Notes under the pieces: model-generated
The model's input: the letters and a program-made list of their open reading frames with translations, nothing else
Told to the model about the DNA's origin: nothing
Database searches by the model: none
Shown here: positions 1 to 45,087 of the stretch, one piece after another
Layout: each line of letters starts with the position of its first letter
How positions within the stretch are numbered: the first letter of the stretch is position 1
Translations under genes and position numbers: made by a program
Source of the DNA: Bacteroidales bacterium
GTDB taxonomy: Bacteria > Bacteroidota > Bacteroidia > Bacteroidales > F082
NCBI GenBank assembly: GCA_017530365.1
Contig: JAFXMK010000037.1
Location: forward strand, 1-45,087
DNA length: 45,087 nt
Reading direction: 5' to 3'

Positions 1-73
1 CCGAACAGAGAAGTTAAGCCCGGCAGTGCCGATGATACTGCAGTGAAATGTGGGAAAGTAGGTCGCCGCCCAC
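1..73 (+). rRNA. rrf: 5S ribosomal RNA, 3' part (cut by the left edge)
   Basis: The first bases are the conserved 5S rRNA core (CCGAACAGAGAAGTTAAGCC) followed by the usual 3' half ending in GTAGGTCGCCGCC. The 5' half lies outside the window. A strong terminator follows within about 10 bases, so this is the end of an rRNA operon transcribed rightwards. The exact 3' end is set by similarity to other Bacteroidota 5S genes and may be off by a few bases. Confidence 0.95.
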
Positions 74-81
74 CCATACGG

Positions 82-114
82 AAAAGCCCTCCGCGAAAGC
101 GCGAGGGCTTTTTT
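82..114 (+). terminator. Rho-independent terminator of the rRNA operon
   Basis: A 10-pair stem (AAAAGCCCTC at 82-91 with GAGGGCTTTT at 103-112) is topped by a short inner stem with a GAAA tetraloop and ends in a run of T. It lies directly after the 5S gene. Confidence 0.93.
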
Positions 115-121
115 AGTTGGC

Positions 122-181
122 AGTTTGTAGTTGATCAGTTTAAAGTTAACTGAACAACTTCCAACTGATCAACTACAAACT
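122..181. repeat. Heptamer tract folded into a perfect 19-bp inverted repeat
   Basis: Bases 122-140 (AGTTTGTAGTTGATCAGTT) are the exact reverse complement of 163-181. Inner arms AAGTT (143-147) and AACTT (156-160) extend the stem around an 8-base loop. The left arm reads as 7-base steps (AGTTTGT, AGTTGAT), and AGTTGAT also occurs in the tpiA-prmA junction tract. It lies between the rRNA terminator and the -7 box of the next gene. It is not followed by a T-run typical of a terminator on the + strand beyond a short TTTT. Confidence 0.75.
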
Positions 182-186
182 TTTCT

Positions 187-194
187 TATCTTTG
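187..194 (+). promoter_or_regulatory. -7 promoter box (TATCTTTG) for the Porin_10-like gene
   Basis: TATCTTTG matches the Bacteroidota TAnnTTTG element. It ends only 4 bases before the GTG start at 199, whereas other boxes in this window lie at least 15 bases from their start codons. This suggests a leaderless or nearly leaderless mRNA. No clear -33 TTTG is seen. Confidence 0.6.
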
Positions 195-198
195 TACC

Positions 199-2121
199 GT
201 GAAAAAAGTTGTCTTCACCATATTAACCTTGCTCTTTTGCGCCATCTCTATGGCTCAACAAAAGAACATCGACTCCACCTTGGTGACCTTCTACCCTATT
301 TCTTTCGATTCCATCTCACTAAAAGGCCCACATTATCTCGATACAGCCACCTTCCATGCCAACGAATTCGACGCGCTAAGCCGTGAAGCAACCATCTACT
401 CTACCCTATCCAATATCGGACTGGCACATAAATCCATGCGATTCAACGGATTACAACCTATCGGATTCGACATGTCGGTCCCGACATTCTCAAAATATAT
501 CAAAACAGAAAAAGACCTTAAAACATATCTTTCTCTACTACCCTACTCCGAAATCCGCTATGTCATGACGACAGGCGACAAAGAACAGCATCTAAACTTC
601 AAGTTCAGCAGACAATTCTTCCAAGGTTTCTTTCTCTCCTTTGAATACAACAACAACTACTCCCCTGGCTCTTTCTCCAATAGCAAAGCCGACAACAACT
701 ACTGCTGGGTCAATGCTTTATATAGCACAAAAGACCAACGCTATAGAGCCCTCGCCTACTGGTTTAGAAACAAGATCGAAGTGCAGGAAAACGGTGGCAT
801 CCGTAACGATAGCGTCTATATAAGCCATATGGAAAGCGACAATTCAGCCATCCTTACCAACCTCAACAACGCCACCAATCACATCAAAATATCAGGAGCA
901 GGATTCCAGCATTATTTTAACCTATTGCCTCAATTCAAGAAAGAGACAACCACGGAAAACGATTCGCTAACCAACGACTCCATCATCCAAAGGAGATTCT
1001 CTCTGGGGCGCATCAACCATAGCTTCGCCTACCAACGCAACCAGTTGTTCTATAACGAGACCTCTGCTTCCATGCCGTTTTTTGTATTATCCGACACCTT
1101 GTTCAGTCCAAGAACAACCGATACTATCATCGCTCAATCCTTTCGTAACAGCCTATATTGGAACTCATTAGGCTATCAGAACTATTCCGACGACATCCCA
1201 TTTTACCTCTATGCCGGCATGGATTACGACTTCTTCAAAATTAAACGTTACGATTACCTCGAGGCGCTCACCTTGAACGACCAAAGCCATTCGCAATTCA
1301 GCATTAAGGGTGGCCTCATCATCAATCTATTCAAGTCAACTACCATTACAGGACAGGCAAAACTCATCACCTTGGGCTATCAAATCGGGGATTTTGACAT
1401 CAATGGACAATGGCGGCAATATCTGGGCACCACAGAAAGAAATTACGGGAAGCTGACTGTCGATTTCAACATGAGACGCCAATCCCCCACTTGGTTCGAA
1501 TCGAGGTACCAATCCAACCATTTCCGCTGGAATAACGAGTTCCATGCAGCCACCTATTTGCTATTAGGTGCCAATTATCAGTACAAATGGTTCAGTGTTG
1601 GTCTAAACAGCACTACCGTCAACGATCTCATCTATTTCAATCAAGAGGCGCGTCCAGCGCAACACGATGGATTAGTAAGCATTAGCGAGATCTATGGGCG
1701 ATTCGATTTGGCGCTCTGGAGATTCAAGATCGAAGGATGCTGCTCCCTGCAAAAAGCCAGCAACGAAGATGTCATTCATCTCCCCTTGTTTCTCAGCAAG
1801 TTGAAAGTGGGCTACTCACAACCCATCTTCAAAAAAGCGGCCACTTTACAGCCCAGTCTCACCATCCAGTATTTCACCAAATACCACGCCGATGCCTATA
1901 TGCCTGCACTGAGGACATTCTATCTCCAAGATGACGTTCTCATTGGCAACTTCCCATTTATCGATCTGGCACTTGCCATCAAAGTAAAACAAGCCGATAT
2001 TTACGTGCAATATAGCAACATGTTTCTCCTAACTGGAAACTACGATGCATTCATCGCTCCCCATTATCCCATGCGCGGTAGCAAAATCTTTATTGGCATC
2101 AACTGCAGACTCTTTAACTAG
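199..2121 (+). CDS. Putative outer-membrane porin (Porin_10-like), 640 residues
   Basis: The protein has a Sec signal peptide (about residues 1-19, ending in SMAQ) and then a long mature part rich in aromatic, Asn and Ser residues with alternating polar/hydrophobic stretches, as in outer-membrane beta-barrels. The segment around residues 115-140 (YSEIRYVMTTGDKEQHLNFKFSR) resembles the Bacteroidota 'putative porin' family (Porin_10), which is the basis of the name; substrate is unknown. The start is GTG at 199, chosen because it begins the signal peptide; no ATG fits. The next gene begins at or just after its stop, so the two are probably co-transcribed. Codon use is A-rich and less biased than in ppdK or pckA nearby. 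Family assignment is by remembered pattern, not by search. Confidence 0.72.
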   Translation: MKKVVFTILTLLFCAISMAQQKNIDSTLVTFYPISFDSISLKGPHYLDTATFHANEFDALSREATIYSTLSNIGLAHKSMRFNGLQPIGFDMSVPTFSKYIKTEKDLKTYLSLLPYSEIRYVMTTGDKEQHLNFKFSRQFFQGFFLSFEYNNNYSPGSFSNSKADNNYCWVNALYSTKDQRYRALAYWFRNKIEVQENGGIRNDSVYISHMESDNSAILTNLNNATNHIKISGAGFQHYFNLLPQFKKETTTENDSLTNDSIIQRRFSLGRINHSFAYQRNQLFYNETSASMPFFVLSDTLFSPRTTDTIIAQSFRNSLYWNSLGYQNYSDDIPFYLYAGMDYDFFKIKRYDYLEALTLNDQSHSQFSIKGGLIINLFKSTTITGQAKLITLGYQIGDFDINGQWRQYLGTTERNYGKLTVDFNMRRQSPTWFESRYQSNHFRWNNEFHAATYLLLGANYQYKWFSVGLNSTTVNDLIYFNQEARPAQHDGLVSISEIYGRFDLALWRFKIEGCCSLQKASNEDVIHLPLFLSKLKVGYSQPIFKKAATLQPSLTIQYFTKYHADAYMPALRTFYLQDDVLIGNFPFIDLALAIKVKQADIYVQYSNMFLLTGNYDAFIAPHYPMRGSKIFIGINCRLFN

Positions 2122-2144
2122 TGGAAAACGAAAAACTTTTTGAT

Positions 2145-2795
2145 ATGAGAAAATGGGGGATATTTTTAGTCGTTTACTTGATAACGGCATCATGCCATGC
2201 ACAAGATAAAGACAGCGTCTTTTGCGATCAACGTTTTTACTTCACTTCGAACCCCATACCCAAAGCTGTCCTGTCTCGGATGACCGGCAAATCCTTACCT
2301 GAAAAAGCCTTGATAAACGTCAAGGATTTAAGGTACCTGACCCTCCCCTATTACGACTTCGACGGAAACATCCGCCTTGGTGAGATGGTCTGCCACAAAG
2401 CCATAGCGCACGATCTGCTACTTGTCTTTAAGGAGCTGTTCCAGCTGAAGTATCCCATTTACAGTATCAAGCTAATTGATGATTTCGATGCCGACGACGA
2501 AGCTTCCATGCAAGCCAACAACACATCATGCTTTAATTACCGTACAATTCCTGGGATACATAAACTGTCAAGACACGCTTTCGGCATGGCTGTGGACATC
2601 AATCCACTTCAAAACCCATGGGTCCCAGGAAACCAAGTCCATCCTTCAAATGCCAAAGATTACATTAACAGGACTAAGGATTTTCCCCATAAAATCGATC
2701 ATGATGACGCCTGTTACCGCATCATGAAAGCACATGGATTCAGCTGGGGAGGCGATTGGCCATGGGGCAAAGACTACCAGCACTTCCAGAAATGA
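2145..2795 (+). CDS. M15-family D-Ala-D-Ala carboxypeptidase-like peptidase, exported
   Basis: A predicted zinc peptidase acting on peptidoglycan peptides in the periplasm. The core motif SRHAFGMAVDINP supplies the first His and Asp zinc ligands, and the C-terminal GGDWPWGKDYQHF supplies the second His, the M15C/VanY pattern. A short signal peptide (MRKWGIFLVVYLITASCHA) favours the ATG at 2145. A GTG at 2121 overlapping the upstream stop (TAGTG) would add eight residues including three acidic ones before the signal peptide and is less likely, although it would allow translational coupling. The length (216 residues) is normal for single-domain M15 enzymes. It lies at the end of a two-gene operon, converging on the TerB-DnaJ gene with 17 bases between them. 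Confidence 0.85.
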   Translation: MRKWGIFLVVYLITASCHAQDKDSVFCDQRFYFTSNPIPKAVLSRMTGKSLPEKALINVKDLRYLTLPYYDFDGNIRLGEMVCHKAIAHDLLLVFKELFQLKYPIYSIKLIDDFDADDEASMQANNTSCFNYRTIPGIHKLSRHAFGMAVDINPLQNPWVPGNQVHPSNAKDYINRTKDFPHKIDHDDACYRIMKAHGFSWGGDWPWGKDYQHFQK

Positions 2796-2812
2796 TAGAA
2801 TAAAATCCTGTT

Positions 2813-3556
2813 TTACAGTCCGCGCTGCTTCTTAATGGTTTCGTAAGCCTGGTTAATTTCCTGAAACTTCTTCTCTGCCGCCTGACGGACATCTTCTCCC
2901 AAATTGCTCACCAGATCAGGGTGGTTCTTCTTAGCCATTTCACGATAGGCTTTCTTAACTTCCTCATCGCTGGCATTCGGGTCAATGCCCAGAATCTTAT
3001 AGGCATTGTCAGTGGCATTGATCTCTCTAACAAACATCGCTTTGATGGAAAGATAATCCGATTCCGACACGCCCATGTACATGGAAATGGTATGAATGAC
3101 ATCAATCTCGGGATTGGAGACATTCCCATCAGAAGCGGCAATGCCAAACAGATAGTGTAACAGCTGGAGCCTCGAGGAATAATCCATGTACTGGCCAACT
3201 TGACGACTCACATCATAAATGTTGTAGTCCTTGTCAAGAATCTCACGCAGCATCTTGATGTAGTTCTCAGCCCTCTCCTGCCCGAAATTCTGAAGGAAAA
3301 AGCGTTTTACATAGTCGAGCTCCGACTTTTTGACACCGCCATCCGCCTTCATCACGGCCGCAGAAAGAACCAACAACGTCACATTGAAGTCACGTTTCTC
3401 CTCTGTATTGCCAAAATGCTCGTTCACTTCTGAACGGAAAGTAATCGGATTCCTAGCGGAAAACAGACTGCCCAACGCATATCCAATAATGCCTCCTATC
3501 GGGCCTCCAAAAGCCCAACCCAGGCCAGTCAATATCAATTTTGTGAAACAGCCCAT
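2813..3556 (-). CDS. TerB-like plus DnaJ-domain protein (DjlA-like)
   Basis: A 247-residue protein in three parts: a short Gly-rich hydrophobic N-terminus ([17 protein letters not shown]) that could be a membrane anchor, a helical TerB-like domain (about 40-155), and a C-terminal J domain (about 185-245) with an intact HPD motif in KKNHPDLV. This is the layout of DjlA-type co-chaperones, which stimulate DnaK; the partner is inferred from the J domain. An in-frame TTG at 3580 would start eight codons earlier, but it overlaps the -7 box at 3578-3585, so the ATG at 3556 is the real start. Transcribed alone, divergent from ppdK. Confidence 0.85.
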
Positions 3557-3577
3557 GCCTTCAGTTGTTTGAAGTTG

Positions 3578-3585
3578 CAAAGATA
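3578..3585 (-). promoter_or_regulatory. -7 promoter box (TATCTTTG) for the TerB-DnaJ gene
   Basis: The minus strand reads TATCTTTGC, 21 bases before the ATG at 3556. This fits the spacing of the other boxes in this window and decides the start codon of the gene. Confidence 0.7.
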
Positions 3586-3632
3586 ATCAAAAAAAACCGT
3601 TTTGAGGTGTTTCAAAAATGCTATTCTTTTTG

Positions 3633-3640
3633 TAACTTTG
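3633..3640 (+). promoter_or_regulatory. -7 promoter box (TAACTTTG) for ppdK
   Basis: TAACTTTG followed by C matches TAnnTTTG. It leaves an AT-rich leader of about 60 bases before the ppdK ATG; the leader has no Shine-Dalgarno-like run, as is common for highly expressed Bacteroidota genes. Confidence 0.7.
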
Positions 3641-3703
3641 CCGCTTCTTTTGAAAATCGAACGATTATTATCAGTTGAATCATTAATAAACCATTAAAAC
3701 ACA

Positions 3704-6424
3704 ATGACTAAGTACGTTTACACCTTCGGTGGAAAGACTGCTGAAGGCAACGCTTCGATGAAGAACGAACTGGGTGGCAAAGGCGCTAACCTGGCCGAAA
3801 TGTGCTTGCTCAAGCTGCCTGTACCCGCTGGCTTGACCATCACAACCGAATGCTGCACCGCCTATTATCAGAACAATTGCCAACTTCCTGCCGGCCTCAT
3901 GGACGAAGTCCACGCTGGCATGAAGAACATGGAGAACATCATGGGCATGAAATACGGCGACCCCGAGAACCCGCTGCTCGTCAGCTGCCGTTCTGGCGCG
4001 CGCAAATCAATGCCCGGCATGATGGACACCGTATTGAATATCGGTCTTTGCTCCAAGACCATCCCTGGCCTGATCAAGAAGACCAACAACCCTCGTTTCG
4101 TGTATGACAGCTACCGCCGCCTCATCATGATGTACGCCGACGTCGTCATGGAAAAGGCTGAGGGCATTGAACCCGCCGACGGCAAGAGCATCCGCAAGCA
4201 ACTCGACGACATGCTCGACGCCTACAAGGAGAAGATGGGCTACAAGAGCGACACCGAGCTGAAAGCTGAAGAGCTGCAGCAACTCGCTGAAGACTTCAAG
4301 GTCCGCATCAAGGAAGTGCTGGGCACCGAGTTCCCGGACGACGCCGAGGCCCAACTCGAAGGCGGCATCAAGGCCGTGTTCAAGAGCTGGAATGGTAAGA
4401 AGGCCATCTCCTACCGCCGCATCGAAGGTATCCCGGACGACTGGGGCACTGCCGTCAACGTGCAGACCATGGTGTTCGGTAACATGGGCGAAGGCTCCGC
4501 TACTGGTGTGGCATTCACCCGTAACCCCGCCACTGGCGACAACCAATTCTACGGTGAATGGCTGATCAACGCCCAAGGTGAAGACGTCGTTGCTGGTATC
4601 CGTACCCCCAACCCGTTGAACGACGACACCAAGAACGAGCAAAACAAGCACATGCAGTCCATGCAGGAGCTGATGCCCGAGACCTATAAGGAACTCTGCG
4701 AGGTGCGCCGCATCCTTGAAGAGAACTACCACGATATGCTCGACATCGAGTTCACTATCCAAGATGGTAAGCTCTACATGCTTCAGTGCCGTGTCGGCAA
4801 GCGCACTGGCGTTGCCGCTCTGACCATGGCCCTCGACATGCTGAAGGAAGGTCTCATCGACGAGAAGGAAGTCGTCATGCGCCTCACCCCCGAGCAACTT
4901 GACGAGCTGCTCCACCCCATCCTCGACGCTGCCGATGAGAAGAAGCACACCGTCATCGCCAAGGGTCTGCCCGCAGGTCCTGGTGGCGCTGTCGGTCGCA
5001 TCGCCCTCACCAGCGAGAAAGCCAAGGAATATCGTTCCGCTAAGATTGCCAACGTGCTGGTCCGCGAAGAGACGAACCCCGAAGACGTCGAAGGCATGCG
5101 TGCCGCCGATGGTATCCTGACCGCCCGTGGCGGTATGACCTCACACGCCGCCCTCGTGGCCCGTGGTTGGGGTAAGTGCTGCATCGTGGGCTGCGACGCC
5201 GTGAAGATCGACCTTGAGAAAGGCATCGTGAAGATCGGTGACAAGCAGTTCAAGGAAGGCGACGTCATCAGCTTGAACGGTTCCAAGGGTTGGGTCTATG
5301 CCGAGCCCGTCGGTATGATCAACGCCACTGAAAACCCGCTGTTCCAGCAGTTCATGGCCTTGGTCGACAAGTACCGCAAGATGGGTGTCCGCACCAACGC
5401 CGACAACCCGGAAGATGCCCAGAACGCTGTCAACTTCGGCGCCGAAGGTATCGGTCTGTTCCGTATCGAGCACATGTTCTACGGCAAGAACAGCGAAGAG
5501 CCGCTGGCCAAGCTGCGTAACATGATCTTAGCCAACACCACTGAAGAGCGCGTGGCTGCCTTGGCTGAACTCGAGCCTTACATCAAGAACGCTGCCAAGG
5601 GCACGCTGAAGGTCTTGAACGGCAAGCCGTTAACCTTCCGTCTGATGGACCCGCCCTTGCATGAGTTCGTGCCTCATACCGAAGAGAAACAGAAGGCCCT
5701 CGCCAAAGAGCGTGGCATCAGCTTCGAGGAAATCAAGAAGCGCATCGACGCCCTCAACGAAGTGAACCCGATGATGGGTCTGCGTGGTGTCCGTCTCGGC
5801 ATCGTCTATCCCGAGATCACCGAGACCCAGTTCCGCGCCCTATTCCAGGCCACCGCTGAACTGATGACCGAGGGCTTCGACCCGCATCTGGAAATCATGG
5901 TCCCGCTGACCATCAACGTCAAGGAGCTTGAGCACCAGAAGGCTATCGCCAACCGCGTGAAGGCTGAAGTGGAAGCCAAGTTCGGTGTCAAGATCAACTA
6001 CATGTACGGCACCATGATTGAGATCCCTCGCGCTACTTTAGTGGCCGACCAAATTGCCAGCGTTGCCGAGTTCTTCAGCTTCGGCACCAACGACCTCACC
6101 CAGATGACCTTCGGTTTCAGCCGCGACGACGTCAACGCCATCGTGAAGGACTACATCGAAGAGAAGATCATCCCTGCCGACCCGTTCAACACCCTCGACC
6201 AGGAAGGCGTTGGCCAACTCGTCAAGTTGGGTGTCCAGCGTGGCCGTAGCCAGCGCGCCAACCTCAAATGCGGCGTCTGCGGTGAACATGGTGGTGACCC
6301 CGCTTCAGTCCGTTTCTTCTACAAGGCCGGCTTGAATTACGTGAGCTGCTCGCCGTTCCGTGTGCCTGTCGCACGTCTGGCTGCTGCTCAGGCCGCTATT
6401 GAAGAAGAAAGAAGCAAGAAGTAA
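3704..6424 (+). CDS. ppdK: Pyruvate, phosphate dikinase
   Basis: Interconverts pyruvate + ATP + phosphate and PEP + AMP + pyrophosphate in the cytoplasm. At 906 residues it has the full family length. The N-terminal nucleotide-binding domain opens with GGKGANLAEM. The swivelling phosphohistidine domain has GGMTSHAALVARGWGKCC with the catalytic His near residue 481. The C-terminal TIM barrel carries CGVCGEHGGDP with the catalytic Cys near 859. The coding sequence is C-rich and strongly codon-biased, which suggests high expression and also creates long meaningless antisense frames. The last residues (ERSKK) and the stop are encoded by an AAGAAGN heptamer tract. It has its own promoter and terminator, so it is a single-gene unit. 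Confidence 0.98.
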   Translation: MTKYVYTFGGKTAEGNASMKNELGGKGANLAEMCLLKLPVPAGLTITTECCTAYYQNNCQLPAGLMDEVHAGMKNMENIMGMKYGDPENPLLVSCRSGARKSMPGMMDTVLNIGLCSKTIPGLIKKTNNPRFVYDSYRRLIMMYADVVMEKAEGIEPADGKSIRKQLDDMLDAYKEKMGYKSDTELKAEELQQLAEDFKVRIKEVLGTEFPDDAEAQLEGGIKAVFKSWNGKKAISYRRIEGIPDDWGTAVNVQTMVFGNMGEGSATGVAFTRNPATGDNQFYGEWLINAQGEDVVAGIRTPNPLNDDTKNEQNKHMQSMQELMPETYKELCEVRRILEENYHDMLDIEFTIQDGKLYMLQCRVGKRTGVAALTMALDMLKEGLIDEKEVVMRLTPEQLDELLHPILDAADEKKHTVIAKGLPAGPGGAVGRIALTSEKAKEYRSAKIANVLVREETNPEDVEGMRAADGILTARGGMTSHAALVARGWGKCCIVGCDAVKIDLEKGIVKIGDKQFKEGDVISLNGSKGWVYAEPVGMINATENPLFQQFMALVDKYRKMGVRTNADNPEDAQNAVNFGAEGIGLFRIEHMFYGKNSEEPLAKLRNMILANTTEERVAALAELEPYIKNAAKGTLKVLNGKPLTFRLMDPPLHEFVPHTEEKQKALAKERGISFEEIKKRIDALNEVNPMMGLRGVRLGIVYPEITETQFRALFQATAELMTEGFDPHLEIMVPLTINVKELEHQKAIANRVKAEVEAKFGVKINYMYGTMIEIPRATLVADQIASVAEFFSFGTNDLTQMTFGFSRDDVNAIVKDYIEEKIIPADPFNTLDQEGVGQLVKLGVQRGRSQRANLKCGVCGEHGGDPASVRFFYKAGLNYVSCSPFRVPVARLAAAQAAIEEERSKK

Positions 6425-6429
6425 GAAGA
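6409..6429 (+). repeat. Heptamer tract AAGAAGN x3 across the ppdK stop
   Basis: Three perfect-phase units AAGAAGC, AAGAAGT and AAGAAGA run through the end of ppdK. The TAA stop (6422-6424) is formed at the junction of units two and three. Purine-rich in the sense strand of the upstream gene, like most other tracts in the window. Confidence 0.75.
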
Positions 6430-6451
6430 CAGAAATCGAAATTCAACTTGT

Positions 6452-6485
6452 GGGGCTGTCACTTTGGTGGCAGCCCCTCTTTTTT
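6452..6485 (+). terminator. Rho-independent terminator of ppdK
   Basis: GGGGCTGTCAC (6452-6462) pairs with GTGGCAGCCCC (6467-6477) with one G-U pair and a TTTG loop, followed by TCTTTTTT. Confidence 0.92.
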
Positions 6486-6498
6486 ATCGAAAAAATAC

Positions 6499-6506
6499 TA
6501 TTTTTG
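6499..6506 (+). promoter_or_regulatory. -7 promoter box (TATTTTTG) for the metallopeptidase-msrA operon
   Basis: TATTTTTGC lies 15 bases before the ATG at 6522 and directly after the ppdK terminator. Confidence 0.7.
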
Positions 6507-6521
6507 CAAAAAAAAGAGACT

Positions 6522-7205
6522 ATGACATCAATAGGAGGCTGGATCCTTGTGATCCTCATTGGAGTGGTCGGGATGATCGTCCAATGGAAACTGAAATCAG
6601 TGTTTGCGAAATACTCGAAGGTGCTTTCACCTGGTGGTTTAACAGGAGCGCAAATTGCGCAGAAAATGCTTAATGATAACGGCATCTTCGATGTTCAAGT
6701 CACGAGCGTCAACGGTACACTGACCGACCACTACAACCCCACGAACAAGACGGTGAACCTCAGTCAGGATGTGTTCCGAACCAATAGCGTTGCAGCTGCG
6801 GCTGTAGCTGCCCACGAATGCGGACATGCCGTACAGCACAAAGTTGGCTATGGTCCTCTGAAGCTTCGATCAGCCCTAGTGCCAGCAGTCAACATCTCAT
6901 CAAAGCTATCCATGATCGTCATCATCATCGGCATCCTGATTATCAACATCTTCCCTGCCCTGTTCTGGATCGGCATCGCCATGTTCGGCATGGTACTGCT
7001 CTTCAGCTTGGTGACCTTACCAGTTGAATTCAACGCTTCAAGCCGTGCTTTGGTTTGGCTCAAGTCGTCAAACTCGCTCAGCGATGCAGAGCTCGCACAA
7101 GCTAAAGAAGCCCTCGGTTGGGCTGCAAGCACATACGTGGTCTCTGCACTCTCATCACTTGCCACATTGATTTACTATATCACTTTAGGAACAAGCCGCA
7201 GATAA
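6522..7205 (+). CDS. Zinc metallopeptidase of the YugP family, membrane-bound
   Basis: A 227-residue protein with an N-terminal membrane segment (about 5-22), a zinc-binding HECGH motif at residues 98-102 followed by AVQH, and two further membrane helices (about 128-165) plus a hydrophobic C-terminal segment. This is the layout of the YugP/neutral zinc metallopeptidase family (Zn_peptidase_2), whose substrates are unknown. The frame is open upstream to 6360 inside ppdK, but the promoter at 6499 and the hydrophobic N-terminus fix the ATG at 6522. One base separates it from msrA, so they are co-transcribed; the pairing might reflect envelope or oxidative-stress maintenance, which is inference. 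Confidence 0.9.
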   Translation: MTSIGGWILVILIGVVGMIVQWKLKSVFAKYSKVLSPGGLTGAQIAQKMLNDNGIFDVQVTSVNGTLTDHYNPTNKTVNLSQDVFRTNSVAAAAVAAHECGHAVQHKVGYGPLKLRSALVPAVNISSKLSMIVIIIGILIINIFPALFWIGIAMFGMVLLFSLVTLPVEFNASSRALVWLKSSNSLSDAELAQAKEALGWAASTYVVSALSSLATLIYYITLGTSRR

Positions 7206-7206
7206 C

Positions 7207-7701
7207 ATGAATGCAACAGCATACTTTTCAGCTGGCTGCTTTTGGGGCGTCGAATACTACTTCAAGCGCCTCAAAGGCGTCGTGCACACCACTGTAGGAT
7301 TCATGGGTGGCTCGCTCGACAACCCCAGTTATAAGCAAGTAAAAACAGGTACCACAGGTCATCTAGAGACCATCGAGGTGGACTATGAACCTCAAGTCAT
7401 TCCATACGAAGCCCTGGTTCGCTATTTCTTCGAGATCCACGATTTTGAGCAAACCGATGGCCAAGGAATCGACATAGGATCACAATACCTTTCCGCCATC
7501 TGGGTCGCCAACCAACAAGAACAATACATTGCCCTCAAAGTCATCGACGAGCTTACGCGGATGGGATACAAAGTCGCAACGCAGATTCGTCCTACAGAGA
7601 CGTTTTACACCGCCGAGGACTATCATCAAGACTACCTCGACCAACGTCAGGAAACGCCCGAATGCCACGTCTATAGGCCCATTTTCAAAGGCCATGGGTG
7701 A
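7207..7701 (+). CDS. msrA: Peptide-methionine (S)-S-oxide reductase MsrA
   Basis: Reduces the S-form of methionine sulfoxide in oxidised proteins. The signature GCFWG places the catalytic Cys at residue 11 (SAGCFWGVEYYFKRLKGV), and the conserved segments TVGFMGG and TAEDYHQDYLDQ are present. At 164 residues it is a single MsrA domain without a fused MsrB. No signal peptide is seen, so it should act in the cytoplasm. It starts one base after the metallopeptidase stop. Confidence 0.97.
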   Translation: MNATAYFSAGCFWGVEYYFKRLKGVVHTTVGFMGGSLDNPSYKQVKTGTTGHLETIEVDYEPQVIPYEALVRYFFEIHDFEQTDGQGIDIGSQYLSAIWVANQQEQYIALKVIDELTRMGYKVATQIRPTETFYTAEDYHQDYLDQRQETPECHVYRPIFKGHG

Positions 7702-7728
7702 CTGACTCTCATCGATAAGACCTCAAAG

Positions 7729-8100
7729 ATGGGGATGACTCTACCCCACAAGATATACTTCAACGGACATTTGCTCGGCATCATGCAACGCAAGGAGATC
7801 CAAGTAAAAGATATCCCTGAAGGAAAGTATCGTCTGAAGATCCAAAGCATGATTCCCTTTCTCTTCGCTGAACGGGAAATCTACATCAAAGGAGGCCAAA
7901 ACACCGTCACTTTCAGCGACCGCGAGAAATTCTGGGACATTCTTTTCACCATCGACCTTGTATTGGTCATCGTGAAATTGTTTCTAAAGCTCCCTGACAA
8001 CATCAATATGATTTATAATATTGTCACAAACGGTTATTTCGCCGTATGGTTGATCTATGAATGGGTGATAAGGAAACGGTATTTCCGAATCAAACAATAA
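7729..8100 (+). CDS. Small hypothetical membrane protein
   Basis: Not recognised. The 123-residue product has a soluble N-terminal half (about 1-62) with alternating beta-type pattern (KIYFNGHLLGIM, KEIQVKDIPEGKYRLKIQ), which could be a small beta-sandwich, then two hydrophobic stretches (about 68-84 and 94-112) and a basic C-terminus (RKRYFRIKQ). ATG codons at 7729 and 7735 are both possible starts. It lies 27 bases after msrA and ends inside the stem of the operon terminator, so it is the last gene of the metallopeptidase-msrA operon. Confidence 0.75.
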   Translation: MGMTLPHKIYFNGHLLGIMQRKEIQVKDIPEGKYRLKIQSMIPFLFAEREIYIKGGQNTVTFSDREKFWDILFTIDLVLVIVKLFLKLPDNINMIYNIVTNGYFAVWLIYEWVIRKRYFRIKQ

Positions 8101-8130
8101 AGGGCGTCCGACTATCGACCGCCCTTTATT
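8098..8130 (+). terminator. Probable terminator that includes the stop codon
   Basis: TAAAGGGCG (8098-8106) is the exact reverse complement of CGCCCTTTA (8120-8128). The first three bases of the stem are the TAA stop of the upstream gene. The T-run is short (CTTTATT), so termination may be modest. Confidence 0.7.
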
Positions 8131-8255
8131 GGAATACCCAACTAAAGTATCATTATCTTTTGATGAAGCTACGGGTCTCAATATTATTTTCATGTAATAA
8201 AGAGGATTTGTGAATAAAACAATGAATTGGACGGCATAGGTACGAATTAATTGCC

Positions 8256-8263
8256 TACCTTTG
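8256..8263 (+). promoter_or_regulatory. -7 promoter box (TACCTTTG) for pckA
   Basis: TACCTTTGC lies 28 bases before the pckA ATG. The rest of the gap from 8131 is AT-rich and shows nothing else recognisable. Confidence 0.7.
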
Positions 8264-8291
8264 CACATCATTCATCAAAACGAAAATCACT

Positions 8292-9923
8292 ATGGCTAAA
8301 AACATCGAAGAAATCAGAGCCGCATTGACCGCCTACGGCATTACTGGCGTGAAAGACATTTACTATAACCCGAGCTATGAACAGCTCTTCAAAGACGAGA
8401 TGGATCCTGCCCTAACCGGCTACGACAAAGGCGTATTGACCGAACTTGATTCCGTTAACGTAATGACCGGCATTTACACCGGCCGCTCGCCCAAGGACAA
8501 ATACATCGTCATGGATGCCAAGTCGAAGGACACCGTATGGTGGACTACCGAGGGATATAAGAACGACAACCACCCGATGAGCGAACAAGTCTGGGCACAA
8601 GTAAAAGACCTCGCCAAGAAGCAACTCAGCGGCAAGAACCTGTATGTCGTCGATGCCTTCTGCGGCGCCAATAAGGACACCCGCATGGCCGTCCGTTTCA
8701 TCATGGAGGTGGCATGGCAAGCCCATTTCGTGCTCAACATGTTCATCAAGCCCACGGCTGAGGAACTGGCCGACTTCAAGCCCAACTTCACCGTCTACAC
8801 CGCCTCAAAGGCTAAGGTCGACAACTACAAGGAACTCGGCCTCAACAGCGACACCTGCGTGGCCTTCAACGTCAGCAGCCGCGAACAGGTCATCCTCAAC
8901 ACCTGGTATGGTGGCGAGATGAAGAAAGGCATGTTCTCGATGATGAACTACTACCTGCCGCTGCAAGGTATCGCCGCCATGCACTGCTCCGCCAACACTG
9001 ACATGAAGGGCGAGAACACCGCTATCTTCTTCGGCTTGAGCGGCACCGGCAAGACCACCCTTTCGACCGACCCGAAGCGTCTGCTCATCGGTGATGACGA
9101 GCACGGCTGGGACGACGAGGGCGTCTTCAACTTCGAAGGCGGCTGTTATGCCAAGGTCATCAACCTCGACAAGGAAAGCGAGCCTGACATCTACAACGCC
9201 ATCAAGCGTAACGCTTTGCTGGAGAATGTCACCGTGGACGCCAACGGCAAGATCGACTTCAAGGACAAGAGCGTGACTGAGAACACCCGCGTCTCCTACC
9301 CCATCGAGCACATTGAGAAGATCGTCAAGAACGTGCGTCCCGTCTCGTCAGGTCCCGCCGCCAAGAACGTCATCTTCCTCAGCGCCGACGCCTTCGGCGT
9401 GTTGCCTCCTGTTAGCATCCTGACCCCTGAACAGTGCAAGTACTACTTCCTGAGCGGCTTCACCGCCAAGCTGGCCGGCACTGAACGCGGCATTACCGAA
9501 CCCACACCAACCTTCAGCGCCTGCTTCGGCCAAGCCTTCCTTGAGCTGCACCCGACCAAATACGCTGAAGAGCTGGTGAAACGCATGGAACAAAGTGGCG
9601 CCAAGGCTTATCTGGTGAACACTGGCTGGAACGGCACAGGCAAACGTATCAGCATCCGCGACACTCGTGGCATCATCGACGCCATCCTCGATGGCAGCAT
9701 CGAGAATGCCCCGACCAAGATGATCCCGTACTTCAACTTCGAAGTGCCGACCGCCTTGCCGGGTGTCGATCCAAACATCCTCGACCCACGCGACACCTAC
9801 GCCGACAAGAACGTCTGGGAAGAAAAAGCCAAAGACCTGTCGTCACGTTTCATCAAGAACTTCGAGAAGTTCACAACGAATGACGCTGGCAAGGCTCTGG
9901 TAGCTGCTGGACCTAAACTCTAA
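8292..9923 (+). CDS. pckA: Phosphoenolpyruvate carboxykinase (ATP)
   Basis: Interconverts oxaloacetate + ATP and PEP + CO2 + ADP. In succinate-forming Bacteroidales it is generally taken to run in the carboxylating, ATP-forming direction. The 543-residue product has the P-loop [10 protein letters not shown] (about 248-257), the metal-binding kinase-2 motif [11 protein letters not shown] and the substrate loop [15 protein letters not shown] near the N-terminus, all diagnostic of the ATP-dependent class. Codon use is as biased as in ppdK. It has its own promoter and terminator. The proximity to ppdK puts two PEP-node enzymes within 6 kb. Confidence 0.98.
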
Positions 9924-9942
9924 GGCGAAAAAACGCCATCTT

Positions 9943-9974
9943 AAAAGCCGTCCCTGGCTTGGGACGGCTTTTTT
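9943..9974 (+). terminator. Rho-independent terminator of pckA
   Basis: AAAAGCCGTCCC (9943-9954) pairs with GGGACGGCTTTT (9961-9972) around the loop TGGCTT, followed by further T. Confidence 0.93.
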
Positions 9975-10026
9975 ATCAACAAGGCAAACTTCTGTTATTT
10001 TTACAAAACAATCAAATAATAGTAAT

Positions 10027-11118
10027 ATGAAAACAACCAAAAACCATTTTGCGAGACTTTTTATCATCATTTTCTTAAGTCTAGGAATCCAACTGAATGC
10101 CCAAATCTGCCCCTTACAAGAGGCTGTTGATTTCACCGCTACAGATTCTCGTGGAAACGAGATCCATCTATTCGACATTCTTGACAACGGCCAAGCCGTT
10201 TTCATCCACTTTTTTGTCAACAACAACTTGTGCGAGATGCTGTTACCTTTTTTAACCGAGGCCTACAGCATCATGGGGTGCAACACACAAGACGTGTTTT
10301 TCATGGAAATCTCTTACCGAGATTCCGACATCGAATGTCAACGATGGGCTGATGTTCACCACGTGGCTTATCCTACCATCGGTGTAGAAGGGGGTGGAGG
10401 AGAAATCACCTCCGATTATGGTGTCCAAACAAGCAACGTCTTCATCTTGATCATGCCCGACCGAAGCATCACCATCCATGGTGCACAAGAGCTATACCCC
10501 TTTTCAACAGAAGATGTCGTCAACGCACTAGCTCTTTATGGAGGCCTCGAGCCCCAACCCTGCACGGGGCCTTTGTTTGCTGTAAACGACACCGTTGTAG
10601 TCATCAGCAACGTCAGCATCACGCCAGGACGGCTCGAACTTATCAACTTAACCGATGAAGACATCGTTATCAATGCCTTTGAAACGAATCCTGAATTTCA
10701 ACTCCGTTGCATTTATAGAGGAGAGGACGTCACTGAAGGTAGCGTTAACATAGCCAGTGGGGCAAACGCAGCATTCGAAGTCTATGCCTCTCTTTATCCC
10801 AAAAGCGAGAAAGGAAGGATCCTCATCCACACCTCGGCAGGCGATATTGTAGTAACCCTTATTCTTAGGGAAACACTGGAAACAGCAGAAGTCAATACCA
10901 CCTCCTTCGACCTTTACCCGAACCCCACAAGCAACACAATCACCATCGAAGGCGAAAACCTCGGATCAATAACCATCCTTAACCAGATGGGACAGAAGAT
11001 GGAAGAGTTTAACACCAATGGATGCCTGTGGTCCACCTCAACCACCGGATATCCGAATGGCGTTTATGTTGTCAAAACCAGTCATGGTGTCACCAAATGT
11101 TTTATTGTCAAACACTAA
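10027..11118 (+). CDS. T9SS-exported thioredoxin-fold protein lacking CXXC
   Basis: A 363-residue secreted protein. Residues 1-25 form a signal peptide. About 28-170 resemble an AhpC/TlpA-type thioredoxin fold (FTATDSRGNEIHLFDIL, AVFIHFFVNNNLCEMLLPFL, VFILIMPDRSITIHG), but the usual CXXC is replaced by NNNLCEM, leaving one Cys. The middle part (about 180-285) looks like a beta-sandwich (FAVNDTVVVISNVSI, NLTDEDIVINAF). About 295-363 form a type A T9SS sorting domain (FDLYPNPTSNTITIEG, YPNGVYVVK). It is therefore expected at the cell surface or outside the cell. A redox role is doubtful with one Cys. A weak -7-like TATTTTTA lies at 9996-10003. It precedes the DUF6263-like gene by 14 bases, so an operon is likely. 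Confidence 0.82.
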   Translation: MKTTKNHFARLFIIIFLSLGIQLNAQICPLQEAVDFTATDSRGNEIHLFDILDNGQAVFIHFFVNNNLCEMLLPFLTEAYSIMGCNTQDVFFMEISYRDSDIECQRWADVHHVAYPTIGVEGGGGEITSDYGVQTSNVFILIMPDRSITIHGAQELYPFSTEDVVNALALYGGLEPQPCTGPLFAVNDTVVVISNVSITPGRLELINLTDEDIVINAFETNPEFQLRCIYRGEDVTEGSVNIASGANAAFEVYASLYPKSEKGRILIHTSAGDIVVTLILRETLETAEVNTTSFDLYPNPTSNTITIEGENLGSITILNQMGQKMEEFNTNGCLWSTSTTGYPNGVYVVKTSHGVTKCFIVKH

Positions 11119-11132
11119 TCAACTATAAAAAA

Positions 11133-11918
11133 ATGAAAAAAAGCATTATCATTTCATTGCTCATCCTTTTCGGATTGAGCACCTTGCCTTTACAAGCGCA
11201 AAAAGAGGTCACCGTAAGGCTCAACCCAAAAGTTGGCGATAACTATACCGTCAACATCAAAAACACCATGATGAACCTCATGGAAGTGCAGGGACAATCC
11301 ATGACCATGACACAATCCATGGAAACCAAGAGTTCCTTCACTGCCAAAAACGTCAGCGACAAGGAAATCGTCATCGAAGGGCAAAATGATGCCTTAAAGG
11401 TCACCATCTCTCAAATGGGTATGGTACTTACTTACGACTCCGAAAATCCCGAGAAGACCAGTCCGATGCTTGCAGATCAGGCGGATGAGCTGGCAAGTGC
11501 CTTGCACAAGCCCTACACGATGGTTTTTGATGCTTTGGGGCACCGCACGGAAACCGAAGAGGAACCCGAGATGTCGCAGTTAGGCAGTGTCATTATTCAG
11601 CTGCCTAATGAACCATTGAAAGTCGGCAGCACTTGGACAACAGACAAGAAGCAGCAGATTAGCGGCTCCGACATCAACGCCTCCATGACTTACACCGTCA
11701 CCAAGATCTCCAAGAAAAACATCGAAATCGAAGTGAAAGGGACCATTGAAGACGGCGAAGAAGCCAACGGCACTTACGATGGCACAGCCAACATTGACCC
11801 TCAAACGGGAATGATCACCAGTAGTTACATCAAACAGAACATCTCCATGACCATCTCAGAGCAGGGACTTAGTATCCCTGTGACCATCAACGGCACCACC
11901 TCGGTAACAATGGAATAA
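11133..11918 (+). CDS. Exported DUF6263-like protein
   Basis: A 261-residue protein with a signal peptide (about 1-21, ending PLQAQ) and a mature domain of repeated beta-hairpins: VTVRLNPKVGDNYTVNIKNTMMN, the Met-rich stretch GQSMTMTQSMETK, a central switch (GSVIIQLPNEPLKVGSTWTTDKK) and a C-terminal half ending in TINGTTSVTME. This matches my memory of the DUF6263 family of Bacteroidota; function is unknown. The open frame extends upstream to 11022, but that part overlaps the previous gene, and ATG 11133 starts a clear signal peptide. It is probably co-transcribed with the T9SS protein upstream and ends before a bidirectional terminator. Confidence 0.8.
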   Translation: MKKSIIISLLILFGLSTLPLQAQKEVTVRLNPKVGDNYTVNIKNTMMNLMEVQGQSMTMTQSMETKSSFTAKNVSDKEIVIEGQNDALKVTISQMGMVLTYDSENPEKTSPMLADQADELASALHKPYTMVFDALGHRTETEEEPEMSQLGSVIIQLPNEPLKVGSTWTTDKKQQISGSDINASMTYTVTKISKKNIEIEVKGTIEDGEEANGTYDGTANIDPQTGMITSSYIKQNISMTISEQGLSIPVTINGTTSVTME

Positions 11919-11935
11919 GTATAGGTTTCTAACGA

Positions 11936-11965
11936 AAAAGCCCCGTCGTTTGGCGGGGCTTTTTT
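11936..11965. terminator. Bidirectional terminator between the DUF6263-like gene and dnaN
   Basis: AAAAGCCCCG (11936-11945) pairs with CGGGGCTTTT (11954-11963) with an 8-base loop. There is a T-run on both strands, so it can serve the convergent genes on either side. Confidence 0.9.
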
Positions 11966-11967
11966 AT

Positions 11968-13095
11968 TTATGCATTCAGCATGACCGGCATCAGCAACAT
12001 CAAGATGTCCTCCCCTGCCGTCTCATTCTTGACGGGTGTGAGGATGCCCGCGCGATTCGGTGCCGACATCTCAAGCTTCACTTCCTCAGTATCGAGGTTG
12101 TTCAGCATCTCTTGGAAGAAACGAGAATTGAAACCTATCTCGATATCGTCGCCTGTATAGCTGCACGACAGACGTTCTTTCGCTTCATTGTAGAAGTCGA
12201 TGTCCTCAGCAGTCAACAGAATTTCCTGACCCGTTATCTTAAAGCGCACCTGATGGGTGGCCTTGCTGGAGAACACAGCCACACGGCGGATGGCCGACAA
12301 GAACAACTGGCGATCAATGGTCAGTTGGTTCGGGTTGTTAGCCGGAATGACCGCTTCATAGTTCGGATAATGGCCCTCAATCAGACGGCACACGAGCTTG
12401 TAGTCGCCAAACACATACGATGCGTTGGTTCTGTTGAATTCAATCTTCACAGGCTCGTCAGCCATTGAGCCAAGGATGTTCTTCAGCTGGTTGATAGGCT
12501 TCTTGGGCATGATGAACGAGGCCTGAACATCGGAACGGATGTCCGTCCTACGGTAACGTACCAGTTTATGGGCGTCGGTAGCGACAAAAGTCAAATAATT
12601 CTCCTTCATTTCCATCAACACGCCTGACATGATTGGACGAATCTCGTCATTACCAGTGGCGAAAACGGTCTTTTCAAAACCTCTAGCCAATACGTCGGCA
12701 GGAATCTCCCACGTTGATGTATCTTCCATCACAGGGATCTGCGGGAACTCGTCGCTCTTGTGACCTGAGAGTTTATACTGACCGTCACCAGCTCTCAAGA
12801 CCACTGCCAGGGTGTCTTCCGCAACACTGATGGTCACTGGGACATCCGGGAAGTTCTTCATGATGTCAAGTAGAATCCTGGCTGGAATGGTCACCTCTCC
12901 AGCACCTTCAACCATATCAGGCTGCATACTCACCGTCATGGTCGTCTCAAGGTCTGATACAGTGATCTTCAGTCCGGAATCACTCAGCTGGAACAGGAAG
13001 TCGTCCAGGATAGGCAAAGTGTTGTTCGAGCCAATCACACCACTCATGGCCTGGAGGCTCTTCAACAGTTTCAAACTTGATACGATAAATTTCAT
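11968..13095 (-). CDS. dnaN: DNA polymerase III sliding clamp (beta subunit)
   Basis: Forms the ring-shaped dimer that tethers polymerase III to DNA. The 375-residue length and the three-domain layout are typical. N-terminal FIVSSLKLLKSLQAMSGVI and the segment NTLPILDDFLFQLSD, the middle motif FIMPKKPINQLKNIL, and the C-terminal end ILMLLMPVMLNA, close to the usual MPMR/MPL-type terminus, all support the call. It stands alone on the minus strand with its own -7 box and shares a terminator with the convergent upstream gene. dnaA is not in the window. Confidence 0.97.
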   Translation of the reverse strand: MKFIVSSLKLLKSLQAMSGVIGSNNTLPILDDFLFQLSDSGLKITVSDLETTMTVSMQPDMVEGAGEVTIPARILLDIMKNFPDVPVTISVAEDTLAVVLRAGDGQYKLSGHKSDEFPQIPVMEDTSTWEIPADVLARGFEKTVFATGNDEIRPIMSGVLMEMKENYLTFVATDAHKLVRYRRTDIRSDVQASFIMPKKPINQLKNILGSMADEPVKIEFNRTNASYVFGDYKLVCRLIEGHYPNYEAVIPANNPNQLTIDRQLFLSAIRRVAVFSSKATHQVRFKITGQEILLTAEDIDFYNEAKERLSCSYTGDDIEIGFNSRFFQEMLNNLDTEEVKLEMSAPNRAGILTPVKNETAGEDILMLLMPVMLNA

Positions 13096-13152
13096 TTTCT
13101 CTAGTATTTAATTGATATTCTTACTTCGCTATTTATCTAATTCTCGAATTTA

Positions 13153-13160
13153 CAAAAATA
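13153..13160 (-). promoter_or_regulatory. -7 promoter box (TATTTTTG) for dnaN
   Basis: The minus strand reads TATTTTTGTAAA, about 57 bases before the dnaN ATG. The leader is AT-rich. Confidence 0.6.
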
Positions 13161-13179
13161 CAAAAAAATTCAATCCGTG

Positions 13180-13199
13180 ATTATTTTTTAAAAAATAAT
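13180..13199. other. Perfect 20-bp A/T palindrome
   Basis: ATTATTTTTT followed by its exact reverse complement AAAAAATAAT. It lies between the end of the giant-protein gene and the dnaN promoter. It could be a weak terminator for the giant-protein operon or a protein site at the dnaN promoter. With A/T only, chance is also possible. Confidence 0.4.
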
Positions 13200-13207
13200 G
13201 GATACGC

Positions 13208-13239
13208 CTACTCCTCACTCCTCACTCTCAACTCTCAAT
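13208..13239 (-). repeat. Heptamer tract at the 3' end of the giant-protein gene
   Basis: On the minus strand it reads AGTTGAG, AGTGAGG, AGTGAGG, AGTAGGC, preceded by TATTGAG. The TGA stop of the 1481-residue protein sits in the first unit. AGTTGAG is identical to units in the tpiA-prmA tract. Confidence 0.75.
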
Positions 13240-16200
13240 ACGCTCCCGCTCTCCTCAGCTTAGTCAGGAAACCATTCAGAGCCTCATACGGTGTTACTAC
13301 ATAACCGAAGTAATAGTTGTCGGACCTCATCTCACGCATCTTCTCATCCATTTCTGACAGCCGTGCGTTGATGCCTCCAAATGTAGCATGTATCTGCAGT
13401 TGTCCGTCACCACAATTATAGCTCAAATAGGTCATGAACAGGTCGTTTTGGAAAAGGTAAGTGATGACACCTAAGCGTTTGTCAAACACCACCCAACCAT
13501 CCACATAACGGTTCACGATATGGGTTCCAAAACTTCCTAGCCCAATCTTTCCAACTGAAACAAAGGCTCTCAATTCAGGATTCCATACCATCTTAAGCGA
13601 AGGTATCACGATGGTGTTGTTATAGAAACCGTCTGAAGGCACTTCTGGATAGCCTGACAACTCTATTTCCTGTTGCATTGCTGCTGCAGCACCCTCTCCT
13701 TTCATGGAACGGAGATAATCCAGATAATTGGTCTTGGTGAGATCCACGGCTTCACCATCCACTGCCGAATAGATATCGGCAATCTCCTGCAATACTTGAT
13801 CATCAAGCATCGGAACATTGAATACATTCAGCACTTCAATGGTAACACTGTCGTTGGGATAACCCACATAATCCCCATAACATGCAAATTCAGTAAGACC
13901 TTTTTCAAAGCCCAGGTCAGAGACTCCATGCTGGGTTACCACACAGCGATCGGAAAGCTTCAGTTCCTGACTGGAATGTAACGAATCCTGGATGATATAG
14001 CTTTGTTGTTCCACATTATAGGACAGGTTTCCGCTTGGCATGGTTACTGGGACAGTCTCAGGATTCATAGGCTTCAAGAAATTGACATGATAGCCTCCTT
14101 TGCTGCCATACTCGTAGCACAATCCGTTGAAAATACCTTGACGCGCTTTCCTCACTTTGTCAATGTCAACAACAATGCTGACGGAACCCGGATCAATCTC
14201 CGAGGACGAAACAAACCAAACTGTATCTTCAAGACAGGGCTGTTCCAAGCGGTAGTAGCCATCAAACAGGTCAAACGGCTTAGAAGCCGTCGAGGTGATT
14301 TCACCTTTGAAGCCAAAATAAGGACTCAACATGAAATTCAACGTGTCGGGCACTTCGGCATGTGCCACTGTGACACCGTCAACAGGATTGATCACGTCAA
14401 AGAACAAGGGGGTTGCCACCCCTTCCGCATCGAGATAGTCTTTGATTCCCAACGCCGTATAATTATGACGGCTATAGATGGACACTGCCGCATCCTTATA
14501 CTCATGTATCCGATTCGCTGTATCTGCAACAATGGTGGCATGTTCCAAAGGACTGATTTCGGCATTGCGCAAAATGTCAATATTGGAATCCCATGGCACA
14601 ATCTCTGCATCGGCAACAAATACCGACTTGACATCATGGGCATGGATGATATATTCATCCATGTCATAGTCTGCATTTGTGCTATAGAACGACAAAGAAT
14701 CTTGTTCAGGCAACAGTGAGACAAACTCTGCTGCCTTACCATGCAGGTGGATGCTGTTGGATGCCATGTTCCACTCCGCTTGGTTCAAGGAACAATAGAA
14801 CTTATTCAACGGGAAATCCAGGTTGCTTTTCGCATCAAGATATTCATACCGCACCAATTTGCTGCTCAGATCTGCATGCGTGCGATAGTTTGCTGCCAAG
14901 AATGCTTCAGTGACTCCATCTTCGTCATACAGCACAAAATCAGAAGAATCAGCCACAAACGAACGCGAATCAAAATCAAAATAATTCGAGTTGAAACGTG
15001 TCAAGCCAAATGAAAGAACGCCGTCACCGTGAAAGCCTTCTTCTGACAACATGGTGGTACCTCTAAAGAAGGTGCTATCATACATGCAAATCGGTTCTTC
15101 TTGCGTGACGGCATACAGTTGTGGCACGGAGAGATCCCATTTCATTTCAAGCGGCCCACAAGATGCCTTGGGGAAACCGGCATCGCTTTCGTGCATAACA
15201 AATGACTGCACAGCCGCTGTGACAGAATCAAGATAAAAATCAAAATGAGGCGCCATGAATTCCGAGGTCTCCACATCCATCTGGCCTTGTCCATAAAAGC
15301 CCTCGTTGGAAAGAAACACTTCCTGATGGAACCCTCCTTTACCGCCAAACATGGCGTAGCTGTCTTTATTTCCATCGCCAATGACATGCCTGAATCCCAG
15401 CGAATGGTCTTCCATCACCACCAAAGGTTCCACAATGTCAGGGAAAATGCCCCCAGAGATAAGCCGTCCCTTGAGAGCAATATCCTCGCTGTTCAAGTTG
15501 TCGAGACGTTCCACGGTAAAAGGATCTAGGCGATAATAGAATTTTCCAGCAAGATACTCGCTGTCAACAGAATCTCTTGGGAGCTGAAGATCGAACACTC
15601 CACCGTTGATGTTCCTGTAAAACTTAAATGCATTGCCTGGACAATGGAATTTTGGATAATCCGGAGTCTCCCGCACACTCGACTTGTTGTCATGCTCGTC
15701 GATTTCCAAGGTTCCTGAAAGCCTTTCCAAGGTTCCTTCAACTGGATAGACTTTCCCATCGAAACGAGCATAGAAACGCAGTGAGTCCACGTCATTCATC
15801 ACGATGGCAAAGCGGTCATAGTTAAAGAAACAATCTTTGGTGAAAAACTCATACATACCTGCCATTACGCATCCCGAGAAAAAGAAATCCCTATGCTTCT
15901 TCAACACGATACTTGATTCGTCAAGTAGAATCAGAACATGCTTGAAATCGCTCAAAGTGACAGCAGGCACACCTGTTTTCGATTGTTCGTCATAGATTCC
16001 AAAAACCTGCATGTCGTTAGAACGGAGTGACAAACGGATATTCGGTCTTCGCTCTGTCGTCTTGGTCTGGAATCTAATCACATCATAATCAAACTCCTCG
16101 TGATCTGACGCCAAAACGTCAAAAAAACGCTGCAGCACTGTCACCATCTGGGTATTCTTGTCATATTCCAGATAGCCCTCCGCTTGCAGGTTCAAGATCA

Positions 16201-17680
16201 GCGAAACCACCTGAGAAAGCGGGTATTTGACGTATGCCACATAGTCATTGATGTTAAAACGACGCTCCTCATCCGCAAACATTTTCACGTATTGGTTCAT
16301 GTTTTCCATCGGATGTTTCATGTCTAGCGCCTGAATTCTCAGATAATCCGATTTCCTGAAATAGTTCACCGACGCAATCACGCCTTCGCTTTCACCGCTG
16401 GTACCTTCCAATCGACGGAACTCCATGACATCCGCGTTCCGGTCCCAATAGATGGCTTCCAAAAAGATATCATATCCATGATAGGTGTCATGGAAAGGTC
16501 CTGTACCGACACCATTGTCCTTACGATACAGCAACACCTGTTTTTTGTCATCGTTGTACCTGAAGCCCAAATCATTATGATAGATAGAGTCGATGGTTTG
16601 ATGAATGGAGTCATAGAGATAGATACGGGCACTCGCCTGACTGGAAATCAGGCTGTTTTCCGACATGATGAAACGCTTTGCCCTGATCCTAACCGTAACC
16701 CTGTTGCGATGCTTGAACACAAACTGCGCAGGATGATCGCCATCACCAAAGAAGTTCACCGCATTGCCCACCATGCCGAAACCGCCCAAGAAATCAATGT
16801 TTCCGAAGAGTTTCCCCAATTCCACATTATCACCTTTAGACATGGCTTTCGGGAACATGGTTTTATTATTAGGTGCCGCATTGGTGACGGCATCCTCAAA
16901 AGTACAGAGACAAGGGTGACTGAAATAATCCTTGTGATAAAACTCAATGGCATCAATGCTATAGTTGGAGGTCATCAGATTGATCTGGTAGTCATTCAGG
17001 ACGCCATACACCTTATCGGAAGGGATCCCAAAGCGACTCCAGTCCACACGACCTCCTTGTCCTATCCACAGATGGCGTTCAAGATCGATCTTCCCGTATG
17101 TATTATGAATGACCGACTGGTCGTTTGACGACTTGAGCATAAGATCACACTGCTTGACCACAAAAACGCAAGCGGTATCCGAAGGAAAGGTAAAGTTGGC
17201 ATTAGGAGCGACCCATTGGGTGGCACCCTTCTCCCCTAGCAAATGATCGACAAAAAGGTCTCGACACGATTTAAGGTATTTTTCCATCTGGTTTTGCCGC
17301 TGTGCGAAACGGCGCTTGGTAAAACCAAGGAAACGGCCCATGTCGCCCTTCGTCATGCCGTTATAAGGCGCGCGAAGCAGTATTTCAGTGAATGTAAAGA
17401 TGTTGTAATAGGCACGATTGCCCGTCTTGCTGCGCATCAACTCATATAGATCCATGGCTAACGCAGCCTCGGCAGCATCATAATGCATCGTCCAAACGCC
17501 ACGGAAATCGTTCATCAAGGTTTCTGCTTCCGCCCTATCTTCCTTCGAAGTCGAAGAAGTAAGATAAGACTTCAATTCCTCGAAAAACTTGTCTTTATCC
17601 GTAGAGAAATGCGTCGTTTGGGCAACGCCTCCCATGACGATGGCAAAGAGCACCACAAGTACCGTTACACCCCTTTTCAT
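13235..17680 (-). CDS. Giant exported protein of unknown function, 1481 residues
   Basis: Not recognised. Residues 1-20 form a signal peptide ending in VAQ. The N-terminal part (about 25-160) is helical and charged. The middle is mixed, with a possible helical block at about 460-500. From about residue 700 onward it is rich in beta-type stretches with recurring Gly-containing turns (SNEGFYGQGQMD, SEEGFHGDGVLSF) and repeated strand patterns (MASNSIHLHGKAAEF, DMDEYIIHAHDVKSV) that faintly recall OstA/LptD-like beta structures; that resemblance is only an impression. No C-terminal T9SS domain is seen, so it may stay in the periplasm or outer membrane. It starts 5 bases after prmA with AAAGGAT before the ATG and is the last gene of a tpiA-prmA operon. 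The frame is fully open, with no sign of decay. Confidence 0.85.
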   Translation of the reverse strand: MKRGVTVLVVLFAIVMGGVAQTTHFSTDKDKFFEELKSYLTSSTSKEDRAEAETLMNDFRGVWTMHYDAAEAALAMDLYELMRSKTGNRAYYNIFTFTEILLRAPYNGMTKGDMGRFLGFTKRRFAQRQNQMEKYLKSCRDLFVDHLLGEKGATQWVAPNANFTFPSDTACVFVVKQCDLMLKSSNDQSVIHNTYGKIDLERHLWIGQGGRVDWSRFGIPSDKVYGVLNDYQINLMTSNYSIDAIEFYHKDYFSHPCLCTFEDAVTNAAPNNKTMFPKAMSKGDNVELGKLFGNIDFLGGFGMVGNAVNFFGDGDHPAQFVFKHRNRVTVRIRAKRFIMSENSLISSQASARIYLYDSIHQTIDSIYHNDLGFRYNDDKKQVLLYRKDNGVGTGPFHDTYHGYDIFLEAIYWDRNADVMEFRRLEGTSGESEGVIASVNYFRKSDYLRIQALDMKHPMENMNQYVKMFADEERRFNINDYVAYVKYPLSQVVSLILNLQAEGYLEYDKNTQMVTVLQRFFDVLASDHEEFDYDVIRFQTKTTERRPNIRLSLRSNDMQVFGIYDEQSKTGVPAVTLSDFKHVLILLDESSIVLKKHRDFFFSGCVMAGMYEFFTKDCFFNYDRFAIVMNDVDSLRFYARFDGKVYPVEGTLERLSGTLEIDEHDNKSSVRETPDYPKFHCPGNAFKFYRNINGGVFDLQLPRDSVDSEYLAGKFYYRLDPFTVERLDNLNSEDIALKGRLISGGIFPDIVEPLVVMEDHSLGFRHVIGDGNKDSYAMFGGKGGFHQEVFLSNEGFYGQGQMDVETSEFMAPHFDFYLDSVTAAVQSFVMHESDAGFPKASCGPLEMKWDLSVPQLYAVTQEEPICMYDSTFFRGTTMLSEEGFHGDGVLSFGLTRFNSNYFDFDSRSFVADSSDFVLYDEDGVTEAFLAANYRTHADLSSKLVRYEYLDAKSNLDFPLNKFYCSLNQAEWNMASNSIHLHGKAAEFVSLLPEQDSLSFYSTNADYDMDEYIIHAHDVKSVFVADAEIVPWDSNIDILRNAEISPLEHATIVADTANRIHEYKDAAVSIYSRHNYTALGIKDYLDAEGVATPLFFDVINPVDGVTVAHAEVPDTLNFMLSPYFGFKGEITSTASKPFDLFDGYYRLEQPCLEDTVWFVSSSEIDPGSVSIVVDIDKVRKARQGIFNGLCYEYGSKGGYHVNFLKPMNPETVPVTMPSGNLSYNVEQQSYIIQDSLHSSQELKLSDRCVVTQHGVSDLGFEKGLTEFACYGDYVGYPNDSVTIEVLNVFNVPMLDDQVLQEIADIYSAVDGEAVDLTKTNYLDYLRSMKGEGAAAAMQQEIELSGYPEVPSDGFYNNTIVIPSLKMVWNPELRAFVSVGKIGLGSFGTHIVNRYVDGWVVFDKRLGVITYLFQNDLFMTYLSYNCGDGQLQIHATFGGINARLSEMDEKMREMRSDNYYFGYVVTPYEALNGFLTKLRRAGAY

Positions 17681-17685
17681 ATCCT

Positions 17686-18513
17686 TTATTTTACAAACTC
17701 TGCCGCCACCCAGTTGTTTCTCGAGAGATGGCGCACATAACGCAGCCCCAAACGTTGTGCCTCTTTCTTGATACTATCGAGGTCTTCCTCATAGAAACCA
17801 CTGAAGAAAATATGTGCTTCAGGACGCATGGCTGCTACATAGCAATGCATGTCCCTCAACAAGATGTTGCGGTTGATGTTGGCTAGCACCACATTGAACG
17901 AGTCTTGGATAGCCGCTGCGTCACCAAGGATGATATCGATGTCATTGATGCCATTGAGCGCAATGTTAGTAAAGGCATTCTTGTAGGCCCATTCATCATT
18001 GTCGATGGCCACCGTGTGGGCTGCGCCTAGCTTCTTGGCCAAAATCGCCAACACCGCCGTACCGCTACCCATGTCGAGCACGTCCTTATCTTTGAAATCC
18101 GTCTCCAGCATGAGTTGGATGATCTGCGCCGTCGTCTCATGGTTAGCAGTGCCAAACGACATCTTGGGTTCGATGACCAAGTCAAACTCATAGTTGGCAT
18201 CCGGTTCATGAAAAGGCGCCCTAACCCGACACCGTTCGTTAATGACCACGGGTTGATAGGATGCCTCCCATAGTTCGTTCCAGTCTTTGTCAGGCATCTC
18301 TGTCACGTCCAGAAGATGAAGGCCTTTGAAAGCATCCATCCTCAGCAGCTCCTCCACAGCCAAGTCATCACGCTGATCTGCGGAGCAATACGCCTTCAGC
18401 GTCATGTCGTTATCCATGAAGGAATCAAAGCCAAGCTCGCCTAGCATTGTCGTCAGCATATCGTGCTGAATATCCGAGCCAGGCAACGTAAAAGTATATT
18501 CAATCGTTTTCAT
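17686..18513 (-). CDS. prmA: Ribosomal protein L11 methyltransferase
   Basis: Transfers methyl groups from S-adenosylmethionine to ribosomal protein L11. The 275-residue product has a small N-terminal substrate-recognition domain (about 1-95), then FGTANHETTAQIIQLMLE and the SAM-binding glycine motif DMGSGTAVLAILAKKLGA (about 147-164), followed by VLANINRNILL, the catalytic NPPY-like region of PrmA enzymes. Its ATG directly follows a heptamer tract that also ends tpiA. It is the second gene in a tpiA-prmA-giant protein operon. Confidence 0.95.
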   Translation of the reverse strand: MKTIEYTFTLPGSDIQHDMLTTMLGELGFDSFMDNDMTLKAYCSADQRDDLAVEELLRMDAFKGLHLLDVTEMPDKDWNELWEASYQPVVINERCRVRAPFHEPDANYEFDLVIEPKMSFGTANHETTAQIIQLMLETDFKDKDVLDMGSGTAVLAILAKKLGAAHTVAIDNDEWAYKNAFTNIALNGINDIDIILGDAAAIQDSFNVVLANINRNILLRDMHCYVAAMRPEAHIFFSGFYEEDLDSIKKEAQRLGLRYVRHLSRNNWVAAEFVK

Positions 18514-18539
18514 CTCTCAACTATCAACTCTCAACTATA
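18514..18539 (-). repeat. Heptamer tract forming the tpiA-prmA junction
   Basis: On the minus strand it reads AGTTGAG, AGTTGAT, AGTTGAG, AG, then the prmA ATG. It encodes the last residues of TpiA and its TGA stop and leaves no other spacer. The adjacent TGATAG gives two in-phase stops. Confidence 0.8.
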
Positions 18540-19303
18540 CCAGAGGCCTGTTGGCAAATGGAAACGAAATCATCCGCTTTGAGCGAGGCGCCACCGATCA
18601 AGCCTCCATCCACATCGGGTTGCGAGAACAATTCTGTGGCATTCTTGGCGTTGCAGCTGCCACCATAGAGGATACGGATGTCGTCAGCAGCCGCTTGGTC
18701 GTAGTGCTCCTTCACCAAGGAACGAATATAGGCATGCATCTCCTGTGCCTGCTCTGGAGTGGCAGTCTTGCCTGTGCCGATAGCCCAAACAGGTTCGTAG
18801 GCGATGATAGCATCGTAGATGGCGTCGCCGTCAAGATGGAACAAGCCTTTTTCCAGTTGTTCCTTCACCACCTCGAAATGACGTCCTGCCTCACGCTCTT
18901 CGAGCACCTCTCCTACACAATAGATCGGTGACATGTTGTTCTCAATCACACGGTTGATCTTCTCAGCAAGAATTTCGTTGGTTTCTCCAAAATACTTTCT
19001 CCGTTCGCTATGTCCGATAATGCAGTAATCCACATCGAGAGATTTCAGCATCTTGGCCGACACTTCACCCGTGTATGCACCCTTGTCGTAAGCGCTGCAG
19101 TTCTGGGCACCAACGTTGAAGCGCTGTTCCTCAAATTCCATGTCGGTGAGCATCTCCAGATAAGGGAACGGCGGACAGATGATCACTTCACATTTTATCT
19201 CATCCTGCTCCTCCAAACGGTCGAGGATGTCATTCACCAAGGTTTCAGCCTCATCGAAAGTGAGGTTCATTTTCCAGTTTCCTGCTACGATTTTGCTACG
19301 CAT
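18524..19303 (-). CDS. tpiA: Triosephosphate isomerase
   Basis: Interconverts dihydroxyacetone phosphate and glyceraldehyde 3-phosphate. The (beta/alpha)8 barrel of 259 residues has all landmarks: NWKMN with the catalytic Lys at 11, IIGHSERRKYF with the catalytic His at 98, AYEPVWAIGTG with the catalytic Glu near 170, and the phosphate-binding end GGLIGGASLKADDF. The last residues (GIVES) run into the heptamer tract and are likely a lineage-specific tail. It is the first gene of a three-gene operon with a divergent promoter region shared with the gene at 19408. Confidence 0.98.
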   Translation of the reverse strand: MRSKIVAGNWKMNLTFDEAETLVNDILDRLEEQDEIKCEVIICPPFPYLEMLTDMEFEEQRFNVGAQNCSAYDKGAYTGEVSAKMLKSLDVDYCIIGHSERRKYFGETNEILAEKINRVIENNMSPIYCVGEVLEEREAGRHFEVVKEQLEKGLFHLDGDAIYDAIIAYEPVWAIGTGKTATPEQAQEMHAYIRSLVKEHYDQAAADDIRILYGGSCNAKNATELFSQPDVDGGLIGGASLKADDFVSICQQASGIVES

Positions 19304-19310
19304 ATCAATA

Positions 19311-19346
19311 GATTTAAAGATTTAACATTTAAAGATTTCAAGATTA
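19311..19346 (-). repeat. Heptamer-like AT-rich tract in the tpiA leader
   Basis: On the + strand the 12-mer ATTTAAAGATTT occurs at 19312-19323 and again at 19327-19338. Read on the minus strand it steps as AATCTTT/AAATCTT-type units of about 7 bases with TAA triplets. It fills most of the leader between the tpiA -7 box and its ATG. Confidence 0.6.
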
Positions 19347-19358
19347 ACTCAAGATAGG

Positions 19359-19366
19359 CAAAGATA
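19359..19366 (-). promoter_or_regulatory. -7 promoter box (TATCTTTG) for the tpiA operon
   Basis: The minus strand reads TATCTTTGCC, about 55 bases before the tpiA ATG; the leader contains the AT-rich heptamer tract. Confidence 0.7.
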
Positions 19367-19378
19367 CGGAATATTTTG

Positions 19379-19386
19379 TAATTTTG
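19379..19386 (+). promoter_or_regulatory. -7 promoter box (TAATTTTG) for the gene at 19408
   Basis: TAATTTTG lies 21 bases before the ATG at 19408 and overlaps a TTG at 19384 that could otherwise be taken as a start. Confidence 0.6.
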
Positions 19387-19407
19387 TCCAGTTTATACTT
19401 TGCAACC

Positions 19408-20163
19408 ATGAAAAAAAGCATCTTGTTTCCCGTTCTGTTGATGATGACCGTTTTCTGCTATGCGCAGGAGGAAGAAGAGGTCTTTTTCCCCACCGACCGG
19501 CCTGGCTACACTTGGGGCACTGACGTGCTGCCATTGCATAAAATCTCATGGGAGAATGGCTTCAGTATCGAACGTGATGCCGAAGGCAACCGAACCATCA
19601 CCATGCCCAGCACTATTGTCAGGTACGGCATTTTTGAAAACGTGGAGCTTAGGGTTAGCACCGACTTTCCGCTGCACGAGGAAGTAGGAAGCCTCACCAA
19701 GCAAATGGGCATTTCCCCGCTTACCTTTGGGACGAAGATCAAATGCTATGATGGCGATGGATTGATTCCCTCTATCGGTGTGCTTGCGGAATTCCAGTCG
19801 CCGCATATAGGTTCTACCGACTTCCTTCCTTCCCATCTGGCACCATCCCTATACCTCATTTTCGAAAACGCTATTAATGACTGGTTTTATGTTTGTTACA
19901 ACGCCGGAGCGGAATGGGATGGAGAGACGGCAACACCCACCACTTTCCTATCCCTGTGCCTTGGATTCAATATTTTGGAAAATTTGGGAGCATATGCTGA
20001 AACATTCAATTACCTTCATCCTGAGGGAAACGAATATTACACTGAATTTGGCTTCTGCTTAGCATTGTCACCCAGACTTCAACTGGACATCGAAGCTGAT
20101 TTTAGCCTCCAGCAAAAAAAGTGCACTTGCATCGGAGGCGGTATAGCGTGGATGCTCAATTAA
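19408..20163 (+). CDS. Transporter-like outer-membrane protein (phenol MetA-type fold)
   Basis: A 251-residue exported protein. The signal peptide ends at about residue 19 (FCYAQ). The mature part starts with FFPTDRPGYTWGTDVLPLHKISWENGFSIE and continues with TMPSTIVRYGIFENVELRVSTDF and KQMGISPLTFGTKIK, a pattern of the small 12-stranded 'MetA-pathway of phenol degradation/transporter' family of outer-membrane proteins. The C-terminus (LQLDIEADFSLQQKKCTCIGGGIAWMLN) ends in strand-like segments. The transported substrate is unknown. The ATG at 19408 is chosen over a TTG at 19384 that overlaps the promoter. It converges on the esterase-LysM gene with only 3 bases between stops. Confidence 0.78.
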   Translation: MKKSILFPVLLMMTVFCYAQEEEEVFFPTDRPGYTWGTDVLPLHKISWENGFSIERDAEGNRTITMPSTIVRYGIFENVELRVSTDFPLHEEVGSLTKQMGISPLTFGTKIKCYDGDGLIPSIGVLAEFQSPHIGSTDFLPSHLAPSLYLIFENAINDWFYVCYNAGAEWDGETATPTTFLSLCLGFNILENLGAYAETFNYLHPEGNEYYTEFGFCLALSPRLQLDIEADFSLQQKKCTCIGGGIAWMLN

Positions 20164-20166
20164 GAC

Positions 20167-21126
20167 TTATTTCACTCGGATCTTTCGTCCGGCCCACATT
20201 TTGGTGGTTTTCTTGAAGTTGTTGAGTCTGCAAAGGATGGAGACGGTGGTGTAATTCTCCACGGCAATCTCGGCCAGACTTTCTCCTTTCTTCACCACAT
20301 GGTATTTCATCTTATCCCTCAACGGAGGGCATTCCGCTTCAATGATCTGTATTGGGTAGATCTTACCCATGTCGTCGTATGCCACATTCAACAGTTCCGT
20401 TGACATGGAGTACGACCTGTTGACGGGGCGGTCTTTATCCAGCAATGAATGGGAAAACAGCCACTTGTAAGTTTGTTCGAGGTAGAACACCCTTGCCAAT
20501 CGGGAATGGTTCTCCCCTTCCAAGCGGTTATAAATCAACCTTGTAGTATCGCCACATGAGCGAATGGAATCAACCACGCGATCGGAACACCACACTGGCA
20601 CTAACTCGTCTGCCGTGCCATGAACGATCCATAGAGGCAAGGTGCCCAAGCTGCAGAGTTCTTTGCCTGAGGCGCCACCGCACAAGGCAATTGCAGCTGC
20701 CACTCTATCGGGATACGCAGCTGCCACGTCCAAAGTGCCATAGCCGCCCATGCTCATGCCAAGCACATAGAACCGGTTGGTGTCCACCTTGTAATGGTCG
20801 TCGAGCCAGTCATAAATGGCCATGACACGTTGGGGATTCCAGGCTTCCTGCGCCTGTGGAGCCACCACCATAGCGTTGATCTTGCGTCCCCTAATGATGG
20901 CGTCAATACAGCCGTAACGTAGCACCATCTCTAACGAATCGCCACTCAGGCTCTTGCCATGCAGAAACATCACCACGGGCAACTCTTCGGCTTTTTCGTA
21001 CGTCTCAGGCAGGTAAAGCCAAAAGTTATAGCTATCCTCCACAAAACCCCGGCAAGCCATCAACTGAGCCGATGTTGTCAACGGTCTCACTAGCAGCATC
21101 AATATCAGTATCAACAGCCTCTTCAT
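20167..21126 (-). CDS. Exported alpha/beta-hydrolase (esterase-like) fused to a LysM domain
   Basis: A 319-residue protein with a signal peptide (about 1-20), an alpha/beta-hydrolase domain (about 30-235) and a C-terminal LysM repeat (about 275-319: YHVVKKGESLAEIAVENYTTVSILCRLN, shown here in part). The nucleophile elbow GMSMGG places Ser at 126; VHGTADELVP gives a likely acid at Asp173; GENHSRL gives His207. LysM binds peptidoglycan-type glycans, so the enzyme is probably held on the cell wall in the periplasm; removal of acyl groups from a wall or sugar polymer is a guess. It is the last gene of a four-gene operon and follows the permease through a heptamer tract. Confidence 0.85.
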   Translation of the reverse strand: MKRLLILILMLLVRPLTTSAQLMACRGFVEDSYNFWLYLPETYEKAEELPVVMFLHGKSLSGDSLEMVLRYGCIDAIIRGRKINAMVVAPQAQEAWNPQRVMAIYDWLDDHYKVDTNRFYVLGMSMGGYGTLDVAAAYPDRVAAAIALCGGASGKELCSLGTLPLWIVHGTADELVPVWCSDRVVDSIRSCGDTTRLIYNRLEGENHSRLARVFYLEQTYKWLFSHSLLDKDRPVNRSYSMSTELLNVAYDDMGKIYPIQIIEAECPPLRDKMKYHVVKKGESLAEIAVENYTTVSILCRLNNFKKTTKMWAGRKIRVK

Positions 21127-21127
21127 T

Positions 21128-21164
21128 ACTCCTAACTCCTCACTCCTAACTAATCCTCACTCTC
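21128..21164 (-). repeat. Heptamer tract forming the permease-esterase junction
   Basis: On the minus strand it reads GATTAGT, TAGGAGT, GAGGAGT, TAGGAGT, then AATG with the esterase start. It encodes the last residues and TAG stop of the permease and places AGGAG close to the next ATG. Confidence 0.8.
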
Positions 21165-22213
21165 GGATCAATGACGCCATAGATGATGTCAACGATCAAG
21201 TTCACGATGATAAGCATCACTGCGATGAGTAGCACGGCTCCCATGATCACTGGAAAGTCATATTTCTCCAAGGCATCGACCACCACCACTCCAATGCCTT
21301 TCCAGTCGAAAACGTATTCGATGAAGACAGCGCCTGCCAACAGTGAGGCAAACCAGCCCGAGATGGCCGTCACCACAGGATTCAGGGCATTGCGCAACGC
21401 ATGGACGCAGATGACACGCCACGGCCTCAGTCCTTTGGCTTTGGCCGTCCTGACGTAATCCATCGACATGGCCTCCAACAACGAAGTACGTGTAAGCTCC
21501 ACCACCACTGCCAAGGGACGCATTCCCAAGGTCAGGGCTGGCAGGATGAGGTTGGACAGGGTAAGGTATTCGCCACGACCATATTCATCCACAGTATAAA
21601 GGCTTCCCGTCATGCTCAACCCTGTGACATCCTCGAGAATAAAGCCAAAGATCCAAGCCATCAGAATGGCGGCAAAAAAAGAGGGCAACGACATGCCGAT
21701 GGTGGTGATGAACAAGGTAAGCTTGTTGAGGAAATTCGTGTTTAGGATAGCCGTAAGAATACCGATCAGCAATCCCAGAATAAAGGCAAATGAGATGGAT
21801 ACCGCCGCCAGTAACAGTGTGTTGGGGAAAGCTTCTCCAAGGATGTTGGAAACCTTTCGTTTGCTTTGGTATGACATCCTCAGATAAGGCGCTTTCAGCA
21901 CCACAGCTGTCGATCCCACTGTTGCAATTCTAGCGTAAGGCGCCACCCTCTCCAACTTCTGTTCTCCTTTGGAAATATCATAAAATGAAATCGGCACCAA
22001 ATCGTTGAGGTAATCCACATACTGCTTTCCCAAACTCTGGTTCATGCCCAGTTCCTCACGAATGGCATCAACCGACTCCTTGTCAGCACGCTGGCCGAGC
22101 ATCATCTGGGCAGGATCGCCTGGAAGGATGTTAAACAGGAAAAACACCAAGGTGGCGACACCCCATAGCACCGCCAAACCATAGAGCAATTTCCTGATTA
22201 TATACGATCCCAT
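21146..22213 (-). CDS. ABC transporter permease, DppB/OppB type
   Basis: An inner-membrane permease of the peptide/nickel ABC transporter class. The N-terminus IIRKLLYGLAVLWGVATLVFFLFNILPGDPA (in part) is the hallmark of the family, and the C-terminal part has the inner-membrane component region (LILPALTLGMRPLAVVVELTRTSLLE) and EYVFDWKGIG near the end. It has 355 residues with about six membrane helices and a larger than usual loop at about 75-105. No partner permease, ATPase or binding protein is nearby, so partners must be encoded elsewhere. Its 5' end overlaps the upstream gene by 16 bases, so translation is probably coupled. Confidence 0.9.
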   Translation of the reverse strand: MGSYIIRKLLYGLAVLWGVATLVFFLFNILPGDPAQMMLGQRADKESVDAIREELGMNQSLGKQYVDYLNDLVPISFYDISKGEQKLERVAPYARIATVGSTAVVLKAPYLRMSYQSKRKVSNILGEAFPNTLLLAAVSISFAFILGLLIGILTAILNTNFLNKLTLFITTIGMSLPSFFAAILMAWIFGFILEDVTGLSMTGSLYTVDEYGRGEYLTLSNLILPALTLGMRPLAVVVELTRTSLLEAMSMDYVRTAKAKGLRPWRVICVHALRNALNPVVTAISGWFASLLAGAVFIEYVFDWKGIGVVVVDALEKYDFPVIMGAVLLIAVMLIIVNLIVDIIYGVIDPRVRIS

Positions 22214-23451
22214 ACCTTGTCAAAGTCAATGGCACTCCACTTGTCCACAACCAACCCTTCGTCCAGCAAGATCAAGCCAGGATTGAAGCGCACAATCGTT
22301 TTGATTTCAAGTTCGTCACCATAATAGACTTCCTCCATAAAAGGATAGGTCTCCTGCAGCTTTTCCACATAATCCGGCAAAGAGGCCGTGACCCAGATCA
22401 CATAATAGCCACGTTTTCCGGCTTCCTCAGTGAGCGACTGTATTCTCTCCCACTCCTCAGCGGTGATGGCACTCATGTCATGGGAGGTAAACATCATCAG
22501 CTTCTCCGTACTCAGGATCATCTCGGTGACATCGTCGCCATCCTGGTCCAAAGCCGAGAAGCCGAGGAAGTCACTTCCTCCTTCCACGCGCTGATCCACG
22601 AATTCCCATTGGCTCATCCACACGGAGTCGTTCCAAGGATAGTTGGGCGAAAGGTATTCCTGTGTCTTTCCAGTCTCTTTATTTCTGAAAGTCAGGTAGA
22701 TCTGCTGTTCCTGATCCGATTTCTCGTTCATCTGTTTGCCCACTTTCCAATTCATGAAGTCGATGACGGGAAGATGGCGATAGTTATAGATCTCAAAGCC
22801 CGTGAACAAGATGGCATAGACAAATCCGATCACCAACTGGCCCCGCCATGTCAGACGGTTTTTCAGCGATCTAATGTTCAATACCAAGGGCAGCAATACC
22901 GCATCGATTACCAAGTTTTTATAGAAGGTCTGCCAGTTGCTCATTTTCACTGCAGTGCCGAAGCATCCGCAGTCGGGCACCATGTCATAGAGGGCGTCAA
23001 AAAGCGTCACCGTGGTGAACATCAACATGAAAAGCGCTCCTCCGATCGTGGCAATCTTTGGACAGACGTTGGTAAGCAGGCAAATACCGATGAGGAACTC
23101 CGCCAGGATCATGAGCACCGCCAGCACCATGGCCAAGCCATTGAGCCATTCTATATTATAGGCGGAAAAATAGTCCAGCATCTTGTACTTCGTCCCCAAA
23201 GGATCCACGCCTTTGGTGAAGCTGCTAAAAATGAAGAGTCCACCGACTAACAGGCGGCAGACAAGCAGTGTGGATTTCCCCTCGTCATTACGAGTGGAGC
23301 GATGCCATCCACTGACCACTGCCAGGGCTATATTTGCCAGCAATACAAGGAGAAACCACAGCCTGTAATCCGGAATATAGTAAATCCCTATCGCTGAGGC
23401 AATGGCTATGGCGATACTGATCCAACCCAAGATGTTCGTTTTAGTCTTCAC
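22198..23451 (-). CDS. BT_3928-like membrane protein (DoxX/MauE-type helices plus thioredoxin-like tail)
   Basis: About 417 residues. The N-terminal half has roughly eight hydrophobic helices with a DoxX/MauE-like core (CRLLVGGLFIFSSFTKGVDP, LAEFLIGICLLTN, PDCGCFGTAVKMSNWQTFYKNLV). The C-terminal half (about 250-417) is soluble and may have a thioredoxin-like shape (MMFTSHDMSAITAEEW, GYYVIWVTAS, RFNPGLILLDEGLVVDKW). CGCFG is conserved in MauE-like proteins linked to disulfide chemistry. No ATG is available: I chose GTG at 23451, preceded by AGAAGG; a TTG at 23475 is the alternative. It overlaps the DUF1599 gene by 11 bases and the permease by 16, so the operon is tightly coupled. Confidence 0.82.
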   Translation of the reverse strand: MKTKTNILGWISIAIAIASAIGIYYIPDYRLWFLLVLLANIALAVVSGWHRSTRNDEGKSTLLVCRLLVGGLFIFSSFTKGVDPLGTKYKMLDYFSAYNIEWLNGLAMVLAVLMILAEFLIGICLLTNVCPKIATIGGALFMLMFTTVTLFDALYDMVPDCGCFGTAVKMSNWQTFYKNLVIDAVLLPLVLNIRSLKNRLTWRGQLVIGFVYAILFTGFEIYNYRHLPVIDFMNWKVGKQMNEKSDQEQQIYLTFRNKETGKTQEYLSPNYPWNDSVWMSQWEFVDQRVEGGSDFLGFSALDQDGDDVTEMILSTEKLMMFTSHDMSAITAEEWERIQSLTEEAGKRGYYVIWVTASLPDYVEKLQETYPFMEEVYYGDELEIKTIVRFNPGLILLDEGLVVDKWSAIDFDKVWDRI

Positions 23452-24007
23452 GTCCGTTTTCCTTCTGTTCTGCAAGTAAGATCAACGCAAAGACCGCATA
23501 GTTGATCATGTCGTAATAGTTGGCATCTAAGCCTTCCGAAACGAGCGTCTTGCCGCCATTGTCTTCGATGGACTTGGTGCGCAACACCTTCATCAGGATC
23601 AAATCGGTAATAGAGCTAATCCGCATGGAGCGCCAAGCCTCGTCGTAATCGTGGTTTTTGCGGGTCATCAGTTCGTAGGCCTCGCGGGTCACCTTCTCAT
23701 ACAACATGGTGGCTTCTTCCGAGGTCAGGTCAGGCTGATCCACAATGCCCAACTGCAGTTGGATGACACCCATGGCCGCATAGTTGACGATGCCGATGAA
23801 CTCCGGTTCGATGCCTTCATCCACGAGGCGTTCCGAAGCCGTCTGCAGGGTCCTGATCCTATTGGCCTTGATAAAAATCTGGTCCGTAATGGAAGGCGTT
23901 CTAAGAATGCGCCAAGCCGGGCCATAGTCTTTCATCTTATCAATAAACAATTTGCGGCATTGTGCCAGCACAGCATGGAATTCCTGTTCGGTTTTAGGGT
24001 TATTCAT
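23441..24007 (-). CDS. DUF1599 protein with two copies of the nucleotide-modification-associated domain
   Basis: A 188-residue cytoplasmic protein made of two similar halves. Half one has KMKDYGPAWRILRTPSITDQ followed by KANRIRTLQ; half two has KNHDYDEAWRSMRISSITDL followed by KVLRTKSIED. Each half ends with an INYA segment (VNYAAMGVIQLQL and INYAVFALILLAE). This is the DUF1599/Nmad1 architecture of Bacteroidota; a link to modified nucleotides is a family-level prediction. First gene of the operon that continues with the BT_3928-like protein, the permease and the esterase; its -7 box is back to back with that of folP. Confidence 0.88.
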   Translation of the reverse strand: MNNPKTEQEFHAVLAQCRKLFIDKMKDYGPAWRILRTPSITDQIFIKANRIRTLQTASERLVDEGIEPEFIGIVNYAAMGVIQLQLGIVDQPDLTSEEATMLYEKVTREAYELMTRKNHDYDEAWRSMRISSITDLILMKVLRTKSIEDNGGKTLVSEGLDANYYDMINYAVFALILLAEQKENGRED

Positions 24008-24026
24008 GATGACAAGTATTTCGAAG

Positions 24027-24034
24027 CAAAGATA
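24027..24034 (-). promoter_or_regulatory. -7 promoter box (TATCTTTG) for the DUF1599 operon
   Basis: The minus strand reads TATCTTTGC, 19 bases before the ATG at 24007. It is divergent from the folP box about 20 bases away. Confidence 0.7.
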
Positions 24035-24054
24035 GTAAATATCAGTTATAGTCT

Positions 24055-24062
24055 TATCTTTG
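24055..24062 (+). promoter_or_regulatory. -7 promoter box (TATCTTTG) for folP-cdaA
   Basis: TATCTTTGC lies 17 bases before the folP ATG at 24080 and rules out the longer upstream reading frame. Confidence 0.75.
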
Positions 24063-24079
24063 CATTAAAATTCATTCAA

Positions 24080-24880
24080 ATGAGTCTCTCCTATCCTGCC
24101 ATCATGGGCATCCTCAACGTCACGCCCGACTCGTTTTCCGACGGCGGCAAGTATAACAATGTGGATGCGGCGCTGAAGCATTGCGAGGAAATGCTGGAAC
24201 AAGGCGCTGACATCATCGACATTGGTGGCTGCTCCACGCGGCCTAACAACGCCATTGCCACTGAAAAAGAGGAAATGGAAAGAGTCCTCCCTGTATTGAA
24301 AGCTCTACGAATGCGTTTCCCCGACGCCATGCTATCCATCGACACCTTCCGGAAAAATGTCGCCGAAGCATGCATCTTCGAAGGCGCCGACTATATCAAC
24401 GACATCTCAGGCGGCCTCTTCGACCCCGAGATGCTGCCCTATATCGGGAAGAACCACATTCCTTACGTGTTGATGCACTGTGTTGGAACCCCTGAGACCA
24501 TGCATCAGTACAGCCTGGGCGGCGACATCCACCAAACCGTACTGGATTTCTTCAAACAACAATGTTCGGTGTTGGAATCCTTCGGAGGCCAACAGATCAT
24601 TTTGGATCCCGGCATCGGCTTCGGGAAAAGCCTCAAAGCAAACTATGCACTGCTCAGCCATTTGGAGCGCTACCGACACCATGAGTATCCCATCCTCATA
24701 GGCATTTCCAGAAAATCCATGATATGGAAATTGCTCGGCCAAGAGGCCGACCTGGAGAATGGCACCACCATCCTCAACGCCCTCGCCATAATGAACGGCG
24801 CTGACTTTTTAAGGGTCCACAATGTCAAAAACGCCGTGGATTTAAAAAAAACACTTAATTTTGCGCAACAATCGGAATAA
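24080..24880 (+). CDS. folP: Dihydropteroate synthase
   Basis: Joins p-aminobenzoate to the pterin diphosphate in folate synthesis; target of sulfonamides. The 266-residue barrel has MGILNVTPDSFSDGGKY at the N-terminus, DIIDIGGCSTRP, SIDTFRKNVAEAC, YINDISGG, and the C-terminal DPGIGFGKSLKAN and ISRKSM. All key motifs are intact. The open frame continues upstream to 23651, but that part is antisense to the DUF1599 gene and lies upstream of the promoter, so ATG 24080 is the start. cdaA follows after 3 bases. Confidence 0.97.
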   Translation: MSLSYPAIMGILNVTPDSFSDGGKYNNVDAALKHCEEMLEQGADIIDIGGCSTRPNNAIATEKEEMERVLPVLKALRMRFPDAMLSIDTFRKNVAEACIFEGADYINDISGGLFDPEMLPYIGKNHIPYVLMHCVGTPETMHQYSLGGDIHQTVLDFFKQQCSVLESFGGQQIILDPGIGFGKSLKANYALLSHLERYRHHEYPILIGISRKSMIWKLLGQEADLENGTTILNALAIMNGADFLRVHNVKNAVDLKKTLNFAQQSE

Positions 24881-24883
24881 GCC

Positions 24884-25657
24884 ATGCTGGACCTCTTCAT
24901 TCAGATACGCATCGTTGACATCATTGACATCGTGCTGGTCGCAGCACTTCTCTACACCTTGTATAGGCTGTTGAAAGGAACCGGTGCCATCAGTATCTTC
25001 ATCGGCATCGTGGCCATCTTTCTCCTTTGGCAACTGGTCAACGCCCTTCAGATGGAACTTCTTTCCTCCATCCTAGGCGCTTTCGTCAACGTAGGCTTCA
25101 TTGCGCTGATAGTCATCTTCCAGCCTGAAATACGCCGTTTCCTGTTCACCATCGGTATCCAGACAAAGAACGGCAACAGCAAGGCTTTCAAACTGTTCCG
25201 AAAGAAAACCAAAGGTGTGGCTTTAGACACGGATTCTGTATGCAAGGCTTGCAAGGCCATGTCGAACATCAAACAAGGTGCCCTCATCGTCATTACCAGG
25301 CAAAACACCTTAAGTGACATCGTCTTGACGGGCGTCACCATCGAAGGCGACATCAGCAAACCTTTGATTGAGAATATCTTTTTCAAAAACAGTCCGCTCC
25401 ACGATGGTGCCATGATTATCACCGACAACAAGATCGTGGCTGCCCGTTGCATCTTGCCTGTCACCAACAACAGCGAGATCCCAGGCCATTATGGATTGCG
25501 CCATCGCGCTGCAGTCGGTGTCACTGAGAACAACGACTGCATTGTCCTCGTCGTCTCCGAAGAGACTGGAGGCATCAGTTTGGTAAAGAATGGCAAGATT
25601 ACGACCCTTCAGGCCGACAATATGGAAGAAGTGTTGATCACAGAGCTAAAGAATTAA
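24884..25657 (+). CDS. cdaA: Diadenylate cyclase CdaA (c-di-AMP synthase)
   Basis: Makes cyclic di-AMP from two ATP at the inner face of the membrane. The 257-residue protein has three N-terminal hydrophobic segments (about 11-80) and then the DAC domain. The two catalytic motifs are present: DGA at 174-176 (PLHDGAMIITDNKI) and RHR at 206-208 (YGLRHRAAVG). QPEIRRFLFTIG marks the start of the cytoplasmic part. folP is 3 bases upstream, so the two are co-transcribed. The common cdaA partner cdaR is not here. Confidence 0.96.
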   Translation: MLDLFIQIRIVDIIDIVLVAALLYTLYRLLKGTGAISIFIGIVAIFLLWQLVNALQMELLSSILGAFVNVGFIALIVIFQPEIRRFLFTIGIQTKNGNSKAFKLFRKKTKGVALDTDSVCKACKAMSNIKQGALIVITRQNTLSDIVLTGVTIEGDISKPLIENIFFKNSPLHDGAMIITDNKIVAARCILPVTNNSEIPGHYGLRHRAAVGVTENNDCIVLVVSEETGGISLVKNGKITTLQADNMEEVLITELKN

Positions 25658-25686
25658 CCTTTCAGCTATCACCTTTCACCTCAATA
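25658..25686 (-). repeat. Heptamer tract between convergent cdaA and the lipoprotein gene
   Basis: On the minus strand it reads AGGTGAA, AGGTGAT, AGCTGAA, AGGTTAA. It encodes the last residues (EVKGDS) and TGA stop of the minus-strand lipoprotein, and its other end directly abuts the TAA of cdaA. Confidence 0.78.
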
Positions 25687-26438
25687 AACCCCTCTCCTTC
25701 TTCCTGGAAGAAGAATGAATTGTCGTATGGATCCCAACGCAGTCTGAATCTCGGCGAAACTCCTTTGCGTTTCAATGCACTGTCAACATAACGGTTCATC
25801 ATGTAATCGTATGTGAAACCGGCATAACGCTTCCCGAGAAAAACCGCATAATCATAGAGGTCGGCTTTGGTGATAGGCGTGATGTTATAATGATATTGCG
25901 CACCCTGTGCACCACCATTTGTCACATGGGATTCGAAATCATCCATAAGGTTGTGTTCGTCAAACAAGATAGGAAGCCATTCCCCGTCGTTGATTTCAAA
26001 CCAAGAGGCAACGTTTACCGTATTCAAGGCGAATGTATAATTATACTCGTCCATGAAATCGAAAAGACGGTCAACATAATCAGTGTATAGTCCCTGAATC
26101 TCCATGTTGGACAAGATGACCAGCCAATGAGTGGAATCTACAGGCACTTGGTCAGGATCCTCCGGAATATAGACCTCTACGCCGTACGACTTCATCTCCT
26201 TAGCGTAGGCCTGATACATGATGTCGAGGAAAGCATCCTGATTCAATGAATCCAGCACATTGGAATAGGAACCATCCTCAGTGGGAACCAAAGTGACTTG
26301 GGCTGTCTCAGGGAAATAAACGGCAGCTTGTGCTTTACGCGACTGAACGACAAATTTGTTGGCCAGCCCGAACTCAGTGCCACAGCTTGAGAACAGCAAC
26401 GCAACAAACACACCGATAATGATATTTCTGATTTTCAT
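25662..26438 (-). CDS. Hypothetical lipoprotein downstream of parC
   Basis: Family not recognised. A 258-residue protein with a lipoprotein signal peptide (MKIRNIIIGVFVALLFSSCG, lipobox FSSC, Cys20). The mature part holds VYFPETAQVTLVPTEDGSY, a helical stretch (about 65-85) and HWLVILSNMEIQGLYTDYVDRL, followed by many aromatic residues. It ends in SPRFRLRWDPYDNSFFFQEEGEG. It begins 3 bases after parC, so it is probably the second gene of the parC operon; it is likely anchored in the outer or inner membrane facing the periplasm. The C-terminal residues come from a heptamer tract. Confidence 0.82.
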   Translation of the reverse strand: MKIRNIIIGVFVALLFSSCGTEFGLANKFVVQSRKAQAAVYFPETAQVTLVPTEDGSYSNVLDSLNQDAFLDIMYQAYAKEMKSYGVEVYIPEDPDQVPVDSTHWLVILSNMEIQGLYTDYVDRLFDFMDEYNYTFALNTVNVASWFEINDGEWLPILFDEHNLMDDFESHVTNGGAQGAQYHYNITPITKADLYDYAVFLGKRYAGFTYDYMMNRYVDSALKRKGVSPRFRLRWDPYDNSFFFQEEGEGFIEVKGDS

Positions 26439-26441
26439 AGT

Positions 26442-29114
26442 CTAAAACAATTCCATTTGAATTCCAGGACTGCCATTCCCAGCTGTTTCGTTTTCCTTGG
26501 TCTCGGTTTGTTCCTCCGTCGGGTTATCATCCGCAACCTTTTCAGTGTCTTCATCTTCTGTATTCTCTGGACTTTCTGGGGCCTCAGGTACTTCAGGCTC
26601 GAACGGTTCAAGCCACTGGAAGCTCTCAATCTCTCTATTGGAGAGGCGCTTGCCTTTGGCTTTAAAGCTCTTGATGCCGATAAACTCTTCGACATTGACT
26701 TCATCGTCAGGGAAGCTGTTACCGGCATCGCTGACTTGATAGCTCAATAAGAGACGCGGCATGACGTCCGTACAGAATGAAAGATATTTGGCAGCCTCAT
26801 GTTCTCCTATGAACGAGAAGCGGGTGTTGAGCTTAATCTCTTTTTCGATGCAGAAACGTTTCAGATACATTTTCTGCGTCTCACCCTCAATATAAACTAC
26901 CGAGAAGATCTCGTCTGGATCGAATTTACGGATTTCCACCATGTCGTCGTCGAAGTGCGTAGAGAGGTCGTAACCCGACACTTTGAACTCGCCATTGGAG
27001 AAGAGTTGCAGGATGCGGTCATCACCTTCAAAGGCGCCCAGATATTGGCCACGCTTGTCGGCATTGAGCCGCCGCACTGTATCGTCATACCAAAGATCGC
27101 GTGCCGTCAAGGTCGAAACGCCGTCGTCATGCTTGAAGACCACCTTGATGGCATATTTCGTCAAAAGGTTGCCCCGAGCGGCACGGCCCTTCACGGCAAG
27201 CTGGGCAAAATCGTAATCAAAAGTCGATTTCTTGATCTTTGGAGCTGGCCGCAGCTGCACCTTAATGACTTCAGCCTCGCCGTTCGGATTGGCAGTGAAA
27301 TAGACCACCCTCGAATCCGGTTTGCCTTGAGTTAAGTCATATTCCTTGTCGCGGGTAACGCCCGTCACCGCAAAACGCTTGACATAGAAGGCATTCCCTG
27401 GTTTACCGTCACGATACACGGCATTGTAAGTTGTACGATCGTCGTTCTTATGGAAGACCGCTGCATGGATCACGTTGGCACCGACAAAAAGCTTGGACTG
27501 CAGCTTGGTTACCATGTAGGTGCCATTCTCGTGGAACACGATAATATCATCGATATCTGAGCAATCTGAGATAAAGGAATAAGCCTCCTTGTTTTTCTCA
27601 CGCTTCAAGCCTTCTGCCGTACACACAAAACCTTCCGAGGCGTTCAGATACAGCTTCTCGTTGTTGGCAGCCACAGCCACAGCCGAGATGTTGTCGAAGT
27701 TACGGATCTCTGTCTTGCGGTTCCTGCCCTCGCCATATTTTTCCTTGATGTGAGTGTAATAGTTGATGGTGTAGTCAACGATATGATCGAGGTTGTAACG
27801 TGCCTCCTCCATCTTGGCCTCGATGTCGGCGAGCTGTTCATCCGCTTTCTTGAGGTCGAACTTGGAAATCTTACGCACCGGCTTGTCGCATAGCTTCAGC
27901 ACGTCATCGCGGGTAATCTCGCGTTTCAGCTTCTTGCGGTATGGATCGAAACGACGTTCAATACCCGTCACTTGATCTTCCCATGTATCATAATCCTTCT
28001 TCTCCAACTCTTTATAAATGCCTTTCTCGAAGAAGATTTTTTCAAGGGAGATCCAATGCCAATCCGACTCCAGCTCATCCAACAGGATGCGGAGCTCCCA
28101 GCTGAGGAGTTCCATGGTCCGATCGGTGCAACGTTTCAGGATCTCGCTGACACCCATGAACGCCGGCCTGTCGTTGATGATGACGCAAGCGTTGGGAGAA
28201 ATACTCACCTCGCACTGGGTAAAGGCATACAAGGCATCGATGGTCTGATCGGGAGAGACGCCAGGATTGAGATAGATGACGATTTCGCAGTTTTCCGCCG
28301 TATTATCATCGATCTTCTTAATCTTGATCTTGCCTTTGTCGTTCTCCTTGACGATGCTCTCAATGACGCTGCCAGTTGTCGTTCCGTATGGAATCTCGGT
28401 GATCACCAAAGTCTTCTTGTCGGGCTGACTGATACGAGCACGCACCCTGATACGGCCACCACGAAGGCCGTCATTGTAATTGCTGACGTCCATCAAGCCT
28501 CCTGTTGGAAAATCCGGATACAGAACGAAAGGTTCATCGCGAAGATAAGCGATAGAGGCGTCTATCAACTCGTTGAAGTTATGAGGAAGGAACTTGGAAG
28601 CCAGGCCCACAGCGATACCTTCCGTACCTTGGGCCAACAGCAACGGGAACTTTACCGGCAGGGACACCGGCTCTTGGTTGCGACCATCGTACGACGGACT
28701 CCAGTCGGTTGTCTTCTTGTTGAAAACAACTTCCTTGGCAAATTTCGACAACCTAGCCTCGATATAACGAGGTGCTGCAGCATCGTCACCAGTAAGGACG
28801 TTTCCAAAGTTACCTTGTGTGTCGATTAGCAGGTCTTTTTGGGCCATCTGCACCAAGGCATCGCCGATAGAGGCGTCGCCATGAGGATGGTACTTCATGG
28901 TGTTACCCACGATGTTGGCAACCTTGTTGAAACGGCCGTCATCCAGCTCATTCATGGAATGAAGAATACGACGCTGTACGGGTTTCAAACCATCTTCAAT
29001 GGCGGGCACAGCGCGTTCCAAGATCACATAAGAGGCATAGTCAAGAAACCAATTCTCGAACATCCCCTTGATAGGAATCACATGGAAAGACTCGTCTTTT
29101 TCTTCAATATCCAT
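26442..29114 (-). CDS. parC: DNA topoisomerase IV subunit A
   Basis: The 890-residue DNA-cleaving subunit of a type IIA topoisomerase. The winged-helix part holds DGLKPVQRRIL, KYHPHGDASIGDA and the catalytic Tyr117 in AAAPRYIEARL. A long coiled-coil/tower region follows, and then a C-terminal beta-pinwheel (about 530-800). The sequence RAVPAIEDGLKPVQRRILHSM fits the Bacteroidota ParC type better than GyrA. The last ~60 residues are acidic and low-complexity (PEVPEAPESPENTEDEDTE), a tail outside the catalytic core. parE is not in the window. The downstream lipoprotein shares the transcript. Confidence 0.93.
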   Translation of the reverse strand: MDIEEKDESFHVIPIKGMFENWFLDYASYVILERAVPAIEDGLKPVQRRILHSMNELDDGRFNKVANIVGNTMKYHPHGDASIGDALVQMAQKDLLIDTQGNFGNVLTGDDAAAPRYIEARLSKFAKEVVFNKKTTDWSPSYDGRNQEPVSLPVKFPLLLAQGTEGIAVGLASKFLPHNFNELIDASIAYLRDEPFVLYPDFPTGGLMDVSNYNDGLRGGRIRVRARISQPDKKTLVITEIPYGTTTGSVIESIVKENDKGKIKIKKIDDNTAENCEIVIYLNPGVSPDQTIDALYAFTQCEVSISPNACVIINDRPAFMGVSEILKRCTDRTMELLSWELRILLDELESDWHWISLEKIFFEKGIYKELEKKDYDTWEDQVTGIERRFDPYRKKLKREITRDDVLKLCDKPVRKISKFDLKKADEQLADIEAKMEEARYNLDHIVDYTINYYTHIKEKYGEGRNRKTEIRNFDNISAVAVAANNEKLYLNASEGFVCTAEGLKREKNKEAYSFISDCSDIDDIIVFHENGTYMVTKLQSKLFVGANVIHAAVFHKNDDRTTYNAVYRDGKPGNAFYVKRFAVTGVTRDKEYDLTQGKPDSRVVYFTANPNGEAEVIKVQLRPAPKIKKSTFDYDFAQLAVKGRAARGNLLTKYAIKVVFKHDDGVSTLTARDLWYDDTVRRLNADKRGQYLGAFEGDDRILQLFSNGEFKVSGYDLSTHFDDDMVEIRKFDPDEIFSVVYIEGETQKMYLKRFCIEKEIKLNTRFSFIGEHEAAKYLSFCTDVMPRLLLSYQVSDAGNSFPDDEVNVEEFIGIKSFKAKGKRLSNREIESFQWLEPFEPEVPEAPESPENTEDEDTEKVADDNPTEEQTETKENETAGNGSPGIQMELF

Positions 29115-29134
29115 ACGTCAGCCTTAAGAAAAGG

Positions 29135-29142
29135 CAAAGATA
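29135..29142 (-). promoter_or_regulatory. -7 promoter box (TATCTTTG) for parC
   Basis: The minus strand reads TATCTTTGCC, 20 bases before the parC ATG. A TTTG at 29162-29165 (minus) with 19 bases between would be a fitting -33 element. Confidence 0.75.
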
Positions 29143-29183
29143 CAAAGAATCTCAATTCAATCAAAATAAAAAAAGCCGAAAAT

Positions 29184-31166
29184 TCACTTCCAGAAACGAA
29201 GCACAGCAACCTCTCCTGCCAATGCCAGCAAGGCTAGCAGCACGAACCATTTCCAGATTGACGACTGACGTGCCATGGCCTGCATCAGGTCGTTCCCGGA
29301 AAAGTCATCGACATCAAGCACAGCCATCAAACCAATGCCTGCTTCTTTAAAGGTATTAGAGATCTCCTCTTCCCCAACGAAGGCCATATCCGACTCCAGT
29401 CTGCTGTCATTCCATGCCATGACGTGATAAATGGAGTCCCCCAACAACAATTCATAGAAACCGGCTTCCGGCAACGCATCTTGGTAAAACAAGACGACGC
29501 GGTTGTTTCTGACCTCCTGAGCAGGCATCATCTCGAAACCATCGTCTTCGTTTTTGATGGTCAAATGCTCTAGCCCCTCTAGCGGCAGATCGCCAAACAG
29601 CATGGTTTTATCCTCGCCAAGGGTATAAGAAAGACGCCCAACGCCACCTCCCAGCAACGCCATCTTCAATAGCATCGGAACAAAAAGTGAATTATCGGAC
29701 AGCGTACTCCATCGTTCATCAAGCGTCGTGGCGAACTCAAACACCTGCCCCCTGCCTTCCGATTTCGTGGTTAACATGGGGTCGCCGTTGTCAAGATGCA
29801 TCAGCACCGTAGTATTGGCTGCAGGCTTCAAGCGCACATGCTGTTTCACCTGTGGCAAATCGGCATGCTGCGGCAGGTCAACAATCATGTCATTGAAGAA
29901 CTCATGACTAACAGCCAAATCGTTCACCGACATGGTGTTGGTATCCACCACTTTGCCATTGTCGCAGAAGAACACTACGCTAGCGCCATTGGCCGCATCC
30001 TCCATCAAGGATCTGCGCAAGGCATCATTGATCGACGAAGTCTCACTCACCACGATGAGCTGTGCTTGAGATAGGACACCGAGATCAAAACGGTTAGGGT
30101 CCATCAAGACATATTCGTACTGCGGATCGTCAGTGAAAACCAAGGCAACGCTTGATGGATTGCTTGCTTTGTTGAGCTCAACAACTTTCAATACAGGCCT
30201 TGTGGAAATGACGAACCTATAAACGTCATCGAACGTGATGGGATAATCCATCAATGATACACTGCCTCTGACATCTCCAGCATCTTGCAACATAAATTGC
30301 ATCACCAGTTCGGCAGATCTCCCACCTTCCACGTCAACGGTAGCAGAAGCCGCATTTTTCCCATCCAAGCTCAAATTGACCGGCAGACCTTTCATTTCCT
30401 TTTCGCCATGATTGGCAACCATCACATGGACTTCATTGGTCAGCCCCACCTGCATCACGGGAGAGCCAAGCCATACCGAATCGATGGAGACATTGGACTG
30501 GACTTCTGCTTGCATCGGGACGGCAACGACACGCAATCCGCTATCCGGCTGGACACCTGCAAGGTCGAACTGGTTCTTCTGAAAATCGGAATACATGAAC
30601 AAAGTGGCCTTTTCAAAACCATGAAGCTTCTTTAGCATTTGAAAACGATCTACCAAAGCGTTCATCTTTAATGGTTGTCCGTCAAGTTTCATTCGATCCA
30701 GTTGATCCAGCATCTCATCTCGGTTCATCGGATACTCATTCTGCACCTCAAAGCTATTGGTCATCAGCACATAGCGTGTGGATGGAGAGAATTTATCCAA
30801 AAGGCTCTTTGCCGACTCGCGCGCATCTTCCAACAACGTGGTTTTCGACGACTGCGCCTTCATGCTCATGGAGTTGTCAAGATAGATTCCTACCAAATCC
30901 TCATCAGCGTTGATGCTAGTTGCCATATCAGGTTTGTAAGGAAAAGCGAAAGCCAGCACCAAAGCGGCGATAAACAAACAACGCAAAGCCAAGACAACAA
31001 GATATTTCAGCTTTTTCGTCTTGGCATTCTCCTGCTGAATGGTCTTGAGCACAGTAGTATTGCTGAAATACACCGTCTTGTGTCTTCTGAAATTGAAGAG
31101 GTGAACGGCGATAGGAATCAGCAACGCTGTCAAAGCCCAAAGTATCGATGGATATAGGAAGGTCAA
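29184..31166 (-). CDS. BatA-like double-transmembrane vWA protein
   Basis: A 660-residue membrane protein. The N-terminus (FLYPSILWALTALLIPIAVHLFNFRRHK, in part) and the second helix (about 55-76) are the BatA-type double-transmembrane domain. The von Willebrand factor A fold follows, with the metal site DNSMSM at residues 97-102 intact. A long periplasmic part and a last membrane helix (about 640-656) complete it. The family is widespread in Bacteroidota and takes part in envelope processes that are poorly defined. The start is TTG (31164-31166) inside a heptamer tract; no ATG fits before the first helix. Last gene of an envelope operon that begins at 35395. Confidence 0.88.
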   Translation of the reverse strand: MTFLYPSILWALTALLIPIAVHLFNFRRHKTVYFSNTTVLKTIQQENAKTKKLKYLVVLALRCLFIAALVLAFAFPYKPDMATSINADEDLVGIYLDNSMSMKAQSSKTTLLEDARESAKSLLDKFSPSTRYVLMTNSFEVQNEYPMNRDEMLDQLDRMKLDGQPLKMNALVDRFQMLKKLHGFEKATLFMYSDFQKNQFDLAGVQPDSGLRVVAVPMQAEVQSNVSIDSVWLGSPVMQVGLTNEVHVMVANHGEKEMKGLPVNLSLDGKNAASATVDVEGGRSAELVMQFMLQDAGDVRGSVSLMDYPITFDDVYRFVISTRPVLKVVELNKASNPSSVALVFTDDPQYEYVLMDPNRFDLGVLSQAQLIVVSETSSINDALRRSLMEDAANGASVVFFCDNGKVVDTNTMSVNDLAVSHEFFNDMIVDLPQHADLPQVKQHVRLKPAANTTVLMHLDNGDPMLTTKSEGRGQVFEFATTLDERWSTLSDNSLFVPMLLKMALLGGGVGRLSYTLGEDKTMLFGDLPLEGLEHLTIKNEDDGFEMMPAQEVRNNRVVLFYQDALPEAGFYELLLGDSIYHVMAWNDSRLESDMAFVGEEEISNTFKEAGIGLMAVLDVDDFSGNDLMQAMARQSSIWKWFVLLALLALAGEVAVLRFWK

Positions 31167-31199
31167 TTTAAAACTTATTATTTAGAATTAGAAACTAAA
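31164..31199 (-). repeat. Heptamer tract forming the barrel-BatA junction
   Basis: On the minus strand it reads TTCTAAT, TCTAAAT, AATAAGT, TTTAAAT, TG. It contains the TAA stop of the PorT-like gene and the TTG start of the BatA-like gene. The 10-mer TTTAGAATTA (+ strand, 31181-31190) recurs twice in the tract before the NUDIX gene. Confidence 0.7.
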
Positions 31200-32027
31200 A
31201 CGTTGTCCTTTTCGGCTAATGGGATATACATCTCTGGACCAATTGGAACAGGCATCGCCTGGCGGGAACTTCAAAGGAAGCACGACACTCAAACGAAGCT
31301 CCCAGCCCCTATTATAGCGCTTCCCTTTAACATTATATGCATTTACATTGGCTGCCGTTGCCATGTCGTTATGCTCCATCGGAGAGTAGGTGTCAAGAAA
31401 TCCATGATGATAACCAGCTTCCAGCTTAAATGCCAGATAAAAGGTTGAAAGATCAATATTAAAGCGTATCCCAGCACCAGCCGTGATGCTGGCATCATAC
31501 AACGCCATGTTACTTGAATCAATGGCAACGGTGTGGCTAAAGCTCTGAGGTTTGTCAAGCGAATATTGGGTGATTTCACCCACGGGAAGCGTCAGCCCGA
31601 AACCTGGAGAAGCGAAGACATAAGGCTGTATGGTCTTGCTGAGAGGAATGACCATTGACATCGGCACTTGCAATTCTAAATAATAAGGCTTTGCCTGATA
31701 GCGCACTTGACTGTTATTCCAAATTATGCTTTGAAACAATCTCGCATCGCCACGGCCAGCCAAAACCACCTCGGGGGCAATATAAAAATAGTCTCCCAAG
31801 GGAATCTCGACAGTTAGGCCAGCCAACGGCCTGATCCTGTAGAACAAACTGTCATAATCAAGTCCTTGCTTATCTTGATCCCCGAAATAGGAGAAGCTTG
31901 CCAGATTGGTTCCACCAATGACACCGATACCGATAGCTTTGGGGCCAACAGTCGGTGCAGAACGGCGTTGTGCGTACGACGAACAGCAACAGGAGAAAAG
32001 CACTATGTATAACAATAGCTTTTTCAT
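31188..32027 (-). CDS. PorT-like outer-membrane beta-barrel protein
   Basis: A 279-residue exported protein. Signal peptide about 1-19, ending SSYAQ. The mature part has the pattern of the PorT/outer-membrane beta-barrel family: GIGVIGGTNLASFSYFGD, then RIRPLAGLTVEIPLGDYFYIAPEVV, YYLELQVPMSMVIPLS and a closing GWELRLSVVLPLKFP. The C-terminal 24 residues are basic and less barrel-like. It lies 8 bases after the lipoprotein gene and 21 bases before the BatA-like gene in the same operon. Transport or assembly role is unknown. Confidence 0.85.
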   Translation of the reverse strand: MKKLLLYIVLFSCCCSSYAQRRSAPTVGPKAIGIGVIGGTNLASFSYFGDQDKQGLDYDSLFYRIRPLAGLTVEIPLGDYFYIAPEVVLAGRGDARLFQSIIWNNSQVRYQAKPYYLELQVPMSMVIPLSKTIQPYVFASPGFGLTLPVGEITQYSLDKPQSFSHTVAIDSSNMALYDASITAGAGIRFNIDLSTFYLAFKLEAGYHHGFLDTYSPMEHNDMATAANVNAYNVKGKRYNRGWELRLSVVLPLKFPPGDACSNWSRDVYPISRKGQRFSF

Positions 32028-32035
32028 AGCCTTCT

Positions 32036-32749
32036 TTAGTTGTTAAACCATTTTCGCCGAAGCACTGTTCCCTTATAAATAAAGATACGATCTTTCATCG
32101 CTTCGATAAAGGTGTTGGGAACTCCACTCACTGCGATATTGTTGGAATTCACCTTCATATTCAGATTAATGTAGGCGACACGCACATTATTAATGGCGGC
32201 ACCATTTTGGACCAACTCTCCAGTGATCACATAACCGCGGGTCATGTCAAAATCAACCCCAGGAATATCATCAATGTGCTCATGAGTCAACTCAAAGTAA
32301 GCGGTAAATTTATTTCCCGACCCCATGAGATAAGCGACATCGGTATGCTCCAACATGCCGTTTTCCTCATAATCGCAAGGCGTCACCCTATTGTGTTGCC
32401 CATTCTGATAACAGCCATTGGCACTACCATCACCTCCAAAACGGAACCGAATAGAATCACCATCCAGAATAGGGTATTCATTATACCAAAGCAATTCCTT
32501 GGGACGCAACACAAACTCTCCCTGCACATCTGGTGGCATGTTGCCATGAGGCAAAACCGCCGGTTTCATCTGCATCACACTAGTATCTCCCAACACTTTC
32601 AACAAAGTATCCGGTATCACTTCTTCGATGCTTTTGACATAGGATTCCGTACCCATCAGGACAATCGTTCCCTCCTTAGGGTCATCCTTCAAGCAGCTGC
32701 TCATCAGCAAAGCAGCCAATGTCAATAAAACCAGCCCTTTGTTCTTCAT
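32036..32749 (-). CDS. Hypothetical lipoprotein in the envelope operon
   Basis: Not recognised. A 237-residue protein with a lipoprotein signal (MKNKGLVLLTLAALLMSSCLKDDP, in part; lipobox MSSC, Cys19). The mature part is beta-rich with two Cys (GDGSANGCYQNGQHN, RVTPCDYEENG) that could form a disulfide. It contains GMLEHTDVAYLMGSGNKFTAYFE and YVITGELVQNGAAINNVRVAYINLN. It is flanked by the IgGFc-binding T9SS protein (12 bases upstream) and the PorT-like barrel (8 bases downstream); the context suggests an outer-membrane-linked partner of those proteins. Confidence 0.82.
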   Translation of the reverse strand: MKNKGLVLLTLAALLMSSCLKDDPKEGTIVLMGTESYVKSIEEVIPDTLLKVLGDTSVMQMKPAVLPHGNMPPDVQGEFVLRPKELLWYNEYPILDGDSIRFRFGGDGSANGCYQNGQHNRVTPCDYEENGMLEHTDVAYLMGSGNKFTAYFELTHEHIDDIPGVDFDMTRGYVITGELVQNGAAINNVRVAYINLNMKVNSNNIAVSGVPNTFIEAMKDRIFIYKGTVLRRKWFNN

Positions 32750-32761
32750 CGTTTTATCAGT

Positions 32762-35395
32762 TTACCTGATTACAGAGACCAGTCTTGTAATATTGTCTTT
32801 TTTCGTCTGAATGCCCACCAGATACAAACCAGACTTCAAGTCATCAACATTAAGTGTCACCATATCATCATGACAAGCCAGGACCTCTTTGATCCGACGA
32901 CCCATTAAATCGTATAAAACGATTCTTTCCATAGTCTCACCCTTAACCACCAACTCATTTCTTGCAGGATTCGGGAAAACCTCAATAAAAGCCGTCTCGT
33001 TCTCACCCACGTCAAACCCGCTGCAATTGATCGTTTTGAATGCTTCCTTGTCGCAGAATTCATTGCCTGTCGTCCAAACATGAAGGGTGGCAGACCCCAT
33101 CACACCGGTCCTAAGCACGCATAAAGCACCTTTTACTTCCATCTCCCAGCCTGGATTACCCAACAGTTCCCAATGGATGTCCTCCGGGTTCATACCCGTA
33201 CTGTCATCGAGGCTATAGACATATTTGCCTGGCCAGTAGCTGGTGGAAACGGCCACATTGCCTGGTCCCAATATCTCTTCAAAAGGTGGAGTGTGGTAAA
33301 CTATCAGATCCAGCGTTAAATACGTCTCGCACCCATTTTCTCCAATGATGGTGTCATAATAGATATCAGTTTGCGTAAGCAGATGGCCTTGCCAACCATA
33401 TACGTCACAGACTTCTTTCTCTTCAAAAGACTCTCCTGAGGGCAATAGCGTGAAATGCAATATGCTATCATACTCACAACCTTCCGTTGTTCGGAAATGG
33501 GCATAGTAATCATCCGTTTCGGAACACTCAACACCGTGCCACATATACGTATCGCACGAACTGTAATTTGCCTCAGGATTTGCTGGAGGATAACCTATTG
33601 TAAGATCAAGAATATAGAGGCTGTCGCATCCTTCCGGAGTGGCATTCAAGACCAAGTGTTCCAGATGATGGTTGGTCTCAGTATATACCGAGTCGAACCA
33701 CTCATACTGCCCACAAGCTTTTACCGCGGGCATTTCATAAATTTTGACGGTACCCACATGAATTGTCACGGTCAAAGTGTCAAAAGGAACCACCGTGTTT
33801 TCGATCCTCCGATACACCACCGACTCCACGCCATAATGGCCTGCTTCATTAAACTCATGCGATATGGATGTTCCTCCCCCATGGCTTCCATCGCCGAAAT
33901 CCCATGTCACATGGTCGATATCATAGTTGGTCTCCACTCTGAAATGCACCGTTTCCGAAGCGCACGTATTGTATCCATCAGGGAGTTCCGTGGAAAGGAT
34001 GTCTTCCACATAAAGCTGTTTAGTAAGAATCTTGGCGCTGGAGCCCACCGAATAGGCATAACCCTCAGCCTGACCGATACCATAGACATGAGCCACAAAA
34101 CCTCTTGGGCAGCGAAGCGTATGAGCGGAGTGGTTTAATTGCAGGCGAGTATAGGAGAACTCAGGAAAGCCAGGAACTTGAGTAAACGAGTTCGAGATAT
34201 CTTGGCCATCAAGAGTCATGTCGGCAACATTCTCCGAATAACAGACGATATTGGCATAATGCACTTCCACCTGTTGAACTTGGAAGGTGGAGAACGTCAC
34301 TTCATAGACTGTTTGTTCCACGGGAGAGATCCAAACCATCGAGGGATCGCCGTATGCAGGATTACCACTGCCGTGTGAGTGCTGGTAAAGGAAAACCGCG
34401 ATGGGATTATCCGCTTCAAGATAGGTGCAGGGCTCAGAAACCAAGTTCATCTCAAAGATGTTGCTCTCACCTGCATTCAAAGTAAAAAGCGGATCACCAT
34501 TACGAGTCACTGTGGTATTGTCGGTCAATGCAGTCACCTTGATCTGGTCTGGTGACAGACCCATGTACGAGGGACACCTTGTGCTGGTCACCACAAACCT
34601 CTTGCCCCAATAACTGGTAGGCATAGCTTGTTCGAACACGTGGTCATAGCCAGTGTTAAGGCCTCCTGGAACTGAGGTGATACTGTTGCCGTTGAACACT
34701 GCGATGGGCTTGTCATCCGCACTTGTCACGATGGTACCCGAAAAGTCCCCATCAGCATTCATACTGCTTCCTGCGTTTTTGTTCAACACATGATAGCATT
34801 CTCCTCGATTGAGGGAAATCGTATAAGGTTGTCTGGCGACATGATTGTCGTATGTCAGGCAGGAAGGTGTAATCTGAACCTCCGTGTTGTTTTCCGTTGC
34901 CAATACCAAAAACGATGCACGACTATCCCCTTGATGACTTGTCTGATCTCCAATAGCCTTGTAACTTTGAAGCATGTATTGGCTACCCAATGCTGGTGCA
35001 GGCAATACGTTGGCCGCATCATACGAATTCTCTGCTTCGTTTGCAATGTACAACGAGATGGTATCTGTGGATGTTATATGAAGCCCTTTAAAAGCTTTTC
35101 CACCCATTTGATCATTATAGCCTTGGTTGCGATCAACGATAAAGGTACTGACACCGTTGTTTTGTACGGAAAACTGATCAGTCCATCCGGTATTGGGATT
35201 GGTCACCGTCACCGTGCAAGCATGCTTGGCACTGGCAATCAAGGTAAAATGATCGTTTGAATTATAAGAGTTATAGCCATTTCTCATGAACGAGGCCCAA
35301 AACTCAGTACCTTGCGTGGTTGGTGTCTGAGAAAAGCCAAAAGAGAAAGAAAAAACAGCAAAAAAAAGCAATAGGAGTCGTTTCAGCATTGTCAT
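32762..35395 (-). CDS. IgGFc-binding-like/PKD/Cys-repeat T9SS surface protein
   Basis: An 877-residue secreted protein. Signal peptide about 1-21 (SFGFSQ). The N-terminal part (about 25-440) has the look of the IgGFc-binding N-terminal domain (TEFWASFMRN, GDSRASFLVLATENNTEVQI, PIAVFNGN). A PKD-like domain follows (HVTWDFGDGSHGGGTSISHEF, shown in part). Then come three Cys repeats of about 40 residues, each starting C-x2/3-Y-x-W and ending EGC/NGC plus strands. The last ~75 residues are a type A T9SS sorting domain (IEVFPNPARNELVVKG, LKSGLYLVGI). The ATG at 35395 is chosen since the upstream ATG at 35446 precedes the promoter and overlaps the NUDIX gene. First gene of a four-gene envelope operon. 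Real IgG binding is unproven. Confidence 0.85.
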   Translation of the reverse strand: MTMLKRLLLLFFAVFSFSFGFSQTPTTQGTEFWASFMRNGYNSYNSNDHFTLIASAKHACTVTVTNPNTGWTDQFSVQNNGVSTFIVDRNQGYNDQMGGKAFKGLHITSTDTISLYIANEAENSYDAANVLPAPALGSQYMLQSYKAIGDQTSHQGDSRASFLVLATENNTEVQITPSCLTYDNHVARQPYTISLNRGECYHVLNKNAGSSMNADGDFSGTIVTSADDKPIAVFNGNSITSVPGGLNTGYDHVFEQAMPTSYWGKRFVVTSTRCPSYMGLSPDQIKVTALTDNTTVTRNGDPLFTLNAGESNIFEMNLVSEPCTYLEADNPIAVFLYQHSHGSGNPAYGDPSMVWISPVEQTVYEVTFSTFQVQQVEVHYANIVCYSENVADMTLDGQDISNSFTQVPGFPEFSYTRLQLNHSAHTLRCPRGFVAHVYGIGQAEGYAYSVGSSAKILTKQLYVEDILSTELPDGYNTCASETVHFRVETNYDIDHVTWDFGDGSHGGGTSISHEFNEAGHYGVESVVYRRIENTVVPFDTLTVTIHVGTVKIYEMPAVKACGQYEWFDSVYTETNHHLEHLVLNATPEGCDSLYILDLTIGYPPANPEANYSSCDTYMWHGVECSETDDYYAHFRTTEGCEYDSILHFTLLPSGESFEEKEVCDVYGWQGHLLTQTDIYYDTIIGENGCETYLTLDLIVYHTPPFEEILGPGNVAVSTSYWPGKYVYSLDDSTGMNPEDIHWELLGNPGWEMEVKGALCVLRTGVMGSATLHVWTTGNEFCDKEAFKTINCSGFDVGENETAFIEVFPNPARNELVVKGETMERIVLYDLMGRRIKEVLACHDDMVTLNVDDLKSGLYLVGIQTKKDNITRLVSVIR

Positions 35396-35412
35396 AAAAA
35401 TTGATAAGAGTG

Positions 35413-35420
35413 CAAAAGTA
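35413..35420 (-). promoter_or_regulatory. -7 promoter box (TACTTTTG) for the envelope operon
   Basis: The minus strand reads TACTTTTGCAC, 17 bases before the ATG at 35395. It decides that start over the ATG at 35446. Confidence 0.65.
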
Positions 35421-35439
35421 ATACTTTTTTGCCGTCTGA

Positions 35440-35910
35440 TCAACATTTTATGATTTTTCCGTTGAGCACAGCTTCTTGAAGTTCATCACCTTTATAGGTA
35501 AGTTTCAAAGAAAAGAAAGGCACGTGCTCATTTATAAGTTCGAGGAAAATCTTGTCACCTTCCCACATCGTGAGCTCGAGAAGGCGTTTCTTCTCGATCC
35601 ATTCGAGGTCGCCCTCGTTACAGACGATCTCGTCGCCAGTCCATTCGGTACAGACGAAGAGGTGCATGTGTTCGCTTTCCCAGATGTCAGAGATGAAGGT
35701 GACGATGCCACAGTAGCGCCATTGGGTGACGGCATATCCGGTTTCTTCCCGCACTTCGCGGAGCATGCAGTCTTCGGGGCTCTCCCCTTCTTCGAAATGG
35801 CCGCCCACTCCGAGCCATTTGTCGTGGTTCAGGTCGTTTTCTTTTTTGGTTCTATGGAGCATGAGGTACTGGGAGCCGCGTTCAAGGTAACAGAGGGTGG
35901 TTTGTTTCAA
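35440..35910 (-). CDS. NUDIX hydrolase (MutT/8-oxo-dGTP diphosphatase-like)
   Basis: A 156-residue NUDIX enzyme. The complete NUDIX box is visible: GHFEEGESPEDCMLREVREETGY (residues about 37-59; G, E, REV, EE and G positions all match). The N-terminus TTLCYLERGSQYLMLHRTKKENDLN (in part) and the aromatic WEGDKIFLELI at the C-terminal side fit the MutT/NUDT1-like subgroup that removes oxidised nucleotides; substrate is inferred. The start is TTG (35908-35910), directly at the edge of a heptamer tract; the family usually starts here with ATG. It follows gdhA with a terminator between. Confidence 0.88.
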   Translation of the reverse strand: MKQTTLCYLERGSQYLMLHRTKKENDLNHDKWLGVGGHFEEGESPEDCMLREVREETGYAVTQWRYCGIVTFISDIWESEHMHLFVCTEWTGDEIVCNEGDLEWIEKKRLLELTMWEGDKIFLELINEHVPFFSLKLTYKGDELQEAVLNGKIIKC

Positions 35911-35937
35911 TTTAGAATTAAGAATTTAGAATTAAGA
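35908..35937 (-). repeat. Heptamer tract at the NUDIX start
   Basis: On the minus strand it reads TCTTAAT, TCTAAAT, TCTTAAT, TCTAAAT, TG, where TTG is the start codon. On the + strand the 13-mer TTTAGAATTAAGA occurs at 35911-35923 and 35925-35937. It shares TTTAGAATTA with the tract at the BatA-like gene. Confidence 0.75.
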
Positions 35938-35943
35938 GATAAA

Positions 35944-35971
35944 GCAAAGGCGACCTCTCGGCCGCCTTTGC
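35944..35971 (-). terminator. Probable terminator of gdhA
   Basis: GCAAAGGCG (35944-35952) pairs with CGCCTTTGC (35963-35971). On the minus strand the hairpin is followed by TTTATCT, a modest T-run. Confidence 0.7.
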
Positions 35972-35993
35972 GAAAAAACCTTTGAACTTTGGT

Positions 35994-37337
35994 TTAGATG
36001 ATGCCTTGAGCGAGCATAGCTTTGGCAACGCGCATGAAGCCGGCGATGTTGGCACCCTTCACATAGTTGATGGTACCATCAGCTTGTTTACCGTATTCAA
36101 CGCACATGTCATAGATGTCGTTCATGATCTTGTGGAGCTTCTGATCAACTTCAGGAGCAGTCCAGTTGATGTGAGCTGCATTCTGGCAGATTTCGAGGCC
36201 AGAGGTAGCAACGCCACCAGCGTTGACAGCCTTACCAGGAGCGAACGGGATACCGGCGCCTTGGATAGCTGCGATAGCTTCAGCGGTGCAGCCCATGTTA
36301 GAGATTTCAGCAACATACTGAACGCCGTTGGCAATCAATTCCTTAGCATCAGCTTCGTTCATTTCGTTCTGGAAAGCGGACGGGCAAGCGATGTCGCATT
36401 TCACCATCCAAGCCTTCTTACCAGGAGTGAAGATAGCCTTGCCGGGGAACTTGGTGGCCATGTCCTCAACCTTGTTGCGGCGTGAGTCACGCATCACCAG
36501 CATGTAGTCGATCATTTCCTTGTCGATACCGTTAGGCAGTTCGCAAACGCCGTCTGGGCCTGACAGAGCGACGACCTTAGCGCCGAGCTCAGTAGCCTTG
36601 GTGGCAGCGCCCCAAGCCACGTTACCGAAGCCTGACAGAGCGACTCTCTTGCCCTGCATGGTTTCACCCTTCTGGTGGACCATACGGTCAACATAGTACA
36701 TAGCACCGAAACCGGTAGCTTCAGGACGGATCAAAGAACCACCCCAGCCATAGCTCTTACCAGTCAGAGCGCCAGTGCTGTGTTCACGGGCGAGCTTCTT
36801 GTAAGCGCCATAGAGGTAACCGATCTCACGGCCGCCGACACCGACGTCACCAGCAGGTGAATCTTGGTCAGCACCGATGTTTCTCCAAAGTTCATACATG
36901 AAAGCTTGGCAGAAACGCATGATCTCTGCGTCTGACTTGCCTGTTGGGTCGAAGTCAGCACCGCCCTTACCACCACCGAGAGGCAGGTTGGTCAGGGAGT
37001 TCTTGAAGATCTGCTCGAAGCCCAAGAACTTCAGCATGGAGACATTGACTGCAGGGTGGAAACGGAGACCGCCTTTGTAAGCGCCGAGAGCGGCGTTGTA
37101 CTGGACGCGGTAACCGAGGTTCACCTGGACCTGGCCTTTGTCGTCAACCCAAGTCACACGGAAAGTGAAGATACGATCAGGTTCAACGAGACGTTCAACG
37201 ATCTTTGCAGCTTCAAATTCTGGGTGCTGGTTGTACACTTCTTCGATGGATTCGAGCACTTCGCGTACTGCCTGTAAATACTCTTTTTCGCCTGGATGTT
37301 TAGCTTCCAGAGCGGTCATGATTTCATTTACTTTCAT
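35994..37337 (-). CDS. gdhA: Glutamate dehydrogenase (NADP-type)
   Basis: Makes glutamate from 2-oxoglutarate and ammonia. The 447-residue length is that of the hexameric class. The substrate site has RVQYNAALGAYKGGLRFHP and the catalytic-Lys loop NLPLGGGKGGADFDP, followed by PAGDVGVGGREIGYL. The dinucleotide-binding domain has ALSGFGNVAWGAA. The pattern fits the NADP-dependent assimilatory enzyme; cofactor is inferred from the family. Codon use is strongly biased, a sign of high expression. It has a clear promoter with a long AT-rich leader and stands alone. Confidence 0.97.
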   Translation of the reverse strand: MKVNEIMTALEAKHPGEKEYLQAVREVLESIEEVYNQHPEFEAAKIVERLVEPDRIFTFRVTWVDDKGQVQVNLGYRVQYNAALGAYKGGLRFHPAVNVSMLKFLGFEQIFKNSLTNLPLGGGKGGADFDPTGKSDAEIMRFCQAFMYELWRNIGADQDSPAGDVGVGGREIGYLYGAYKKLAREHSTGALTGKSYGWGGSLIRPEATGFGAMYYVDRMVHQKGETMQGKRVALSGFGNVAWGAATKATELGAKVVALSGPDGVCELPNGIDKEMIDYMLVMRDSRRNKVEDMATKFPGKAIFTPGKKAWMVKCDIACPSAFQNEMNEADAKELIANGVQYVAEISNMGCTAEAIAAIQGAGIPFAPGKAVNAGGVATSGLEICQNAAHINWTAPEVDQKLHKIMNDIYDMCVEYGKQADGTINYVKGANIAGFMRVAKAMLAQGII

Positions 37338-37401
37338 TTTATTAACTTGATTATTAAAAGGTTTTATTAAACAATAATGATTGTTTTCAATTTTTACGGT
37401 G

Positions 37402-37434
37402 CAAAGTTAGCATTAAATATTCAATAAAAACAAA
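37402..37434 (-). promoter_or_regulatory. Promoter of gdhA (-7 TAACTTTG and -33 TTTG)
   Basis: On the minus strand TAACTTTG (37402-37409) lies 64 bases before the ATG. TTTG at 37431-37434 is 21 bases further upstream, the best -33/-7 pair in the window together with parC. Confidence 0.75.
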
Positions 37435-37454
37435 CAATGCGAAAATATTTTCTT

Positions 37455-38105
37455 TCACTCATCCCTAACCCACTCACCATATTCGTAAACAGCCACTCTT
37501 GTCACCCTGCCATCAGGATTGTAGTAGGTCTCCTTGCCGTGTTTTTCATTGTCCACAAAATGGGTCACCAAACACTTATAGCCGGACTGCTCATAACTCG
37601 TCTGAGTGCCCGTGCCCTTGTCAAAGTTGGCCGTGGCAGCCAAGCTACCGTCGGAATAAAAAATCAACCATGAACCGTCCATCATGCCATCGGCATATTG
37701 TCCCTCCTGAAAGACCTGGCCATTCTCATACCAACGTTTGTACTCCCCATTAAGCTCTCCATCGACATAGTATCCTTCTTCCGCCAAAATACCTTTCAGC
37801 GAATAGGTACGAAACACACTATCTTGAACGCCATCTTTATACCACGACTCTTCCATGATATTGCCATTCTCATGCCAACGCCGGAGAAGTCCGTTCATCT
37901 TATTGTCCTTATAAGTCGCCTCCATCTGGGGCTTGCCGTTGAGGAGATACCATTCACAAATGCCGTTCAGCTGGCCGTCTTGATAACGCAGGACGGATTT
38001 CAGGTTGCCATTATCCCAATAGTCCTTTTTGACTTCCCCTTGGTTATTGCAGGCAACGAGGGCTACCAAACAAACGCACAACAACATTCGCCATGACAAC
38101 CTCAT
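37455..38105 (-). CDS. MORN-repeat (YwqK-like) lipoprotein
   Basis: A 216-residue lipoprotein (signal peptide to VALVACNN, Cys about 19) built of about seven tandem MORN_2 repeats of roughly 20-25 residues: YWDNGNLKSVLRYQDGQLNG, LLNGKPQMEATYKDNKMNG, WHENGNIMEESWYKDGVQD, WYENGQVFQEGQYADGMMDG and FYSDGSLAATANFDKGTG. Some databases call such proteins 'YwqK family antitoxin', but nothing here resembles a toxin-antitoxin pair. One base separates it from the LysM protein, so it ends the guaA operon. It is probably held at the envelope; function unknown. Confidence 0.87.
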   Translation of the reverse strand: MRLSWRMLLCVCLVALVACNNQGEVKKDYWDNGNLKSVLRYQDGQLNGICEWYLLNGKPQMEATYKDNKMNGLLRRWHENGNIMEESWYKDGVQDSVFRTYSLKGILAEEGYYVDGELNGEYKRWYENGQVFQEGQYADGMMDGSWLIFYSDGSLAATANFDKGTGTQTSYEQSGYKCLVTHFVDNEKHGKETYYNPDGRVTRVAVYEYGEWVRDE

Positions 38106-38106
38106 C

Positions 38107-40143
38107 TCAATCCTCCTCCGAATAAATGAAAACAGGCTTCAACTCAACTGACGAATTGTCGTACTGGTAGATGTTCCAAAAACGGTTTTCCAACCCATCC
38201 TCTGCGCGTTTTTTGGTGAAGTAGTATCTCGAATGGAGCAAAGCAGGGTGATAATAAGGCAGACATTCTTGAGCGTGAGGTCCAAATTCCTTCAAAGCAG
38301 TCAGGAAATACCAAGCCACGTCATATCCCTCAAAAGCATAGTCCAACGGATCACATTGGTATGTATCTTGGAACTTTTCGACAAAGCTCTGAGCCCAATC
38401 GCTATTGTAGTCCACAAAATGGTCATCGAAATAGATGGCATTCATATTCAGCAAGTTGGGCACCAACAGATTGTCAAACTCAGCCCAATTGGGCAGACCG
38501 ATCAGCGTGATGGGGTATTTCTTTGCAGACCTGTTGATACTGTTCAATATCTGTGTGGCAAAAACTATATTATCTCCATAGGCCACTAAGATATTATCCC
38601 TAGCAGTTGAGAGTCCTCTCTTGAATACATCGGATTCCGAATAAGTAATGCGATGGAACGGGTTGTCAAAATACACTTCTCCATCGGGATTATCCCTCAG
38701 TTGATTGGTTGAGAAGATCTGGCCTTCAACCTCCAAGGTAGACAGGACTCGTTTCCCCATCTTCCTACGGGCGCTTTCTTTGGCAATAAGCTCCAACATC
38801 TCCGCATTGGAGAGTCTAACCTCCTGCTCCACGGCATTCAACAGCGCCTCTTCTATCATTGCGATATTCGTACTGTCCTTCGTGCCTCCATTGGCCATAA
38901 ATGTCACCCTCGCATTGGGATAACGCTTGCGTATCAGGTCGCCCAATTCGTCAGCCATGGCTTTCGCGCTAGGCTTCAGCTTCACTACGTTAGGAGCGTC
39001 CACGATGATGCTCTCACGTTCCGACATTGGGTTGACAACGAGAATATTCTGGCTTAAAGCGTATTCCTCCACAATAGCGAACGACTTACTGAAGAAGGGG
39101 CCAATGATCAAGTCCACCGGCTCTTTTTCCAAAGCACTAACGGCCGCTTGGGCACCTGCGACATTCTCGCTGACATCCATGACGTTCAATTCAAGTTTCA
39201 AGCCATAGTATTTTGTCAACGAATCGACCGCCATCATAAAGCCTTCATAGAACTGCAAGAACTTCATGGCACGGCTATGCTTGGTCTTTTCAATTCTTGC
39301 CTTTGACAAGTCTAGTCTGTCAATCTCATTTAGATACAAGGGCACCAGCAAGGCCACATGATAGGTGCGCGAAGCGTTATCCGCCGAAGCATAGCACTCA
39401 TCGGGCTTTTCCTCAGGCAGCATAAACTCTTCCTCAAACGGATCCTCTTCTTTGACGGTGTCAAGAACCTGTGGATGCTGAAGATGTATTTTAAGGGTAT
39501 CGGCAGATGGTTTCTCCACGGGAGCAGGCTCTTTTGGTATCTCCACGGGAATCAGCACTTTTTGTCCAACAAAGACACGTGATCCCACCGAAGGATTCAT
39601 CTTTCTGAATTCCTCCTCTGAAACGCCCCAACGCCGCAACAAATGTTTTGTCTTTTCACCTTCCTTTACAGTATGAATGACATATCCGTCACCTATTTCA
39701 TCCTCTGCTGTTATAGGCAAGTCAGAGATTTTAGGCAACACCACCGTATCGGCAGTCGCCACTGGAGCAACTTCCGGCTGTTGAGCCGGTTTCTCCACTG
39801 ACGCTAGCGTCGGTTTAACAACGGGTTTTTCCTCCGGCTTCTCTTCTGGATTCTCAACCGTCGGCTCCTCTGAAACAAGCGGTATGCCCAACACCATATT
39901 GGCCTGCAACCCCACTTCCTTGATCTCCGGGTTCAACTTTTCAATCTCAGCTTCAGATATTTGGTAGGTCTTGGCAATGCTGTACAGCGTCTGCCCTTTC
40001 TTGACATGATGCATGTAAAACTGTTTGCCGCTGATGGTGATGATTTCGGTTGATTTCTCTATCTCCACCTGGGCTTGCATTGCTGTCGGCGACAACAATA
40101 TCCCTACAAACAACAACCATAATATCAATAATCTCTTATTCAT
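38107..40143 (-). CDS. LysM-LysM periplasmic-binding-fold protein
   Basis: A 678-residue exported protein. Signal peptide about 1-24 (TAMQAQ). LysM 1 is at about 42-88 (HHVKKGQTLYSIAKTYQIS), and a Pro/Glu/Val-rich linker follows (about 93-140). LysM 2 is at about 155-198 (IHTVKEGEKTKHLLRRWGVS). The rest (about 255-670) resembles a type I periplasmic-binding/amino-acid-binding fold (LLVPLYLNEIDRL, MKFLQFYEGFMMAVDSL, VDLIIGPFFSKSFAIVEEYA). The arrangement recalls LpoA-like regulators of wall synthesis, but that is inference. It follows guaA through a heptamer tract. Confidence 0.87.
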   Translation of the reverse strand: MNKRLLILWLLFVGILLSPTAMQAQVEIEKSTEIITISGKQFYMHHVKKGQTLYSIAKTYQISEAEIEKLNPEIKEVGLQANMVLGIPLVSEEPTVENPEEKPEEKPVVKPTLASVEKPAQQPEVAPVATADTVVLPKISDLPITAEDEIGDGYVIHTVKEGEKTKHLLRRWGVSEEEFRKMNPSVGSRVFVGQKVLIPVEIPKEPAPVEKPSADTLKIHLQHPQVLDTVKEEDPFEEEFMLPEEKPDECYASADNASRTYHVALLVPLYLNEIDRLDLSKARIEKTKHSRAMKFLQFYEGFMMAVDSLTKYYGLKLELNVMDVSENVAGAQAAVSALEKEPVDLIIGPFFSKSFAIVEEYALSQNILVVNPMSERESIIVDAPNVVKLKPSAKAMADELGDLIRKRYPNARVTFMANGGTKDSTNIAMIEEALLNAVEQEVRLSNAEMLELIAKESARRKMGKRVLSTLEVEGQIFSTNQLRDNPDGEVYFDNPFHRITYSESDVFKRGLSTARDNILVAYGDNIVFATQILNSINRSAKKYPITLIGLPNWAEFDNLLVPNLLNMNAIYFDDHFVDYNSDWAQSFVEKFQDTYQCDPLDYAFEGYDVAWYFLTALKEFGPHAQECLPYYHPALLHSRYYFTKKRAEDGLENRFWNIYQYDNSSVELKPVFIYSEED

Positions 40144-40181
40144 CTAACTTTCAGTTTTCAACTTTCCACTTTCAATTTCCC
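40144..40181 (-). repeat. Heptamer tract forming the guaA-LysM junction
   Basis: On the minus strand it reads GGAAATT, GAAAGTG, GAAAGTT, GAAAACT, GAAAGTT, AG, then ATG. It starts directly after the guaA TAA and fills the whole spacer to the next start. Confidence 0.8.
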
Positions 40182-41756
40182 TTACTCCCACTCGATGGTC
40201 GCAGGCGGTTTGGAGGAAATGTCATAGCACACCCTATTAACGCCTTTTACCTTATTTATTATATCGTTCGACACTTTGGCCATGAAATCGTAAGGAAGAT
40301 GCACCCAGTCGGCAGTCATGCCATCGGTGGAGATCACAGCCCGCAAGGCGATGGTGTATTCATAGCTGCGCTCATCACCCATCACGCCCACCGACTTCAC
40401 GGGAAGCAGCATGGTGCCAGCCTGCCAAATACTGTCGTAAAGATTATCTGCCATCTCATTCGGATACGACGCACTTGGCAACTCACAAGGCCAGTTACGC
40501 AAGCCTTTGATGAAGATGTCATCCGCATCGCGCAGGATACGGAGCTTCTCTTCGGTGACTTCGCCCAAGATACGGATGCCCAGGCTCGGCCCGGGGAAAG
40601 GATGCCTGCCAATCAGTTCGCGCTTGATACCCATGGAACGGCCCACACGGCGCACTTCATCCTTGAACAAGGTACGCAAAGGCTCTACAATCTTCAAGTT
40701 CATCTTCTCGGGTAGTCCGCCCACGTTATGGTGTGACTTGATCTTGCAACTTGGGCCGTTGACGCTGACGCTCTCGATGACATCGGGGTAGATGGTGCCT
40801 TGTGCCAGCCATCGTGCGCCTTCGATCTTTTGCGCTTCGGCGTCGAACACATCGATAAAGGTCGAGCCGATGGCCTTGCGCTTCGCTTCAGGATCCGTGA
40901 CGCCTTCCAACTTTTTCAGGAACAAGGGACCGGCATGGACGCCAATGACGTTCAAGCCCATCTCCTTGTAGGAGTCCAGCACATCCTCAAACTCATTCTT
41001 GCGAAGCAAGCCGTTATCGACGAAGATACAGGTCAAGTTGCTGCCGATAGCCTTATTCACCAAGACCGCTGCCACAGTACTATCAACGCCACCTGAGAGG
41101 CCCAGGATCACCTTGTCGTCACCAAGTTGCTGACGCAATGCAGCGACGGTGTTATCAACGAACGACGCTGGAGTCCAGTCGCCCTTGCAGCCACAGATAC
41201 CCAAGGCGAAGTTAGCCAAGATCTGCGGCCCTTCTTTGGTATGGAAGACCTCAGGATGGAATTGCACGGCGTAGGTCTCCTCCCCTACGATCTTATAGGC
41301 AGCATTCTCCACATCGTCCGTAGAAGCGATGACACGGGCACCGGTAGGCAGTTTGGCGATGGTGTCGCCGTGGCTCATCCACACCTGGCTGGTAGGACTG
41401 ACCTTGGCAAACAGTGGCGATTGAGCATCAACCACTTTCAACATGGCGCGTCCGTATTCACGGGCGATGGATCCGTTCACTTCACCGCCAAAATGCTGTG
41501 CCATGAACTGTGCACCATAGCAAATGCCTAACAACGGCAATTTCCCCTTGATGCCTTCCAGATTCACGAAAGGAGCCTTCTCGTCACGAACAGAGAACGG
41601 GCTGCCGCTCAAGATGACACCCTTGACATTGTCGCCAATGGCGGGAATCTTGTTAAACGGATGGATTTCGCAATACACATTCAGTTCGCGAAGGCGACGG
41701 CCAATCAGCTGGGTCACCTGAGAACCAAAATCGAGGATGAGAATCATTTCCTGCAT
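40182..41756 (-). CDS. guaA: GMP synthase (glutamine-hydrolysing)
   Basis: Converts XMP to GMP with glutamine and ATP. The 524-residue product has the class I amidotransferase domain (ILDFGSQ start; nucleophile Cys79 in [15 protein letters not shown]), the ATP pyrophosphatase domain ([13 protein letters not shown]), and the C-terminal dimerisation part with [15 protein letters not shown]. The start is ATG 41756 ([13 protein letters not shown]); the frame is open to 41801 but the -7 box at 41774-41781 lies inside that extension. First gene of an operon with the LysM and MORN proteins. Confidence 0.97.
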
Positions 41757-41773
41757 ATTACCACTTTTTGGTG

Positions 41774-41781
41774 CAAATTTA
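41774..41781 (-). promoter_or_regulatory. -7 promoter box (TAAATTTG) for guaA
   Basis: The minus strand reads TAAATTTGCAC, 17 bases before the ATG at 41756. It decides the guaA start. Confidence 0.7.
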
Positions 41782-41813
41782 GGCTTTTTCACGTAAAGCA
41801 TGCCAAAAAAACT

Positions 41814-41821
41814 TATTTTTG
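41814..41821 (+). promoter_or_regulatory. -7 promoter box (TATTTTTG) for the PrsW-type protease
   Basis: TATTTTTGC lies 18 bases before the ATG at 41840 and overlaps a TTG at 41819 that is therefore not the start. Confidence 0.7.
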
Positions 41822-41839
41822 CTCAATAAATACGCCTCT

Positions 41840-42520
41840 ATGTCGATATTATTGTTACACCTGTCCATTCTCCCAGTAGTACTCCTGTTGCTTTTTGTCT
41901 ATTTGCAGGACAAATACGAGAAGGAGCCTTTTGGACTGCTGCTTTTGGCGTTTTTCGGAGGCATGATTGCCATCCCCATGGACCTTTTGCTGGTTTCCAT
42001 AGTCAACGCCATCCACTATTCCGATTCAGTTTTCTACACCGCCTTTATCGAAGCTGGTTTCTGCGAAGAACTGTGCAAGTTCGCCATCTTGTTCCTTTTC
42101 ATTTGGTGGAACAAGAACTTCAACGAGCACATGGATGGTATCGTCTATGCCGTCTTTGTCGGACTTGGTTTTGCCTGCGTGGAGAACATCCTATACGTCT
42201 TCCAAGGAGGTGTGGGCACTGGCATCGTCAGGGCCATCCTCTCAGTGCCGGGGCATTTCCTTTTTGCAGTGGTCATGGGCTACTTCCTGTCATTGGCCAA
42301 ATTCGAGGGAAAGCACCGCTTCGGTTATCTGATGGCAAGCCTTTTCGGAGCTGCCTTTATTCATGGACTATTTGACTGGATACTGATGATCGTCCAAGAC
42401 ATTCCGACCTTCCTCGCCTTGATCTTTTTCGGTCTTTTCATTTTCGGCGACATCATGCTGTGGCGGGTCTGCATCAAATTCATCAGGAGGCACCAAGAGA
42501 ACTCCCCTTTCAAGGAATAA
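41840..42520 (+). CDS. prsW: PrsW-family intramembrane metalloprotease
   Basis: A 226-residue protein with about seven membrane helices. The PrsW signatures are present: EAGFCEELCKF with the Glu pair at 76-77, GFACVENILYV with Glu115-Asn116, SVPGHFLFAVVMGY and FIHGLFDW near the C-terminus; these belong to the CPBP/PrsW superfamily. In Bacillus PrsW cleaves an anti-sigma factor; the substrate here is unknown. Transcribed divergently from guaA and followed by ychF, which has its own promoter. Confidence 0.9.
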   Translation: MSILLLHLSILPVVLLLLFVYLQDKYEKEPFGLLLLAFFGGMIAIPMDLLLVSIVNAIHYSDSVFYTAFIEAGFCEELCKFAILFLFIWWNKNFNEHMDGIVYAVFVGLGFACVENILYVFQGGVGTGIVRAILSVPGHFLFAVVMGYFLSLAKFEGKHRFGYLMASLFGAAFIHGLFDWILMIVQDIPTFLALIFFGLFIFGDIMLWRVCIKFIRRHQENSPFKE

Positions 42521-42525
42521 TTTTG

Positions 42526-42533
42526 TATTTTTG
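42526..42533 (+). promoter_or_regulatory. -7 promoter box (TATTTTTG) for ychF-idi
   Basis: TATTTTTGC lies 20 bases before the ychF ATG. A second match (TAATTTTG, 42518-42525) overlaps the stop of the upstream gene. Confidence 0.7.
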
Positions 42534-42553
42534 CACGATAAAACGTTTTTAAT

Positions 42554-43624
42554 ATGGCACTCAATTGTGGAATCATCGGTCTCTCAAGCACTGGAAAGAC
42601 CACTATATTCAATTGTATATCAAACACCAAGGCGGAAGTCGGTTTCGCCTCAAAATCCAACATCGGAATGTGCGAGGTGGTCGATGAGCGGTTGAAGCTC
42701 ATTGACAACATCTCCCATTCGAAGCGCATTGTACCTGCCACGGTGGAGATCGTGGACCTGCCTGGCTTGAGCAAGGGTGGACAAGGAGTAGGCAACAAGC
42801 TTTTGGCCGAGGTGCAGACCATGGACGCCTTGATTCATGTGTTGCGTTGCTTCGACGACCCCAACATTCCCCATAGCGAAGGCAGTGTGGATCCTGTCCG
42901 CGACATGGAATTGGTCGATCTGGAGCTTCAGGTGCGCGACCTTGATTTGGTCACCCGCAAGCTGGAACGCGTCCAAAAGCTGCTGAAAAACGGCGAGAAA
43001 GACAACAAGAAAGCCTTCGACGTGCTAAGCGTTTACAAAGAAGTACTCGAAAACATGGGCAATGCCCGTGATGCCAAGGTGGACGAAGAAGACAAGAAAT
43101 ACATTCAGGACCTTCAGCTGCTCACCGCCAAGCCCATCCTCTATGTCTGCAATGTCGATGATGCCTCTGCCACTACCGGCAACAAATACTCTGAAGCCGT
43201 AAAAGCCGCCTTGAAAGAAGGTCAGGATATGCTGATCATTGCTGGCAAACTCGAAGCCGAGATTGCTGAACTCGACGCCGATGACCGTCAACTCTTCATG
43301 GAAGATGCCGGTCTGACCGAACCTGGAGTCAACAAGTTGGTACGCACCGCCTACCACACCCTCAACCTTCACTCCTTCTTCACCACTGGTCCCGACGAGA
43401 CCCGTGCCTGGACCATCCATGTGGGCGACACCGCACCCATTGCCGCCGGTGCCATCCACAGCGACCTGCAACGTGGCTTCATCCGTGCCGAGGTGATGAG
43501 CACCGAGGACTTCCTGAAGTATGGCAGCGAGGCCGCCGTCAAGGAAGCGGGCAAGTTCCGCGTGGAAGGCAAGACCTACGTCGTGCAGGACGGTGACATC
43601 CTTAACATCCGGTTCAACGTTTAA
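42554..43624 (+). CDS. ychF: YchF/OLA1-family ATPase
   Basis: A ribosome-associated P-loop ATPase of the Obg group. The 356-residue protein has the P-loop GLSSTGKTTIF (about 8-18), the switch motif VDLPGLSKGGQGVGN, and a C-terminal TGS domain (AWTIHVGDTAPIAAGAIHSD, FRVEGKTYVVQDGDILNIRFNV in part). The base-recognition motif is NVDD rather than the NKxD of GTPases, in line with the relaxed ATP preference of YchF. The codon use is biased to C-ending codons toward the 3' end, suggesting good expression. idi follows after 13 bases and is likely co-transcribed. Confidence 0.95.
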   Translation: MALNCGIIGLSSTGKTTIFNCISNTKAEVGFASKSNIGMCEVVDERLKLIDNISHSKRIVPATVEIVDLPGLSKGGQGVGNKLLAEVQTMDALIHVLRCFDDPNIPHSEGSVDPVRDMELVDLELQVRDLDLVTRKLERVQKLLKNGEKDNKKAFDVLSVYKEVLENMGNARDAKVDEEDKKYIQDLQLLTAKPILYVCNVDDASATTGNKYSEAVKAALKEGQDMLIIAGKLEAEIAELDADDRQLFMEDAGLTEPGVNKLVRTAYHTLNLHSFFTTGPDETRAWTIHVGDTAPIAAGAIHSDLQRGFIRAEVMSTEDFLKYGSEAAVKEAGKFRVEGKTYVVQDGDILNIRFNV

Positions 43625-43637
43625 ATGAACCACCCAC

Positions 43638-44156
43638 ATGGAACACGTAATCCTCGTCAACGAACAAGACCAACAGATCGGCATCATGGAGAAGATGGCC
43701 GCCCATATTGTGCCTCGTCTCCATCGCGCCTTTTCCATATTCATCTTTAACAGCAAAGGGGAATTGCTGTTGCAACAACGCGCCTTGTCGAAATACCACT
43801 CTCCTGGGCTGTGGACCAACACCTGCTGCAGCCACCCCCATGACGGAGAGTCGCTTGAGCAAGCCACTTCACGCCGACTGATGGAGGAAATGGGATTGCA
43901 TTGCGAGATGCATGAGGTCTTTACCTTTATATATAAAGCACCCGTTGGACTGGGACTCATCGAACATGAGTTCGACCATGTCTGGTTCGGACAAAGTGAC
44001 GACACTCCTATCATCAATACTGAGGAAGTTGAATCCTACAAATACATGAACCTCGACGATATCGCCGACGACATGAAAGCCCACCCGGAATGCTATACCG
44101 AATGGTTCAAAATCTCCTTCGACGAAATCACCAAACACGTTAACGAGAATCTCTGA
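43638..44156 (+). CDS. idi: Isopentenyl-diphosphate delta-isomerase, type 1
   Basis: Isomerises IPP and DMAPP in isoprenoid synthesis. The 172-residue NUDIX-fold protein has RAFSIFIFNSKGELLLQQRA, the catalytic-Cys motif WTNTCCSHP (Cys63/64), the NUDIX-like ATSRRLMEEMG, and the catalytic Glu region IEHEFDHVWFG (about 109-119). These define the metal-dependent type 1 enzyme, not the FMN-dependent type 2. It follows ychF after 13 bases. A pyrimidine-rich heptamer-like tract follows its stop. Confidence 0.96.
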   Translation: MEHVILVNEQDQQIGIMEKMAAHIVPRLHRAFSIFIFNSKGELLLQQRALSKYHSPGLWTNTCCSHPHDGESLEQATSRRLMEEMGLHCEMHEVFTFIYKAPVGLGLIEHEFDHVWFGQSDDTPIINTEEVESYKYMNLDDIADDMKAHPECYTEWFKISFDEITKHVNENL

Positions 44157-44169
44157 CGGCTTCGCCCCC

Positions 44170-44202
44170 ATTCTTCCTTCTAACTTCTTTCTTCCGCCTT
44201 CT
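44170..44202 (-). repeat. Heptamer-like tract downstream of idi
   Basis: On the minus strand it reads AGAAGGC, GGAAGAA, AGAAGTT, AGAAGGA, AGAATGG. It resembles the ppdK tract (AAGAAGN) but lies in the opposite orientation to the upstream gene and starts a few bases after its stop. Confidence 0.6.
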
Positions 44203-44206
44203 GTAA

Positions 44207-44256
44207 ATAGTAAATATATTTACTATCAAAGTACTTACTATAAATATTTTTACTAT
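44207..44256. promoter_or_regulatory. Palindrome plus three phased TTACTAT repeats (candidate operator)
   Basis: Bases 44207-44226 are a perfect 20-bp palindrome (ATAGTAAATA and its reverse complement). TTACTAT occurs at 44220-44226, 44235-44241 and 44250-44256, exactly 15 bases apart; the palindrome adds an inverted copy at 44207-44213. The last copy overlaps the -7 box of the porin gene, so a bound regulator could block or reposition RNA polymerase. Confidence 0.65.
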
Positions 44257-44261
44257 TTTTG
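44254..44261 (+). promoter_or_regulatory. -7 promoter box (TATTTTTG) for the OprP-type porin
   Basis: TATTTTTGCC lies 51 bases before the ATG at 44313 and overlaps the third TTACTAT repeat. Confidence 0.65.
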
Positions 44262-44312
44262 CCGCATCTAAAAACGAAAACGAGTAAACAACATTTTAAT
44301 TTTTCAACTATT

Positions 44313-45087
44313 ATGAAACACAATTTTCTTTTCATCATTGGGATTATCGCATTATTGTTCCCAATGAGCCTCAACGCACAGGAAGCGCCTAAGATCTCGG
44401 GCTTCGTGCAAGGACTCTATCAAGCCAACTTCGACGAGGATTTCAATCTCAGCAGCAACACCCTTCGCATGCGCCGTGTCCGTATGTCGCTCGAAGGCAA
44501 ACTCACTCCCAAGCTGTCTTACAAAATCCAAGGCGATTTCAGCCGCAGTCCCATGTTGGTAGATGCTTTTGTAAAGTATAAAGCTTGTAATGAATTCGCC
44601 ATTCAGGTCGGTCAGTTCAAGACCCCCTTCACCCTTGAAAGCCCCATCAACCCTGTCAACCTCGAGATCTTCGACTACGGCGAGAGCGTACAAAAACTCG
44701 TCGGCTACAGCGACGTGTGCGGCGTAGGCGGTCTGGGTCGTGACATTGGCGTGATGGCTACCGGTAACCTCTTCCCTGTGGAAGGCAAAGACTTCACGCT
44801 GGTCACCTACAGCCTCGGCGTGTTCAACGGCAACGGCCCCACCACCACTGATAACAATAACCGCAAGGACATCGTCGGTCGTTTGGAAGTTCGCCCCATG
44901 TTGAAGGACCTCACCCTGAGCGGATCCTACTACTATGGCAAATACTCCAAGGAGGACAACGTCAACTGCGCCCGTAACCGTTGGAGCGCTGGCGCCCAGT
45001 ACAATGACGGCGACCTCGTGGTTCGTGGCGAATACCTCAGCGGCACCACCGGCTATTACAACGATATCGTTGATGACAACGGAGATC
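44313..45087 (+). CDS. Phosphate-selective porin (OprP/OprO type), cut by the right edge
   Basis: The first 258 codons of an outer-membrane porin. Signal peptide about 1-22 (SLNAQ). The mature part begins APKISGFVQGLYQANFDED and then TLRMRRVRMSLEGKLTPKLSYKIQGDF, the classic opening of the phosphate-selective porin O/P family; FAIQVGQFKTPFTLESP and GRDIGVMATGNLF follow. Anion or phosphate selectivity is a family-level prediction and many Bacteroidota members have other roles. The ATG at 44313 starts the signal peptide. The promoter carries an unusual repeat array. The C-terminal part is missing only because the window ends. Confidence 0.9.
   Translation, partial: MKHNFLFIIGIIALLFPMSLNAQEAPKISGFVQGLYQANFDEDFNLSSNTLRMRRVRMSLEGKLTPKLSYKIQGDFSRSPMLVDAFVKYKACNEFAIQVGQFKTPFTLESPINPVNLEIFDYGESVQKLVGYSDVCGVGGLGRDIGVMATGNLFPVEGKDFTLVTYSLGVFNGNGPTTTDNNNRKDIVGRLEVRPMLKDLTLSGSYYYGKYSKEDNVNCARNRWSAGAQYNDGDLVVRGEYLSGTTGYYNDIVDDNGD

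Follow-up and report, generated by a model that had tools for sequence, protein, structure and literature searches.

Dispersed heptanucleotide tracts in a Bacteroidales genome: probably spreading insertions, perhaps made at DNA breaks, and not gene-ending signals

Introduction

When tandem 7-base units lie scattered between the genes of a bacterium, and the sequence of the unit changes from site to site, are they signals that end genes, products of slippage in place, or insertions that have spread? The question is raised by contig JAFXMK010000037.1 (positions 1–45,087) of Bacteroidales bacterium GCA_017530365.1; this whole stretch of 45,087 nucleotides is called the window below. A sequence-only reading of the window had pointed to at least eleven gene junctions carrying such units, most of which hold a stop codon. 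The STRR repeats of cyanobacteria are named heptamer consensus families. Heptamer repeats and convergent pairs of them are already known, from Xanthomonas, cyanobacteria and Beggiatoaceae. Reports of such tracts are scattered over unrelated bacteria, and explain them by slippage, quadruplexes or translation control. Three features described here, the way paired tracts face inwards, the families that differ between genomes and the switches of family at orthologous sites, allow these ideas to be separated from sequence data only, and hint at a mechanism by which tandem repeats are written into the chromosomes of bacteria.

Period-7 tracts in the window and its genome

The discovery sample comprised the window and two further stretches of the same genome (C1:1-240k and C22:1-160k), with 227 intergenic gaps and 24,236 intergenic bases; a lag-7 locus was called at 12 or more matches out of 14, and 20 dinucleotide shuffles served as the control. 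Genes were called with a simple hexamer caller trained on this genome and applied to its congeners too, which leaves the called starts in doubt but the stops secure; every genome is a fragmented assembly. The intergenic DNA of the sample contained 29 lag-7 loci, whereas the shuffles averaged 0.45 and never exceeded 2; lag 6 gave none (0.35 expected) and lag 8 gave 8 (0.3 expected). The tracts are real, period 7 exceeds both its neighbours and the shuffles in this sample, and the description of a degenerate heptamer system, in which the unit varies while the 7-base period is kept, holds. Coding DNA is also enriched at lag 7 (5.55 loci per 100 kb, versus 0 at lag 8, 0.26 at lag 10 and 0.26 at lag 11).

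Each of the eleven sites in the window was judged by its best lag-7 window against 1000 local shuffles, as follows.

122..181 (arms 122–147 and 156–181), no strand assigned: inverted repeat of AGTTNNN-like units, not a lag-7 tract (p 0.24); 26-nt arms, 92% complementary, 8-nt spacer, purine-side arm first and pyrimidine-side arm second
6402..6434, plus strand: AAGAAGN tract, 22/26 lag-7 matches (p 0.002), covering the 3' end of a PEP-utilising-enzyme gene (3704–6424) and the called start of ORF 6399–7205
13207..13239, minus strand: AGTGAGG/AGTTGAG tract (p 0.001), beginning at the stop codon of gene 13235–17680 (minus)
18508..18539, minus strand: AGTTGAK tract (p 0.001), running over both the stop codon of triosephosphate isomerase (18524) and the start of the next gene (18513)
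19311..19346, no strand assigned: AGATTTAA period-8 tract at a divergent junction (lag 8 0.75, lag 7 0.52; p 0.066)
21123..21164, minus strand: AGTKAGG tract (p 0.002), from the end of a permease gene (21146–22213, minus) to the start of a LysM/esterase-like gene (20167–21126)
25658..25686, minus strand: GGTGAAA-type tract (p 0.013) at the convergent junction of 24884–25657 (plus) and 25662–26438 (minus)
31164..31199, minus strand: weak A/T-rich tract at a codirectional junction (p 0.085)
35905..35942, no strand assigned: AATTTAG/AATTAAG tract (p 0.001), upstream of ORF 35440–35910 (minus)
40144..40181, minus strand: AGTTGAA/AGTGGAA tract (p 0.001), filling the gap between GMP synthase (40182–41801) and a LysM protein gene (38107–40143)
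44170..44202, no strand assigned: weak CTTCTNN tract (p 0.018), between ORF 43638–44156 (plus) and the next called gene

Eight of the eleven are therefore significant at p<0.05, six of them (starting at 6409, 13208, 18514, 21128, 35908 and 40144 in the original reading) at p 0.002 or less, and three fail (122–181, 19311–19346 and 31164–31199); the tract at 19311..19346 is related but not heptameric. A stricter genome-wide detector picks up five of the eleven.

Placement at stop codons and inside genes

The assignment of the tracts to gene junctions can be made more exact in one respect and has to be loosened in another: among 109 tracts, 62 lie at a stop codon and 40 lie inside genes. At codirectional junctions, 44 of 47 tracts begin between -23 and +7 nt from the end of the upstream gene, some of them also reaching the next start. 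Tracts number 2.86 per kb in the DNA that follows stops, 0.46 per kb ahead of starts and 0.06 per kb in genes; every midpoint either falls inside a gene or lies no more than 60 nt from a gene end, with none in 14.9 kb of deeper intergenic DNA. Tracts are rarer at divergent junctions (4/105) than at convergent ones (17/104; p 0.003).

Stops in several frames are indeed common, since 26 of the 47 codirectional junction tracts carry them in all three frames of the sense strand, versus 5 of 47 in the antisense strand. At stop codons the purine-rich strand is the sense strand in 33 of 35 discovery tracts and in 20 of 27 hold-out tracts, so that a forecast of more than 90% failed, and among codirectional tracts overlapping the gene by no more than 3 nt it is so in 17 of 23 (p 0.035). 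Two other forecasts were borne out: in the hold-out, tract density at 3' ends was far above that at 5' ends and in interiors, and stop frames were more numerous in sense than in antisense, the latter being counted on codirectional tracts pooled over discovery and hold-out and confounded by the definition of the gene end. Part of the sense bias at gene ends follows from how an end is defined: once a stop-rich tract has entered the end of a gene, the gene stops there.

The idea that stop codons are the purpose of the tracts is not supported, a selected role at 3' ends being conceivable. The 40 tracts inside called genes are in frame and read through, for example in SdhB, NqrF, MurE, PolA and IleRS, and their orientation is balanced (18/40 purine-sense). 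Family models of SdhB-type proteins, NqrF, MurE, IleRS and SufS align across the insert.

Heptamer families and orthologous sites

The 109 tracts comprise 41 consensus units, dominated by AGGAGTK and AGAGGTK; these and the other main units, AAGAAGT and AAAAGAT, lack GGG, and AGTGGGG accounts for 5/109. In 60 genomes we counted overlapping matches to three tandem copies of a unit, with up to one mismatch. AGGAGTK gave 197 matches in G034, 107 in G013 and 97 in this genome, with none in 27 of the 60, and AACGGAR gave 240 in G008, 172 in G023 and 3 in this genome, with none in 51. The reversed AGGAGTK control also matched tract-rich genomes (33 in this genome, 85 in G034), because the reversed pattern resembles the same tracts; the reversed control of the AACGGAR scan gave 0 in this genome, G008, G020 and G023. 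From genome to genome within the genus the heptamer families are markedly different, and a given family turns up at many unlinked places of one genome.

In congeners, an orthologous site may lack the tract, have it lengthened by a whole number of units, or carry one from a different family. This genome has 7 nt where G034 has 73 nt (C6:59058-59130), and five sites in G034, judged by eye as were all insertion sites compared between these two genomes, hold insertions of about 30–70 nt where the other genome shows no array. A tract is present in 4 of the 15 closest SdhB loop loci, the other 11 being shorter by at least 36 nt. The SufS loop, compared in 30 loci of 54 genomes with a match, carries AACGGAR, AAAGTGG, AGGTGAG or AGTTGAG tracts, other sequence, or is short. 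The comparison of a U32 loop rests on 7 of 30 loci of this one loop, because the anchor motifs were too narrow. Length is kept at 36 of 59 orthologous places, and 10 of the 23 changes are multiples of 7. Some switches of family could be due to recombination with a third species; at one example, C1:61591, the adjacent gene end has also diverged.

Polarity of paired tracts

The survey of neighbouring tract pairs (at least 11/14 matches each, within 120 nt) took in 0.845 Mb of this genome and 0.945 Mb of G034, together with 200 kb from each of two further genomes, G020 and G023. A purine-rich tract followed by a pyrimidine-rich one was scored as RY, and a purine fraction of 0.4–0.6 as ambiguous. 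Across the four genomes there were 40 RY pairs, 1 YR (G020 C8:103601-103714), 2 RR, 2 YY and 3 ambiguous, and within genes 16 RY, 1 YR, 1 RR and 2 ambiguous. Some tracts of this genome and G034 are orthologues; when four such pairs, matched by us, are removed, RY to YR is 36:1 overall (p 6e-10) and 14:1 in genes (p 0.001). The rule was set down before the G020 and G023 stretches were examined, a match list from G020, G008 and G061 having helped to suggest it. A pattern-only recount gave 18 RY, 0 YR and 2 RR; loci L071-086 and L219-230 gave 1 RY, 1 RR and 2 ambiguous, and loci L087-150, mostly from other Bacteroidota, 6 RY, 0 YR, 3 YY, 2 RR and 15 ambiguous (n=26).

The two arms belong to one family in 29 of the 40 RY pairs, against a mean of 13.5 (maximum 20) on re-pairing. 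In the other 11 they are less than 75% alike; 9 of these are clearly of different families by eye, some inside genes, and in two (C1:107644 and the orthologous pair of G034) both arms seem to belong to a single AAGAAGN family. Spacers range from 0 to 104 nt, and some pairs have fully matching arms. Fold-back copying was rejected as the sole source of the inverted pairs, given unlike arms in 9 to 11 of 40 and a scattered best register in the others; since arms can be of unlike families, neither fold-back copying nor selection for hairpins is enough.

Possible origins

We favour, tentatively, the reading that the tracts are small insertions spreading through the genome, most likely by repeat addition at broken DNA ends. 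Arrays of about three to eight purine-rich heptamers, drawn from a small set of families that varies from genome to genome, would enter new sites and would survive where DNA is dispensable, that is, directly after stop codons or, if the frame stays open, in protein loops. At a break, purine-strand repeats of a heptamer family already present may be added to the 3' end before the ends are joined: extension of both ends would give a purine-rich arm followed by a pyrimidine-rich arm, and extension of one end a single tract in either orientation. Units would later be gained or lost in steps of seven, and a different family could come to replace the one in a tract. Entry at breaks, synthesis of the purine strand, and a template supplied by other tracts (or by an RNA) are the inferred parts of this scheme. 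The absence of tracts from deeper intergenic DNA speaks for anchoring at stop codons more than for random entry.

Neither an enzyme nor a template emerged, and the presence or absence of reverse transcriptase, Ku and Y1 transposase over 60 genomes gave no support. The reverse transcriptase family PF00078 matched in 32 of the 60, with two in this genome, and had no match in the tract-rich but incomplete G013, G077, G014 and G010 (79–85% complete). For the single congener reverse transcriptase scanned, the best-scoring models were those of group II introns and Drt3a, with scores under the cut-off of each. Ku had no match in any of the 60, which leaves no sign of end joining of the classical kind.

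Slippage during replication, in preferred steps of 7 bases and filtered by purifying selection so that repeats grow in place where frameshifts are harmless, is possible although unlikely. It was proposed for heptamers by Mrazek, as cited in MacGregor 2015 (PMC4679880) and Rehm et al. 2015 (PMC4692102), and would account for lag 7 being more frequent than lags 6 and 8, the length differences in multiples of 7, the gradient of density from after stops to within genes and the scarcity at divergent junctions. It does not predict a few families at many unlinked sites that are absent from a congener, the RY polarity, pairs with arms of different families, or the G034 insertions at sites without an array in the other genome. 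Slippage alone fits poorly, as does a three-frame stop device.

Palindromic miniature elements moved by a transposase (of REPIN, MITE or Rickettsia-palindromic-element type), with the purine and pyrimidine arms as their ends, seem improbable. Many RY pairs are near-palindromic, insertions in genes are in frame, the same loops are used by other short repeats, and Y1 transposases (PF01797) occur in 42 of 60 congeners. Against this, most tracts are single, paired arms are unlike in 9 to 11 of 40 cases and their spacing is variable, and the incomplete G075 (79% complete) and G062 (73%) carry tracts with no match to PF01797.

It is conceivable, though we think it similarly improbable, that a repeat-adding polymerase, a counterpart of the telomerase type, heals broken chromosomes by adding genome-specific purine-rich heptamers to 3' ends; single tracts and inward-facing pairs, scattered through intergenic DNA and the loops of proteins, would then be scars, and the heptamers of Xanthomonas and cyanobacteria would stem from a process of the same kind. 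DRT10, a telomerase-like bacterial reverse transcriptase that makes 9-nt repeats as protein-primed cDNA in antiviral defence (PMC12632851), is a precedent for RNA-templated synthesis of tandem-repeat DNA in bacteria, and the part of that account available to us draws no link to chromosomal tracts.

The least probable reading is a functional 3'-end element (three-frame stops, a terminator at convergent ends, or a binding site for S1, Csp or Csr, proteins proposed by MacGregor for TAACTGA; PMC4679880), which would suit the anchoring at stops, the empty deeper intergenic DNA, the sense bias of three-frame stops and the fully matching arms of some pairs, but not the tracts translated inside genes in balanced orientation, the RY pairs there, or orthologous junctions with no tract or another family.

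Relation to known repeats

According to papers that cite it, Mrazek 2007 found that 7-nt units exceed neighbouring lengths among long simple sequence repeats, as they do among our intergenic loci. Rehm et al. 2015 (PMC4692102) describe GGGAATC and GGGGA(T/C)T heptameric repeats in Xanthomonas and Nostoc. Those of Xanthomonas mostly have four units, are mostly intergenic (7–11% intragenic) and lie nearer the upstream gene, with 70 and 75 close pairs in convergent orientation; in Nostoc 68% are intergenic and only a few pairs occur. Our tracts resemble these in their dispersal, mostly intergenic placement, convergent polarity, variable length at orthologous sites and, for those of Xanthomonas, proximity to the 3' end of the upstream gene, yet 40 of our 109 lie in genes. 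The repeats examined there belonged, in each genome, to one G-rich family of quadruplex type; our genome has several purine-rich families, mostly without GGG, and the main units do not match the quadruplex unit GGGANTN. Replacement of one family by another at orthologous loops does not appear in the heptamer account of that paper, as far as it was available to us.

To say that Bacteroidota have no known family of this sort goes too far, since MacGregor 2015 (PMC4679880) lists TAACTGA direct repeats in five Bacteroidetes, besides marine Beggiatoaceae and cyanobacteria. These repeats, too, lie between genes and put a stop into each of the three frames, and some run over the stop codon of the upstream gene. 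In the main genome of that study a single unit lies a few nucleotides upstream of start codons and its one-base variants are rarely repeated, whereas our tracts have many units, are anchored at the upstream stop, and contain TAACTGA itself in one case only (C9:40542). In an open-access library we found neither an account of heptamer tracts from rumen Bacteroidales nor one of a polarity that extends over several families.

Rickettsia palindromic elements, about 150 bp long and in families with a conserved peptide (review PMC10969869), are likewise short DNA of selfish type lying in frame in unrelated genes. In contrast, our arrays are 20–70 nt long, only the 7-nt unit recurs, and the same loop holds different families in congeners. 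Core enzymes (DNA polymerase I, IleRS and SdhB) gain loop peptides such as SEELGVR or SPLTSNL in this way; the tracts are a source of protein change, for which the annotation and phylogenies of uncultured Bacteroidales should allow.

Period 7 in the genome

The window (G000:C35:1-45087) comes from the assembly of this genome, G000, which comprises 2.67 Mb and is 88% complete. A search with its triosephosphate isomerase gave uncultured Bacteroidales as the nearest named relatives, and many of these come from ruminant samples (database loci L071-L086, 88-94% identity). We sampled 845 kb, with genes called by a simple hexamer model, as a discovery lot (the window, C1:1-240k, and C22:1-160k) and a hold-out lot (contigs C9, C50, and C5). 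The sequence-only reading had proposed that short runs of tandem 7-base units, here called tracts, are dispersed over gene junctions, and the intergenic DNA of the discovery lot bears this out: 29 loci repeat at a lag of 7 bases versus 0.45 expected, with 0 loci at the control lag 6 and 8 at lag 8. Coding DNA shows a weaker lag-7 excess (5.55 per 100 kb); the sole other non-multiple-of-3 lag with an excess is 14, twice 7 (4.49 per 100 kb), the values at lags 8, 10, and 11 being 0, 0.26, and 0.26. Eight of the eleven junctions named in that reading are individually significant, and the other three did not hold up as heptamer tracts: 122-181 is instead an inverted repeat with 26-nt arms, 19311-19346 has a period of 8, and 31164-31199 falls below significance. 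Period-8 tracts such as 19311-19346 likewise exceed chance in the discovery-lot intergenic DNA (8 loci versus 0.3) and are perhaps a lesser variant of this phenomenon.

Location relative to genes

Among the 109 tracts in the 845 kb, 62 lie at a stop codon, 40 in genes, and 8 near a start only (35, 21, and 4 of 60 in the discovery lot; 27, 19, and 4 of 49 in the hold-out lot, where one tract is counted under two classes). When tracts are assigned by midpoint, their density per kb of sequence is 2.86 in the 60 nt past a stop, 3.25 where this zone overlaps the 60 nt ahead of a start, 0.46 ahead of a start alone, and 0.06 in genes, and no midpoint fell in the 14.9 kb of deeper intergenic DNA searched. 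Tracts occur at 4 of 105 divergent, 17 of 104 convergent, and 47 of 434 codirectional junctions (divergent versus convergent, p 0.003). Those at stops are mostly purine-rich on the sense strand (33 of 35 in the discovery lot, then 20 of 27 in the hold-out lot), and much of this bias arises because a stop-rich strand that enters a gene end becomes that end. Among codirectional tracts whose overlap with any gene is at most 3 nt, the sense strand is the purine-rich one in 17 of 23 (p 0.035); among in-gene tracts, it is so in 18 of 40.

The in-gene tracts are translated in frame within ordinary genes, typically as peptides such as SEELGVR, SPLTSNL, and TENGKRKTENG; therefore, they are tolerated protein sequence, in which stops are avoided, not provided. 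In eight proteins checked from this genome and the congeners G023 and G020, NCBIfam models span the insert in the SdhB-type protein, NqrF, MurE, IleRS, and SufS. In DNA polymerase I (G000 C5:55641-58193), the model matches flank the insert on either side, a purine-pyrimidine tract pair with a filler repeat between the 5'-3' exonuclease and polymerase parts; in a C-terminal peptidase, it sits immediately past the model end.

Heptamer families and orthologous sites

The 109 tracts fall into 41 consensus units, and over half belong to AGGAGTK (26), AGAGGTK (17), AAGAAGT/AAAGAAG (12), or AAAAGAT (7). Six of the seven bases are purines in 61 of the 109 units, versus 13% of random heptamers so skewed. 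We counted unit triples, with at most one mismatch and overlapping hits included, across 60 genomes of the genus: the AGGAGTK triple is present in 33 (197 hits in the congener G034, 97 in G000) and the AACGGAR triple in 9 (240 hits in G008, 172 in G023, 3 in G000). Among 80 loci examined elsewhere, some, mostly from Bacteroidota, carry period-7 tracts of still different units, for example TAATTGA, GGTAGCC, GGATACC, and AAACTTA, and many of the 80 carry none.

In G034, whose DNA is 87-96% identical to that of G000 over syntenic stretches, the orthologous place was located for 59 of the 109 tracts within the part sampled. Tract length is equal in 36 and changed in 23; ten of the changes are multiples of 7, two of which (-49 and +56) are, by eye, whole replacements. 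Six of 27 in-gene tracts changed in length, five by a multiple of 3; the remaining change, of +7, lies close to the end of its gene. The family was swapped at about constant length at C50:42444 (36 nt in both) and C1:61591 (49 and 48 nt), and another kind of repeat replaces the tract of C50:33690. G034 also has insertions at sites that are empty in G000. The clearest (G034 C6:59058-59130) lies between two convergent stops, takes up 73 nt versus 7 nt in G000, and consists of a purine arm, 8 nt, and a pyrimidine arm. Slippage, which probably has a share in shaping the tracts, explains the length changes in unit steps, the gradient in density, and some of the drift in sequence. Independent slippage at many loci is not expected to pick the same units within one genome and others in the next.

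Some protein loops are recurrent targets. Of 30 SdhB loci, the 15 closest were compared: a tract with matching borders sits in the loop of four (an ACTCCYC-like unit in two, an ACTCTMA-like unit in two), and the other eleven are without one. Loop 1 of NqrF carries AGGTGAG units in G000 and G034 and AAAACGG in G020 and G008; the remaining 26 of 30 loci lack a tract there. The loop of U32 peptidase has purine-pyrimidine pairs in four of the seven congeners in which our search motifs located it, built from AGGTGAG in G000 and G034 and from AACGGAR in G023 and G008. Across 30 congeners, the SufS loop holds a purine-pyrimidine pair in 3, a pyrimidine-rich tract in 8, a purine-rich tract in 1 (weak and cytosine-rich), and no tract in 18, of which 8 have a short loop and 10 some other sequence, largely other short repeats. 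The same loops and junctions host short repeats of the types CCTTCGACRAGCTCAGG, GTCATTGCGAGGAGCGGAGC...GCAATCC, TGTAGAGACG...CGTCTCTACA, and C-rich CCCCCTTTCAAAGGGG, seen in congener SufS and NqrF loops and in the G034 counterparts of C50:33690 and C9:139896. A second NqrF loop, just ahead of the MVWVGGG motif, is hypervariable among the congeners, with many different inserts of up to about 30 residues.

Polarity of paired tracts

One feature goes beyond the sequence-only reading: adjacent tracts no more than 120 nt apart are nearly always ordered purine-rich then pyrimidine-rich (RY). Pooled, the four genomes G000, G034, G020, and G023 give RY 40, YR 1, RR 2, YY 2, and 3 ambiguous; within genes, RY 16 and YR 1. 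Without four orthologues shared by G000 and G034, by our own matching, the ratios are 36:1 overall and 14:1 in genes. The rule was seen first in G000, G034, and a hit list that included G020, G008, and G061; stretches fetched after it was fixed gave RY 4 and YR 1 in G020, and RY 12 and YR 0 in G023. A recount with fixed patterns and no lag detector gave RY 18, YR 0, and RR 2. Selection for stops could yield this order at convergent junctions, but it cannot yield that of the pairs within genes. In 11 of the 40 pairs, the similarity between the arms is below 75%, and 9 of these clearly combine different families by eye; therefore, the order is not a side effect of hairpin formation. The arms belong to one family in 29 of the 40 pairs, about twice the number on random pairing (13.5, with a maximum of 20 in 200 trials); therefore, the two arms of a pair do not arise independently.

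A possible mechanism

We tentatively suggest, at slightly less than an even chance, that the tracts arise by end addition, that is, by repeat extension of 3' ends at breaks. If the two 3' ends at a break were both extended with the same purine strand and then joined, exactly the RY order would result, and extension of one end only would leave a single tract in either orientation. End addition would also allow unlike arms in a pair, and a template in the form of another tract or an RNA would account for families recurring in trans. In one case, the G034 C6 insertion, the flank TAGTTA runs on into the unit AGTTAGG, for which it could have been the primer. As for candidate enzymes, Ku had no match in any of the 60 genomes; reverse transcriptases are found in 32, with no match in several tract-rich but incomplete genomes, and Y1 transposases in 42, without a clear link to the tracts.

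Known heptamer repeats

TAACTGA heptamers are described from Beggiatoaceae, cyanobacteria, and five Bacteroidetes, and in the main genome studied they lie mostly just ahead of start codons; the same source relays the idea of Mrazek that the 7 nt reflect the polymerase (MacGregor 2015, PMC4679880). GGGAATC tracts of Xanthomonas lie closer to the upstream gene and form 70 and 75 close convergent pairs, and Nostoc has only few pairs (Rehm 2015, PMC4692102). Neither the tracts nor their pairing is new as such, because those Xanthomonas pairs, of one family and in another phylum, have the polarity seen here. Within the open-access literature, as far as searched, five features are apparently new: several families per genome, family differences between congeners, family replacement at orthologous sites, frequent in-frame insertion into core genes, and the pairing of unlike arms.

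Other features of the window

Three further features of the window, in forward-strand coordinates, are as follows.

32762-35446: gene whose product combines an IgGFc-binding domain and PKD domains with a Por secretion tail
39508-39562: 27-nt unit, repeated twice, inside the LysM/periplasmic-binding-protein gene 38107-40143
44211-44256: A/T-rich 15-nt unit TAAATATATTTACTA, three copies

The product of 32762-35446 is a surface or secreted protein.
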